NCBI RefSeq assembly: GCF_020906515.1
Contig: NC_085852.1
Location: forward strand, 2,480,001-2,544,000
Length of the DNA stretch: 64,000 nt
Reading direction: 5' to 3'
Source of the DNA: Vanrija pseudolonga
Lineage: Eukaryota > Basidiomycota > Tremellomycetes > Trichosporonales > Trichosporonaceae
Part shown: in pieces, positions 1 through 64,000 of the stretch
Layout of the letters: the number at the start of each line of letters is the position of its first letter
Position numbering within the stretch: the stretch's first letter is position 1
Position numbers and translations under genes: made by a program
The notes under the pieces: generated by a model
Told to the model about the DNA's origin: nothing
Database searches by the model: none
Seen by the model: the letters and a program-made list of their open reading frames with translations, nothing else

Positions 1-224
1 CGATTTGACGGAGGAGCTTGAGCGCAACGGTTGGCACCCCATGCCATCCGTGCCAGCACCAATGTGGGGCCGCAAGCCCACTTCGCCAATAGTGGCTGCG
101 CAACCCAGGTAGTTCGCACTGTGGATCCCAGATGTCTCCTCAGTCAACTTCATGATCTGCTTCTGCTTGACTGTATGAACATGCTGAGACTACATTCCAC
201 AGTGAACGCGTCTTGCACATCAGG

Positions 225-1386
225 CTATCCTTCGTCAGCCGGCACTGGCCCATCCCACCCAATTCCTCCAGCAGCCAGCCAGCCTCGCATACATCCAGCC
301 CAACGGTGATCGTCGACGTCCACATCGTAGCCGAGGTAGTCTCTAAATCCTCGGCACAGTCGCTTCAGCAGGTGAGGGTGGGCGGCGTGGCGACAGAGGT
401 GTGCGATATGTGTCCTGGACAGAGCTGGAGGATCTTGCGTCGCAAACGAGACGATTTCCGAGACGGCTTCGAAGGGAAGTTGGAGGGCCACGGAGGTAAG
501 GGACGACGATGGAGGGGCTCGTGCGCGAAGAAAAATGCGAGCCACCGGTAGGCAGTGCATAGCGGCATTGACGGCGCGTGTCGTCAACCTGCTGTTTCGA
601 CGCAGGATCCTCCTGAGCGTCCTCCTATGCGGTCGAGGGAGATTGATTACCTCGTAGTCGATGCCCATAGTGGCCCTATCCCGCAGCTCCAATTTCGTCA
701 AGGTGGTGTTACCGGACGCCAAGGTAGATAATATCTTCAGTCCCGACGGTATCCAATGGGGAGAGTTAACGAGAATGTCGGGTTCGTCAGGATGGTTGAT
801 GCTCAGGTCGGAAACAGAATTCGACCGTGAGCATTGTAGAAAGGCGATGACGGTGTCGATGGGCGTTTCTTGGTGCAATCCGGTGATCGTGAGTTTACTC
901 AGCCTAACGCCGAGGCCACGAGGAGATTCGAGGATGATTCGGTAAAGGTCCAGGGATGGTGACAGTGTCCAGACAGAGAGCTCTTGTAACGTGCATTGTA
1001 GGGCGGCCTCGAGAATAGCTTGTGCCTCGGAATCCTAAATTGTCAGTCAGGAGACACAGACCATCGGCCAACAAGTTGGGGAGACATACCGACAGAAAAA
1101 CCTCGAGGCTCACGTCAAATCCAGTCGCTTTGTGATAATTGAGTTCGTATAACGTTCGGTAGGTCTTATTCCCCAGCCATGGAAGGATGCCTAGGGCTCC
1201 CACTGCGGTGTGGAGAGGCTTGATTCCGAGGTCGACCGAGTCATCTGCCCACCCCGGATATTCCGGTCCACCGTGTGCTTGAAGGCGTAGTAGATAGCCT
1301 GGTCACAAGCAATCAAAAGGGCTCTATAGGTGGGGCTAGCCTGCAGACTCACCACCTCTCTCGTCCTCCGGATCCGTGGCCGACAT
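225..1386 (-). CDS. LRR-A: divergent member of the LRR / C-terminal F-box-like family
   Basis: Model: complement(225..1034, 1090..1298, 1353..1386), 350 aa, introns of 54 and 55 bases. Exon 1 is short and ends in Gly-Gly in phase 1 just before GTGAGT, the layout of the other five family members in this window. The LRR part is weak. The family is recognised from the C-terminal half, where 'RRNSRLTTRAVNAAM' and 'LPVARIFLRARAP' match the shared RN-x2-L...P-x-RI block. An F-box-like stretch 'LPFEAVSEIVSFATQD' follows. No biochemical function is known to me; ligand binding or ubiquitin-ligase adaptor roles are guesses. The start is the ATG at 1386, chosen because it gives the family-typical short first exon. 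This is the most diverged copy, so the exact exon ends are less certain than for LRR-B to LRR-F. Confidence 0.65.
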
Positions 1387-3609
1387 GATGAGGGAATGTT
1401 GAGGTTGAGAAGAGAAAGTATGTGTTTGAGCTCGCGAGGCGTGTGCTTGCGTGGCGCGTGAGAAGGGGGCGCAGCTGGCGGACAAGGGGACGAAGTCCGG
1501 CTCGTGCTAGGATCGGCCTGTCCCGCACGCACAGATCCAAAGACTAGGACGTGACGAGTGGCAGTCGTGACTTGTGTCTCGAGTGCCCACTCCAGCCACG
1601 AAATGTGACGCGTCACCAGTAGCGACCGCATGCGTCCATCACCGCCATTTTCAATATCGACCACGTACACACCTCTGATGCAGGACCACAGACTGGCTGG
1701 TCAATGGTTCCACGAGGTCAGCGTCAGCAATCAACCAATCAGAAGGTGAGGTCCTGAGTCAGTCCAATCACAACCGCGGTTATGCGACTTCCCGATAGGG
1801 GCGGGGGGGCCCGCTGATCGCCGCCTGATCGGCAATGCCTGCGAGTGCCATTCAGGAGTGGCTAATCGGAGCCGCATGTTGCGGGTGTGGCACTCATGAG
1901 TCACCATGTAGCATCACTTCAGCCGAGGGGGACAGAGACTCAACGTCAAAGCCATCTGTGTATGGGCGGTGTGTGACTGCGAATGTTGTTTGATGTTCCA
2001 AGACTGTGCTAACGTTCCGTTGTCAGTGCACTGCGGAGCTCGATGTCATGGATCGAGCGAGTGCGACGAGGTGAGGGATGCGGTACGAGAAAGGACAGGA
2101 TAAAGAGGATGGGGGGACCCTCGACTCATCCTTCTCACCAGAAATTGCCATGGGTCATCCAAGCTTGGTGCAGGCGTTCGGGATGTTGCGTACTCGTGCA
2201 AGGGGTGAGCGAGGTGAAGCCGAGCCGTGCAATTGAAAGAGAATGGTGGGGTGTAAGGTGTTGGCTCGAGGAGTGCAGTGAGTGAATGTTTGCTTGCGAC
2301 TTGTTGACAAGTCTAAACTTGGCGCGCGTCCCAAGACCGGTGGAGGCTGGTACCCCACCACTCCAAGCACTAAAGCACCAAAGCCCATCGTTTTGATTTT
2401 TGTCGAGTTCCGGTACCAAATGGTTGGCTGAGGTTGCTCGACCGCAGGCTGGGAGTCTCGCCCGGAGCGAGCCGAACGAGGAGCAGACCTGGAATCGCTC
2501 ACCCCACCTGGTAATATCACTCCTGGGGCCGCTGATATTTTTTTGTTCCCGTCGCTGTTGGACGTCGGTTGGCCACTACCATTGGTGCCGTCGTCACCAT
2601 CTGCTTACCGGTGCTCACCACCAACCACCGACATTTTTCCCCGTCCATCCTGGAGGAGTGGAGATGGCTGAAACCGGTAGCGATGCATAAGAGACCATGT
2701 TCATGGATACTGTCATCACTGTTGCAATCAAAACGGCCAATGAGGGCCTGCCTGCCTGTCCGCATCGCGTTCTCCACCCTCACCAAAAGACAGTCGCGCT
2801 GCCCAGACGGGGGCAATACCAATGACAAGTCGCAAAAAGTTTGCATGCGATGAGCTATGAAGATATGAAGATATTACAATTGTACAAAGGGTCCGTGGTG
2901 ACTGCGAACAGCTACTGAACCACGGACAGAAGCCTGTACATTGAAATCGTTTTAATCTTGCAAGTAGGCGTATTTCGGGGTTTCGGGAAATGCAGATGTG
3001 GTGCTCGTAGCTCCTACAGCGTGTAGAAGGCGTTAGAGAGCGTCGGGGAGGCCGGTCCAGTGCATGAAGGGTTGTGAGACATGGCGAGGTCGAGACGGGT
3101 CGATTGAGTGGAGGTGGCACTTTCTGCCGCGAGATGGGTGTGGTGGAGGCAGGGAAATCAGTCGCGTGATTGGTGTCCCTGAGTATTGCTGTGCCTCTGC
3201 TGCTCCGCCATTTTGGCTCGTGTCACGTGTGCTCGTGCACTTGTGTGTTGCGACACGCAGTCGAGTGGTCGAGATGTCGGCCGGCACACATCGCGTCGCC
3301 GGCCGGGTCACCGGCTTGTAGCACCCACAATAAAATCGACAAAGCAGTGAAATTGGCATCGTCTTGCAGTTACATAATTCTGTGCGATGTCAAGTCTGGT
3401 GGAAACTGTGTACACTCGCGCCAAGCAGGCCAGCCTTGGAATCGACTTGGACCTGGCGGAAAGGCTGCACGCCATCCAGTGTCGGCATTTGTGCCGCCCA
3501 GCAGTGTTTCTAGAGTCTACAGTGCATCAAGCCTCCGTGGTAATTTTCTGTGTACGGAAATGGCGACGGGTTATAGTTGCAGCCCAACACCACGGAGCAT
3601 CCCTTGGGC

Positions 3610-3735
3610 GCGGTCCTGTGGCTCAGTGGTAAGACGCTGAGACGCAGGGGCCACAGTGACCGCCAAGGGTACTGGGTTCTGATCGGAGAGCGACTGGAAC
3701 CTGGGGAGGATCGCAACCTTTTGCCAGTTGCTTTG
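3610..3735 (+). repeat. tRNA-derived SINE-like repeat, copy 1
   Basis: The head has an A-box-like 'GTGGCTCAGTGGTAAGACG' (from about 3,618) and a degenerate B box 'GGGTTCTGATC' (about 3,675). The tail 'GAACCTGGGGAGG' followed by 'GCAACCTTTTGC' is shared with the copies near 4.8, 5.2 and 6.1 kb. It is too diverged to fold as a functional tRNA. Ends are approximate because no target-site duplication is obvious. Confidence 0.6.
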
Positions 3736-4235
3736 GCGGCTTGCGGTGGTTTGGTCGGTGGAAACGGAGAGTTGTCGGCGATGTCGGCAGAAAACGCCAC
3801 ACACAACGTTTCCCACCGTCGCGTCGTCGCGTCGTCGCACCGGCGCCGTCAGGCATCTTTCCAACTCGGGCTAGACCAGTGCTGTGCATTCAACATTTGC
3901 CCCAAGGCTTGGGAACGACGCGACAACGGCGCACGGCATTGTCGATGCGACCTTGGTGCTGGCACGAGAGTGAGTGCTGGAGGGGTAGAGAAAGTTGCGC
4001 GACGGCATCACTGGTGCTGGCAACGGCTGAAGCCTCAGAAAAGTGACCTTATATGTACAGCAGGTGTAGAAATGTAAACCAGCGGGTTCTCGGTCGTTGG
4101 GGCCCACCTCGCTGTCCACTCTGGGACGACTGAAGGGTGACCTTCGGCCGCATGGTGCGGCAGCAGTTGAAAACGCCTGGTTGACCACCCTCACGCCGAA
4201 TGCCTGTTCAGTTGGTACAGTCGCATAGCATCACT

Positions 4236-4310
4236 GGATAGGCATGGGAGCGGCATGAATGGTTAAGTCCTAGTCGCCGGTTCGAGCCCTTGGGACGGCT
4301 TGAGCTGAAC
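4236..4310 (+). repeat. Short tRNA-like fragment with B box
   Basis: A B-box match 'GGTTCGAGCCC' (about 4,279) is preceded by 'GAATGGTTAAGTCC', an A-box-like piece placed too close for a real tRNA. It lacks the 'CCTGGGAGGTTGGCAACC' tail of the neighbouring copies, so it may be a truncated or separate tRNA relic. Confidence 0.3.
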
Positions 4311-4757
4311 CCCCCAACAGGGGGGTGGGGGAGGTGTCCAGATCCCGGACACCGAATACCCTTTTGCCATTGGCCGACACGGCTTTGCCCCTCCCTGCGT
4401 GCAACACAACGCGTCTCGGGTTGTACCTCGTAGACGCGTCGAGGGAGTGTGTTTCGCGTGTGCGTGGTGATGCTTGGAGAATCCAGACGTGTGTTTTGTT
4501 AATGTGTGCATGGAGGACGTGTGTGTAACAAACACCTGTGTGGAAGGCGCGTGTGTCGCAGAAGCGATGCAGCAGGCGCGCGTGTACTGTACCAGACACG
4601 CTTGTAGCAGGGCCGCGTGCACGCTCGCGAGCTCGTGCAGCAGACACAAGTGTACTGCAAAAAGGCGTTGCGTGTCCGTCATTGGCTGCTTGGAAGTGTG
4701 CACGTGAGCTCCTGCTCAAAAAGAGTGCAGAAACAAGGATAGCACCCCCGCAGTGGT

Positions 4758-4895
4758 CCCGTGGCTGAAACGTTAGATGGCGAGTCACAAGCTAAGCCAC
4801 GGCAACCGGCGGGGGTACCGGGCTCAAATCTCGATAGCAAGAGTGGAGCCTGGGAGGTTGGCAACCTTTGCTGCTCGCTCCTTTTGGTCTCTGTT
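4758..4895 (+). repeat. tRNA-derived SINE-like repeat, copy 2
   Basis: The head 'CCCGTGGCTGAAACGTTAGA' is A-box like. The B-box region reads 'GGGGTACCGGGCTCAAATCT', followed by 'AGCAAGAG' and the shared tail 'CCTGGGAGGTTGGCAACC' and 'TTTGCTGCTCGCTC'. The tail is nearly identical to the copies near 5.2 and 6.1 kb, while the middle of the head differs, as expected for an old dispersed family. Confidence 0.65.
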
Positions 4896-5177
4896 CTGGC
4901 ACACTCGTGCACGTTGGCATTCTGGTACACATCGGGCCTGCTAGACTGCTCGATGCGCTTCTCATGTCTCCGCAAGCGACGCAAGTCAGCCTGCACGCGT
5001 GGAGTTAAAGCACACGCTCCTCTCGAGCAAAAGCGTGGTGGGAAGAAATCGGGTATCCAGTTGGCGGCGTATAGTAGTAAATAACGACTGTCGCAACTCA
5101 GACTGGAGGTGTAGTGTGGAGTGTGAGCGGTGAGGTGAAGAGCCAGCGGGCCGCCCAGCTCCCAGCCCGCGGAGGCT

Positions 5178-5289
5178 TGGCGTGGTGCAGTGGTTAAAAA
5201 CGCATCATTCCAAGTTGAAACGGGTCACAGGTTCGACTCATGGCAAGAGTACGACCTGGGAGGCTGGCAACCTTTTTGCCTCGCTCGAC
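5178..5289 (+). repeat. tRNA-derived SINE-like repeat, copy 3
   Basis: This copy keeps the clearest internal RNA polymerase III promoter: A box within 'GCGTGGTGCAGTGGTTAAAA' and B box 'GGTTCGACTC' at about 5,230. These are followed by 'GGCAAGAG', then 'CCTGGGAGGCTGGCAACC' and 'TTTTTGCCTCGCTCG'. The head is shorter than in copies 2 and 4. Confidence 0.65.
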
Positions 5290-6087
5290 AAAGGGCCAGC
5301 CTGTGATTTCGGCATGGATGGACAAACATGGCTGATGTGGGGGTCGTGACAGACATTTGACAGGTTACCACCACCACGTCATTACTCTTTGGACTTGGGC
5401 CCTTTTTGGTTGTCTGGATTGTGTGTTAACAGTGCGAGACTCGACTGGACATTTAGGCTTGCGCAGAAATGAGACGTGAGTTGTGTTATGACGCGCGGGT
5501 GTTGACGCGCCGAGCGCGCCGAGATGGCTGGTCCCTGAGACGCGATTCCGACGACGCGTAGCACAGGTACTGCAGTCATCCACCAGTATCGCAGCAATTC
5601 ACGAACACTGTGTACATCATTCGCCCATTTGGGTAGCTACAGTATGCTTGCTCAGACCGCTGACCCAGCAGCGTGGTGGGCATGGGCACCCGCGCCATCG
5701 TTGACGCCCCGTCCACATGTAATTTCAAATCTACACGTGTCGCCGGCCTATGCTGAATATGCGCAGCAGAGTCAGGCGACATGCATCTCGTTGTTTACGG
5801 TGGTACTGAGTCAAAGATAAGAGATGCATAAATGTAAGGTGGATACCGGATGCGTCGTATTAATTAATGTGTGGTGGGGTAGCCGCGCCGAAATGCCGGA
5901 GCGGCGGTGGTGACGAGGGGAGCGGTGATGACGAGGACGCGAGCGGTGCTGAGCTTGCAGGTGCAGAGTATGCGAAGTATGGAGCATGGCCATACGCAGT
6001 GCGTCTCGGAGGTGTGCACGTGGTTCGCCGGCCAAGCAAGCGCACGCGGCAGGCCAGAAGGAACTAGGTACTTTACCAGACATCCCC

Positions 6088-6232
6088 GGGCGCTGTGGCT
6101 GAACTTGTAAGACGTTCAGCGCAGCGCAAAGCAGTCACAGCAACAACCCGGGGTACTGGGTTCGAATCTCAAAGCGAGAGGCGAACCTGGGAGGTTAGCA
6201 CCCTTTTGCTGCTCGTCTCGTCTCTTGGTTGG
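6088..6232 (+). repeat. tRNA-derived SINE-like repeat, copy 4
   Basis: The head 'GCTGTGGCTGAACTTGTAAG' is A-box like. The B box is within 'GGGGTACTGGGTTCGAATCT' (about 6,159-6,170), then 'CAAAGCGAGAG' and the shared tail 'GAACCTGGGAGGTTAGCA', 'CCCTTTTGCTGCTCG'. It is the best overall match to a family consensus formed from the four copies. Confidence 0.65.
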
Positions 6233-7498
6233 TGCGGTCAACACGCCGCTGTGTGGCGGTGCGTGGTGTTGTGTGTGGTGTTGTGTGTGGCGTGTGTGTC
6301 CGGCCCGCGCCTCGTCTGGGTGCGAAGCGGAGTGGACCCTGGTAATTTGTCTCATGTTGAATGGCGCGGAAGAGCCACTGACCTGCGTTACAGTGCCGCG
6401 ACTACTTTTGGGCAGCGAGTGAGAAGAGAGGATGAAAGAAAGGGTGCTGGCCAGTGGATGCGTGCATGCACAGCTACACCGAAATGGTGATGTGTAGTCT
6501 TCGGTGAATATAGTACAGTGGTCAGAATCATTGCTGGTTTAGCGGATACAGACTGGTGGGATCTGGGCCGATGCTTCAAGAAACATCGTGGGCCTGCGCC
6601 GCGCTTTGCTCGACGATACACTCAGCAACGGACTGCAGTGAAGCCCAGAGGGGTAATCGACGAGATGCGATGGTGGGGATTGCTTAGATAGATAATGTTG
6701 AGCACTTCTGATCGGAAGTCGGAGTCTCAGGGACGGTGATAGCGAGCGCTGGCTAGTAGTGACTTGCTGGTCCTGGCGGGCCGGTGGTCGGGGCGACGGG
6801 AGGGTGAAATGGATAGATTCAGTGATGGGGAAGCGGTGGATGATTGTTGATCGATCTCTGAGTGGAGTTGCAATTTTGGGTGGTGAGGGAAGAGTGGGAG
6901 TGACGCGGTAGGTGGAGTAGCAGAGCGTGGGTATGAGTGCCAGTGTGACGGGCATGGCGAGCCAACGAAGATGTGGGAAGGAGCAAGAAGGGTTATAATA
7001 TGATAGAGGTGAGATTAGAGACTGAACCGAGTGATGCTTGGGGGTAGCCGATGCGATTGACGCGTAAACTGGGAGAGTGAGGTGCCGAGGCGAGCAGACG
7101 CGTAGGGCCGGAACAGCAACGTCAGGCGCGTCAGGCCTCCCACCCAGCTTAATCCCTGTGCACCATTTTCACCACCAAGCACTTGTTGCTCCACCACCCC
7201 TCATGCATCCATATGCATGCACACGGCACCGTGCAGACCGCGCAACCTGCATACCCAGCCAAACCGCAACACAACCAAGCCGACATTGCCCCCGCGTGCC
7301 GCCCACGTGGCCCACGTGGCCTCGATTTCCCGCCGCCGCTGCCGCCGCCCACCCAGCTCGACCTCATCGTTTCGCGTTTCGCCGCTTGTCAACAACCACC
7401 ATCCATCTCACTGCGCCTCTGGCCGGCCGCACACACGACGAGCAGGACCACGACTACGCCCAAGACTACGCGCCCGTCGCTTACTGCACGACGACGAC

Positions 7499-9780
7499 AT
7501 GGCGTTCCAGCAGATCAACCTCGCCGCCGAGCCGGGCATCGAGCTCCTCCCCAGCTGCGACCGCGTCGTTGCCGAGCGGCTGGAGCTGGTGGGAGAGGAA
7601 GGCGGTGAGTGCCGAGCTTGAGTGAAGAGGGGCGTGGGCGCGTGTTGGAGGCGTAAGCAGGACGAGAGAGCTGCAGAGGGCGCGGCGCGTTTGTGGAATA
7701 CGGCATGTTACTACGGCTCGGCATGGACGCGTCGTACGCGGGCTGCCTGCCGGTCGCTATGTGCGTGCCGGTATCAACGCCCTGCGTCACTGAGGGGATG
7801 AAGAGGTAGCGGGGAGAGGGGCGATGTGTGCTCCTAGCGACGTTGCAAGCTGACACTCTGCGCCGCGCCTTGCCGACACCTCACGCACCGACCTCACAGC
7901 CATCAAGATCTTGAACGCGACGACCAACCGTGCTGCGCAGATCGACGCTGGGCACAACCAGCTGACGGCAGCCAGCTGTCGCGTCCTCTTTGAAGGCCTG
8001 ACGATCCGGCACCAGGCCGTCCCGAGCTGTCCGACACGGCGGCTCCCCGAGACCAAGCGGCCCAAGCCCTTGATGAAACCCCAGTGCATGAGCACCATCG
8101 ACCTGTGCGACAACAACATTGGCGACGAGGGCCTTCTCTACGCGCTCAAGTACTGTGCCGAGGACCATGGCATGATGAGGCTCAACTGTCGCGGCGCGTG
8201 GATCAAGGTGGGTGACATGTTGGGCGGGGTGCTGACGCCAGCTCGACGAGGGCTATGTCGACCAAATGGTCGAGTACATCAACGCGTCGCACCTCGAGAC
8301 TCTGGACCTCGGCTACAATCACCTTTCTCCCGCCGGCGCGATCCGATTCTTCAGCCAGCTCGAGGGCCGCTTGTGTGATCTCGAGCTCAAGGGCTGCGTG
8401 CTGCCCGTGTCAGTCGCTCCGGCAATCGCAGAGTACCTCGCATCACCGCGGTCACGATCCCTCCGTCGCCTGGGGATGAAGTACAACAACCTCAGTCTGA
8501 AAGGCTTCAAGACGGTCATGGCGGCCCTGGAGCGGTCCAACTTCACCCTCGAGGAGCTCGAGCTGTTTGCGACCAACGACCCGTACTACTCGCGCGCGCC
8601 AAGAGAACACGAGTGGTACGGCGGCAAGCCAGACGTTACCGAGCTCGCGATCGCCAACATGCCTGCCAAGGAGTACGACGAGCTGTCGAGCATCATCGAC
8701 GACCAGATCTTCGACGTCCTCGGCCGCAATGAGGAGCTTGGTGGTCGCGTCAACGAGGCGGTCACTCGCGTCCTCGTCCCGGCGCGAATCATCCTGCACG
8801 GGCGAGAACCGACGAAGGCGGAAGCGAAGCGACAAGTCAAGAAGGCAGCTGCAGCTGCCATCGAGGCCGAGAAGCGCAAGAGGCGGAAGGAGAAGGAGCG
8901 CGAGACTTCGGCATACCGACACCTGTGGGAGGATCCGTCCGACGAGGACGAGCTGAGCGAGGGAGAGCTCGAGCAGCTCGAGGAGGCGTATCTGGAAGAG
9001 CTCAACGACGAAGAGTCAAAGAGTGACGAGGACTGGACCACCGACGAGGGGGAAGAGGTCGAGCAAGTCACCCCCAAGCGCTGGGTCAAGGGTGCGGATG
9101 GCATATGGGCGGCTGAAGTCATCGAGGTGGCAGACAGCGACGACCATGCCGACCCACCACCGCCGCCGGAACTCACCATGTTCCCGGTGCTCAAGCTCCC
9201 ACCAGAACTTCAGGTCACGATCGCCGAGTACTCGAGCCAGGACGTGGCGGCGCTGAGCCGGGGGCAGTGGTCGCGGATCTACAGCCACCTCAAGGACCGC
9301 AAGAGCCTGGGCGAGCTCGCTCGCCAACGCCGCGAGTGGATGAAGGGCCACCGGGTGCTCAAGACGGACGACCCGTTCGTCGCCGGCATGCAGGGAGCCG
9401 AGTTCGAGACGCAGTTCCTGCAGAAGCACGGCCTCATGGGATGGGAGGACGACGCGGTGAACCGCGATCTGGCGGCGGCAACGAAGGGCAAGGGCAAGGC
9501 GCGCGCTGAGCCACTCCCCGAGGTCGTCGCCAATGGCATGGCTGCGGGCAGCTCACGCGTGGACCAGCTCACCGCCGCGATGGAGGACCTCGGCGTCGGC
9601 GGCTCGGGCTCGGCGGGCTCGTCATCTCGCGGACAGCCGCGCTCCCTCGCTGCGCGCGTCGAGGAGGTTGAGGATGAGGACGCCGATCCCATGCCGTCAT
9701 CATCCAAGGGCAAGGGCAAGGCCGTCGACCCCATGCCTTCGTCATCCAAGGGCAAGGAGAAGGGTAAAACAAGAGCATAA
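7499..9780 (+). CDS. LRR-B: leucine-rich-repeat protein with C-terminal F-box-like motif
   Basis: Model: join(7499..7604, 7900..8207, 8242..9780), 650 aa, introns of 295 and 34 bases. Exon 2 carries the family opening 'QIDAGHNQL' and 'NNIGDEGLLYALKYCAED'. Exon 3 has ribonuclease-inhibitor-like LRRs such as 'LDLGYNHLSPAGAIRFF' and 'LGMKYNNLSLKGFKTVM'. Next come the block 'GRNEELGGRVNEAV' / 'LVPARIILHG', a long acidic and lysine-rich charged segment absent from the other members, and the F-box-like 'LPPELQVTIAEYSSQDVAAL'. The C terminus is low complexity with a repeated 'DPMPSSSKGK' unit. It is the longest family copy because of the charged insert and tail. Function unknown; a protein-interaction scaffold is the safest reading. 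Confidence 0.85.
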
Positions 9781-10060
9781 TAGCATGGCATGGCATTAGA
9801 CTGTTGTATAGCATGTATGTGTACTAGGGCGTGTGGAGAGGGGGCGAGCGGCTGAAGGAAGGTATCGTATCGCTCACACCAGCTGACCTTGCCACTGACT
9901 AGCGGCCCCTAAGGAGCATCGCTGCACGCACCACACCCACCGGCAACACGACAAGCCCACCAACGGCGTTCGAGTACACAGTCGACGCGCTCACTGCCCT
10001 ACTCGGTCTCCGTCTCCGGCGCCGGCGCGCTGACAACCGACCCCGCTGCAAAACGGACAC

Positions 10061-10147
10061 GGTCGCGTGGCCCAATGGCAAGGCGTATGACTACGACTCG
10101 TTGCAGCAGTAATCATGAGATTGCGGGTTCGATCCCCGTCGTGGCCT
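10061..10147 (+). tRNA. tRNA-Arg(ACG) with intron
   Basis: The acceptor stem GGTCGCG pairs with CGTGGCC, allowing G-T pairs. The 'GTGGCCCAATGG' D-arm is typical of fungal Arg(ACG) tRNA. The anticodon stem is TATGA/TCATG with loop CTACGA...A, giving anticodon ACG and an intron of about 15 bases after position 37. T arm: 'GCGGGTTCGATCCCCGT'. It lies 7 bases upstream of tRNA-Ala, probably in one transcript. Confidence 0.95.
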
Positions 10148-10154
10148 GAGTGCA

Positions 10155-10244
10155 GGGCGTGTAGCTCAGTTGGTAGAGCGTGTCATTCGCATGAGGAGAC
10201 TCTGAGAGTTGACAAGGCCTTTGGTTCGATTCCTAACTCGTCCA
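10155..10244 (+). tRNA. tRNA-Ala(CGC) with intron
   Basis: 'GGGCGTGTAGCTCAGTTGG' begins the acceptor and D arm, and 'GGTTCGATTCC' is the T loop; the end is 'CTCGTCCA'. The anticodon stem TGTCA/TGACA encloses TTCGCA...T, giving anticodon CGC and an intron of about 17 bases. A TTTT run at 10,247-10,250 suits Pol III termination. It is a close paralogue of tRNA-Ala(AGC) at 26,598-26,700. Confidence 0.93.
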
Positions 10245-10246
10245 GC

Positions 10247-10250
10247 TTTT
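10247..10250 (+). terminator. Pol III T-run after the Arg-Ala tRNA pair
   Basis: Four T residues start 3 bases after the tRNA-Ala discriminator base. There is no T run between the two tRNAs, which supports a single dicistronic transcript. Confidence 0.6.
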
Positions 10251-10603
10251 GCCGTTGCGCTGGGCTCTGCCGTGTGAGCTGACGTAGCGCCGACTCGGGT
10301 AGCGCTAGAGCATTATTCTTTTGCGCCGGCTGCTGCAAGGTTGGAGAGGCTTGTGAGTGGCCCCGACTCAAGGGAAGGCGAGGTGTCGGTGCGAGGGTGG
10401 CGTGGGGCGCCAGTGTGGCGGGGTGTGGGGCCACCGTGGCACCACCGTATCCGGCCATATTATCTTTGTTTCACCAATCCATCCCGTTACGGCCACTACA
10501 CTCTCAAGCATACAGGGCTAACACTATGGGCTTGTCAAGCATACTCGGCGCTGAGCTGTGCATGTCTCAGGCTTGTGGCGTTGCCCCGGTCCCCATAACC
10601 ACT
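10251..10603. other. Intergenic, nothing recognised
   Basis: This is the space between the tRNA pair and the stop codon of the sugar transporter on the opposite strand. I see no gene or repeat in it; it should hold the transporter 3' end. Confidence 0.6.
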
Positions 10604-12495
10604 TTACTTCGCCACCTCGTTGACACCCTCGATCTCCTCGTGGCTCGCCTTCTCCGCGGCGCCAGCCTTGGCCACGGGACGGTTCGTGTACTGCTCCATC
10701 TCATCGTCGTGCACATCGTTGTCGAGGATGAACTTGCCGTACGACTTGGACTTGATGGCCGACGACTTGCGCATGAGGATGTCGATCTGCTCGAGCGACA
10801 GGCGCGCGGTCTCGTAAACGAACTGTGCGTGTTAGTGGCTGCGGTGGAGAGTCGAATCGCAGCTCACGAAGTAGGAGAATGCCGCAGCGACGATGCACGC
10901 GCCGCCCCAGATCCAGAAGACGTTGGTGTGGAGACCGGCGTTTCCGGGGCCGCTGTCGACGAGGTAGGGCGTGGCGTAGCTACAGGGTCAGCAGAGAACA
11001 CAGAAAATCGCACTCACCCAATGCAGAAGTTGAAGAGCCAGTTGGTGCTCGTCGAGAGACTCATGCCCTTCGCACGGAGAGCGAATGGGTACATCTCAGC
11101 CGTGCAAACCCAGCCTCCGGGACCCCAAGAGAATGCGAAGATCGAGATGTAGATGCACACGAAGGCGACCATGACCTTCTGGACGACCTTGTCGTCGGAA
11201 TTGTGGTGTGCCACACCGACCGCGGCGACGATAATTTGGGCAACGCCCATTCCGACGGCACCCCAGACCATGAGCGGGCGACGACCGATGCGGTCAAAGG
11301 TGAGCATGCCGACCACAGTCATGCCGGTGAACACAGTGTTGACAGCGATAGCAATGACGAAGGGGTTGGTGATGCCCGAGGACTCGAAGAACTGGGTACC
11401 GTAGTAGCTGGGGGGTCAGTCAGTATAGGGATGGAGGATCTCAAGCGTCAAACTGACATGATAAAGTTGATTCCCTGGTTTTGTCAGCCGCTGTAGTCGC
11501 ATCCAAACTCACCGATAGCTGCTGGAAGGCCTGGATACCCATTCCCGTAATAATACGAGCAAAGTTCCTCGTCTCGCCGTTCTTGAGGACGTCGCGCCAT
11601 CCGCCGCTGCCGCTGAGACGCTCGTGGTCGAGGTTGGCCTTGATCTCCGCGTAGTGGTTGGTGACGGCTTCGGAGTCGATGGGGGCGCCAAGGAGGCGAG
11701 AGAGCGCCTGGCGACCCTGGTCGTCCTTGCCTGCCATGACCAGCCAGCGGGGCGATTCGGGGAGCACGGCCGTGCCGCCTGCAATGATAACGGCCCAGAC
11801 GAACTGGATGCTGGGGGCGTCAGGCGCCTGTGTGAGCGGCTAAACTCACGCAATGGGGATCTGGTAGGATGAAGCGTCGGGGCGGCCGTGGGTGGCGTAC
11901 ACGACGATGGCCGCGAGGAGGAGTCCAAAGGTGATGAAGAACTGGTAGGCCGAGATGATCAGGCCGCGGATGTGCTGTGGCGCACATTCTGCCTGATAAA
12001 CTGGCACGATGACACTGGTGCCGCCTACTCCCAGGCCTGCAAAGACACGGCCGGCAGAGAAGCCGCCGACATTCTTGCAGGCGGTCTGCAGGGCGACGCC
12101 GATGCAGAAGAGAACTGCAAGTGTCAGTCAGGTACGAGCCGCCACTGCCAACCCCGCCAAGACCGGGATTGTTTCTTGGCACTCACCAATGTAAATGATG
12201 ATACCCCAGCGACGGCCAAACCTGTCCGCAATGGTAGACGCAGCGAGAGCACCGAAGAGGGTTCCGACCGAGAGGATAGACGTGACTAGCGAAGAGGTAG
12301 CTGTGGGCAGGACCCACTCGCCGTGCTCGAGCGCGCCGAACGTCTCGATGAACGGGCCCATGACCTTGATACCAGAGATATAACCCGTATCATAACCTGG
12401 GAGGGAGTCAGAGAGTGGCTAGGTTGGACAACCGTACCGAAGAGGAAGCCTGCAAACGAGGCAAAGGCGCCAAGGAAGATGGCCAGAGACGGCAT
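10604..12495 (-). CDS. MFS sugar (hexose-type) transporter
   Basis: Model: complement(10604..10822, 10868..10979, 11018..11407, 11458..11474, 11513..11810, 11850..12114, 12187..12396, 12438..12495), 522 aa, eight exons including one of 17 bases. It imports a sugar across the plasma membrane by facilitated diffusion or proton symport. Family marks are present in order: 'GYDTGYISGI' after TM1, 'DRFGRRWGI' in the first cytosolic loop, 'GRVFAGLGVGG', 'PESPRWLV', 'GINFIIYYG' in TM7, 'DRIGRRPLM', and 'FVYETARLSLEQID' after TM12, close to the sugar-porter PETKG-type ending but with Ala-Arg in place of Lys-Gly. The length is normal for the family. The substrate cannot be read from the sequence. A TATATA box lies about 100 bases upstream of the ATG. 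Confidence 0.9.
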
Positions 12496-12590
12496 GGTTG
12501 TTGTAATTGTTGCTGTGAGGACTCAAGTGTTGTTGTATGCACCTGGAGGCGGGGGCGATGGGGTCCCTGTGGGTCTCCTCACTTGCTGCA

Positions 12591-12596
12591 TATATA
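12591..12596 (-). promoter_or_regulatory. TATA box of the sugar transporter
   Basis: TATATA lies 96-101 bases upstream of the start codon on the minus strand, in an otherwise GC-rich region. Position fits a fungal core promoter; inference from sequence only. Confidence 0.45.
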
Positions 12597-14067
12597 GCCC
12601 AGGCGAACGCCGCCATCCGATAGCGCATGGCGCCTCCATGTTGCTCCGTGATGCGCTGAACCTGGATTCATGGAGGTCGGGCGTCACGGACACGAGAAAT
12701 GGCAGTGCGGAGGAATTGCGGCGAGTAGGTGGGTCGAATGTTTGCGGCATGCCAAGAGGTGCGTCAACACGTCGGGGAACTGCCACATGAGTTGGACTCG
12801 ACGTGGGAACGGCTGGCCGCGGCCGTCGCAAAGCAGCCTGGCTGCCTGAAGTGTGAGCCCAATGTTCCAGCAATCGCCCGACTGCAGCCGGAACCCACCT
12901 ATGCTGGAAATGCTGTACGCCAAGGATATGCCCCGACGGCAGGTGAATACTGGGGCAGGTGACCAGCAACCCTCGAAACAGTCATCATTGCTACCTAAGC
13001 AGACGGGGCACCCATCAAGGGTGTGCGCTTAGGCTGGCGCTACTACCCAAGCGTGTTGGCTCTGTTCCTGATCTGTCCGAGAATGCACCGCTTCATGTTA
13101 TTGGCTTTCGCGAGTGACCCGGGTGACTGGTAACAGTTGGCGGGAAGCGCATGCGAGTTGTTGGATGTGGAGATTCGCCACTGGCAGACAGAAGGAAGGA
13201 CCGCAGTGGCGGTGATCTTGTGGCGTCCTCACGATGCTGATCACCAGCGAGTAGCTGCTGTTCAACTGTCCGAGGAAGGTGCGTGCTGCATAGATGCTGG
13301 AGGGGCGGAGGTCAGAAATGCACTGCCCCAGGACGGAAGAGCACACGTTGTTGACCCACTGTTCGGCCCATCGATGTATTACCCGTCACTCATGGTCGCC
13401 AGGCCGCCATGTGGCCGGGAAATCGGGACCGGCAGCCCCGCTGCGGCGGGCAAGGACGCCGTGCCGTCAAGCTGGGCGCAGTCTCCCGAGAGAGCTCATT
13501 TTCGGCGTATTTTCGCCGGATATCCCTACGACCGCGTGACGAGTGGATGGGAAAGCTGAGGGGCAGGGGTGTTTGCCACCCTTGCTAGGCTATCTCGTGC
13601 GCGTGTCGAGGCAGCGGGGCATGTGATAGGGGATAAGAAGGGACAAGGGCTGCAAAAGTGGAGGTGGGATGCGGGGGAGGAAGGAGGGGGCAACAAAGTC
13701 AACAGATCGACAACCCAGGACACGTCTGGCAAGAGGTGCAAGGATCTGGACGGGAGCAATTTGGCTCACCACTCGCCGCTGACGTAATTGCCACGTGGGA
13801 CCCCTGTTTCACTCTCGGCAACACCTCGACGACGGAAGTGACTTCACCGACTTTGCGTCTGCATGTTGCTCGCCCATACAACAAGCAGCATACACAAACA
13901 ACAAAACCACGCGCGTCCGACCCCATACACCGACGCGGAGCACCATTCCGACTCGATAACCCTACCGCCTCGCTGGGAGCCGCCGCGGGGTTCCCCAGCA
14001 CAGGAAGAACACCATCACCTCTCCGTCAGCCTCCACCGTGGGGCCGGTGCCCGACGACCGCGGGAAC
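12597..14067. other. Divergent intergenic region
   Basis: About 1.5 kb between the divergent sugar transporter and LRR-C. A 140-codon open frame at 13,137-13,559 needs a non-ATG start and has no domain I recognise, so I do not call it. No repeats or RNA genes were seen. Confidence 0.5.
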
Positions 14068-15877
14068 ATGGTCGCGGGACCCGGCCCAACAGTCGAGTCG
14101 TATGCGGGACGGAGCCGCATCAATGCAGGCAAGCTGGGTCTGCAGGGCGTGGAAGGGGGTAAGTGGACGAAGGGCTTGGTCGGCTGGTGGAGGAAGGTGG
14201 AGGCGCGGCTCCTCGAGTCAGCTCACGCGACGCACATGTCGGCGGCCACCTGGCGAGGCAGGGGACGACTTTGGCTGACCCAACCATAGCCCAGGTCATC
14301 GCCTCCAAGGTCACGCGCCAGACCGAGCAAATCGACGCACGCTTGAACCACCTCGGCGCCGATGGAGCCGTCGAGCTGTTTGATTGCCTGACGGACCTGC
14401 TGTACACCGACGAGGGAGACGAAGACGAGCCGGTTGCGACACCTGGACGCAACGATGGACAGTGGGGACTCTACTCCGTCCTCCTCGGCGAAGACCTCAT
14501 CGGTGATGAGGGGTTTGCGGCCGGCCTGCGTTACGCGTGCGAGGACCGTTCCCTTCGATGGCTCAGCATGTCGTACTGCGGCATCAAGGTGAGTTTGAGG
14601 GGGAGGAACCGCTTCTGACAACCCAGCTGGACAAGGATTTCGACTTTGACAACGCGGCGCAAGACCTCAACCTCTGCGACTTGGAGGAGCTTACGCTGTC
14701 CTACAACCACATCTCGATTCCCGGCCTCGGCAAGCTCCTGGAACGACTGGCGCCGCGCAATCTCCGCTCACTCGACCTGAGAGGATGTATCCTCGAGCCC
14801 GAAGCGGTTCCGCATCTTGCCGCCTTCTTCAGCTCGCCACGCTGTCGGTCGATTGAAACACTCGACGTGTGTTACAACCATATGGGCCACAAGGGGATCT
14901 TCGCCTTTTTCGATGCGCTCATGAAGAACAATTTCACAATCCAGCAGATCGAAGTGACGTACGGCAACTTGGAGCACATGGACAGACCCGACGTCTCAGA
15001 AGAGGAGCTAGCAATGCCTTATCACGTCAGAGGCAGAATATACCAGCCCAGCGGCATACGGCACTATGGAATCCGGTATCCGGTTACGACTGAGATGGAC
15101 GAAGACATCCCCGAGGGGGAACAGCACGACCTTTTGCACATCATGCCTTTGACACGGCGCAGATTCCTCGAACGCAATCGGGGCCTCTACACCCGTGTAG
15201 GCCTCTCCGCTCTGCAACTCCTTCCGATTGCTCGGATCTTCATCCACGCACGACCACCGGCGTCCGAAGCCGAGGTTGCGGAGCTCGAGTCTGCGGCTGC
15301 GGCCTCAAGGGGAAGGCTATTGACCCGAAAGCGCAAGTGCGAATGTGTCAAGCATCGATCTATTTGGGAGCCGACGGACAAGTGGGTCAAGTGCACCAAC
15401 GGCATCTCCCTCTACGATACACTGTACAATGCGCCCAAGACACTGCCAGTGAAGCGCGTCGCCGTCAAAGGTCGCAAGACTATCAAGGGCAAAAAGGAGA
15501 TCACGATCCCAAAGCCAAAGGTCTTGTGTCGCTACTGTGTGGCCAACGAACAACCACATCCCGAACTCGAACCGTTTCCGCTGCTCAAGCTGCCTCGGGA
15601 CCTCCAGCTTCGCGTGGCGCGGTTTTCGTGCGACGACGAAACGGCCCTGAGCGATGCCCAGTGGGATCGGCTGGTTGGATACGCATCACATCCCGACAGC
15701 CTGGCGCAGCGCGGCGCCGAGTTCAAGACCTTCTTCCACGGCATCGAGGTCGGCTCGCAGGTCTACAAGTTCATGATGGGCGAGTTTATCCGCGAGTGGC
15801 GTGGTCGGCTCGGGCTCGCGGGGTGGGAGTCCAACACGGCCAACTTGAGGTTCATGAAGGAGATGCGGCGGGAGTAG
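14068..15877 (+). CDS. LRR-C: leucine-rich-repeat protein with C-terminal F-box-like motif
   Basis: Model: join(14068..14158, 14290..14588, 14627..15877), 546 aa, introns of 131 and 38 bases at the two family-conserved sites. Exon 2 has 'QIDARLNHLGADGAVELF' and 'IGDEGFAAGLRYACED'. Exon 3 has LRRs such as 'LTLSYNHISIPGLGKLL' and 'LDVCYNHMGHKGIFAFF', then 'ERNRGLYTRVGLSAL' / 'LPIARIFIHAR'. A CxC ... CxxC pair (Cys-Glu-Cys after a Lys-Arg-Lys run, later Cys-Arg-Tyr-Cys) brackets a basic segment and could bind zinc; other members lack it. The F-box-like motif is 'LPRDLQLRVARFSCDDETAL'. It lies in tandem with LRR-D 1 kb downstream, suggesting local duplication. Function unknown. Confidence 0.85.
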
Positions 15878-16915
15878 AGCAGAGTAGAGACAGAGACGAG
15901 TAGGTGACAACCTTGCGTATGGCACGGAGAGAGCTGTTTGTACATGTAGCATGTGTATGTACCTGTGTTACTATGTGGATGTGGAGGCTGGGCGGACGGC
16001 GAGCGCTTATTCCTCCACCTCGCCACTGTGAGGCTGACAGTCGGAACAGGTTTTCAGTTTGTCGGGCCAAGCGCGCACAGACTGGCTGGCTTCTACCCCA
16101 GCGATAATACTTAAACGAGTGTGGTGCGGCCCCGATGCCGCCGGTCGAGCTGGCTCACATCAGAGTCTGTGCGGCGCTGGGGCCACCATGGTGATACACT
16201 TGACAGATCGTTGTCACCCTCCTCCTCCTCCTCGTCCTCGTCCTCCCGACACGGTCATCGGCGCACAGGCAACTTTGTCCTCCCGACGCTAACGCTGGAA
16301 CCGTGGCCAGATCAGAGCCGTTCCGTCGCGCCGTCGTCAATGGCGAGATTGAACAGGCTGATTGCATTTAGCGGCGCTTACAGACGTGATGCAGGGCGGG
16401 CGGGCGTAGATGGCTTGCCAAGCAAAGGGCTGGGAGAGGGGACTCGACTGTGGGAAAGTAATGCCCACTGGGTGGGTGGTGTGCGTCATTGCCGGATGCC
16501 GTGTAACGTGCCGTGTAACCGAGTTGGCCATCAATCACACCATGCAGCCGACGACGACGACAACAAGGCCTCTAGGCCTCCTTAAGACCGCACCTGGCGG
16601 CACATTCATCGCAACGCAGCAGCCCCAACAAGCGCGCTTACCCATCACACCCACCATTCTTGAATCACGCATCCTAGCCGCCAAAAGCATTCGCCGAGAC
16701 TGCGAGACTGCGACCCCGTCCACACGCGCACACACGCGGGGTAAGCGATCGACTGGAGTGCCGGCCGTGACCTCAAGCCACCACCAAAACCCAGTCCCGC
16801 GACATTTGTCCACCTGACCGGATCTCGACGCGACACCCACCCACCCAACTTAACAACAACACGCCCCCCGACAGACTTTCTTTCTTGACCATCACCCATC
16901 CGCTCACCCACCACC
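15878..16915. other. Intergenic between LRR-C and LRR-D
   Basis: About 1 kb. It contains a pyrimidine-rich TCC/TCG microsatellite near 16,215-16,245 and CA-rich leader-like sequence just before LRR-D. No gene is supported. Confidence 0.5.
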
Positions 16916-18422
16916 ATGGCGCTCGTATCCGTCCCCAGTGGCGACCTGGTCTACGTCGTGGGCCAGAACCTCAGCGGCGTCACTGGCGGTGAGTATGACG
17001 TCGGCTCGGCGCAGCGGCGCACCACCTTCCTTCCCTGCCTTCCCCGCACCACGCTGACCAACCGACCCACCCAGCGTACCGCATCCTCATGGAGATCTCG
17101 CCGCAGATGCACCGCCTCGACGCGGGGCACAACGCGCTCGGCAACGACGGCGCCGTCGCCCTCTTCCGCGGCCTCGCGACCCAGCGCATGCGCTTCAGCG
17201 CCGGGAAGGGCGCGCAGGCGTGGGGCATGCGCGAGGTGCGCATGGGGCAGAACAATGTCGGCGACGAAGGGCTAGCCAACGCCGTGTGGTACGCTAGCGA
17301 AGACCAGGAGCTCAAGAGCCTGTGGATGCCGGCTAACAGCATTACTGTGAGTTTGTGTGGGGCAGCGAGGCGGAGTCCCCGACCCGACGGTTAGAGGAGA
17401 GCACCAGCTAACCGCCCCAGTTTGCATCGGACCCAGGACACCTGTCGGCTCTGATTGAGCAGCTCAACAAGTCACATTTGACAGAACTGCGACTAGCGAA
17501 CAACCGACTTTCCCCCGCGGCTGTAGAGCAGCTCTTCACGAACCTCGAGGCGCCGCGTCTCCGCGCGTTGCATCTGTCCTCCTGTCGACTCCCAGCCGAG
17601 GTGGCGCCCGCGATCGCGGACTTTGTCGCGTCGTCGCGGTCTTACGGCCTCGAGATCCTCGAGCTCAACGGCAATAGCCTCGGAGCAAAGGGTGTATCCG
17701 CCGTCGTCGACGCGCTGCAGTCGAGCAACTTTACCCTCCTCCGCCTGGGTCTTCACGCCAACAACGCGCGACACGCGAGAAGTACAGGATCCGACGACGA
17801 CTGGGACAGCGAAGAGGAATGGTCGAGCGCGAGCGATGCCGACTCGGACGCGGCCGCGTGCCGCCAACAAACGGAGCGCCGTCTCCCCGCGCTTCTTGAA
17901 CGGAATCGCCTCCTCAGCCGCCGCGTCAAGGACGCAGCGGCCAGAGCACTCGCGCCGATGAGGATAATCCTGCACGCTCAAGCGCCTCCGGAGCAAGGCG
18001 AGGTCGATTCCCAGCAGGCCCAGCTCCAGAACCTCAGTATCGGTACGACGGGGACGAGCGATACCGCCAAGCCCGAGGCCCCGGCCCCATCACCTTCTGA
18101 AGCACCTGCGCCCTTCGACTCCTTCCCGCTGCTCCGGCTCCCTCGGGAGCTGCAGCTAGTCGTGGCACGCCACTGCTCGGGTGACGCAGAGGCACTGTCC
18201 GAGGCCCAGTGGAGCCGGATCACGACCTACGCGGGCGAGCGCGCCAGCCTTGCCCGCATGGCCGAACGGTCGCGGCTGGCGCTGTTCGCCGCAGCCACTG
18301 GCCCGAGCCGGGCCGCCCGTCTCGAGCGCAAGACCAAGATGCTCGAGGTGCTCGACGAGTGGCGCTCGCGGTATCGCTGCGACCAGTGGGAGATCAACCC
18401 CGAGCCTAGCGGCTTGTGGTAG
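16916..18422 (+). CDS. LRR-D: leucine-rich-repeat protein with C-terminal F-box-like motif
   Basis: Model: join(16916..16988, 17075..17346, 17421..18422), 448 aa, introns of 86 and 74 bases. The short exon 1 ends in Gly in phase 1. Exon 2 shows 'RLDAGHNALGNDGAVALF' and 'NNVGDEGLANAVWYASED'. Exon 3 has the LRRs 'LRLANNRLSPAAVEQLF' and 'LELNGNSLGAKGVSAVV', then an acidic Asp/Glu/Ser patch. After that come 'ERNRLLSRRVKDAAARAL' / 'APMRIILHAQAP', a Pro/Ala linker and the F-box-like 'LPRELQLVVARHCSGDAEAL' with 'SEAQWSRI'. This is the cleanest, most compact example of the family layout. A CAAC-rich leader precedes the ATG. Function unknown. Confidence 0.87.
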
Positions 18423-18962
18423 TGTAATTCGGCCTGCCGGCCGGTGTACTGTAAGACATCCGTGTAATATGTTGACCTGTACGAATAGAGCGATACAATG
18501 CATGGATAATGTGTGGCGCGGGGATGCGGGGATTGGGGAGCGTGGTGGCGTCGAGGGGTGCTGACCAGGTCTTTGTGGACGGACCAAGTGGAGTGAGTCT
18601 AGCCGTGGACGACCGTCGCTGACGCTCGCAGCATGTTTGCCATCACACACCGGTGCTTAGCCAGGCTACCTCGACCTCGATACTTCTTCCTGTCGACTTC
18701 CTTCTGGGCCGGACGCAATTGCGCTGCCATCACCCCCACCTTGGAGCACAAGCCGCACGGTGGCATTGTGGTTCGCAGCGGCGCGTGCACAATGAGGCGC
18801 AGCAACAACAACAAGGGCCGAGTGCTCGCCGGTACTTACTGCTCATCGTCTCACTCACTTGCTGCATATGACTAGTCGAGGACGATAACCTCCGCCCGCC
18901 CGTCTGCCGCCGCCGCCGCCGCCACCGCCGCCGCTCGCCAGCCAGCCAGGTAGCCAGTCCCG
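18423..18962. other. Intergenic, nothing recognised
   Basis: About 540 bases between LRR-D and the proline-rich gene. A CCGCCGCCG microsatellite at about 18,905-18,935 lies in the likely 5' leader of the next gene. Confidence 0.5.
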
Positions 18963-21325
18963 ATGCCCGACTCGCCAAAGAAAAGACGCAGCTTTTTCGC
19001 CTCCAAGTTCCTGTCCTCCCGCGACCGGGCCATCGCGGCGCCCGAGCAGCCGCGGAGCTCGGATGGGCACAACTACCGGATGACCTCGATGGCCGACACG
19101 CCGACGCTGACGTCGACGCGGTCGCGGTCGAGCATGCCGCCAACGCCTATTGGGGCGACCCCGCCGTCGTCGCCAGTGGGCAGAGTACCGGTGCTACCGC
19201 CGCTCGTCGTGCCGGTGGTTCCCCCGCCGAGCCAACGGACTTGGCACCAGTCCCAGCAGCCACTGTCGCCGCCGCAACCGCAACAGCAACAGCAACCTCT
19301 ACCACCGCAGCAGCAGTCCCCCCGACCACCTGTGTACCACTGGCCAGTGGACACAAACCTCGAGTACGACAGGTCCGAGCGCCGGAGCGCGCTGTACGCG
19401 GCAGCGACCGACGCCGAGGGATTCCGCTCACGGGGTGACAAGGTGGCGACACCCACGCTACCCCCATACACGATCGCTGCGCGCCCCGTGGTCCGCCCAC
19501 CGAGCGGCACGTTCTCCGCCGGGTCAGCGCGCGGCGCACCATCCCGCATGTCGAGCACGACGATGGACCACACGCCGGACCAGTGGCGCGAGGATGTCTT
19601 TCGGCGAGAGGAAGCCCTGGCACGCCGGGAAGAGGACATCACAAGGCGGGAGGAGCAGCGGATCCGGCGCGAAGAGGTGCTCGGGCACCGCGAGGATGTC
19701 GTTGCCCGGCGCGAGGAGAGCCTTGGAGAAAGAGAGAAGGAGGCGCGCCGGCGCGAAGAGCACCTTGGCGCGCGGGAGGAGATCCTCACCCGCGCAGAGG
19801 AGGACGTTGCGCGACAGCGCGCGGCGGTCGACGAGCGGGCCGAGGCGCTCGCTGCGCGCGAAGCGGCCGCGCGCTCAGACCCAGGCCACGGGCGCGCCGA
19901 GCGGGAGCGCTCCGACCTGCCGTACGTCGCGAGCGCCGTGTCGATGAGCGAGCTCGAGCGGTCGTACGCCGCGGCGTATGAGCGGCGGGTGAGCGCCGAC
20001 AGCCGGTACGATCCCGCGCCGGTACGCCAGCGCAGCTCGGACTCGCGCGAGCTCGAGCACCTCCAGCTAGCGCCCGCGCCCACCCCGGCACAGCAGGTAC
20101 AGGCGCAATATGCCGCCTCGTCGGCCAGCCACCGCACGTACGGGCCCAAGGCGTACGCGACCGACGACGCGGCGGCCATCGCTACCGCGTACGCCGCCGC
20201 CACAGCGCGCGCAGCGAGCACGGCCGCAGCGACGCTGGCGGTGCGCTCTGCGCCTGCTTCGCGGCGCCAGTCGACCGAGACGCTGGCATTTCCGACGGCT
20301 ACCCCTCACCCGGGGTACAGCAGCCGCGTGGCGAGCGTGAGTGTGCGCCGTGACGACGCTGACATCGCCAGGTACCCCTCGAGGCTGCGCCCCGCCCAGT
20401 GGCCACGCGCGCGCTCACGCTACCCACCCTCCCGACGCCGACGGCCACACCGATGCCGACGCTGTACGCGCCCAAGCCGCACCACTACCACGCGCACCCC
20501 CCGCCGATCCTGACGGATCTGCTGGATTCCGAGAGCTCCGCGAGCGACGGCGGCGACTTGTCCGCGCCGCCGGTCCCGCCCCGCCCTACGGGCCCGCCAA
20601 GCCTGCAGGTCTGGCCGGCACAGCACATAAGCTTCAGCGTCGACGCGCACGCCCGCGACGCGCGCTTCACCGGCCCGAATCGCCGCACGAGCGCGTCCAC
20701 CGATGGCTCGTGGTCGACGCGCACGCCGCGGCCGCTGTCCGACCTCGAGGACGACGACGCCGCGCCGCACCGCGACAGTGTAGCGAGCCAGGCGTCCAAC
20801 CCGCCTCCGCCACCGCAGGGCCACGCGCCGCGCGGGCCATGGGCGCAGAGTAACGGCCACGCGCACGCGCTCAAGCTTGACGCCGTGCTGGCGGACCATG
20901 TCGTCGTCGCCAAGGACGCGATCGAGGTCGACACCAGCGCAAGCAGCGGCACGAGCTCGCACCATTCTGACCCGCCCCCACCGCCGGCGCCGCGCGCTCC
21001 GCGGCGCGAAGACAGCGTGCCCATCTCGCCCAAGACGACGACGGCGCCGCCCATGGCCGTCCCGCCCCCGCCGAAAGCGCCCACCCCGTACCCTCCCCCG
21101 CCGAGCCCTAACCCCCCTCCGCCGGCCACTCCGCCGACACAGGCCAAGTCTGTGATGGGGAGCCCGCCTGCGCCGAGCGCGAACAACCTGCCGGCGCCCC
21201 GAAACCCACCTGCACCGCCCGCACCGCCGACGACCAGTGCCATCGCGCGCGGGCTGACGCGGCTCGGGGCCGCGCCGCGCGGCAGGCGGCCCGCACCCCC
21301 CAGCCAGTCTTCCCGGTCGACATAG
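18963..21325 (+). CDS. Proline-rich protein with a regular REE heptad helix
   Basis: Model: join(18963..20336, 20372..21325), 775 aa, one 35-base intron joining two open frames. The N terminus is basic and Ser-rich ('PKKRRSFFASKFLSSRDR'), then Pro/Gln-rich. From about residue 215 to 284 there are ten consecutive heptads of the pattern R/A-E-E/D-x3-R, for example 'REEALARREEDITRREEQ'. They predict a long charged helix or coiled coil. The C-terminal third is Pro-rich with several PPPPP tracts, like ligands of SH3, WW or EVH1 domains. I recognise no family. A cortical, cytoskeletal or scaffold role is plausible from composition but not shown. The long antisense frame over it is a codon-bias artefact. 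Confidence 0.75.
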
Positions 21326-21398
21326 TATCCCCGTCATAGCCATGTATAATGCGTCGTAATGTCCTCACAACTTCTGCATATCATACAACTGACAACGT

Positions 21399-22466
21399 CT
21401 ACTGCGCAATCTTGACGACAATCTTGGTGGCCGACACGCCCTTCTTGTTATCCGCGAGGCCCTGCGCGACGGCCTCGATGCCGATCCGCTCAGTGACAGT
21501 GCCCGACTTGACCCCGTCCTTGGTGATGAGGCCGGGGACGAGCGCGTAAAACTTGGCGGTGTAGTCGTGGTCCTTCTCGCGGTACGTCGCCTTGTTGCGC
21601 TTGAGCGCGTAGCCGAGGATGCTGAGGATAGCCTTGTCGGTCGGGTCGCCGCCGACGATGGCGGCAAGCGAGCCCTCGGGCACGACCTTGGCCGAGATGT
21701 CCCAGCTGGGGCCGCCGTACAGCTCTGCGCCTTGCGCGACCTTGCCGCCAGTCACCTTGTTGATCTCGGCGATGGCGGCGCCCGCGTCGTGGTAGTCGAC
21801 GAGCGCGTCGGCGCCGTAGCTCTTCACGAGGTCAAAGTTGGCCGGGGACGCCGTCGCGACCACGCTGTAGCCGACGCGCTTGGCGAGCTGGACGAGGAAG
21901 AGGCCGACGGCCGTGCTGCCGCCCGACACGAGGAACCACTTGTTGAGCGGGGCCGCAGGCGTGCCGGGCACAGGGAACGCGTTGCCCAGGCTCTGGAACA
22001 GCACCTGCGCGGCCGTGCCGGCGCCAATGCCCCACGTCGCGGCGTCGGCCGTGCCGAGCCCCTTGGGGAGCGCGAACGCGAGCTCCTCCTCGACGAGGGC
22101 GTACTCTGACGCGCCGCCATTGTCCTTGAACTTGTTGCCTGGGCTAAGGCCGGCAATCACGTCGCCGACCTTGAAGCGGCTCGCGTTCGGCCCGAGCGCG
22201 ACGACGGTGCCCGCGACGTCGACGCCCACGACCGTCCCCCGGCCCGTGGCGCTCGTGTCGACCTGCTTCCAGTCGGTCGGGTTGATGGCGTAGTGCGCGA
22301 CGCGGATGAGCACCTCGTCATCCTGCGGCGTCGGCACGGGGATCGTGACGATCTCGACCGAGCCCTGCGGGTGTTAGCTGGGCGCTTGGGGGAGGGGGGG
22401 GGGGGAGCGGCGTACCGGCTCGGCGTGGACGACGGCGCGCTGGCTGGTGGGGATGGCGTTGGTCAT
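21399..22466 (-). CDS. MDR-family NADPH oxidoreductase (ToxD / trans-enoyl-reductase-like)
   Basis: Model: complement(21399..22364, 22416..22466), 338 aa, one 51-base intron that contains a run of Gs. It belongs to the medium-chain dehydrogenase superfamily without the structural zinc cysteines. The GroES-like N domain is 'DEVLIRVAHYAINPTDWK' followed by 'GVDVAGTVVALG'. The nucleotide fold is 'SGGSTAVGLFLVQLAKR' with 'GADALVDYHD'. It resembles fungal ToxD/LovC-like enoyl reductases and quinone oxidoreductases that use NADPH. No polyketide synthase or other secondary-metabolite gene lies nearby, so a general detoxifying or housekeeping reductase is more likely than a biosynthetic partner. Length is normal. 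Confidence 0.85.
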
Positions 22467-22531
22467 TGTGTTGTTGTGGGTTGGTGCGTCTTGGGAGTCA
22501 GTCGGAGCTGTCAGCTGAGAACGCAGCCCAC

Positions 22532-22537
22532 TATATA
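22532..22537 (-). promoter_or_regulatory. TATA box of the MDR oxidoreductase
   Basis: TATATA lies 66-71 bases upstream of the minus-strand start codon at 22,466; position fits a core promoter. Confidence 0.45.
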
Positions 22538-22878
22538 CCGTGCCCCAACGTGCCCAACGAGCTCGTCTCCACGCGCTCGATGGTGTGATGTGTGCTGCAC
22601 ACGACGACGATGGAATGGTCGCGACGCGAGGAATGACTGATGACGCCATTGTTGTCTGCCTTGTGTGGGGCTGATAAATCAGGATGTCGGTTTCGGCCAC
22701 GCCCGATCAGCCAGCAACGCGACGTGCCTCGGTTCGTCTCGCAATCGCATACCTCACAGTCAGCGTTATCTCGTCATGTGAGTTGTGCAGCACGTCGTCG
22801 CTTGGCGTCGTGCTCAGCTCAGCACTGTCCATCAAGTGTCCGTATGACCTTGCCCGTGTGCCCTCCCCCCTCCACGCA
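22538..22878. other. Intergenic, nothing recognised
   Basis: Between the MDR oxidoreductase promoter and the stop codon of LRR-E. No gene or repeat was seen. Confidence 0.5.
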
Positions 22879-24349
22879 CTAGTCCCTCTCCCACGACCAG
22901 CAGTCGATTCCAGAGAACCACTGGTCAAACTCGCGCAGCATGCGGCGCCTCCTCTCGTCGTTGCGCACATCGACTGGACCCCGGTGAGGTGTTGAGCCCA
23001 GCGTCTTGCGGTCTGAAGCGTACGCGGTCAGGCGGGACCACTGCGCGCCGCTGAAGGCATTGGCGTCACCCGAGCAGAGGCGCGCAATCTGGAGCTGGAT
23101 CTCGCGCGGCAGGTCGAGCAGCGGGAATGTTTGGCGAGGCACGGGGCGCAATGCCTTGAGTGCCCTCGATGGCCAGCGCTTGTGCGACTTGCTGGGCTGC
23201 ACAACGGTCGCCTCCGTGGCTGGCAGCTTGAGACCGTGCACAATGATTCGCGTCGGCGCCAGTGCCCGCACAGCAGCCACCCTCACCCGCCAGGCGAGGT
23301 CGCCATTGCGGTCACAGAGTCGACGGCCTCGATCGATGGGGGGAGGGGGTATTTCGAACATGCCTGGCACCACGGTGAAAAGCCTGGGCAGCACATCAAA
23401 GGTTGTGAGACCGGAGTTCCCGCCTTCAAGGCCGTCGAGGAGCTCTCGCACGTCATCTTCTCCAAGCCCATGAGTCCTCATCTCGAAATCGTGGAGCCTT
23501 CGGCCCCGCGGTGAGGTGAAGAAGCCGACGATGGCTGGGAGGCATTCTGCGCCGACTTGGCACCCGCCAACGTCGAGTCCGCGTAGACATGGTGCGTCGA
23601 GCAAGTTGAACAGCTGGATGACTCCTGAGGATGTTAGGGGGTTGTCTGACAGCGACAGGCTTTGCAGGCCCGAGTTGTTGAGGTGCGTGACGGCTTGGCG
23701 CAGAGTATCTGCGTCTTGGAGCTGCCCAAACGCTTCAGCACGGCATCGACTCCGTCACTCACCTTGAAGTTGTTGCACTCGAGAAAGACCTCTGTCAAGC
23801 TCCAGTCCTGACTTGCGTACGTGAGCACTGCACAGAGCCCCTCGTCGCCAATGTCATTCTGGTTGAGCCGGAGAATGCTGATTCCTCGGAAGGAGCGCGG
23901 CAAGAAAGGTACAGGCTCTTCCTGCGGCGTCCGGCCCAAGACGCTCAGCAATTGTACTTTGAGCCAGTTGTGCACACGGCATCGCGGGAGAACAGCCACT
24001 GTGCTACTGGGATGAGAAGCCTCGGCCACTGCAAACTGCCGCGGCTCATCCACTACAGTGAGCCATTTACCGAGGCCGGCCATGAGCACGCGCGCCCCCT
24101 CGTCACCCAGCTCGATGTGAGTTGCGTCGACCCATCCGGTGCTGCGCGTCAAGACCCGCACAAGAGCCTGTGCTACGAGCAGCGTCAGGTAGACCCCTCA
24201 AGCCCAACAACCCGGTACTCACCGCCCGCAATCCCGTGTGGTGTGTAATGGTTGACTGTCACCATCTCCATGTGGAGATTGGGGAGGGGCAAGACGCGAG
24301 CACGTTCAGATTGGGTGTGGGGTGGGGCGTTGAAATAAGATGAAGACAT
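22879..24349 (-). CDS. LRR-E: leucine-rich-repeat protein with C-terminal F-box-like motif
   Basis: Model: complement(22879..23721, 23763..24172, 24223..24349), 459 aa, introns of 50 and 41 bases at the two family sites. Exon 1 (42 codons plus one base) is longer than in the other members and ends in Gly-Gly phase 1. Exon 2 carries 'HIELGDEGARVLMAGL' and 'NDIGDEGLCAVLTYASQD'. Exon 3 has 'LSLSDNPLTSSGVIQLF' and 'LDVGGCQVGAECLPAI', then 'DRNGDLAWRVRVAAVRAL' / 'APTRIIVHG' and the F-box-like 'LPREIQLQIARLCSGDANAF'. The LRR section is shorter than in LRR-B. The exon 2 acceptor used (TAG|CA) gives the family-consistent 'AQAL'. Function unknown. Confidence 0.83.
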
Positions 24350-24414
24350 TGTTGGATTATTGTGGATAGAACAGTTCGATGGCGAGTGCAAAGTGTGGTT
24401 GTGGTTGCTTCATA

Positions 24415-24415
24415 A

Positions 24416-24446
<31 letters not shown>

Positions 24447-24449
24447 TGC
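24415..24449. repeat. GCT trinucleotide microsatellite
   Basis: About eleven GCT units with one GTT interruption, upstream of LRR-E. Not in a supported coding frame. Confidence 0.9.
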
Positions 24450-24621
24450 ACGCAGTGCGAAGAAGCACAGTACCAGTCGATCTGTCAATGACGCTGGGGT
24501 CGCGTTGTCGCACCGCACAGCCTCGGCGAGGCTTTACACAAGGATGCTTGGGAACATGTGTTCGTGACCACAGACCTACCTGTCCTCATGCACACTCGTG
24601 TCGTCACGACCATTGTCGCTT

Positions 24622-24690
24622 TCGTCGTCGTCGTCGTCGTCGTCGTCGTGGCTGCTGCTGTTGTTGTTGTTGTTGTTGTTGTCGTCGTCA
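24622..24690. repeat. Compound GTC / GCT / GTT microsatellite
   Basis: A run of GTC units passes into GCT, then into about seven GTT units, then back to GTC. Open frames across it translate only to Val or Thr runs and are not called as genes. Confidence 0.9.
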
Positions 24691-24987
24691 AGAGCCAGAC
24701 GGAGTGGACCACCAAAGTGGAGGTTGTTCACCACCACCCCACCCTGACATAACCGGCCGTCCGCGGCGTCTGGTGAGCGCGTCGATCAAACGTGTTGCCC
24801 GCCCACGTCGCGTCGTGACCCATGCCCGAACAACTCAATCATCATCCACAACCTTTTGCCTTGCTTGCATTCTCTACAACAACATTACACCGCGTCGTTG
24901 ACTGACGTGGATTAAAAGCTGCAGGCAACACGCACCTGCTTGGCCCGCCTCCTCGTCCGCCCGCTCCGCACAGCACCGACCCCGACG

Positions 24988-26336
24988 ATGGACTCGCGTC
25001 TCGCTTTCCTCAAGGCGCCGCTGCCCAAGGCCAAGGCTGCGCCGAAGGCTCCAGCAGACTCAACCTCGACGAACGGCGCCGTCGCGACACCAGCAGCACC
25101 CTCGGTCCCCCACCGACACAGCTTTGAGCACGCGAAGAGCGGCGCACAGGGCACCGTGCTCGTTGACTACTGGCCCGCGCGGCACGGCGTAGACTCGCCA
25201 CCCGAGCATGTGCTCGTCTTCATCCCAGGTGAGTTGCACTTGAGCGGCCGACGCTGACACACGCCCAGGCAACCCCGGTCTCCCAGACTACTACCACAAG
25301 TTCCTGAACAATCTGTACGACCAGCTGCCAGACTCGTACGCGATCATCACGTCGTCGCACGTCGGCGGGGACCCGTCGGTCGATGCGCCCGAGGAGCCGC
25401 TCAACATTCACCAGCAGACGACGACCAAGGTCGAGTTTGTCGAGGCCCTCCAGGACTCCCTCGGCCACTGGGCCAAGGAGCACCGCGCCGACGAGCCCAA
25501 GCTCAGCATCTCGGCGCACTCGATGGGCACCTGGATGACCGTCGAGCTTCTCAAGCGCGTAAAGGGCATTCACGCCGCGTACCTCCTCTTCCCGACGCTC
25601 GGCTGGATCTCAAACTCGTACAACGGCTGGAAGCTCTGGGTAAGTGATACCCGTGCCTCCGCGGCTCGGGGCCCGGTTCTGCGGGATATGGGGCGGGTCG
25701 TAGCTGTGTCGAGAACCAGGCCGTCGGCCTTCGTAACGCCACGCTCTCCTGATTTCGGCTAACATTCCCAGCCCATGTTCCACAGGCCGTTCCGCACCGC
25801 GATCCCGTACCTTGCCCACGTCGCGCCTTACCTCCCAACGTACGCGCGCCTGCCGGCGCCAACCCAGGCGCTCGTGTCGTCCTACGAGACTCTCAAGCAC
25901 GTCCTGCACCTCGCCCACTCGGAGATGGAGATTATCCGCACACCGGACCAGGCATTCTTCCTGGGCCAGACTGATCTGCCCGAGGGGCAGGGCGTTCACG
26001 GCCTCTGGTCGAGCGGAAACCTCGACGGCTGGGTCGGCAAGGACGGCCCGCTCATCCGCGAGTGGCTTGGCGAGAAGCGCGCGCAGACGATCGAGGCGCC
26101 ACATGCCTTCTGCACCAGTGAGTCGCATGTGACACTAGCTCAGAAGCTGATATCACCCAGGCCGGCGCCACTCGAAGAACGTCGCGGACCACGTCGCGCG
26201 CTGGATGTTGGGCTCGAAGCACCCCGACGCCGACACTGGCCGCGTCCATTCGGTCGAGAACGGCACCACGCAGACGAAAAACGGAAAGAAGCGATCCGCA
26301 AGATCCAGGAGCAGGAGCACCCCCTATTCTCGGTGA
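24988..26336 (+). CDS. Lipid-droplet-associated hydrolase (LDAH family)
   Basis: Model: join(24988..25228, 25269..25639, 25772..26117, 26161..26336), 377 aa. It is an alpha/beta hydrolase of the LDAH type, associated with lipid droplets and thought to act on sterol or other lipid esters. Marks: oxyanion-side 'FIPGNPGLPDYYHKFL', the nucleophile elbow 'ISAHSMGTW' with Ala where most relatives have Gly, and 'YLLFPTLGWISNSYNG' just after it. The conserved 'HAFCTS' with the C-terminal catalytic His and a Lys/Arg/Ser-rich tail end the protein. The N terminus (about 45 residues of Ala/Pro/Lys) is not conserved. The fourth exon is short, and its end depends on the stop at 26,334. Confidence 0.82.
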
Positions 26337-26591
26337 GCGTGGGTGCGGGCTTGTACGCATGGGTTGTAGATGCTAGAGACGACTTATGGATGAGTGACGC
26401 CAACGACGCCGACGGCCACCGAGGCCGAGAGACGGGAGCAAACGCAATCTTATCAGTGACAGAAATTTTCTCCAAACCCCGGCTCGTCGCCCGACCTACG
26501 CGGCCGTCAACCAGTCACAAGCGAGCGTCTCAATGACTACAGGAGCAAAAGGAAGCTCTGCTGTGCTGGCTGGTACGTCGTCGCCGCCTGC

Positions 26592-26595
26592 AAAA
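26592..26595 (-). terminator. Pol III T-run after the second tRNA pair
   Basis: AAAA on the plus strand gives TTTT 2 bases after the minus-strand tRNA-Ala end, matching the first locus. Confidence 0.6.
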
Positions 26596-26597
26596 GC

Positions 26598-26700
26598 TGG
26601 ACGAGTTAGGAATCGAACCAAAGACCTTGTCAAGTAGGTAGACTGACATCCTCGGATGTCTCGTGCTAATGACACGCTCTACCAACTGAGCTACACGCCC
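26598..26700 (-). tRNA. tRNA-Ala(AGC) with intron
   Basis: On the minus strand the gene opens 'GGGCGTGTAGCTCAGTTGG' and closes 'GGTTCGATTCCTAACTCGT' plus CCA-like end. The anticodon stem TGTCA/TGACA encloses TTAGCA...T, giving AGC and an intron of about 30 bases. Apart from the wobble base and the intron it is almost the same as tRNA-Ala(CGC) at 10.2 kb. Confidence 0.94.
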
Positions 26701-26722
26701 GGGAGTTGCGCACGTCTGTGCT

Positions 26723-26809
26723 AGGCCACGACGGGGATCGAACCCGCAATCTCATGATTACTGCTGCTACGAGTCGTAGTCATACGCCTTGCCATTGGGC
26801 CACGCGACC
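26723..26809 (-). tRNA. tRNA-Arg(ACG) with intron, second copy
   Basis: This matches the copy at 10,061-10,147 except for one base in the 15-base intron (T to A). It lies upstream of tRNA-Ala on the same strand with a 22-base spacer, the same order as at the first locus. Confidence 0.95.
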
Positions 26810-27640
26810 ATGGAGATGGTGGTCGGGGGTGGGTTTTAAGCCGTCGGTTGGCCGTCGGATCTCGGCGGCCTTGGGCTGGGGCTCTTCTCAGAGACTCTGG
26901 TTGTTCATCGACACTTCCTCAGGGTACCGAGACTCGCGTGTTGGGTGGTTACTGACCCCCCCCCCCCCCCCGGACTCGTCTCCCCCACCCATCCTCCCCC
27001 ACCTGGCACGACTCACATGATTGACTCAAGCCCGGCCGCCAGGTGACTATGCCTTGTCGGTCCACCGCCACGAAGGCGGACCGCAGGGACTTCTGCCCAG
27101 TGACTCTGGCGGTGAGGGCAGGGCCGTGGTGGCTGGGGTGGCGGGCAGCCAGCTGGCGGTAGCGAGCGGTCCGCAGCTGCTGTTCTCTAATCGTGCGCGC
27201 CGCCACATCAATTCATGCCGCGCTGCCGTTTCCAGCTCCTGCCAGCTTCCAGTCGACCGAGTGCCCGGGGTGTGTCCGAAACACGCAGTCGAATGCACAC
27301 GTGCAGCCGGCCTACAAACACGTCAGCCAGGCATAAACATTGCCACGCCTGTTGTACCTGCAATCGTGGAAATATACCGTGGTGACTGTTCTGGCAGCCA
27401 CGGTCCTGTCCCATGACGATGCCAAGACCTGGCGTTCCCCTTCATTGAAGGCCAGTACTTGATAATTGACACGAGACCCGGCGGCCGCGGTGTGGCGTCG
27501 TTTACAGGGCTCACCTTCCAGCGCCCGCTGTGGCAGCTGGCCTCATGGACACATTTGCATATCTAGTGGACATAAGAGCACATAAACGTACCTGGGGAAT
27601 CAAGCAACCTTCCCCCACCCCACCGCATCATCAGCCCACC
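26810..27640. other. Intergenic with poly-C tract
   Basis: About 830 bases between the tRNA pair and the CPL1-like array. A run of 16 Cs lies at 26,956-26,971. No gene is supported. Confidence 0.5.
26956..26971. repeat. Poly-C tract of 16
   Basis: Homopolymer of 16 Cs on the plus strand; length may be unstable or subject to sequencing error. Confidence 0.9.
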
Positions 27641-28082
27641 ATGATCAACTGGTTCTTCGCCATCGCTCCCTTCGCATGGCTCGCATCGGTCGCGGCTCAA
27701 ACTTCCAACCCCAGTTTCCTCGGATGCATGAGCCTTTTCTGGTGGAATGTGGATCCCCAGTATTTTGATTTCCCCACCCAGTGGTGGGACGAGAACATCC
27801 CGGATGATTCGCCCGCAGGATGCCAGGCGAGCTGAGAGCTTGCTCGCCGAGCTGCAAAGCACTGACAATGCCTAGGGCCCCTGCGTCAGCGTTTCTGAAT
27901 TCCAAGGACAACAGGGTTATGCGTAATACTACCCCGGGCGGTGCTCATGACCCTGCTAACACCCGCGAAGTTGCACCGCCATTCCCGGCATCGCCAGCGT
28001 TGCGTGCATCCGGGGACAGTGTGAAGTGCAGTCATGCCAAGGGGGGCGGAGTCTGCAGGATGGTGTCTGCGTTAGATCATAG
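27641..28082 (+). pseudogene. CPL1-A: decayed CPL1-like gene with internal deletion
   Basis: The 5' part is clear: ATG at 27,641, hydrophobic signal 'MINWFFAIAPFAWLASVAAQ', then 'LGCMSLFWWNVDP', matching exon 1 of the neighbours. A remnant of exon 2 follows in which stop codons interrupt the YYPG region. The last exon is recognisable near 27,970-28,082 ('CTAIPGIASVACIRG', ending 'DGVCVRS'). The middle, including the disordered linker and the first half of the CPL1-like domain, is missing. The remnant is 442 bases, against 1,218 for intact CPL1-B. It is probably not functional, although a short secreted peptide from exon 1 is conceivable. Confidence 0.75.
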
Positions 28083-28832
28083 ATTGTACAGTACGGTGAG
28101 GCGGTATGGACACTTTTTGCTTCACTTTGGTCGTGCAGGCGACAGAAGTTTCGAAAGTGTGTTTCTTTTGGCGGGGTCCCCGACCTCTACACTCACTTGC
28201 AGCCCGTACAGTACAAATTGCTCGTGACGTCCCCCAAAATGACTTGCTCGCACGGCCAGCCCTGCACCCAGGATAGTGCCAAGACCTGGCTAATCGAAAC
28301 TGAATTCCGCCGGATTCTGTCGAAACGCCCAGGGCGTCGCCACCAGAGGGCAAGTTTCAAGGCTCAAAGTTGTGGCGCCAAGCCCTTCGCGGGTTATTCA
28401 AGGACGCGCGCCTGGCTGGATGGCTGATCTGCGCCAGAGATCACATTGACACAGGGGGGCGCGCTTTGGGGGAGAGAATCGCTGAAAGAAAGCCGTTGGA
28501 GGGCGTGCAGACAGTGGCACTCAAAGACGCCCGTTGGTGGCTGGAGTTGGTTGCCTTGACAGAAGACTGGACGAACGCGTTGATGGAAGGGTTGCATGGA
28601 AGGGCATCGCCAGACGGCTGCCTGAGACATTGGCCCACCCCCAATTGACAGATGACGAGCGAGTATAGGTCAATGATCCTGCAACTCGTCGATTCCACTC
28701 CATCATGGGCCAGGAGGCGTCACGCCGCCTCACAGGGAGCTCCATCCAGATTGAGTCATTAATGAGAAGTCAACGCCCAGCCGGCAGGCTATCTAACCTC
28801 GTCGCGTCATATCGTGCGGTGGAGAACGAGGG
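28083..28832. other. Spacer between CPL1-A and CPL1-B
   Basis: No supported gene; open frames are short and overlapping. It ends at the CPL1-B TATA box. Confidence 0.5.
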
Positions 28833-28838
28833 TATAAA
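28833..28838 (+). promoter_or_regulatory. TATA box of CPL1-B
   Basis: TATAAA lies 56-61 bases before the ATG of CPL1-B. CPL1-D keeps the same motif at a similar distance from its lost start. Confidence 0.55.
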
Positions 28839-28893
28839 AGCGACTCGCCCGCATCCAACCTCCCCAACAACTCGCATTTCCTCTCCCCTCACC

Positions 28894-30111
28894 ATGCTCG
28901 GCTTGGTCCCAGCGCTCGCAGCACTCGCTGGTGCCGCCTCCGTCGCGGCCCAGGCCAACCCCAACGCCCTGTCATGCTTGTCCCAAACGTGGTGGGACAA
29001 CTACCCTGACGCGAATAATGTCAGGCCCAACCTATTTCCCAATCCCTCATACCCAGACTCCTCGGCCGGATGCGAGGTGAGATGACATTGAACGGTACCA
29101 AAGGATGGCTACCGACCACCTCACAGGCCCTGTGCGGAGACACCAACACCGAACGCAGAGGATTTGCATTCTACAAACCGGGATTCTGCTCCTGCTCCAA
29201 TTTGTTCTCGGACGGCCAGTTCTACAACGAGGCGACGGACACTGTTGAAAACTACCTTACGGACCGTGAGTGTTTTATTTCGGATCGTGGTCTGGGGGCT
29301 GGCTTATCCATCCACAGCTGTCGACGCCTACGGCACTTGCGACGCCAACTCGATGACAGTTTTCTGGTTGAATGATCCACCCGAGTGGTACCCCTTCGAC
29401 AAGCGCTTCGCCCCCTTCACCGTGTGCATGAACGAACCCCTACCATCAGAGAGTATTTTCTACTACAAGGGTAACTTTCCTGATTACTGCTACTTCCCCT
29501 GCAAGGAGAGGGGGGGGAACAGCATGGCCATGCGGCTGGTCAACTTTGACCCGGGCTATGGAATGCCCCAGAACAGCACCACCGACTGGAATGTGGTCAT
29601 GGAGTGCCAGTGCTTCGTGACGCCCCCTGGAAGCCCGCCGCCTGCCGCAAACGGAAACTGCAAGTACGACTCGTACTTGTGGTACAACTCGGACATCGCT
29701 GTCTCCCCGAGCACGGTTGCGATGCGGCGTCGCCGGTCGAAGGCGATGCCGCAAGAGCGCCTGCACCGCCCACACACCGAGAGCGAGTACCATCTCGCGC
29801 TGTGCCCGCACCCACGACGCGCCTGTACCGTCCCTGACACGAATGCGTACGAGTGTGTCGACACGGCCGAGGAGCTCGAGTCGTGTGGCGGGTGTGTGCA
29901 CGGCGAGTATGGCGTCATGGCCAACGTGACCATGTTTGGGCAAGAGTGAGTGGCTTGGGGGATGAGGACTGGAGACCAGCTGATTGACACCTCCATCAGT
30001 TGCACTGCTATTCCCGGCGTGGCAGAGGTCGCATGCGTGCTGGGAAACTGCGATGTGCGGTCGTGCCAGCGCGGCCTGACGCTCAAGAACGGGGCGTGTG
30101 TTAGAAATTAG
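28894..30111 (+). CDS. CPL1-B: secreted cysteine-rich CPL1-like protein
   Basis: Model: join(28894..29076, 29127..29265, 29318..29945, 30000..30111), 353 aa, introns of 50, 52 and 54 bases. Signal peptide: 'MLGLVPALAALAGAASVAAQ'. The N-terminal Cys-rich region has 'CLSQTWWDNYP', 'YKPGFCSCSNLF' and 'DAYGTCDANS'. A basic linker ('MRRRRSKAM') follows. The C-terminal CPL1-like domain reads 'LALCPHPRRACTVPDTNAYE', then 'ELESCGGCVHGEYG' and 'DCTAIPGVAEVACVLGNC', ending 'NGACVRN'. In Cryptococcus the founding member Cpl1 is a secreted protein tied to virulence and macrophage responses. The role of this paralogue is unknown. It probably folds through disulphides in the secretory pathway. Confidence 0.88.
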
Positions 30112-30866
30112 ACTGCAGAACTTTTCATCATGAACATTGGTTTGGCCGCAGATTCTGCGCGGAGAAGATTGCTCGGAGTGGCTGAGACTGTGTCGGGGCC
30201 GCGGAACGAGTGACACGCGAGACAGACGAGACCGACGAAGAATGCAGCCGCGCGGTCTGCCACCAGTATGCAGGTACGACACGAGCAGATCACGAGATGT
30301 CACTGACTGTCCGATGCCAAGACAAGGCTGCCGTCGAGGGTCGCCACTGAATTTGCGCGGGAGAGACGTCGAAACGCCATCAACCCTAAACGCCACCGGC
30401 GCCTTTCAAGGAGCTGCCGCCAAGCCAGGAACGCGGCGACATTCAAAGGATCGACGAGCGAGCATTGCACAACGGCGCTGGCGAGTGCTATGACAACGAT
30501 ACGGGGCTTGCAGGTGGGGTTGGAGGCTGATTTGGCCCAGAGAACCCGGCGTTTGAGCTGTTCGAGCACTTGGGCGCCGTGTCAGCTTGAGAGAGAGGCT
30601 GTGGGGTCTGGTCAGCAGCGTCTATTCGGTCGTTGACGCGGCTGGGCGGGTGGGCAGGTGCAGTGCGCCTCTTCAGATCTTTGGCACCGGTCAGCGCCAT
30701 TTTGAGTCATACGAGACCACCATCTGAGAACAACACCGCCTCAGCTGTATCCTCTGCCCCTACACTCTACACGAGCCCCTCGGGCGGCCAAGGTGGGAGA
30801 ATAAAACTCTTCGCCACTGTCAGCAACCTCCCATGTGTCGTTCTCCTCCTCCTCTCTCGAGCAACC
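30112..30866. other. Spacer between CPL1-B and CPL1-C
   Basis: No gene supported. Pieces of the 3' flank resemble the spacer after CPL1-C (for example 'CCAGGAACGC' followed by 'CATTCAA(A)GGAT'), so the duplicated unit included flanking DNA. An AATAAAA at about 30,800 lies where the CPL1-B TATA box sits. Confidence 0.5.
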
Positions 30867-32079
30867 ATGCTCGGCCTGATTTCAGCCCTTGTGCCACTGG
30901 CATGGCTCACCACGTTCGTCGCGGCACAGACACCAGAGCCGGACCCACTGTTCATCGGATGTCTGAGCAAGGAGTGGTGGCAGAAGCACCCGGAGGCACC
31001 CAACTATCCCAACAAGTGGGGTTGGGTTCAGGAGGACTCCAACGCACAATGTCAGGTTCGTCGTCTTGTTCAAGTCGCGGACATTGAACAGACTCAGGAC
31101 TACTGTTCTAGCTCTGGTTACGGAAACGGCTTCTCGTACTACTCTCCCCAGTTCTTCGCCTGCTCGAACTGGTTCCTCCCTGGCCAGGTGACCGACCCGG
31201 ACACGGGAGAGACTATCAACCTGATGACAAACCGTGATTATATCAGATGATCGCTGTGTCTATAAGTATCAGGGTGCTAACTCCCCCAGCGGTCGACGCC
31301 TACGGCACGTGCGACGAAAACTCGGTGACTGTGTCCTGGGTGAACACGTTTGGGGCCAACCGCCGCTTCTGGTGGTTCAGCGTGTGCCTCCCTGAAATGC
31401 TCCCCAACGCCAAAGCCTTTGTCTCCTCAACCACAGGCAACATCAAGGCTGACTGCTATGATTATTGCCGAACAATGGGCACGAGCATGGCGCTTAGGGT
31501 GGAGGGATTCTACCCCCCAAACCTCGGAGGACCGCCCAGCCACCTGGTCACCGCTTTCGAGTGCGCCTGCTACGACAGGCCAAATGACGGGCCAGCAACG
31601 CCGAGCAACAACTGCCAATGGAACTCGTGGCTCCTATACAACGACAACCTGCCCCTTGAGCCGAGCCCGGCCGCCAACAGGCGGCGACGTCTCAAAGAGC
31701 AGCATCAGCAGAACCGCCGCCGGTTCAACGGCATCGGCGATCGCGGACAGCACCACCTCGCCCTGTGTCCCCGGCCGACCTTGGCCTGCGCCGTTCCCGG
31801 CACGGACGGGTACGAGTGCGTCGACACGTCGCTGGAGCTCGAGTCGTGCGGCGGGTGTGTCCACGGCGAGTATGGCGTGGCGGCCAACGGAACCTCATTT
31901 GGGCAAGAGTCAGTACTTACTCGCGAGCGGAAGACAGGATCCCTGCTGAAACTCCATCCAGCTGCACGGCTATTAATGGGGTGGCAGACGTCGGATGTGT
32001 GGGTGGGAAGTGCTCTGTACGGTCTTGCCAGCGTGGCTTGGCGCTCAAGGACGGCGCGTGCGTTAGAAGTGGACTCTAG
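30867..32079 (+). CDS. CPL1-C: secreted cysteine-rich CPL1-like protein
   Basis: Model: join(30867..31055, 31098..31233, 31290..31908, 31962..32079), 353 aa, the same length as CPL1-B and with introns at the same sites (42, 56 and 53 bases). Signal peptide: 'MLGLISALVPLAWLTTFVAA'. The N-terminal part has 'GCLSKEWWQKHPEAPNYPN', 'YYSPQFFACSNWF' and 'DAYGTCDENS'. The CPL1-like domain reads 'LALCPRPTLACAVPGTDGYE', 'ELESCGGCVHGEYG', 'DCTAINGVADVGCVGGKC', ending 'DGACVRSGL'. Intron 1 is 42 bases with no stop, so read-through would add 14 residues; paralogues show it is normally an intron. The donor of intron 2 (GTGATT) and of intron 3 (GTCAGT) are weaker than usual. Confidence 0.87.
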
Positions 32080-32877
32080 AACCTCATGGACGTTGATTGG
32101 TCGCAGAGTCGGCTGGAAGAAGCTTTCAGGGAGTGGCTGACAACGCGTCGCACCAACTGATCGCGCGCGTAGCGTGCCATCCACCGGGTGTGGAAGCTGG
32201 CCATCAGCATGCATGGCGCCATGACCACGTCTTGTTGACCAGCCCAGCTGATGGATGCCAAGGGGTCGGTCGAGGTTGGGCTCCGAATTGCTGGCGGGCA
32301 GCACCGTCGATCCGTCGAATGAATTGGAACGCCACATCGGTTATCGGAACGATTAAGCTCGTGATATGTAACCGGCGCGAACCAGGAACGCCGACACGCG
32401 AGGCATTCAAGGATAGGTGACACGAACGCGACGAGCCACGGCACCCGAGTCGATTAGACCCAGGAAACAGGGTGTGCAAGGACCTTGGAACTTTTCCAGC
32501 TACGCCATCCTGCAACGCGCGAAAATCGCATTCCAGGATCGGCGACCACCCCGGGGCCGATGATCAGAGGTTGCAGGAAACTGGGCCTCCAGGCACGTCT
32601 CGCCACTTCTGGCTGTACCAGCTGGCAAGAGGTATATAGTGGCGTCCGCTCTGTACTGTAGGGCGCCGGTTCTCGGCAGTGGCATCCGGTGTTGACGCGC
32701 ATGAGGGGTGAAAGTGGCGCCTGCCCAGGTATTTGTGGTCGGTCAGAATGCCACCACAAAACAATCAACCATGCCTTCCACCACAGGCAATAGGTAGACT
32801 GCATGACCTCACACGGATGGGAGGTTGCCAGACCTTGCCCCAACGGGACGTTGCCATACGTCGGCCTCATGGGAGGC
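32080..32877. other. Spacer between CPL1-C and CPL1-D
   Basis: No gene supported; partly similar to the spacer after CPL1-B. It ends at the CPL1-D TATA box. Confidence 0.5.
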
Positions 32878-32883
32878 TATAAA
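32878..32883 (+). promoter_or_regulatory. TATA box of CPL1-D
   Basis: TATAAA in 'GGAGGCTATAAAACC', at the spacing seen for CPL1-B relative to the ancestral start site (now ACG at 32,936). Confidence 0.5.
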
Positions 32884-32935
32884 ACCATGCCGCGGCCAAC
32901 ACAATCTCCCGTATTCTCCTCACTCTTCAACCACC

Positions 32936-34149
32936 ACGTTCGGCCTCATTCTAACACTTGTGCCACTCTCATTGCTCACTTTTGCCTCGGCATAGAGCCC
33001 ACTGGCCCCGCAGCCCATGTTCCTCGGGTGCCTCAGCAAGACCTGGTGGCAGGTTCACCCGAACGCAGCCGACTATCCCAACTACTATACTCCTGCTATG
33101 GGCAACTCGAACCAAAACTGCCAGGTGAGCCTTCTCCGAACTCTACTGGACAAGTCACGACACTCCACTCACCAGTGCAGGACTATTGTGCTAAGACCTT
33201 TGGCAACCGAATCAGTTTCTCGTACTACTATCCGGGGTTCTGCACCTGCTCATTCTCCTACCTGCCTGGCCAGGTCGTCACCAATGGTCCCAGCTACATG
33301 ACAAACCGTGAGCATGGCAGTGATCCCTGGCTGTAGAGGTATCACTGCCCTAACTCTACAACCCAGCCCTCGACTCCTACGGAACCTGCAATAGCGCCTC
33401 TGCAACCGTTGGCTATGTAAATCCTCCTTCTGGCCCCCGGCATCGTGACTGGCCGTTCAGCAAGTGCATCGATGTCGACACCATCCAGAACGGCTGGGAA
33501 TTATATCTCCAGGTTGCAAGCACAAGACAAATGTTCGACTACTGCTACGGTGGTTGCGCTCAATGCGGTCGCAGCGTTGCGTACCAGATTACCAGTTTCT
33601 CCGCCTCAACGTCCCCCTCTCCAGGAATTATGGACACAGTTCTCTCGTGCAAATGCTATTACAGGGCCCCCGGGTTGCCACCTGTCCCGGCGAGCAATAA
33701 TTGCAAATGGAACTCTTGGTTCTACTACAACGACAATGTGCCCCCTATTCAGCCGAGCCAAGCTGCAAACAGGCGACGACTCCTCCTGGAGCAGGACCAA
33801 CACCGTCTGCAGTTCAGTGGCCTGGGGGACCGCGGATCCCACCACCTCGCCCTCTGCCCCCGGCCGACGCTGGCCTGCAATGTGCCCGGCACGGACACGT
33901 TCGAGTGCATCAACACGTCGCAGGAGCTCGAGTCGTGCGGAGGCTGCCTGAACGGCGAGTTCGGCCTTGTGGCCAACGCCACCAGGCAGGGATACGAGTG
34001 AGTTCGGGCGTGTGCTCGGCTGGGAATACGCTGACCGTGCCAGTTGTACCGCTGCGCCTAGTGTCACCGTTACCAGCTGCATTGAGGGGAAGTGTGTCGC
34101 CAGGGCGTGCCGCCGCGGCTTAACCTTGAAGCACGGACAATGTATGTAG
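32936..34149 (+). pseudogene. CPL1-D: CPL1-like gene that has lost its start and signal peptide
   Basis: From 33,017 the reading is intact: join(33017..33124, 33181..33307, 33367..33997, 34044..34149), 323 aa from an internal ATG. It shows 'GCLSKTWWQVHPNAADYPN', 'YYYPGFCTCSFSYLPGQV', 'LALCPRPTLACNVPGTDTFE', 'ELESCGGCLNGEFG' and an ending 'KHGQCM'. The position that is ATG in CPL1-B and C is ACG here, and the former signal-peptide frame contains a stop. So the product would not be secreted unless an unusual upstream exon is used. The long intact exon 2-4 frame argues for recent loss. I call it a probable pseudogene; a rescued start by an alternative 5' exon from the ATG at 32,887 is possible but gives no signal peptide. 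Confidence 0.6.
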
Positions 34150-35105
34150 AGGCTCTAGAAGACATGGACAATGTTTCGTTGGATCAGTCAGTCAGTGGTG
34201 ACAGATTGACACGGGATGCAGGTATGTCGAGCGAGGCGGCGGTAGCCTGCTCTGGCCTGGGACGGACTGCACTTACAGTAGCCAAGTTGTGCGGAAGCGA
34301 AGTGACACGGTGTAAACAACGCCTGAGTGTGGCCACAAGATTCCGAAGGCCCGACGCCGTCTCCGACGCCACGACGCCCGCACGCCGAGACGCTGCCCAG
34401 GCAACTGTGCAGAAAGCTCGCTCGGTGCACCCCCGGGCTCTTAGGATCACGCCTCCGCACGCGACGATGGCGCCGATTCCGAAGACGTACCAGTTTGGCA
34501 GCGACACGCGGGCGATGGTGCAAGCGTGCCTCGATTCGTTCGGTTAATTTTGGCCCGTCCCTGTGTAGTGACCGACACGGAAAACCGGCATACCGTCGCC
34601 CCCTCCCCCTGCCCGCTGCATATTGTCGGTCATGATGCAGCACGAGCATGGTCTCGACGCCGGTCAACCTCGGTTAGCGTGGCGCAACGTGCACGGCCCA
34701 TGGCGTATCTTATCGTCAGTGTGCGCCGAGCGGCTGCAGCGCAGGAGGATGCCTCGCCTACGGCCTTGGCGTGCGGGTTGTAGCCTGTCTCACTGCGGCG
34801 TCGTCTCGCTGTCGAGTCAGCACGTTTCGGCGTTTCGGGGGGCTCTGTTCCTGCGGATGTCTCCTTGCAACAGCTCACAGCTGAGCACCGCTGAGGGAGG
34901 TAGCACACGCTCGCTAACTTCGCATAGGCGCTCCTATGGCGCATCTTATCCTCTGTCCCTCGACCAGTGGCGATTTCCGCAGTGGCGGGATGCGGCATGT
35001 CTTTTCACGAGAACGTGTTGTGGCGAGTGCAGACTGTGGCGGGCAGCTGGGTTCTTAAAGCGGCGGCGGGACACGAGGAGACATCCCACCAACAACATCC
35101 GCAGC
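34150..35105. other. Intergenic, nothing recognised
   Basis: About 950 bases after the CPL1-like array. Short frames only; the region just before 35,106 should hold the UNC93-like promoter. Confidence 0.5.
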
Positions 35106-36574
35106 ATGTCCACCACCAACGAGCTAGATGGTGAGTCGCTCCACGCGCACCGCTGACCCCACCGCAGGCGGAACCCCGCCCCCGACAGGCCTGCGCCTCT
35201 TCTACCGCTCGACGCTATTCCAGATCCTCGTAGTGGGCGTGTGTGCGTTCTGCGCGCCGGGCATCTGGCTCGCGATGAACGGCCTCGGCGTCGGCGGTTC
35301 ACAGTCGCCCGAGCTCGTCAACGCGGCCAATGCCGCACTGTACGCGTGCATGACTGTGAGCTACCCCCCAGCACACACAGCCTAACCCTCAGGTCCTGTG
35401 CTTCCTGGGGCCGTTCTTCACCAACGTGCTGGGGTTCAAGTACACGCTCGCGCTCGGAGCCGTCGGCTTCCCGCTGTACGCGGCAGCGCTGTACACGAAC
35501 AACCGGTACGGCACCGTGTGGTTCGTGTACGTCGGGAGCATCATCTGCGGCATTACCGCCGGCATCTTCTGGAGCGTCGAGGGCGCCATTGCGACGGGAT
35601 ACCCAGAGCCGCACAAGCGCGGGCGGTACGTCGCGACGTGGCTCACGTTCCGCAACTGCGGCAACCTGCTCGGCGGGGCGGTGAGCCTCGCGCTGAATGT
35701 CAAGGTCAACCATAAAGGCAAAGTAGGATACAAGACCTACCAGGCCTTCATCGCGATCCAGTGCCTCGGCGCGCTGATCCCCTTCGCGCTGTCCAACCCG
35801 CACAAGGTGATCCGCGACGACGGGAGCCGCATCTCCGCGCCCAAGATCACGCTGCGCGAGCAGGCCCGCGCAATGTGGCGCTTGCTCATCTCCAAGCCGA
35901 TCCTCCTGCTCGCGCCCATGATCTGGTACTACGGCTGGACCGAGGCCTACCCGGGCACGTACATGGCGACGTACTTCACGGTGCGCTCGCGGTCGCTGGC
36001 AAGCTTCACCAAGGCGATCGTCCAGTCGCTCTCGTCCTGGGTCGCGGGGTGTATCGTCGACGTGGCGTGGCACAAGTCCCGCCGCGTGCGCGCGCTCACG
36101 GCCTTCGGCCTCCTGGTCCTCCTCAACACCGGCACGTGGGTGTGGGCGGTCGTCATCCAGACAGAGTACCACCGTACCAAGCCCGTGCTGGACTGGGCCG
36201 ACCAACGCACCTTTGGGCGCGGGTTCGGCGCGTTCGTCTTCGAGAGCATCTGCTTTGGCGTGGTCGAGAACTGGATCTACTGGTCGATTGGCACGCTGTC
36301 CGACAGCCCAGGGGACCAGGTACGCTACTCGTCCATCCTGCGCGGGATCGAGACGGCGTCCAATGCGGTCGGGTACGGCGTCCAGGCGACCACCTCCAAC
36401 CTCATCATCACGGCCGCGCTCAACCTCGGCTTCTGGATCGTCACCCTGCCGTTCAGCTACTTTGCCGCCCTCGAGGCCGTGGACCGGATCGCGGAGATCG
36501 ACGCGCGGGGCGGCGGCGGCGCCAACAAGCGCGAGGATGCCGACGAGGCCGGCAAGGCAGAAGACGAGCAGTGA
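35106..36574 (+). CDS. UNC93-like major facilitator membrane protein
   Basis: Model: join(35106..35130, 35168..35355, 35393..36574), 464 aa, two 37-base introns. It has about 11-12 membrane segments and belongs to the fungal UNC93-like (DUF895) MFS group. Marks include 'LFYRSTLFQILVVGVCAF' near the N terminus, 'NGLGVGG', 'LGFKYTLALGAVGFPLYAAA', the loop 'GAIATGYPEPHKRGRYVATW', and 'YYGWTEAYPGTYMATYF' in the second half. The tail is charged and Gly-rich. Substrates of fungal UNC93-like proteins are not established; a plasma-membrane or endosomal transporter or regulator is likely. The tiny 25-base first exon is supported by a good GTGAGT donor. Confidence 0.85.
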
Positions 36575-37088
36575 TTGCGGGATGCCGGGGTGGAGGAGCA
36601 TGGGATATCGTGCTGTGCCGGCGGCCGTGGCGGTCGTGGCCCATTGCTGAGTCTGGCGCGCTTCAAAGCCGACAAGGCAAGGCCCAGTTGCCACGGGCCA
36701 GAGTCGGGAGGCATGTCGGCACCGCGGCTGACCAAACCGGCCATCTCCGACTGCTTATCCAGTCTTGTTTCTTCCAGCCAAGCCCGGATACTACATACGT
36801 CTCCTCTTCATATCCTCGTGCTTATGCATCTAATCTATGCGGCTAGCGAGGTGTCCTTCGGCCCATCTCCGACAATGCATGCAAAGCAGCTCTCAGCCCA
36901 CGTTTGCGCAGGCGTGATGTGGCCAGATCAAACCGACCTGAGCACGGCACGTCGTCGATTTACCCGGAAATGACGCCATTTCCATGGGGGGAACGAGCTC
37001 AGCATAAGTCAGCAACCTCCACCATCGCGACAACATAAAGTCGCGCGAGGGGTGTGCTCTTGCATCCCTCCCCAACAACACCGCCGCC
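36575..37088. other. Intergenic, nothing recognised
   Basis: About 510 bases between the UNC93-like gene and the old yellow enzyme, which are head-to-tail. It should contain the promoter of the latter; no clear TATA box. Confidence 0.5.
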
Positions 37089-38555
37089 ATGACCGTCGTC
37101 GCTGCCACCCCAGAGGTCCAGTACCCCTTCACGCCAGTCGCCGCCCCCCGCGTGGCCGGCTACCACGAGTTCGCCAACGTCCAGCGAGCGGAGATCGGCG
37201 CCGTCGTGCCGAGCAGGGACGCGCCGAACACTCCCCTGCCCAAGCTGTTCGAGCCGCTCACCATCCGCGGTGTCGAGTGGTCGAACAGGCTGCTGGTTGC
37301 GCCGATGTGTACCTGTAGGTTTGAGGGTTTTCCTCGCCATCAACCTGCTCACGCCTCACCCCCAGACTCGGCCGACAACGGCAAGGCGACCGACTGGCAC
37401 CTCGTGCACTACGGCTCGCTCACCCTGCGCGGGTGGGGCTCGGTCCTGACGGAGGCCACCGCCGTCGTGCCCGAGGGCCGCATCTCGCCGCAGGACGCCG
37501 GGCTGTGGGACGACGAGCAGATCGCGAGCTGGAAGCGCGTCACCGACTTCATCCACGCCAACAAGGGCAAGGCGGGCATCCAGCTCGCGCATGCTGGTCG
37601 TAAGGCCGGCACGCAGACGACCTGGGTGGTCAAGGAGGCTGGGTGGACTGGTGGCTTGATCGCGTCCGACGAGAACGGCGGCTTTGCGAAGGACGGTGAG
37701 CTGCCCGGCCCTACTTGCTGCATGTCGATCTGACGCCCCAGTGTACGGCCCCTCGCCGATCACCTTCTCGAAGGGATACCTCCAGCCCGCGGAGGCGACC
37801 GAGGCAGACATCAAGCGCGTCGTCGACGGCTTCGCGGCCGCCGCGCGCCGCGCCAAGGCGGCCGGGTTCGACTTTGTCCAGATCCACGGCGCGCACGGGT
37901 ATCTCATCCACTCGTTTGCGTCGCCCAACACGAACAAGCGGACGGACGCCTACGGTGGGAGCTACGACAACCGCGTGCGCCTCGCGCTGGAGATTGCGCG
38001 CGCCGTGCGTGCCGCGTTTGACGGGCCCGTGCAGTACCGTATCAGCGCGACCGAGTGGATCGAAGGTGTTGCCGGTGCCGAGAAGCAGTTTGAGGGCGAG
38101 AAGGAGGAGTATGCGTGGTGGTGAGTGCGCGTGGCGATTGTGGTGGGCCGAGCTGACGCTGCCCCAGGGGCATTGAACAGACGACGCACCTCGCCGCGCA
38201 GCTCCGCGACGCCGGCGTCGACCTCCTCGACCTCTCGTCGGGCGGCAACGACGCGCGCCAGCAAGTGCCCGTCGTGGAGGCGTACCAGGCGCCGTTCGCC
38301 GCGCACATCAAGAAGCACGTGCCGGGGCTGTATGTCGGCGCAGTGGGCATCATCAACACGCCCGAGCTGGCCAACAGCATCGTGGAGCGCGACGAGGCCG
38401 ACTTCATCTCGCTCGGGCGCGAGATCCTGCGCAACGTCGACTGGCCGCTCCAGGCGGCCGTGCAGCTCGGCCTCACGCCCAACCCTGCCGAGCAGTATCG
38501 CCGCGGCTGGGCGGAGCGCGAGATCGCGGGCGCCGGCACAAAGGTCAAGGTGTAG
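37089..38555 (+). CDS. NADH:flavin oxidoreductase, old yellow enzyme family (YqjM-like class)
   Basis: Model: join(37089..37314, 37366..37695, 37742..38120, 38168..38555), 440 aa, introns of 46-51 bases. It is an FMN-dependent ene-reductase that reduces activated C=C bonds with NAD(P)H. Marks: 'LFEPLTIRGVEWSNRLLVAP' followed by 'MCTYSADNG' (the Cys of the YqjM class), 'GIQLAHAGRKAG', and 'FDFVQIHGAHGYLIHSFASP' with 'NKRTDAYGGSYDNR'. 'GAVGIINTPELAN' and 'DFISLGREILRNVDWPL' close the barrel. The N-terminal extension of about 50 residues is longer than in bacterial relatives but usual in fungi. Likely cytosolic, in xenobiotic or oxidative-stress metabolism. Confidence 0.92.
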
Positions 38556-38835
38556 CCGCCCGCAGGCAGCACTATCTAGATTGTAATGCATAGACTAGCA
38601 GAGAGAGAAAAGGCCGCAGCAGGTGGGCGCGGCTAGAAGACGCCGCATTCCGCGGCACGAAGGTGTATATTACTGTGGCTTGGCATGGGTAGGATACGAT
38701 TCCAGCAATGACGTCCAGGTGGGCGTCGGCTTGGGAGTTTGAAGGCGTCGGCGGGCTCAATTGGGTCGTTTATCGTTAGGTCTAGTCTAGTCGAGTCGAG
38801 TTGAGGTCAGGTCAGGTCGAGCAGCAAGCGCAGGG

Positions 38836-39090
38836 CTATAGCGCAGCTGGTGGATGCACTCGCGCGCGGTGGTGGCGATGATGGCGCGAGTTGATGCGGC
38901 CGGCTGGTGGGTGGGCAAGGTCGGTCTTCTCGGAGGCGTCGTCGTGGTGGTGGGCAACGCTGCTATCGCCGCTCACAGCCGCCTTGTGCTCGGCCATCAC
39001 AGTCCCCTGGCCTTCGTCGTCGGAGAAGACGGCGTACAGCGTGCCGGCGAACGACGCGGCCGTGAGAGCGAGGATGGCGACGGCGGCCAT
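38836..39090 (-). CDS. Small putative membrane protein
   Basis: A single open frame of 84 codons starting at ATG 39,090. The N terminus 'MAAVAILALTAASFAGTLYA' is a clear membrane segment or signal anchor, followed by an acidic patch ('SDDEGQG') and a His-rich, Arg-rich tail. A TATATA box at 39,165-39,170 lies 75-80 bases upstream, the spacing seen for other genes here. No family is recognised; the layout (one N-terminal TM with a short polar tail) is common among small mitochondrial or ER proteins. Short length keeps the confidence moderate. Confidence 0.5.
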   Translation of the reverse strand: MAAVAILALTAASFAGTLYAVFSDDEGQGTVMAEHKAAVSGDSSVAHHHDDASEKTDLAHPPAGRINSRHHRHHRARVHPPAAL

Positions 39091-39164
39091 GGTGTGGGTG
39101 TTGGTGGGGAGAGGGGTGGGGGGTAAGGATGGGGCTGCGTGATGCGTACTTGCCTGGCCTGGGC

Positions 39165-39170
39165 TATATA
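39165..39170 (-). promoter_or_regulatory. TATA box of the small membrane protein gene
   Basis: TATATA in 'GGGCTATATATTTG', 75-80 bases upstream of the minus-strand ATG at 39,090. Confidence 0.4.
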
Positions 39171-41180
39171 TTTGTGCACTGCGTGCGTGCGGTCGATGGA
39201 CGATGACGCAGCGACGAGCAAGCGACGACGACGACCTTGTTGTGCACACCAAAGGCAAGGCTTGCTCGCCACTTGTCACTCTTGCCGCGCGACAAGGAAC
39301 AGGAGAGGCATAATTGCATTAAAGTTGGCACTGTGCGGCGTGTGCGATGGGCTCGAGGCAGTGCGTTCGGGTCGGGTTGGGGTTGGCGGCGCACGCACGC
39401 TGGGTACGCAGCAGGTACTGGCTTGCGATCGATTGGTCGGTCGGTCGGGCGGCCCGGCGATGGGATGCATGGGTGGCGAGCGAGGTGCGACGATGCGGCT
39501 GCGACATCGCCGAGACTGCCGATTCCTGCACTGTCTCGTCTCGCTCACTCGCCTCGCGTAGATATCCATAATGAGACACCCACATGGCCTCCGATCGTGA
39601 CATGCAAGGATCCATCCATCCGCTGGAAACTAGCTCAAGCTCGGCGCGAGTGCCAGTGCCAGCCAGTGCCGCAACGTGACAATGTGCAGGGCGAGCTAGA
39701 CACGCAACCAGCAGATCCGGTCGTAGTCGTGTCGTCGAGTCGCAGCCGCCAAGCACGCTGCCAAACCTTGTACGCTGCGTGCTTCTACGTCGGAGCTTGT
39801 TGTGCTACTCCTGCTCTTGCCCCTGCCTCTGCGCCGCATGCCGCGGTGCACGCTGCCCCGACGCCACACCGTACGGTGCCTGTCTATCCAAATCAGGGGT
39901 GGGCAAGGGACGGCCAGCGTCCCGGCCAACCTTGTGGGTCAAGAGGCTCAGCCTACCTGCCCCACGCAGAGTGTTCGGAGAGTAGAAGTGTGCCATGCAT
40001 GGCGGGGGGGGGAGGGAGAGGCACCGACCATCGCGGGAGGTGGATGCATGGATGCAAGCGGCGACAGGACGAGTGCGACGAGCTTGCTTCCATGGCAATG
40101 GCCGTGTCCGTGGTCAGCTGTTCTGTGCTGTTGTCGATCCGACCCACCTCGTCGCCTGCTAGCCCACTCGTCCCACTCCCCCCGCTCCCTGCCGCCAGCA
40201 TGGTCTCCGTCGTCGCATGCACCACGCCGTTGCTGCTTGCTGCTGTAATGCAATGTCACGCCCCCGTTTCAGCACAGAGCAACACATGAAGCAGATCCCT
40301 TTCTTTGGGTCATCCTTACGCGCTTTAACGTAGCGAATCCAGAGCCGAGCAGTCACGCAGTGAGGGCAGCGCCGGCATGGTCAGGCATGCTCAGGCACTT
40401 TGAGTAACGACTTGTAAGGTCGAGCTCGCACTGGGCTGCCACTGGCTTGCGTTGTTTCTGGGAATCGGGCTACGACGCCGGACCATACCCCCCGCGCACA
40501 ACGTAAGACTGCCGCAATGCCCCTCCCAGTGCCGTCTTCTGGGTGCATTTGGGCCCAGTGGTGCAGGGAGCACGCAGGTAAGTAGGCAGGCACTGTAACC
40601 TTGTCTCAGTGTGCTTTGCTTGGCCTTGGGCTGGCTTTGCTTGTGCTTGTGCTTGTACGTGGTGCAGGCAGGCAGGCAGGCGGGCGAGTATAAGACTCGA
40701 AAGGGGCTGCGACGCTCCGACGCCGATGCCCCGTCGTTCGCTCGCTCGCTCGCTGTCATATAGACGTTGTGCGCGATACATACCAACCCCGCCCCGCCCC
40801 ACGCACGGCCGCCCAAGCCCGCCCACGACCACGATCCACGGATAGCACGACCCACCCACCCACCAACCCACCCCATCACATCCACTAGTGAGATCTACCT
40901 CACGGCATCCGCCGCCGCCTGGACTCACTCGCCATCTCGCCTCGCTCGCTCGCTCGCTCACCGACCCACCGACCCACCTCCCAGCGGCCAGCGCATACCG
41001 CAAGTGGCGTGATACTCGATAGCCGCGGCAGGCGACTAATTACTGGGGTGGTGGTGCCAGCCCAGCCCGTTGTGCGCGGTTGAGCAGCGCTCATCACTCG
41101 TCATAATAAGCAAGACGCCGGCTATACACCACCGCCGCCGCCGCCGTCGTTGCCGCTCGTTCCACTCACACACACACAAC
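39171..41180. other. Gene-poor divergent region
   Basis: About 2 kb between the small membrane protein (-) and LRR-F (+). A 350-codon plus-strand frame (39,237-40,289) is low-complexity in character, has a non-ATG start and no domain. CTCG tetranucleotide runs occur near 40,740 and 40,945, and CCCACC-rich sequence near 40,850. Nothing else is recognised. Confidence 0.5.
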
Positions 41181-42462
41181 ATGAACGTCGACGTCGAGTA
41201 CAGCGACCTCGAGGGCGTCGAGGGGGGTGAGTGGGGTGATGTGGGGTACTGAGCAAGCAAGCTGACCCACGCCCAGCCGAGGCCATCCTCGCGGCCATCA
41301 CGCCGCGCTCGCGCGCCATTAAAGCAGCGTACAACCAGCTCGGGGACGACGGCGTCGAGGCGCTCGTCGCCTCTCTGCCAGTACACATCGAGCAGCTCGA
41401 CCTGACCGACAACGACGTCGGCGACCGCGGTCTGCTCGCGGCGCTTGGCTACGCCGCACGTAGCGGGCTCAGGCACCTCTCGCTGGCGTTCAATGCGGTC
41501 CACGTGAGTATGCGCCGACGACACTGCACGCCGAGCACAAGCTGATGTCTTAGCTCGACGAGGCGACGACGCCAGTCGCCATCGCAGCCCTCAACGCCAG
41601 CCACCTCGAATCGCTCACCCTCTTCTCGAACCACCTCGAGCCCGGCTCCGTGACCGAGCTCTTCGAGCATCTCGCCGCGCCAAGGCTCGCAACGCTGCAC
41701 CTGAGCAGATGCAACGTCGACGACGCCGCGGCGACCGCAGTGGCAAGCTACCTGGCCTCCCCGCGCGCGGCGGCGCTGACAACCCTCGACTTGGGGAACA
41801 ACTGGCTCTCGGCACTCGCGGCCAAAGAGCTGATCGACGCCGTCGAGCGCGCGCATTTCGGGCTGCAGCACCTCTCGCTTGCGTCGCACGGGCTGCGGGG
41901 CACGCGCGGGTGTATCCTCTTCAAGGCGGACTATGACCCCAAGTTGGAAGCCGAGCCGCGCCCCCAGATGATGGTGGAGATGGCGCAGCAGTTGCACACG
42001 CGCCTGCCGGCCGCCCTGGGGCGGAATCGGGAGCTGAGGCGGCGCACGATGGCGGCCGCGGCGCGGGCTGTCGGGCCGGCGAGGATCCTGCTGCACGCCG
42101 CCGAACCAGCAGCACCTACCACCGCTACCACGGCTGCCACCCCTGCCACCACTACCACAACTACCACCACCACCCCCCCAACATTCCCATTCACCCGCCT
42201 CCCAGCAGAGATCCAACAAGCCATCGCGCGCCACGCCTGGGGCGACGCACACGCGCTCACCGAGGCGCAGTGGGGCAAGGTTGTGCGGTACGCCTCTGAC
42301 CGGACAACGCTAGGCGGCATGCTCGCCTGCCCGCCCTCCGCGCTGGGGTTCGACGCGCGCGTCGGGCTCGCACTCACAGCGTGGTGTGAGCGGCTTGGTT
42401 GCGCACAGTGGGAGAAGGAGACGCGGGGGTGGGAGCCGCCCAGTCCGCGGATTGGGGCTTAG
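41181..42462 (+). CDS. LRR-F: leucine-rich-repeat protein with C-terminal F-box-like motif
   Basis: Model: join(41181..41226, 41277..41503, 41554..42462), 393 aa, two 50-base introns at the conserved family sites. The 46-base exon 1 ends in Gly phase 1. Exon 2 holds 'AYNQLGDDGVEALVASL' and 'LDLTDNDVGDRGLLAAL'. Exon 3 has 'LTLFSNHLEPGSVTELF', 'LHLSRCNVDDAAATAVA' and 'LDLGNNWLSALAAKELI', then 'GRNRELRRRTMAAAARAV' / 'GPARILLHA', a Thr/Pro-rich linker and the F-box-like 'LPAEIQQAIARHAWGDAHAL' with 'TEAQWGKV'. It is among the shorter members and has the most regular LRRs. Function unknown. Confidence 0.87.
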
Positions 42463-42753
42463 CGCGACGAGTATAATAGCATTGCATACGACCCACACGC
42501 ATCACGCATCATGACAACACGACACCACGACACCACGACACGCACTCATATGTACTTGTACCCGTAGCACATGCATCACGACGATCCCACATGCCCGTGG
42601 CGCTGCACCCACCACAATCCCCGCTGCCACCACCGTGCCTGCTTTCCCACGCTCGCGCCGACGTCGCCGCCTCCACCTCCACCGACGTGTCCAGAAGTCA
42701 ACTTCGACTTGCAGCGACTCGTCTCATCGCACACCAGCACAGCCCACGACGCG

Positions 42754-43518
42754 ATGCTGCTCCTCCTCGCTGCAGTGCTCGCCGCCGCCATCCTCGCCCT
42801 GGGACTGCGCCTGCGCGCCGTCCTGCCCCGTGGCGCGCCTCCACCCCGGCGCACCGCCCCCGCCCGGCTCGGCGTCTTCCTCGGCTCAGGCGGCCACACG
42901 GGCGAGATGCGCGCGCTGCTCTCCGCGCTCGATGGGGAGAAGTACGCGCCCAGGGTATACGTCTACGGCGCGGGCGACGAGATGAGCCTGCGCGCCGTGG
43001 CGGACGTCGAGTCGGCGCTCGGCGGGACAACAAGCAACAAGGACTACGAGCTGCTTGCGCTGCCCCGCGCGCGTGCGGTCGGCGAGGGCAAGCTCTCGAC
43101 GCTGGTGTCCGCTAGCAAGACACTCGTGTTCGCGACGTGGTATACCTTTGCGCTGCCGTTGCTCCGCCGTCCCAGCACACCGTGGGTCGACGTCCTCCTC
43201 CTCAATGGGCCGGGCACGGCCGTTGTCCTCGTCGCGGTCGCGTATATTCGACGGGTGGGTGCAGCTCGTTGGCAGCGCTGACCCCCGCAGCTCCTCGGCC
43301 TGTCGTACACGCGCATCATCTACGTCGAGTCCTTCGCACGCGTCAAGACGCTCTCGCTTAGCGGCAAGCTCCTCCGTCCGTTCGTCGACACGTTTGTCGT
43401 CCAGTGGCCGGAGGCTGTTGGGCCGTCTGCGACCAAGGCTGGCGCGGACGCCGACACCGCTGGCGCCGACTCGCGCACCCGCCCATCACGTGTCACGTAC
43501 CGCGGCTTCCTTGTCTAG
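42754..43518 (+). CDS. ALG14: ALG14: membrane subunit of UDP-GlcNAc transferase
   Basis: Model: join(42754..43254, 43291..43518), 242 aa, one 36-base intron. Alg14 anchors the catalytic subunit Alg13 at the ER membrane; together they add the second GlcNAc to dolichol-PP-GlcNAc in N-glycan synthesis. Marks: an N-terminal membrane segment (Leu/Ala-rich, residues 1-20), the glycosyltransferase motif 'FLGSGGHTGEMRALLSAL', 'LLNGPGTAVVLV', and the C-terminal 'RIIYVESFARVKTLSLSGKL' and 'FVVQWPE' with a final 'GFLV'. Length is close to yeast ALG14. An in-frame upstream extension exists but has a low-complexity sequence, so I start at the ATG directly before the membrane segment. Confidence 0.9.
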
Positions 43519-43720
43519 AGATGCACTCGGCGTGCTGGCGTGCTCGGCGCCCTCACCTTCTACACATGACTAATAACATTTCGACTATCACTGCGGACTT
43601 GACTGGCTTACTGGGCTGAACCTCTGATTGTCTGAATCTCTGAATCTATGCACACTGCAGCGACGGCCAACACGACTGCCGGCCCACTTCGTACCGCCAG
43701 ACCGCCTCGCCCCACACCTC

Positions 43721-46700
43721 TCACGCCCACCCCAGCAGCTTGATGTCCGGCTTGAAGCCAGCCCGCTCGAGCATCTGCCTGCACCCGTCAGCCACTGCCC
43801 TTCCCCCCTCGCAACTCACAAGTAGTTGCCCTTGAGCTACACCTGTTAGCATCTCCTCTCCCACCCGCGCTCACCGTTTCACAGTGCTGATACGCCGACG
43901 GAACCGATACACACAGCGAGATGGCCAGCATGCACCAGCGCTGGCCCTGGGCGTACCGCTTGTACCTGGTGGGTCAGCTCGTTGGGGCGGCTTAACCCAC
44001 CTCAGGTGCTCAGTCCCCTCTCCCCACGCTGTGGAAACCAGCCACTCGCCCTCCTCATCAGGATAGGCATCCGCCCCACCTGGCGCGTCAACGACCGCCT
44101 TGGCCTTGGTGAGCAGGTTGAAAGCCTTGTCACCATTCTCCTCGCCGCCCCGGTGCAGAAGGCTGAGGACGAGCGATCGATTCCACCGGGCGTAGTTGAC
44201 CACGTCCGCCGGGGAGTCGAGAGGAGCGCACTCAAGGACGCGCTGGAATTCAGCTACTGCTCCCGCCTCCTACTCACCTCAAGCACTCGGCAAGTCACTG
44301 GGTTGCAGTGGTCAGCACCACCCTAACCACGCCAACTCACACTTCGTTGGACAATGACGATAGTGGGCCTAGGGTGTCAGTCTTGGCTTGACCAGCTAGC
44401 TGCTCGCTCACCATCACCGAAACCACAGAGATCAGAGACATGCGAGAGTCGCCACGCTGATCAACATCACCGGCCATTTTCTGCTCAACCTTGGAACACA
44501 GATCCTTGGCGTCAGTCTTTGAAATACTCCCAACCCACCTCGCTCATGACATTAAGCCTGTCCCAGTTGGATTGGTCGCACAGCAAGGCGGCTTCATGCT
44601 GAACCAGAGTGTGGATCATCGTATTAAACGGCTCCGCATTGGCATGCGCCGCCTCGATGTTGTCGATGGCCATGCGAACGTACACAAGGTATTCCATGAG
44701 CCGGTCGGCCAGTTCGCTCTGCTGGTTCAGCGTGTCTCCCGTCCTTGACCTACCTTTTCCTCGCCTGGTTCCATCTCGCTGTAGCCGCTCACTGGAGTGT
44801 ATTAGCACGCGCTCACCGTCACGACCACTCACTCTTGCCTTGGAGGCACGCGAAACAGCAGGTCGCGTAGTGAACGGCGATGTCGGGGTCACAATCAATA
44901 GGTGCGATGGCCTGGTACAGGGAGATGATCTGTGACGTTAGCCTCGCCGCCCCATCTCTGCCCTCACCATCCCCGTGTAGTCGAACAGCTCGGACACGAG
45001 TGCAGAGGGCCATGTCATGGCGCCAGTCACTCCAACGTTGAACGCTTCGCATTGTCAGCGACACGACAATGACACCATCTCCCCCATGCCCCTGACATAC
45101 CAGTCTTGTAGAGCCAGGCAATCTCCTTGACATACTCGGCCCCTTCACCGCTCTGGTAGAGATGGTTGACGATTTCAGCAGCTGAAGTGTTGTCAGACTC
45201 GAGTATCCCGCATGCCCTACCGCCTCCCATGTAGTTGACGAAAGTCGCCGCGAGCTCCTCACTGGTGGGTCAGTCGGCGAAACAAGGAGACATCTCACTT
45301 GCTGTTCTCCGCTCTCATCTGCGACATTGTCGACTCGACAAGGCACCTGCATATCAGTACAGTTCAATTCCGGAGGGAGCAACCCTGCTTACCTGACGAG
45401 CGTGATACTGTGCGTGTGGATGTTTGAGGCAAGTGCAGGGTTCCTCAAGGCTTCGAGAAGCGCCTGTAGGCTCTTTTCCAGAGCACCGTGCATCTTCTTC
45501 TCCACAGAGACTTGACTGCAAGCGAGATTCAGCTAAAGCTACCTTGAAACGCTAACACCGTAATACTCACACCATCAAGAGCAACTGCTTGCTGTCGAGG
45601 TCATTGCAGTTGAGGATCGCGCTGATGGCAGAAACGGCTGGCAATAGTCAGCTCAATCATGGAGTTTGAACGCACCGGCAAGCTCTCTCCCTTGCTGGGC
45701 GGCTATGAGAAAGCCAAGGTAGTGCGTCGAAGCCTCCGTGGCAGGGGACTGGTCGAGATGTGCTTGAGCAGCAACGAAGTCTCCTGCGTTGATGCAGCAT
45801 AGGGCGGCCTTGCTGGTCGGTCAGCATAAAGTTCTGTCTGAATCTGAACGCACCGCCGACACTTAGACGCATTGTCACGTCCCCAAGGCATAAGAGCCTT
45901 GTGGCACCCGAGCGCATCTTCCACAGTCAGCCGACGCTCATGACAATCTGCTACACTCACACCACTCGGCAGCGTGTAAGAAGTTGGATGCTTTCGCCGA
46001 TGACTCTCCGAAGCCCCAGATAATCTGGAGATCAGCTAGCCCTTGTAATGTGTGGTATCTCACCGTTTGGCAGGCAGCCGCGCTGGCTTTCCCGTCGAGT
46101 TCAACTTCTGCCGTGCTAATCCCTATTCTGTCAGCTCAACAGTCAGGCAAAAGTCGCTCACTGTCCAGCGCCTGCTTAGCTACACGCAGGGCTGTTTGCT
46201 TGTCCTTCTCTAACTTGCGAACACCAATCAAAATGCCGACGATAATGCGCGAAATGTGAGTGGCGCCAGCATTGACCTCCAAGCCTTTGTTGAGGAGCTC
46301 TTGGCGAGCAAAGCGCTGCAGATCGGGGCTGAAGTTAGCGCAACCATGCTTCAACCGCCTTACTAGTGCGTGAGGGAAGAAATCTCTCCCAGAAGCCTGT
46401 GTGTGTTAAAACCGTTTGAAGAAGACGACTTACTCGACAACAGTCTCCTCTGTCAACTTCACCGCTTCGATAATGGCTGATAGGGCTGAGAGGTTAGACA
46501 CACGAACCATCTTGATTCTCACCAGCCCTGACATCCTCTTCCTTGGCCTGTTGCTGCTGAAGCATCTGGAGCTGGAGAATCTTGACATCGTGGACGTTGC
46601 GGGGGTCCTAGAGTGCTTAGTACTGGCCATTGTTTAATCTCTCACGAGTGTGTTTGTCACAGCGACGAGATCGGACAGCATCTTGCCGACTCGCTCCAAG

Positions 46701-48024
46701 TTGGAGGCATCAAGAGGCCTGAGGAGTTCCACACGAGCTGAAAGGTGGTTAGAACTCGTCCGGGTTATCGAAACTCACTCGCGCTGCGCAACAATGCCAT
46801 CTGGAAGAGTCAGCAAGATGAGAACTAGAGGCTTCAACGTACCTGCAGCTCCTCAAGACCCAGGAGCGGTCCCATAGTCTTCGCCCTCTCCACGACTTCT
46901 AGGCCCAGGGGAAACCAAGTTCCAGCCTCCTGCGAGGCTCCTTTGCGGAGAGTTTCACCGACAGCGAACACCCTCTGCCCGATCGTGAGGAGCTATTCTG
47001 TAAGTTGTGTGACGGGTGCGGGTGTTCTTACATTGCTACCACCGAGAATACCGTCGGTGTCGATGGCTGCAGGGTTAGCTGCCGCACCAATTGAAACACT
47101 TGCATGTAGATTTCTCGATCATCGACAATGCGAGGTCGTAGTTGGCGTCAACGATAGCCTGGGAGGTCAGCTCAACGAGTGCACCAGCTCCTACAATGTC
47201 AGAACGGGCGAGGTAGTAGAGAGTGAGTGCGGATAGGCGACTCTTCGCTTCAGCGGGGTCATCAGTGTCGGCTGGGTCTGAATTGAGGAGACGTTGCTCC
47301 AGCTGCGCCCGTTAGGAATTGAACCTAAGGTGTCAGTACCTCTGCGGCCCTCTCGCACAGTGAGTTCGCCTTGAGTGAGTCACCAGCAACTGTGAGAGTC
47401 AGCAGTTGTGATTCACTCTGGGCGTACGAGAAAGTGAAGATGCCGCCTTGGATGCCAACATCAGAAGGCGGCTCAGGACTGGAGTCAGCTCCGCGGCCCC
47501 ACGCCCTGCAGCTCACATGGCCCGAGAACTCCGGGAGACGTAGCTGCGTCAATAAGCTTGAAGGCGACATACTTGACTGGGATGTCATGTCAGCACAAAT
47601 GAACGTTACCGGAGGAGACTCACTCTGGGCAACAACGAGCAAGTCTTCCTTGGCCGCCTCAGGGCTGTTGGCCATCTTGTAGTCGGCGGAGAAGGCAAAG
47701 TTCCAGATGCGGATGCCTGAAGCGTGAGCTGGTACGGGTCGACGGGGTACAGGAAGAGGGGACCCACCTTCCTCGTCCAGCCAGTCAGAGTGCTTAAGAT
47801 CCTCATCACCGCCGCCTCGACGCCTGTTGGGTCGGCGAGGAAGTCCATCTACGGCGAGAGCGAGGGTGTGAATAGATGCAGAGAGTTGGGCGCGGTCATC
47901 AGGAGAAGTGTGGGGGGTTGTGGGGACTGCGACTTGGCTTGCTACTTGGTAGAAACCCTGCAGTGCTTCTGAAGGTCGCGTCAGCAGGTGTGCCATGCTT
48001 TCTACCTGCCTTGGACTGCGGCAT
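43721..48024 (-). CDS. ZIP4: ZIP4/SPO22-like meiotic TPR protein, highly intron-interrupted
   Basis: At least twenty short exons (introns mostly 35-55 bases) run from ATG 48,024 (19-base exon 1, 48006..48024; exon 2, 47768..47968) to the stop at 43,721. I did not fix every junction. Family marks in order: 'FAFSADYKMANSPEAAKEDL', 'KYVAFKLIDAA', 'LASKAASSL', 'GDSLKANSLCERAAE', 'KAALCCINAGDFVAAQAHLD', 'THYLGFLIAAQQGRELA', 'LVRCLVESTMSQM', 'GEWLVSTAW' and a C-terminal 'YAQGQRWCMLAISL'. These fit the SPO22/ZIP4 family, a TPR scaffold of the ZMM group that promotes meiotic crossovers on chromosome axes. The high intron count is usual for meiotic genes in basidiomycetes. The intron after 'CERAAE' looks like a tRNA T arm. 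Confidence 0.75.
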
Positions 48025-48757
48025 GAGAGGGAGCTGCCATCTTGTGGACGACAGCGAGTGAGTAGATAGGGGGATGAGAAGGACGGTGAAGGGAAGAGAA
48101 GCGTGTCAGTTGGAATTGAGATGTTGTAGAGTCAAGTGTGAGAGGAATGGAGCGAATGGAGGAAGGCGAGGAAGGCGAGGAAGACGACGAGAAAGAGAAG
48201 AGCGAGCGACGCGTTGCACCTGGCGTGGTGCAGTCTATTTGGTTCTGACTTGTGATTGATCAAGTCGGGGCCCCGTGCCTAACTGGGTATGTCTTCCGTC
48301 ATCCACCCTGAAAATGAGACAGATAAGGTAGGCGTGCAGGTGCATTTGGGTGAAGCCGCATTTGCCACCCACCCCAGCCCACCCAGCCCAGTCAACCGAC
48401 TGGCTGGGCTGAGCCTGGCTGGTCGTTCACCTCCACCACCACCTGCCGCCGCCGCTCCCGGCCTGTCTCACACCCACCCTGCGGGGCGTCACAGTCACAC
48501 GGCCGCCTGGCAACCGCCGCCGCCGCCCTCTCGCTACCCACCCACCCACCCGTGCTTCTCTCTCCCCACTCTTCTCCTCTCTCCTCAACCCCCCTTCAAC
48601 GCGTATCATCACCTCATTTCTCTCTTCTCACAGCCACCAACCCGACTCGCAGTCACAAGCCCACCCAGGCTACTAGAGTTGCAGAGGTCACCCACACCTC
48701 GTCGCAGTCACTCAACCTCACCACCGACGTCACCTTGCCCGTCGCCACCCGCGCGCC
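48025..48757. other. Divergent promoter region between ZIP4 and the FHA gene
   Basis: About 730 bases. Pyrimidine-rich leader sequence with CCACC repeats precedes the FHA gene. The plus-strand frame at 48,289-48,831 is Pro/Ser low complexity and overlaps the true first exon in another frame; I do not call it. Confidence 0.5.
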
Positions 48758-51144
48758 ATGGCGTGGTTCAACCCCCTCACATCGCCCTCGGCCCTCGAGC
48801 CGCCCAGCTACCCCATAGAGTCTGGCAGTGAGTATCCCGCGAGCATGCGGCACTGCCGTGCCTATGCGCGCCGCTGACGCGTCAAACGCTAACTTGATCA
48901 CTCAGCCAAGTACCTCCGCCTGACCATTCTTGATTCACATGATAAGGAGACTGCACGCGACTTGACGGTCGACGACCTCATTCTGTCGCTCGCCGACGTG
49001 TATGGCGACAAGAATACCGAGGGCGGCTACCACATTGGGCGCAAGTCTTCTCGCAACACCCCCCAGGTGCGTTACTTCGGGGCAAGGAGTTGGCGATCGC
49101 GCGCTGCGCCGCTCAATGACTGTCCCGTGATCCCATCTCCCATTACGCCCTCATACTAGCGCCGGGGGCGAGCACCGCTAACACATTCCAGGCCTTTACT
49201 TCCAGAGTTCTCTCGCGCAGCCATGCGCGCTTTGTCGTGGACGTCTACGGTCGCGTCTTCGTCCACGACCTCGAGAGCATGCATGGGACGTCTATTCAGG
49301 CGGCGCCTGGCAGCTTGCCTATCACTGTCCCCTCGGGTCGCGCTGTTCAAGTCCTGGACGGTGACGTGCTCATCTTTGGCAAGCAGATCTCCATGAGGGG
49401 CCAGCACCACCAACCTCTTCGCCTCAAGACCACGTTCCGCTTCCCGGCCGCCGGCAAGCTCGAGAGCGATCGCCAACGCCGTACCGAGGCCACGTTTGCG
49501 GCTGAGGATGACATCTACCTCGTCGACTCGCATCTTAACCCTTCGCCTAACGCTCAGAACGGCCAGTCTACCCGTCGCTTCAGCTACGGTATTCCCGAGT
49601 CGCTCCTTTACGAGTCTGACGCCGATGAGGATCTTCCGCGCGGCACGCCGACCGACGACATGGGCGACCGAGCCAACGACGACATTATCGTCATCGAGGA
49701 CGACGAGGACGACAATGTGCTCCCTGGCTCGTTCCAGTCTGTGGTTACTGTCGAGCCAGTGGTTGCTGTGGACGACAATGACATCACTGTGAACATTGAG
49801 CGCGTCAACGAGGCGCCAGCTCGCCCAGTCACCAACCTCGTCTCGGCTCCTACCATCGACCTCACCTCGTCGTTCAGCGAGGCCGGTGACGCCGACAACG
49901 ACCGCGACCAAGGTGAGGACTATGGCGAAGCCGGCGACTTCATCGAGCCTGGCGCACACGTCTCATATGACCCCTACGAGGACGACCACTATGACGACAA
50001 TGAACCCTCGGATCACGACGAGGACGACCGTGTCTCGAACGCCTCGTCGGGTTACCGCCCCGAGGTGGTTTTGTCCCCACCTTACCGCCTCGACTCTCCT
50101 GGAGCCGACGACGAGGAGGACTCCGTCCATGAGGAGGACCGTGAGGCCTCTCCAGACCCCTTCCGGCAGCCACTGGCCGACCTCCCCGACATCGAGCTTG
50201 CATTTGACCAAGTCGCCGAACAGGTGGTCGCTGAAGTGCAGGCCACCTTCGGCGACGCCCTTGACCGTCTCTTCAACGACTTTGGTGGTGACCGCGACAA
50301 CATCTCGGACGGCGAGTCGAACCATGCCACTGCTGCCAGCGAGCGCCCGGCCGCCAGTCTCGCCGCCCCAGCCAGCCACCCTGGCTTCTACCACTCGGAC
50401 GACGATGCGGCTTCTGAAGGCCGCAACTTGGACGATTACGACTCGAACGGCCACGAGGACGAGGATGATGATGAGCACGATGATGACGATGACTCTGACA
50501 AGGACTTGGGCTCCGAGTCCGAGGCTAAGGCGTCCGACGATGAGGACGACAGTGAGAATGAGTCGATGTCTGAGGACGAGGATGAACACAACGACGACGT
50601 TGTGAAGGAGTGCGTTTATCAGAGGCTTTGGGAGGCAGAACATGGGCTGACACTTCACAGGAAGTCTGACAGGGATGCTGTTGTGGCGACACCGGGCACC
50701 CAGGACAAGAGCGTCGGCGTCTCATCCTACCACACTGCTGCAGCGCTGCCATCGCCTCCTCTGTCGGCGGGCAATGACAGCCCGGTCTACTCCACCAATG
50801 TGCGTGAGCTCGAGGAGCTCGTCGCTACGCCAACGGCCACGCGCACGGCAGGACTTCTCACTCCACCGTCGACCCGCAAGCGGACATTTGCCGCCATGGA
50901 GGACGCAGAGGTCGATGCGACTGGTGCCGCTCCCGACGACAATGTCTCGGTTGCTCTCGAGACCCCTACCAAGACCGGCTCTGCCAAGGCCGAGGCTACT
51001 GCCGCCGTGCCCGAGGTCGAGCCGCCGGCTCGCCCGGCCAAACGCCAGCGCAGCCTCGCCGGCGACATTGGCATCCTCGTCCTAGGCGTTACCATTGGCG
51101 CCGTGGGCACGATCGCGGGCCTGCTCCAGCTCGCGGGCGAGTGA
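48758..51144 (+). CDS. FHA-domain protein with acidic middle and C-terminal membrane anchor
   Basis: Model: join(48758..48827, 48906..49066, 49192..51144), 727 aa. An N-terminal FHA domain (about residues 24-135) has 'HIGRKSSRN', 'SRVLSRSHARFVVD' and 'VFVHDLESMHGTSI', the GR, SxxH and HGT-type signature of phosphothreonine binding. Residues 170-470 are extremely acidic (Asp/Glu runs). The last 25 residues form one hydrophobic helix 'ILVLGVTIGAVGTIAGLL', typical of a tail anchor. FHA plus a tail anchor recalls SLMAP and yeast Far9/Far10 of the STRIPAK complex at ER and nuclear membranes, but the coiled coil expected there is not obvious. I infer a membrane-tethered phospho-reader; STRIPAK membership is unproven. 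Confidence 0.82.
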
Positions 51145-51345
51145 GCTACCGGCGTGGGTGAATGGAGCGCCAGCGCGTGAGCTGCGCCAGCCCTCCCCGG
51201 TCGTTGTACAGCATGTATGTATTCACAAAGATACCCTTGTACGGGGTTTGGTCGTAGCGTGTTGATTGCCGTAGTGTGTTTGATGGCCGTATGGATGTGT
51301 ATGAGCAAGTCACAATGGTGCATAGTGGTGGGAGAGTGGGGTCGC

Positions 51346-52609
51346 CTATGGCAAGTACACATCCTCGCCGTTCTGGACATACAAGTCGCGCACGATATCG
51401 CGCAGCCCGCCCTGGAAGTGGTCCCATGCTTCGTCCTTGAAGCCGAGCATGGCGCCATTATGCACGCCGCCGACATCCTGGTAAAACTCGACGGCGACGC
51501 CGTCGCGGCGCATGCCCTTGACGAGGGCCTCGATCTCGCCGATGAACACCTCGCGCGTGCCGGCCCAGATGTAGACGCGCGCGCTGGCAAGGCTGCGCCA
51601 CGCGCCCTCGTCCGCAAGCGCAGGGGAGAACAGGCGCCCGCGCACCGCGTCGGGCGTGTAGTGGCGGGCGGCGGAGCGGGCCGCGCGCGCCAGCGACGGC
51701 GGGTAGATGAGGTCTGTGCCCTTGTTGGTGTTGTACGTGTCCGACGACGCCGTGAAGTCTGCCCACGGGGACAGGAGCGCGAGGCCGCCCGGCGCCGGCT
51801 GGCCCGTCGCGGCCAGCTGCGCCACGAGCGCGAGCGACAGATGCCCGCCCGCCGAGTCGCCCACGACGATAATGTCGCGCGCAGCGAAGCCCAGCGTGGC
51901 CGTCGCGTACTCCCATGCCGCGAGCGCGTCGAGCAGCGGCGCGGGGAAGGCGGTCGCGGCGTCGGCGGCCTTGCGGTACTGCACGCCGAGGAGACGGAGC
52001 GCCGTGCTCTGCGCTATCTCGCCGCCAAACGGCGTCCAGAGCGGGTGGCCGCCGATGTAGGCGCTGAGGCGTGAGCTCGTGTCCACTGGCTGGCGCGCCG
52101 ACTCACCCGCCATGGAGGTAGAAGAGCAGCTTCTCGCCCTTGGCGGCCTTTGCGCCGCCCTTGCCGCGTGCACCAGGCGGGCTGACGATGAACCCTGGCC
52201 GCTTGGCGGGCTTGACCACCTCCGGGCCGAGGGTGAACGCCTCCTGTGGCCGCGAGCTCGGGGGCACAGTGACGACGTGCACGTCCATCGCGCCGTACAC
52301 CTTGCGCGTGGTGCCCGGGTCGAGCGAGTGCGGCGTCGTGGTTGCCGCCTCGTCCCAGCTCTCGGGGGCGCGGAAGCCGCCGTTCACGCGCATCATGGTG
52401 CTGAACGCGCGCCCGAAGAGGTACATCTTGAGGTTCTTGGTGCGCGGGCTGAGCGCGTAGAGCAACGCGTAGAACGGCAGCGACGCGAGCGCGGCCAGCA
52501 TCGCGAACAGCGCGCGCAGCTTGTACCTGCCGAACGGGATGCCGTCCTCCGCGCCCGCGTCGGGCGCCGTGCGGAGCGCCGCGGTGGTCTCGGCGGCGGC
52601 GGGGGCCAT
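51346..52609 (-). CDS. Alpha/beta hydrolase (hormone-sensitive-lipase-like, steryl acetyl hydrolase type)
   Basis: Model: complement(51346..52063, 52107..52609), 406 aa, one 43-base intron inside the oxyanion motif; splicing rebuilds 'YLHGGAYIGGHP'. Marks: an N-terminal membrane segment ('LRALFAMLAALASLPFYALL'), the HGG oxyanion motif, nucleophile 'VVGDSAGGHLSLAL', an acidic-residue region 'AGTREVFIGEIEAL' and the His in 'DVGGVHNGAMLG'. This is the alpha/beta hydrolase-3 fold shared by arylacetamide deacetylase and yeast Say1, which removes acetyl groups from sterols in the ER. A membrane-bound ester hydrolase is well supported; the substrate is inference. Confidence 0.87.
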
Positions 52610-53101
52610 GGTGGTGCTGGTTGTGCTGGTGGTGGTGGATGGGTGGATGAGGGGAACGAGGCCAGCGGGGCCGGGACGCTGCTTTTATTGCGTCACTGCC
52701 TTGGTGGGGACCAGAGTGGCTGAAGTTGATAGCCGGCGGGAGGGGTTTCCGGCCATCATCCCAGTCAGCCCCTGGGCGTCATCTGCGTAGGATCGACGGC
52801 GCAGCGCGGCACAGCGCGCAGCGCGCCGCTGTCCAAGCGAGGCGAGTGCGGTTATCGTGCCCAGCGCATGTCGCAATGACGGTATGCGGCACGCAACAGA
52901 CAGACGATAGGCTGTGGCATGTCGCCGAACTCGACGCCCCCCGCCGCGCCGTGCGCCACAATCAGCGTGCGTCACAGCCAGCAGCCAGGGCGGGCGGGGC
53001 CGTATAATCTCGCCCTTTGCCGGGCGCGGGAACCTTCCGAATCGGCGATGCGATATCACGCGAACGCCATCGGTTTACTTGTCATCGCACAATCACCCAC
53101 G
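52610..53101. other. Divergent intergenic region
   Basis: About 490 bases between the alpha/beta hydrolase (-) and the J-protein gene (+), probably a shared promoter region. No repeats or genes seen. Confidence 0.5.
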
Positions 53102-54332
53102 ATGAACGCGCTCCGACCAGCCACCAGCACACTACGGCTATGCACGCGCGCACCGGCGCCCACACGACGCGCGGCGCACACCGCCGCGATCGACCCCGAC
53201 CGCGACCGCGATAATGCACAGGCGGGCCCATCACGCCCCCGTATCCGCCATGACTCTGACTACCGCTTCCCGCGGACTGGGCGCCGCGGGGGGCCGCCGG
53301 ATCCGTACGAGGTCATGGCGCTCACTCGCGGTGCTAGCGCCGCGGACATCAAGGCCAAGTGTGAGTCGAGTCGCTGCGGCGGCGGTGAGCTCGCGACGCC
53401 GAGCCCGCTCGTGTGAGCTCGGCGAAGTTGCGTTGCTTTCAATGCCGCGCCCCACCTCGCGACCTCGCTGACGCTCGCTCCGCAGACTACAAACTCGCGC
53501 TCATCCTGCACCCGGACAGCTCGCACCCCTCCGCGTCGGCAGAGCACTTCGCGACGCTCAACAGGGCGTACAAGCTGCTCTCGTCGCCCGCCTCGCGCGC
53601 GAGCTACCTCCAAACGGGCACAGGGTGGTCCGGCACGCCGGCAGACGGCGGCGCACGGCCGGAGCCATCAGCCGACCACTGGATGCGCGAGGCGGTGCAC
53701 CGCGCGAAACGCAACGGCGCGGGGCAGTACGACGCGCACGGGTGGGGCAAGGCGGGCTTCCGCGCGTCCGAGGCCGGCAGCGGCGCGTGGAAGCGCTACG
53801 GCGACGCGAGCGACTGGTACACTTTCGAAGAGGCCAACCTCAACCAAGGGGGCACAGGCAGCGGCGACCCGCGATACATGAGCAACAACAAGTTTGTCAT
53901 TGTCGTCGCGGCACTCATGGGCATCGGGCTCTGGGTGCAGCTTAGCCGCGTGGGCAAGGTCACGGATAGTACCAGGGAGCATTTGGTGGACCGGCATGTG
54001 CAGTGAGTAGCGCGCGGAGCGGCCACGCGCAGCGTGGGCGCGGCGCCGCGCGTGGTGGAGATACTGGCGCCAGTACTTCAGACCAGTTACACGCGCCACA
54101 GCCCAACCCTTGTCGCTCGCTCGCTGACGCTCGCTCTCTCCGCAGCGCCGCAAACGCCCTCGACGAAGCCCGCCGCGAGGCCCTGATCCACGGCAAAGCC
54201 CGCCGCGAGCACATCCGGCGCCGAGTAAACGAGCTCAAGACGATCGAGGCGTGCGAAGCAGGGGGAGGGGAGCATGGTATCGTCCCCGTCAGCAATGGGC
54301 CGGGCGACAAATCGCGGCCACAGGGGCAGTGA
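53102..54332 (+). CDS. Mitochondrial-type J-domain (DnaJ-like) membrane protein
   Basis: Model: join(53102..53360, 53486..54002, 54146..54332), 320 aa, introns of 125 and 143 bases, long for this window. The Arg/Ala-rich N terminus ('LRPATSTLRLCTRAPAPTRR') resembles a mitochondrial presequence. The J domain covers about residues 66-125: 'DPYEVMALTRGASAADIKAK', then 'LALILHPDSSHP' with the HPD tripeptide that stimulates Hsp70, then 'ATLNRAYKLLSSPASRASY'. One membrane segment follows at about residues 222-240 ('FVIVVAALMGIGLWVQL'), then a charged helical tail. J domain N-terminal plus a later membrane span resembles small mitochondrial J proteins of animals and fungi (DNAJC4-like). The partner is presumably mtHsp70. 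Both introns end with the same 18-base GC-rich segment. Confidence 0.82.
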
Positions 54333-54394
54333 CGACGACGTAACTTCATGCGACATTATCCTATGGCTATGCTTACAGTCCAGTCCAACGCAGT

Positions 54395-56482
54395 CTAGAG
54401 GATGCTGACGAGCCAGGCGGCCGCGGCGAGCGCAGTGACGACCCCAGCGGGCACGGCGCGGCGCCCCGCGGCGCCAGTCTCGATATACGAGCTAAAGTTG
54501 CACGGTTTCCTGCTGTCAGCCCGCTGGGCACACTCCACCCACTCACGTGTGCTTCGCTGTAATCGGTACTGGGATCCAGCCGTACACCAGCCCGAGGGAG
54601 AAGGACCAGTCGGCCGCGGCCTCGGTGTTCCAACAGCAGAACGTCCAGCCGGACTGCGAGCGCGCGTCAGCACCTTCCCAGTTCCCCAGCTGCAACCTAC
54701 CCCTGCCGCCTCATACACGTATGTCTGCGTCTCGAACCCGACCCCCATCTGGCGGGTATACTCTGCGCCAAACGCACCGGGGTTGTTCCCGCTCTTGTCT
54801 GCACACGAGCCAGGATACCGCACAGCCGACGCGTTGTCGTACCGCGCGCCGACGCCGCGGCCGTTCAGCCAGGCCGCGCAGTCGGTCGTGGCCGCCGTCA
54901 TCTCGGCCACGGTCCACAGGTTGTGGTTTGAGCGTGTGAGCGTGTCGTTCCACCCGCACGTCCAGCGCAGGTTGTCAGTCGCGCCGTATTGGAGCGTTGT
55001 GGCGTCGAACATTGGCAGGATGGGCTGTGCGAGTAAGCGAGCGTCAGCGAGCGGTCGAGGGGGAGGGCGACAGTGGGAGCGCGGGTTGTGGCAGCCAGCG
55101 TTCAGCCGGTTGCACTCGCGCCTTCGGCCCTCGTTGCAACGCCACTCACCTCGCTGATGCCCACCCCCTGATACTGCGGCGGCTGCATGAACCCGCTCCA
55201 GCTGCCGAGCGGCCCCGCCGACCCGAGCAGCAGGGTAACAGAGCTGACGTTGCGCACGGCAAAGTATGTCTGGTTGTAGTATCCCCTGAGCCACTCGAGC
55301 TGCCACGCTGCGTTGGGCTGGGGGGAGTGGAGCAGCCCGATGGTCGCCACTGCGCCGCCGTACTGCGGCTTGGCGAACTCTGTCGCCACGGCTACGACCG
55401 CCGCGGTCGCGCGGTCAGCGTTCGTCCAGTTCGCGTACCATTCCGCTGTGCCGCGGCGGCCGGACGAGTCGAGCCCGTTCTGCGACCCCGGCGCGCCGTA
55501 CAGGTCGACCATGACCTTGAGGTTGGACGCCGCGGCCCACGTCACTGCTTGCTTGAGGTACTCGAACGCGCCGACGAGGTACGGCTCGCCGTTTGCGAGC
55601 GGGACGAGGGACCAGACTGGCGGCGTCAGAGGGGAACAGCATGCCTATGCCACGCCACTCACACCCTATGGGGATCCGCACCGTGTTCAGCCCGACGCCG
55701 GCGATACTGCGCGTTAGTGGCGCCCCCGTCGCGGCTCGACCTACCTCTGGAAATCGGCGGCCGTGTAAAACCCCTTCCAGTGCACCGCGATCTCCGCGGC
55801 AGGGCACGAGTGGTTGCTCCAGTACTGGCCGTACGTCCACTCGTCGACCGCCCAGTCGGGCTTGGAGGCAAAGAGGGAGGGGGTGATCCAGGGCTGCGGG
55901 TGAGTGAGCGAGCCAAGCCGGTTGGTTGTGTAGGTGCCGATCAAGGACCTGCTTCTGGAACCAGAAGACAGCTACCAGTCCTGAAGCTTCTGCGGCGACT
56001 CACCTCAAGCACGAGCCTGGCGTATGGTGTCAGTAAAAAGTTGTCGGTTGTGAGTTGTGGTCCCGTGCATGGCTTCCTCGCCTTCCTCGTCTTTCCCCGC
56101 CCGATAGTTTGCTCGCCCCCCCTTCGCGAGGGAATATGCCCCGCCCACCCACCCTCGAGCAAGCAAGCTCGCACAGACGCCGCCCACCCACCCACCCTGC
56201 TCGGCGCGAGCAAGACATCGCCCGCTCACCCACCCCTATGATCGCGCAGCGATCAAGAAGAATGCCACCACCCACCCCTCCACCGGCTCCGCCTCCCCCA
56301 CCCCGCACTCACCATCCTCCGAGCGTGACACCTCGGACCTTGTCTTGATTCCACGCGAATGCTGGCGCTTGGATCGTGAAATTTGGATGCAGAGTCGGGT
56401 CGGGCGTTATGGGCGGGCAGTTGTCGGCGCGGGCGACCAGCGCCAGCGCCGCCAGAAGGATGACAAGAAGAACAAGAATCAT
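54395..56482 (-). CDS. GH5 exo-1,3-glucanase-like protein, GPI-anchored, probably inactive
   Basis: Model: complement(54395..54512, 54547..54653, 54701..55024, 55150..55616, 55663..55706, 55745..55893, 56004..56016, 56313..56482), 463 aa, including a 13-base micro-exon that restores '[10 protein letters not shown]'. Signal peptide: 'MILVLLVILLAALALVARAD'. GH5 marks: '[20 protein letters not shown]', 'GLNTVRIPIGFWSL', 'LKVMVDLYGAPGSQNG', 'TTDCAAWLNGRGVGARYDN', 'GWTFCCWNTEAAADWSF'. The C terminus is hydrophobic ('AGVVTALAAAAWLVSIL'), a GPI signal. In active exo-glucanases the acid/base Glu sits in a Leu-Asn-Glu-Pro motif; here the aligned residues 221-224 read Leu-His-Ser-Pro. The usual Asp-Thr-His-His-Tyr motif is also lost ('DATTLQYGA'). 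The nucleophile Glu (about residue 322) seems kept. A cell-wall glucan-binding pseudoenzyme is the likely reading. Confidence 0.82.
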
Positions 56483-57462
56483 GAGTGCGGATGGGATGCG
56501 GCTCAAGAGTGCGGTGGATCGTCTTTATGTACATGCCCCGGTGTGGCTGTGTGGTGCTCTCTGTGTGTCTGTCTGTCGGCGATGTTGCGGTTGTGTAGAC
56601 CAGCCGATCTGCACAATGTATACCGAACCGCTTGTGCGTGTTGTGCGTGCGAGTGATGCACGCCTTCGCGCAGCAGTAGCACCTGCGTTACCATGTCCAT
56701 GTCGTCGTGACATTGTTCGTGGCGCCGCACGGTGCGTGTCGCACAACCTCGCCCCGTCGCGATATGCGGCGGCGTCGGTGCCATCACGCACCGTGCACAG
56801 CGCCACAAAGGGGCGAAGGATCGAAAGGAAGGGCGGACAAACCCCACGTGGCATGGTGTCGCCTTTACCCGACAAGGGACGGGATCAAATAAGTAATTCC
56901 GCGCCCTCCAGCTTTGCGCTTTGCTTTGCTTCGGTGACCGGTCGGTTGGTTGCCCGTGTCTGCCATGTTCCGTGACCGTCGCCGAGGGTGCGACATCGTC
57001 ATGACATGAAGCTGGGCTTGGGCGGGCGGCGGGCAGAAGAAAAGGAGAATGATCACACGACGACGCCTGGAAGCAGAGGACCAACGACTCGCGGCGTCTA
57101 CTATCATGTCATGCATTGCGGCCAGGGGTGCAAGGGGCATGATACACTCGGGGCCGTCTCGCCGTGGCGTTGCCGCGCCGCCCATTCGCCCCAGCACCCA
57201 CGGCTCAACCAACCCACTCATTTCCCAGATTAGGGCCGCTCGGATGCAACGCGCCCTAGTCCGATTACATTTCGCCACAATTCATTAACAATCTAAGTAG
57301 AGAACTTGGACTGGCTGGTAACGCGCAGCAGCACCACAAACCACGCTCCGTCATCCATCCATCAACCCACACCGACTCCCCGACCCCGACCCCTGCAACC
57401 CTCCCCCACCGCCCCATTCCGCGTTTCCGTTTCGTCCTTCTCCCATCGCACACTCCACAACA
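56483..57462. other. Divergent intergenic region
   Basis: About 980 bases between the GH5-like gene (-) and the Zn2Cys6 factor (+). No supported gene; short frames on both strands only. The CAACCC-rich stretch before 57,463 is probably the 5' leader of the factor. Confidence 0.5.
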
Positions 57463-60400
57463 ATGACAATGGGCGAAGACGACATTGACCTCGACTCGGG
57501 CAACGAGCTCGACAACGACGAGCTCGCAGGAGAGGGCCAGGAACCCTCCTCTGGAAAGGGTGAGTCGCCCGCGTGCGGCAGCGTCAGTCGGTCGGACGCC
57601 GCCGTCCGTCAACAAATCTTGCCGAGTGCCGGAGCTTACGCGTCGGTCTAGCTACTCTGAAGCGGTATGTCGATACGTCCAACGCGGGCTACGTGGCTGT
57701 AGACTGGGCTCGGGCACTGGTCCAAGCTACTGCCGCCTTTGCCAGCGCGATCACTGACCCTCGCAGCGGCGATGCATGCTTGGCCTGTCGACGGCGACGA
57801 ATCGTAAGTACGAAGGAAGGGGGAGCCGGTGGAGATCTGGCCGAAGCTCGTCGTCACCGAGGCCAGCGAGCGAGCGCAACCGGGCTGCGAGCCGGGCTGG
57901 AGCTGGGCTACGTGTCGGGTTGATCGACGTGCGCGGCCTCGAGCTCGCGGCCGGTGCTCGAAACCAGTGGACATGTCGAGGGCGCAAAGAGCATCTCACT
58001 AACACCGTTAGCGATGCAACGCAGCCAAGCCTTCATGCGCGACATGCACGCGACTCAAGAAGCAGTGCGTGTACGAGACGGGCAAGTCGACGAGCCGGAT
58101 CGCCGTGCTCAAGCAGCGAATTGGTGAGCTCTCACCAGTTCCCATGGTGCTTGCTAACCCTGCAGCCGAGCTTGAGAACCAGCTCAAGGGTCAGACACCC
58201 GAGTCCAGCGGCCCGTCACCTCCAGTACCGAGCTCGACGACGGAGGCCACCCCCGCGGGGATAAACATTGCCCAGACAATCAACCCCGCATCACTGGGCT
58301 TCACGGCCCAGGGGTTCGGCGTAGAGGCGACGTTCAACAACGCAACACAGCATGTTCAGGCGACGCACACTCACGTCCATGGGCACGTCGGCGGCGACCA
58401 GCGCCAGCAGACATACACGCCCTCGCTCAACTCTACCGCGACAACTACGAGCACTGGCACAAATCATACGACACCAGAGCAGCAGCAGCAATCTCATGAC
58501 CCTCGGTACAATGCCAACGGAACATCGACAGCCGGTTCACGCCAGCTGCCGTATGCGCAGAGCTCCAACCCGCGTCCATTCGGCCCACCCGACCCAAACT
58601 TTGACTTTGACCTGTCATTCCTCGACTACAACGTCACCGACATTTCGCAGTCAATGTTCAACATGGGCACTGGCGCGCCGGTCCCTCCGCACCCAAACAT
58701 GAATTCGAGTATGATGCCACCGCCGCCGGGCCAGGGCCCGCCGCAGCCAATGCCCCAGCCCCGCGTGGTCCCAAAGGACAACCACTGTATCAACAAGAAG
58801 CGCGAGGCGGTGAACCAGATGTCTGCGCAGCGCGGAGACGCTACCAAGGCGGCGCTCGCCATGGGCGACCTTGTCGGAGTGAACGGCGGCTCGGCCCCGT
58901 ACAACAACGGCAATACGCCAGCTACGCCGTTCAAGCACTCGTCCAAGACCCCAGACGAGGATGTTGACGACTTCCACTATCAGGTGCCGACAGAAGAGAT
59001 GTCCATTCTGCCAAACATTCCGCAGGGGCGAGAGCTCGTCGGCGGCTGGTTTGACCCCAACGACGTGCCGCCTCCTGTCCGTGACCATTTGTGAGTAAAT
59101 TGCGGTGAACAGTACTGACCCCAGGCTCGACCTCTTCTTCTCGCGCAACGCGGCCAACCTCGTCGTCGATCTCACCCTTCACCTGCCGCGGTTCTACATG
59201 CGCCTGACCCTCCCGCCGTCCAAGCGCCCACACCCGGGTCTCTTGTACTCCATCTACGCCACAGCCGCGCGCATGTCGACGCAGCCAGGCATCAAGCAGC
59301 TCGAGTCGCAGTTCTTTGAGATTGCCGACAAGCAGCTGCGGATTTCGGTCGCCAACCACGACAGGTTGCTCGATACGGTGCGAGGGATGACCCTGCTCAC
59401 GAGCTATCTCTTCGCCAAGGAGAAGTACAGCTTGGGGTATCACATGTGCGGTGCGGCGGTGCGGTGAGTGGCTAGGATATCCACAATTGTGTAAGCCGCT
59501 GACCACTCAGCCTCGCCATTGCCTGCGGCCTCGACCGCATCCCCTCGTCAGTGTGGTCTGCACCTCCGCCGTTCAACGCAGCCATTCACTGCACATTACG
59601 CACCGGCGGATACTCTATCCCCCCACCCGACGACCCCGTTGAGCTCGCCGAGCGCATCTACGCCTTTTGGTCCGTTTACGAGGTCGATCTCTGCACGGCC
59701 ATCGCCTACCTGTGGCACACTGGTCTTCCGATCGAGGACGTGCGCACACCATTCCCGCGTCCGCTGTTCGAATACGAGCTGGGTCTGGTCTCGGTTCAGG
59801 ACGACATTTCGCTCCAGTCGCTGCTTGACCCGCCACCGTCGGGACTCAGCCGTAGCGCCGACTCGTCGTTCATCGTACTGCGAATGAAGGCACTTACACT
59901 GCTCGCCAGGGTTCTCAAGCTGAGGCAAGAGCGACCCGAGGTCGACTCGCCGCCGTCGCCATCAGCCGGCCCGCCTACGTGCTCGTACCCTGGCTCACCA
60001 GCCCCCGCGTTCGCGACTCACCCCGCCGGCTTTGTTCGCATCAAGCGTGCGCTCGACAACTACGCGGCGCAGCTGCCGCAGGAGCACAAGGCCCCGTGGC
60101 AGTGGGACGAGGGGGACAACATGATGATGCCGCGTGTGGCCATCTCGCGCGAGTCGTCTGTCCTACACTTCCTCCTCGGCAACGCGTACATGCAGCTGTG
60201 GAATGTCCGATCGCTCGACGCGGACAATGCAGTCGCGCTGCTCGTCGCCCGTCGCCTGGTCAACGTCATGTACTTGTTCCAGACGGAGCCCATGTCGACG
60301 GGCTACGACATTTTCATGATTACCATCTGGAACGAAGTGGCCATGGTGCTCGTGCGTGAAGTCAAGCGGCTGTCGCACATCGGCGACCGGGCGCGCGCGG

Positions 60401-60660
60401 CCGAGGTCGACTCGGACCTCGGCGTCGCCATCGCTGCGATGAAGAAGTGGGGCGACGTGGACATCTCCAACCAGCACGACGGGTCGGACATTGCGGCCAT
60501 CAACGGCAAGATGCTTGAGCAGCTGCGGCTCATGTCGGAGGAGGACTGGGCCGAGGCGATGGTCGAGTCGTCGAGGAGGTTTGGAGGAACGGGTGGGGAC
60601 TCGGCTGGGTGCGAGATTCCGCCAGTCGCGATTGACCGGGCGAGAGGTGGTGTTGTGTAG
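57463..60660 (+). CDS. Zn2Cys6 fungal transcription factor
   Basis: Model: join(57463..57559, 57652..57664, 57767..57803, 58012..58123, 58166..59090, 59125..59463, 59511..60660), 890 aa, seven exons including one of 13 bases. After an acidic N terminus, the binuclear zinc cluster reads Cys41-x2-Cys44-x6-Cys51-x6-Cys58-x2-Cys61-x6-Cys68 ('CLACRRRRIRCNAAKPSC', 'ATCTRLKKQC'). It is split over two exons and followed by a coiled coil ('RIAVLKQRIAELENQLKG'). A Pro/Gln/Asn/Thr-rich linker leads to the fungal-specific middle homology domain ('LDLFFSRNAANLVVDLTLHL', 'AARMSTQPGIKQLESQFF', 'LAIACGLDRIPSSVW', 'AERIYAFWSVYEVDLCTAIA'). It binds DNA as a dimer and regulates transcription; target genes cannot be read from sequence. 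The adjacent nitrogen genes are candidates only by position. Confidence 0.9.
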
Positions 60661-60816
60661 CGGTCGCGTCTGCGTAATGTGTTCCAGAGTTGCACCGAGA
60701 CATGTTCCAAGCCGACTATATCTGTACCATAGACTGTACCAGCTTGCGTGAGTGGCCCAGGATGTATATTGTCTGGAGTACAGGGTAGTATGTGCATATG
60801 CTATGGTTGGAGTTGG

Positions 60817-62244
60817 CTACAGGAGTTGTCCCTTGGTCGGGGCGGCCAGCGACCCAGTGGCGTCGCTCGCGTCCCAGACGACCTCGCCGCGGAGGTAAGT
60901 CTTCTCGACGCGTCCCTTGAGCGTCTTGCCGATATACGCCGACTGCTTGTTGCGGAAGAGGAGGTCGTCGCGGGTGATCTCGACCGAGGCGGCGGGGTCA
61001 AAGACGGCAAAGTCGGCGTCGGCGCCTGGCACGATCGATCCCTTGCGGCCCGCGAGGCCGACCTGGCCTGCCTGCGCGGACGAGAGCCAGTGCACGATGC
61101 GGGGGAGGGGGATATCGGCGCCAAACTCTGTCCACAGGAGCGGCAGGCCAAAGCCCAGCCCGCTGACGCCGCCCCACGCGCTCATAAAGTCCCCCTTCTT
61201 CAGCTCGGGCGTGCACGGCGAGTGGTCGCTCACGACGTAGTCGATCGTGCCGTCCGCCACGGCGGCGCGCAGCAGGCGCCGGTTCGCCTCGGACCGGATG
61301 GGCGGGCAGCACTTGTAGCTCGTTGCGTTGTCCGGGATGGCCTCGGACGAGAGGGTGAGGTAGTGGAAGCACGTCTCGACGGTCAGGTTTTGGACGGGGG
61401 CGCCGCCGTCGGTGCCGGCGCGCGCGGCGCGGATGAGCGGCAGCGCGTCGGCAGCAGAAAGGTGCACGATGTGGAAGCGCAGCGCGGGGCATCGCCTTGC
61501 CAGGGAGAGGATGAGCGCGAGCGCGTCGAGCTCGAGCGACGGCGGGCGCGACGCGAGGAACGTGGAATATGACTCTGGGTGGTCGTGCGTGTGGGTAGCC
61601 GGGTTCTGGTCCAGCTCGGCATGGAACATGACCAGCGCGTTCGTGCCCTCGAGCGCATCGCATGCCGTGATGAGGTCGAGCCCGTCGACGCACGGGAACT
61701 CGTCGACGCCCGACTCGATGAGGAAGCACTTGAACCCTTTCGCGCCGGCCTCCAAGAGCGGCTTGAGGTCGCCGGCGTTACCGGGGATGATGCCGCCCCA
61801 GAAGCCGACGTCGGTGCGGATGCCTGTTGAGAGTGCCGCCGCGCGCTTCTCGCCCAGGTTGGCAACGGTCGTGGTGGGCGGGATCGAGTTGAGCGGCATG
61901 TCGATGAGCGTCGTCACGCCGCCGGCGACGGCCGCCGCCGTGCCGCTCGCGAAGCCTTCCCACGCTGTCCGGCCAGGCTGGTTGAGGTGGACGTGGGAGC
62001 TGAGCGGCGCGTCAGCGCGGAGCCAGTGTGTGCTGGAGGGAGCACGAGGGGGCGCGGGGGGAGCTTACTCGATGAGGCCGGGGAGCAGGACGCGCCCAGC
62101 TGGGATGACGACCGCGTTCGGGACGCTCGACGACACGCCCTCGACGACGGACGCGATCTTGCCTCCCGCCACGGTGATGGTGGCGCCCACTGGCTGCTCG
62201 TGGCCTGGGAGTACGGCCTGGTGCGCGACGATTGTGTAGGACAT
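60817..62244 (-). CDS. DAL1: Allantoinase
   Basis: Model: complement(60817..61999, 62069..62244), 452 aa, one 69-base intron placed just before the metal motif. It hydrolyses allantoin to allantoate in purine-nitrogen recycling. Amidohydrolase marks are all present: 'DSHVHLNQPG' (metal His pair), 'AGAKGFKCFLIESG' (candidate carbamylated Lys), 'MFHAELD' and 'HIVHLSAADALP' (further metal His), and 'DYVVSDHSPC' (catalytic Asp). 'LRGEVVWD' closes the small beta domain. Length is usual for the enzyme. It is divergent from agmatine deiminase across 301 bases that contain GATAAG, a GATA-factor site typical of nitrogen-repressed genes. A TATATA box lies 52-57 bases upstream. Confidence 0.93.
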
Positions 62245-62545
62245 GGCTACGTGTTTGGGGAGACAGAAACAGCAAGGTCAAATGGCCATCATTGCTATAT
62301 AGCATGTGAGACACTGCCGATAAGAGTCTTGTGGCGCCGAGGCACGATAGGACGGTTAAAGCCGGTGATATCGGGGAACGACAGTCACTCGACGTCACTG
62401 TTGGCTGGCCAGGCTGGGTGCTGCGTGCTCGTTTAACGGCAGCGCCGACCAGCCCCCATGTAGCGCGACATGCAACAGACGGATACACCGACTGCGCCTG
62501 CTCTCACGACCGACCACCACACTAACCACACCCACACCCACACCC
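62245..62545. promoter_or_regulatory. Shared divergent promoter with GATA motifs
   Basis: A 301-base space between allantoinase (-) and agmatine deiminase (+). It contains TATATA at 62,296-62,301 (suited to allantoinase), GATAAG at 62,319-62,324, GATAGG at 62,346-62,351 and a GATATC near 62,368. GATAAG is the core of AreA/Gat1-type nitrogen regulators. A CA-rich stretch precedes the agmatine deiminase ATG. Regulation is inferred from motifs only. Confidence 0.5.
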
Positions 62546-63643
62546 ATGCCCCGCTGGCTCGTCCGCGTCGTCGACCGGGCCGCGGACGCCGTCGACGCCG
62601 TGCTCGAGCCGCGCGACGACGCCGACTCGCCATGGACCATGCCCGACGAGGGCGAGCCGCACGCGCGCACCTGGATGAGCTTTGGCGCGAGCAAGAAGAT
62701 CTGGGGGTCGCGCCTCTTGCCGCTCGTACAGCGCAACCTCATCGCCATCGCAAGCGCCATCGCGCAGTTTGAGCCTGTCACGCTGCTGTGTCGGCCGGAA
62801 GACATCCCCACCGCCCAGGGCTTGCTGGCGCCGAACCCAAACGGCAACATCACGCTGCTTGCCGTCCCCGTCGACGACCTGTGGGTACGCGACTATGGCT
62901 GCGTGTTCGTGCGCCGTGGGCGCGAGACGGCCGGCGTCGACTTCAACTTTAACGGCTGGGGCGAGAAGCAGGGGTGTAATCGGGACGCGGGCGTCGCCAA
63001 GGCCATGTGCGACACGGCCCGGGTCAACCACCTGACAACCGACATCTGCCTCGAGGGCGGCGGTATCGAGGTCGACGGGCGCGGCACGGCGATCGTCACC
63101 GAGTCGTGCGTGCTCAACAAGAACCGGAACCCGAAGTGGACGAAGCAGGACATCGAGGAGGAGCTGGGGTACCTCCTCGGCGTGCGCAAGGTCATCTGGC
63201 TGCCAGGCATCAAGGGCAAGGACATTACGGACGGCCATACGGATTTCTACGCGCGCTTCGCGAGCCCCGGGGTCGTCGTCGCGGCGCTCGACAACGACCC
63301 CGAGAGCTTCGACTACAAGGTGACGCGGAAACACCTCGACATCCTCCGCGGCGCGACCGACGCCAACGGGCAGCGGCTCAACGTCGTCACGCTCGCGGCG
63401 CCGACACAGGTCCGCCCGCAGTGGCGCCACGACGACGAGTTCAGCGCAGGCTACGTCAACTTCTATGTGTGTAATGGCGGCGTTGTCGCGCCGCAGTTTG
63501 GCGACGCCGCGGCCGACGAGGCCGCGCGCCAGACCCTCCAGCGCTTGTTCCCCACCCGCCGCGTCGTGCAGGTCGAGATTGACGGCCTCGCTGCCGGCGG
63601 CGGGGGCATCCACTGCGCTACGCAGCAGGAGATTGTGCATTAG
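62546..63643 (+). CDS. Agmatine deiminase (Porphyromonas-type peptidylarginine deiminase family)
   Basis: A single exon of 365 codons. The enzyme converts agmatine to N-carbamoylputrescine and ammonia. Marks: 'PDEGEPHARTWMSFG' at the N terminus, 'PVDDLWVRDYGCVFV', 'DFNFNGWGEK', 'LEGGGIEVDGRGTAIVTESC', 'DITDGHTDFYARF', and the C-terminal 'GGGGIHCATQQEI' with the catalytic Cys at about residue 357. All expected active-site segments (WxRD, EGG, DGHxD, GGxHCxTQQ) are intact and length is typical. The lack of introns is unusual beside its neighbours and may hint at horizontal origin, as this family is mostly bacterial and plant, but codon use looks like the rest of the window. It shares a promoter region with allantoinase. 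Confidence 0.92.
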   Translation: MPRWLVRVVDRAADAVDAVLEPRDDADSPWTMPDEGEPHARTWMSFGASKKIWGSRLLPLVQRNLIAIASAIAQFEPVTLLCRPEDIPTAQGLLAPNPNGNITLLAVPVDDLWVRDYGCVFVRRGRETAGVDFNFNGWGEKQGCNRDAGVAKAMCDTARVNHLTTDICLEGGGIEVDGRGTAIVTESCVLNKNRNPKWTKQDIEEELGYLLGVRKVIWLPGIKGKDITDGHTDFYARFASPGVVVAALDNDPESFDYKVTRKHLDILRGATDANGQRLNVVTLAAPTQVRPQWRHDDEFSAGYVNFYVCNGGVVAPQFGDAAADEAARQTLQRLFPTRRVVQVEIDGLAAGGGGIHCATQQEIVH

Positions 63644-63995
63644 GCTGGCGTCGGCGTGTAGCAGTAGCAGTTAGCCCTTGTAGTAGTAGTAGTCGCGCGT
63701 CTCGTTGTTGCTCTGACGTATGCAGTGGTTGTAGCAAGTCACGCAAAGTCGGCGTGTCGGCGCGTGCGGGTGGATTATGCCCGATGCCACCCGACTGGCT
63801 GATTGGAAGACGCGCAGTTGCTCCGAATCCCCACCCCACCCTGGACACTTCCTCTCCCCCAACCACAGCCGCCAGCACGGCAACCCAATCATACCCTAAC
63901 CGACGTTGCCCCCCCTCTCTGCTCCCCTTCATCACCCCCGAATTCGCCCTTCTCTCACCTTCCTCTTCATCCATCTCTCTTCACAAAACACCAAA
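63644..63995. other. Intergenic before a possible gene start
   Basis: About 350 bases. The last 150 are pyrimidine-rich with CACCAAA immediately before an ATG at 63,996, which looks like a 5' leader and start of a further plus-strand gene cut off by the window end; only 'ATGTT' is visible. Confidence 0.3.
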
Positions 63996-64000
63996 ATGTT

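Follow-up and report, generated by a model that had tools for sequence, protein, structure and literature searches.

F-box/leucine-rich repeat (FBXL) proteins are SCF receptors that carry the F-box first, before the leucine-rich repeats (LRRs). The nearest described parallel that we found for the reversed order is poxviral. These viral ANKR/F-box (PRANC) proteins are reported to have N-terminal target repeats and a C-terminal F-box that is cut to two helices and binds Skp1/Cul1 (PMC9414399). The family described here, from the yeast Vanrija pseudolonga, resembles FBXL receptors in uniting an LRR recognition arch with an F-box-like domain in one protein and in forming a multigene family. However, its domain order is reversed, its F-box-like part falls under curated cut-offs, and it carries an extra conserved stretch and a distinctive tail. 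Compared by architecture with the PRANC proteins (PMC9414399), it likewise has N-terminal repeats and a C-terminal F-box-like domain, although it is fungal and chromosomal and has LRRs rather than ankyrin repeats. When members were scanned with Pfam, the families listed (25 in the scan of 51 copies) included neither the PRANC nor the ankyrin model.

The window, a 64,000-nucleotide stretch of the V. pseudolonga genome, contains six members of this family. The preliminary description proposed that each has three exons, and the genes are real by this test: all six fit the model, yielding a single open frame with GT..AG introns. LRR-A (225..1386, minus strand; exons 1386-1353, 1298-1090 and 1034-225; 350 aa) is placed by its gene model and a quick tree, and its C-terminal F-box-like domain and tail occupy 252..497 on the same strand. 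LRR-B (7499..9780, plus strand; exons 7499-7604, 7900-8207 and 8242-9780; 650 aa; domain and tail at 9178..9453, plus) and LRR-C (14068..15877, plus strand; exons 14068-14158, 14290-14588 and 14627-15877; 546 aa; domain and tail at 15572..15832, plus) are known from gene models. LRR-D (16916..18422, plus strand; exons 16916-16988, 17075-17346 and 17421-18422; 448 aa; domain and tail at 18120..18392, plus) also has known orthologues. The model of LRR-E (22879..24349, minus strand; exons 24349-24223, 24172-23763 and 23721-22879; 459 aa; domain and tail at 22882..23130, minus) is accompanied by a public protein. Its residues 27-459 are identical to V. pseudolonga LOC62_04G006241 (P0005, 433 aa), which provides an independent check of this gene model and of this one alone. 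LRR-F (41181..42462, plus strand; exons 41181-41226, 41277-41503 and 41554-42462; 393 aa; domain and tail at 42181..42417, plus) is again a gene model, and its nearest relative is an interrupted copy on contig C8.

In all six genes exon 1 has Gly as its final complete codon, intron 1 is in phase 1 and intron 2 is in phase 0, as had been noted. The two sequence signatures proposed earlier hold for most members. LRR-B, LRR-C, LRR-D and LRR-E match the [ND]x[IV]GDEG repeat exactly, but it reads GDRG in LRR-F and is missing from LRR-A. Similarly, LRR-B, LRR-D, LRR-E and LRR-F carry LPxE[LI]Qxx[IV]A unchanged, but it becomes LPRDLQLRVA in LRR-C and LPFEAVSEIV in LRR-A. Every pair among LRR-B to LRR-F matches at a BLAST E-value of 1.3e-18 or better in a database of the six window proteins only, and judged by these alignments the five are clear paralogues. 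LRR-A is linked weakly in the same database (best E 5e-7, to LRR-C). It matches the iterated exon-3 profile at E 2.3e-54, a partly circular value given that LRR-A is one of the six seeds, and it clusters in a quick tree (support 99) with copies at C4:2458391 and C4:2459875, both outside the window. On these comparisons LRR-A is a diverged family member grouped with two copies beyond the window. None of the six proteins has a 19-residue stretch with a mean hydropathy above 1.35, and they contain no obvious membrane segment. Secreted or membrane proteins were rejected on this basis.

The N-terminal repeats are of the ribonuclease-inhibitor type, as originally suggested. The family profile matches the ribonuclease inhibitor 1dfj with an E-value of 9.7e-27, most strongly over columns 17-117 of 291, and NLRP5 chains rank next, so that by sequence these domains belong to the same LRR class. 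Unlike NLRP proteins, no NACHT domain is listed in Pfam scans of family members, and the best listed stretches comprise LRR columns and the adjoining linker. LRR_6 scores above its cut-off in LRR-B, LRR-D and LRR-F among four proteins scanned, with none in LRR-A, and reaches E 1 or better in nine of 25 exon-3 segments. About seven repeats can be counted by eye in LRR-D. The unusual placement of the LP domain after the LRRs was confirmed in six of six window proteins, none of which has an F-box N-terminal to the LRRs as in FBXL proteins. The exon-3 profile, in which the LRR part precedes the LP part, matches all 51 cassette frames. The frame of the C8 copy is short, and its LRR part sits in another frame.

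The C-terminal domain has the consensus LPxEL..I...S.D..ALS..QW.RL..HA.DR..L and is followed by a closing WLxxGGFxWE tail. Two elements lie between the LRRs and this domain: the stretch RNxxL..RV..AA..L.PAR.LLHA, which is conserved and helix-like, and a linker that varies. Within the domain, L is kept in 50/51 copies, P in 51/51, E in 40/51, I/V in 51/51 and Q in 46/51, and the closing W is present in 47/48. The F-box-like part of LRR-D is among its best-kept segments (45/47 residues in V. albida and 43/47 in V. humicola), whereas its linker retains 20/42 and 21/43, respectively. Some other segments are kept equally well or better in V. albida, including exon 1 (24/24) and the spacer (28/29). 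The RN stretch and the WLxxGGFxWE tail are conserved features foreign to F-boxes.

Pfam searches place the domain near the F-box but, for every match with a bit score, below the curated cut-off, and it is best described as resembling one. In a Pfam scan of 51 copies, F-box-like was found in nine (best E 0.0011), F-box-like_2 in seven (best E 0.0039) and F-box in three, and no other family among those listed recurs in more than two. Ten of the 51 copies, for which bit scores were compared with F-box profiles, reach at most 17.6 bits against curated cut-offs of 20.5-24.3, so that none of the ten passes. Genome-wide searches with F-box-like_2 and PF12937 gave at most 18.8 bits at family places, again with none above cut-off. 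F-box-like_2 found three places, all below cut-off and all within family loci; PF12937 found 105, one of which overlaps a known family locus; and a genome-wide search with PF00646 found 42, with no such overlap.

A profile-profile comparison of the family domain with 20 canonical F-boxes from the V. pseudolonga genome returned a probability of 87.6 and a score of 27.3. Permuting all columns 100 times gave a score of 12.8 at most, and reversed profiles gave no more than 8.5. With 19 of the 20 F-boxes the probability was 83.8. The first 15 columns alone account for 19.2 of the 27.3, and when these were kept and the remainder permuted, the real score was reached in 8/100 draws. The later columns alone score 9.9; when permuted, they average 7.6 and reach 15.4 at most. 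Thus, the similarity to F-boxes sits mainly in the first helix, LPxE..I. The W of the QW motif comes earlier than the canonical F-box W unless a gap is allowed. In a PDB search with the domain profile, the top match is HeliScrew4 (E 0.083) and the second is the F-box protein FBXO42 (E 0.14), which is not significant.

We give slightly better than an even chance to the reading that these are intracellular SCF-type substrate receptors of a large, old family, with the LRRs first and the F-box-like domain last. The LRR arch would bind the target, the helix-like RN stretch and variable linker would connect it to the C-terminal domain, and this domain, if it adopts an F-box fold, would dock onto Skp1, delivering the target to the SCF ubiquitin ligase, presumably for degradation. 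A Skp1 gene is present in the genome at C4:790987-791168. A less probable, though quite possible, account holds that the proteins are LRR scaffolds or sensors whose C-terminal helical adaptor resembles an F-box only in the LPxE..I helix and binds a partner other than Skp1. The sub-threshold scores, the concentration of similarity in helix 1 and the two conserved elements foreign to F-boxes all speak for it, but the recurrence of F-box families alone, in more than two of 51 copies, among those listed and the appearance of FBXO42 as second PDB chain, though at E 0.14, speak against it. SOCS and VHL boxes, which engage elongin C, can be C-terminal and follow repeats, which speaks for a different cullin adaptor of this kind. 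Nonetheless, the BC-box and Cul5 LPxP motifs each occur in 0/51 C-terminal regions. As shuffled sequences give means of just 0.85 and 0.03, respectively, their absence shows only that neither motif is a family feature. This alternative was rejected as highly improbable.

A further alternative is an immune-type intracellular recognition repertoire, which would diversify its LRR faces in an arms race and use the C-terminus to trigger degradation or signalling. A clustered multigene family is consistent with this proposal, as is the variability of the concave LRR positions, which between paralogues are the most variable of three classes (entropy 3.41, compared to 2.74 and 2.15; p 1e-5 versus the middle class). 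The V. humicola copy of LRR-D, with 7/20 concave changes against 7/57 at other positions, points the same way. However, two orthologue sets pooled, whose comparisons are not independent, reveal no concave excess (8/95 versus 34/277 other non-core repeat positions, p 0.35), and the rapid evolution that had been suggested is, with the exception of that single copy, not borne out. Recent duplicates are also few, with 1/1275 paralogue pairs over 50% identity, unlike the species-specific tandem F-box expansions reported for Caenorhabditis (PMC8665587). We consider an immune-type repertoire improbable. In the favoured reading, the paralogues would each have retained a separate target since before the Vanrija species split. 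If Skp1 binding holds true, the family would offer a clean case in which to ask how the specificities of receptors diverge before becoming fixed, varying between paralogues without excess change between orthologues.

The family is roughly tenfold larger than the six-paralogue local group first proposed. Clustering is evident, with 45 of 60 cassette loci on one contig, but members occur genome-wide and far outside the window. The genome sequence examined holds 60 loci with the C-terminal cassette, one of them interrupted; six matches outside that sequence and one partial copy come in addition. Seven of the 61 cassette frames were left out of the intron count because the profile start lay too late or outside the source stretches. 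The C8 copy was included in the counts of 51 and 60 and excluded from the tree and entropy test; stops interrupt it, and it was rejected as a normal member. Paralogue identity has a median of 25% and exceeds 50% in 1/1275 pairs, while three orthologues in other Vanrija species are 75–86% identical (for LRR-D, 86% in V. albida and 79% in V. humicola). By this measure the expansion is old. A recent local expansion is not supported, and a recent tandem burst was rejected.

Were the C-terminal domain to bind Skp1, a 24.9 Mb yeast genome would commit about 60 genes to one class of reversed LRR–F-box receptors. The family as a whole is likely, though not proven, to be a set of receptors for protein turnover. 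A more specific proposal, which we hold only tentatively and with more doubt than confidence, is that Vanrija, and perhaps other Trichosporonales, possess a private, long-standing repertoire of about 60 such receptors, each with a fixed target and with a new C-terminal cassette that contains a shortened F-box. No such family from Vanrija or Trichosporonales was found among the matches listed from the open-licence PMC literature, and a term search of the main text of PMC12820176, on Trichosporonales, returned zero occurrences of F-box and of leucine-rich. The family is known with certainty from Vanrija only. Homologue searches recovered nine different proteins altogether; two of them scored only the 7,999 and 8,000 candidates with the most shared words, and a third had 6,648 candidates. 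Two of the proteins recovered are from V. pseudolonga, compared to about 60 loci in its genome, and the searches therefore set no bound on the range outside Vanrija. Proteins P0004 and P0008, at 27-45% identity, suggest that this range extends further. P0002, P0005 and P0009 are family members whose UniRef name, 'F-box domain-containing protein', comes with the database records, and the family members P0001 and P0002 are annotated with Pfam PF27087.

All six window genes, LRR-A to LRR-F, are present as outlined in the preliminary description, and each splices into one open frame of three exons. In every case a Gly codon precedes intron 1, which is in phase 1, and intron 2 lies in phase 0. The two protein motifs quoted for the family held less evenly, as each is exact in four genes and inexact or absent in the remaining two. 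More broadly, 37 of 54 members have a phase-0 YAG at −6 to +3 codons from where exon 3 is modelled to begin, versus 50 of 366 downstream control positions. Intron 2 is a family feature; the other 17 members carry no intron 2 acceptor YAG at that place. The public V. pseudolonga protein P0005 (LOC62_04G006241) is identical to LRR-E residues 27-459. LRR-A is the outlier, with weak pairwise matches to other members (best 5e-7) and no LRR match in the Pfam scan. It has the same gene structure, the conserved helix-like RN stretch after the LRRs and the C-terminal F-box-like domain, and a quick family tree joins it to two further copies, C4:2458391 and C4:2459875 (support 99). LRR-B alone among the six has a long low-complexity C-terminal extension past the F-box-like domain (window 9454-9780), which includes the repeated unit DPMPSSSKGK.

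The genome searched comprises 24,867,894 bases on nine contigs, with the window at C4:2480001-2544000. Further protein searches of the genome continued to turn up copies, and the counts are lower bounds. A profile of the C-terminal cassette, consisting of the F-box-like domain and tail, identified at least 51 open frames in the first set of genomic stretches and at least 61 frames at 60 loci in an enlarged set (weakest frame E 2.1e-10), where one gene is split over two overlapping frames. The 61 frames are located on C4 (45), C3 (11), C1 (2), C6, C7 and C8 (one each). Further matches at E 1e-3 or better lie outside these frames at C3:973976, C3:976337 (one stop), C4:490089, C4:1847858, C7:1867940 and C7:1869599, and only the LRR part is visible at C4:2186095. 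The frame at C4:2407515 shares 296 consecutive identical residues with the public V. pseudolonga protein P0006 (LOC62_04G006201). Together with the P0005 identity, this places the source species at V. pseudolonga (Trichosporonales, Tremellomycetes) or close beside it.

Paralogue identity is low, with a median of 25% among 51 members (1275 pairs). The sole pair above 50% is LRR-F and its nearest relative at C8:117851-118866 (68% over 107 columns), an interrupted copy with internal stop codons that lies near one end of a contig of 120 kb and looks like a decayed duplicate. Over aligned columns, LRR-D is 86% identical to P0001 of V. albida and 84% identical to P0002 of V. humicola, and P0006 and the V. 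albida protein P0009 are 75% identical. Judging by these sequences, the duplications yielding the LRR-D and P0006 members are older than the split of the Vanrija species, and we infer from the low paralogue identity that the same holds for the other members. P0001 and P0009 are each encoded on a 3,399,921-base contig, presumably the same one, and their V. pseudolonga partners are both on C4. Neighbouring copies tend to be related to each other. On the quick tree, in which 27 of 54 inner branches are open (many are weak) and eleven rows are long, the two largest clusters require 10 and 9 label changes, compared with averages of 15.0 and 13.5 after shuffling, and none of 500 shuffles gave so low a number. 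The C3 and C4_0.3 clusters, which are smaller, gave no kinship signal on the tree (121 and 500 of 500 shuffles as low).

The LRR part matches ribonuclease inhibitor in the PDB (E 9.7e-27), and LRR_6 is over its cut-off in LRR-B, LRR-D and LRR-F in a Pfam scan of four proteins. In four exon-3 repeats of 50 members, concave positions, as assigned from the LxxLxLxx pattern rather than a structure, are the most variable class between paralogues. Their mean entropy is 3.41 (n=20), versus 2.15 for core (n=20) and 2.74 for the 57 other non-core positions (p 1e-5), although the latter contain buried positions and their upper two thirds average 3.19. Concave changes relative to LRR-D number 0/20 in P0001, 7/20 in P0002 and 0/15 in P0003, and those relative to P0006 number 1/20 in P0009 and 0/20 in P0007. 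No concave excess is found when these orthologue comparisons, which share sequences and are not independent, are pooled (8/95 versus 34/277 elsewhere, p 0.35); P0002 taken alone points in the direction of faster concave change.

The C-terminal domain is well conserved among 51 copies (L 50, P 51, E 40, I/V 51, L/F 50, Q 46, A 45, D 40), and 47 of 48 have the closing W. Members scanned singly matched F-box-like (9 of 51), F-box-like_2 (7) and F-box (3), and every other family among those listed matched one or two. None of ten members scanned in detail reached the F-box cut-off (best 17.6 bits), and five had no F-box family match. Against 20 canonical F-boxes from the same genome, the domain gave a profile-profile score of 27.3 (probability 87.6), versus a maximum of 12.8 in 100 draws with all columns permuted. 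The first 15 columns by themselves scored 19.2, and with these kept and the rest permuted the real score was reached in 8 of 100 draws; the remaining columns alone scored 9.9 (permuted mean 7.6, maximum 15.4). By these scores, helix 1 seems F-box-like beyond chance, and the score of the remaining columns falls within the permuted range.

For proteins that join an LRR arch to an F-box-like end and appear to be soluble, the simplest account, to which we give slightly better than even chances, is a role as substrate receptors of an SCF ubiquitin ligase. A Skp1 gene is found in the genome. The domain order is the opposite of that in ordinary F-box/LRR receptors. Most of the remaining probability falls to the C-terminal domain being a helical adaptor of a non-F-box kind. 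A PDB search with the domain returned HeliScrew4 (a designed protein, judging by its name) first at E 0.083 and FBXO42 second at E 0.14. The FBXO42 alignment places ALSxxQWxRL opposite AALVCKQWYRL with a four-residue gap, which, as a suggestion only, would mean a shortened middle of the domain. Poxviral F-boxes are reported in PMC9414399 to keep two helices after truncation and to retain Skp1/Cul1 binding.

Parts of the family are already flagged in databases, as three of the nine homologous proteins found carry the UniRef name 'F-box domain-containing protein' and two are marked with Pfam PF27087. The family is not described in any paper found in the open-licence literature. Elsewhere in the genome and separate from the LRR family, matches to the canonical F-box model PF12937 cluster at C5:1573333-1587568, C7:2191725-2224269 and C3:4129877-4197174, although some of them score below cut-off.

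Within the window, a bacterial-code run called two adjoining tRNA genes at 10061-10244, one Arg(ACG) and one without a called anticodon that is perhaps intron-bearing, and a further tRNA-Arg(ACG) at 26723-26809 on the reverse strand. Two nearby open frames (29092-29946 and 31238-32137) have weak CPL1-like (PF21671) matches below cut-off, and a long open frame at 49120-51141 has an FHA domain match above cut-off.
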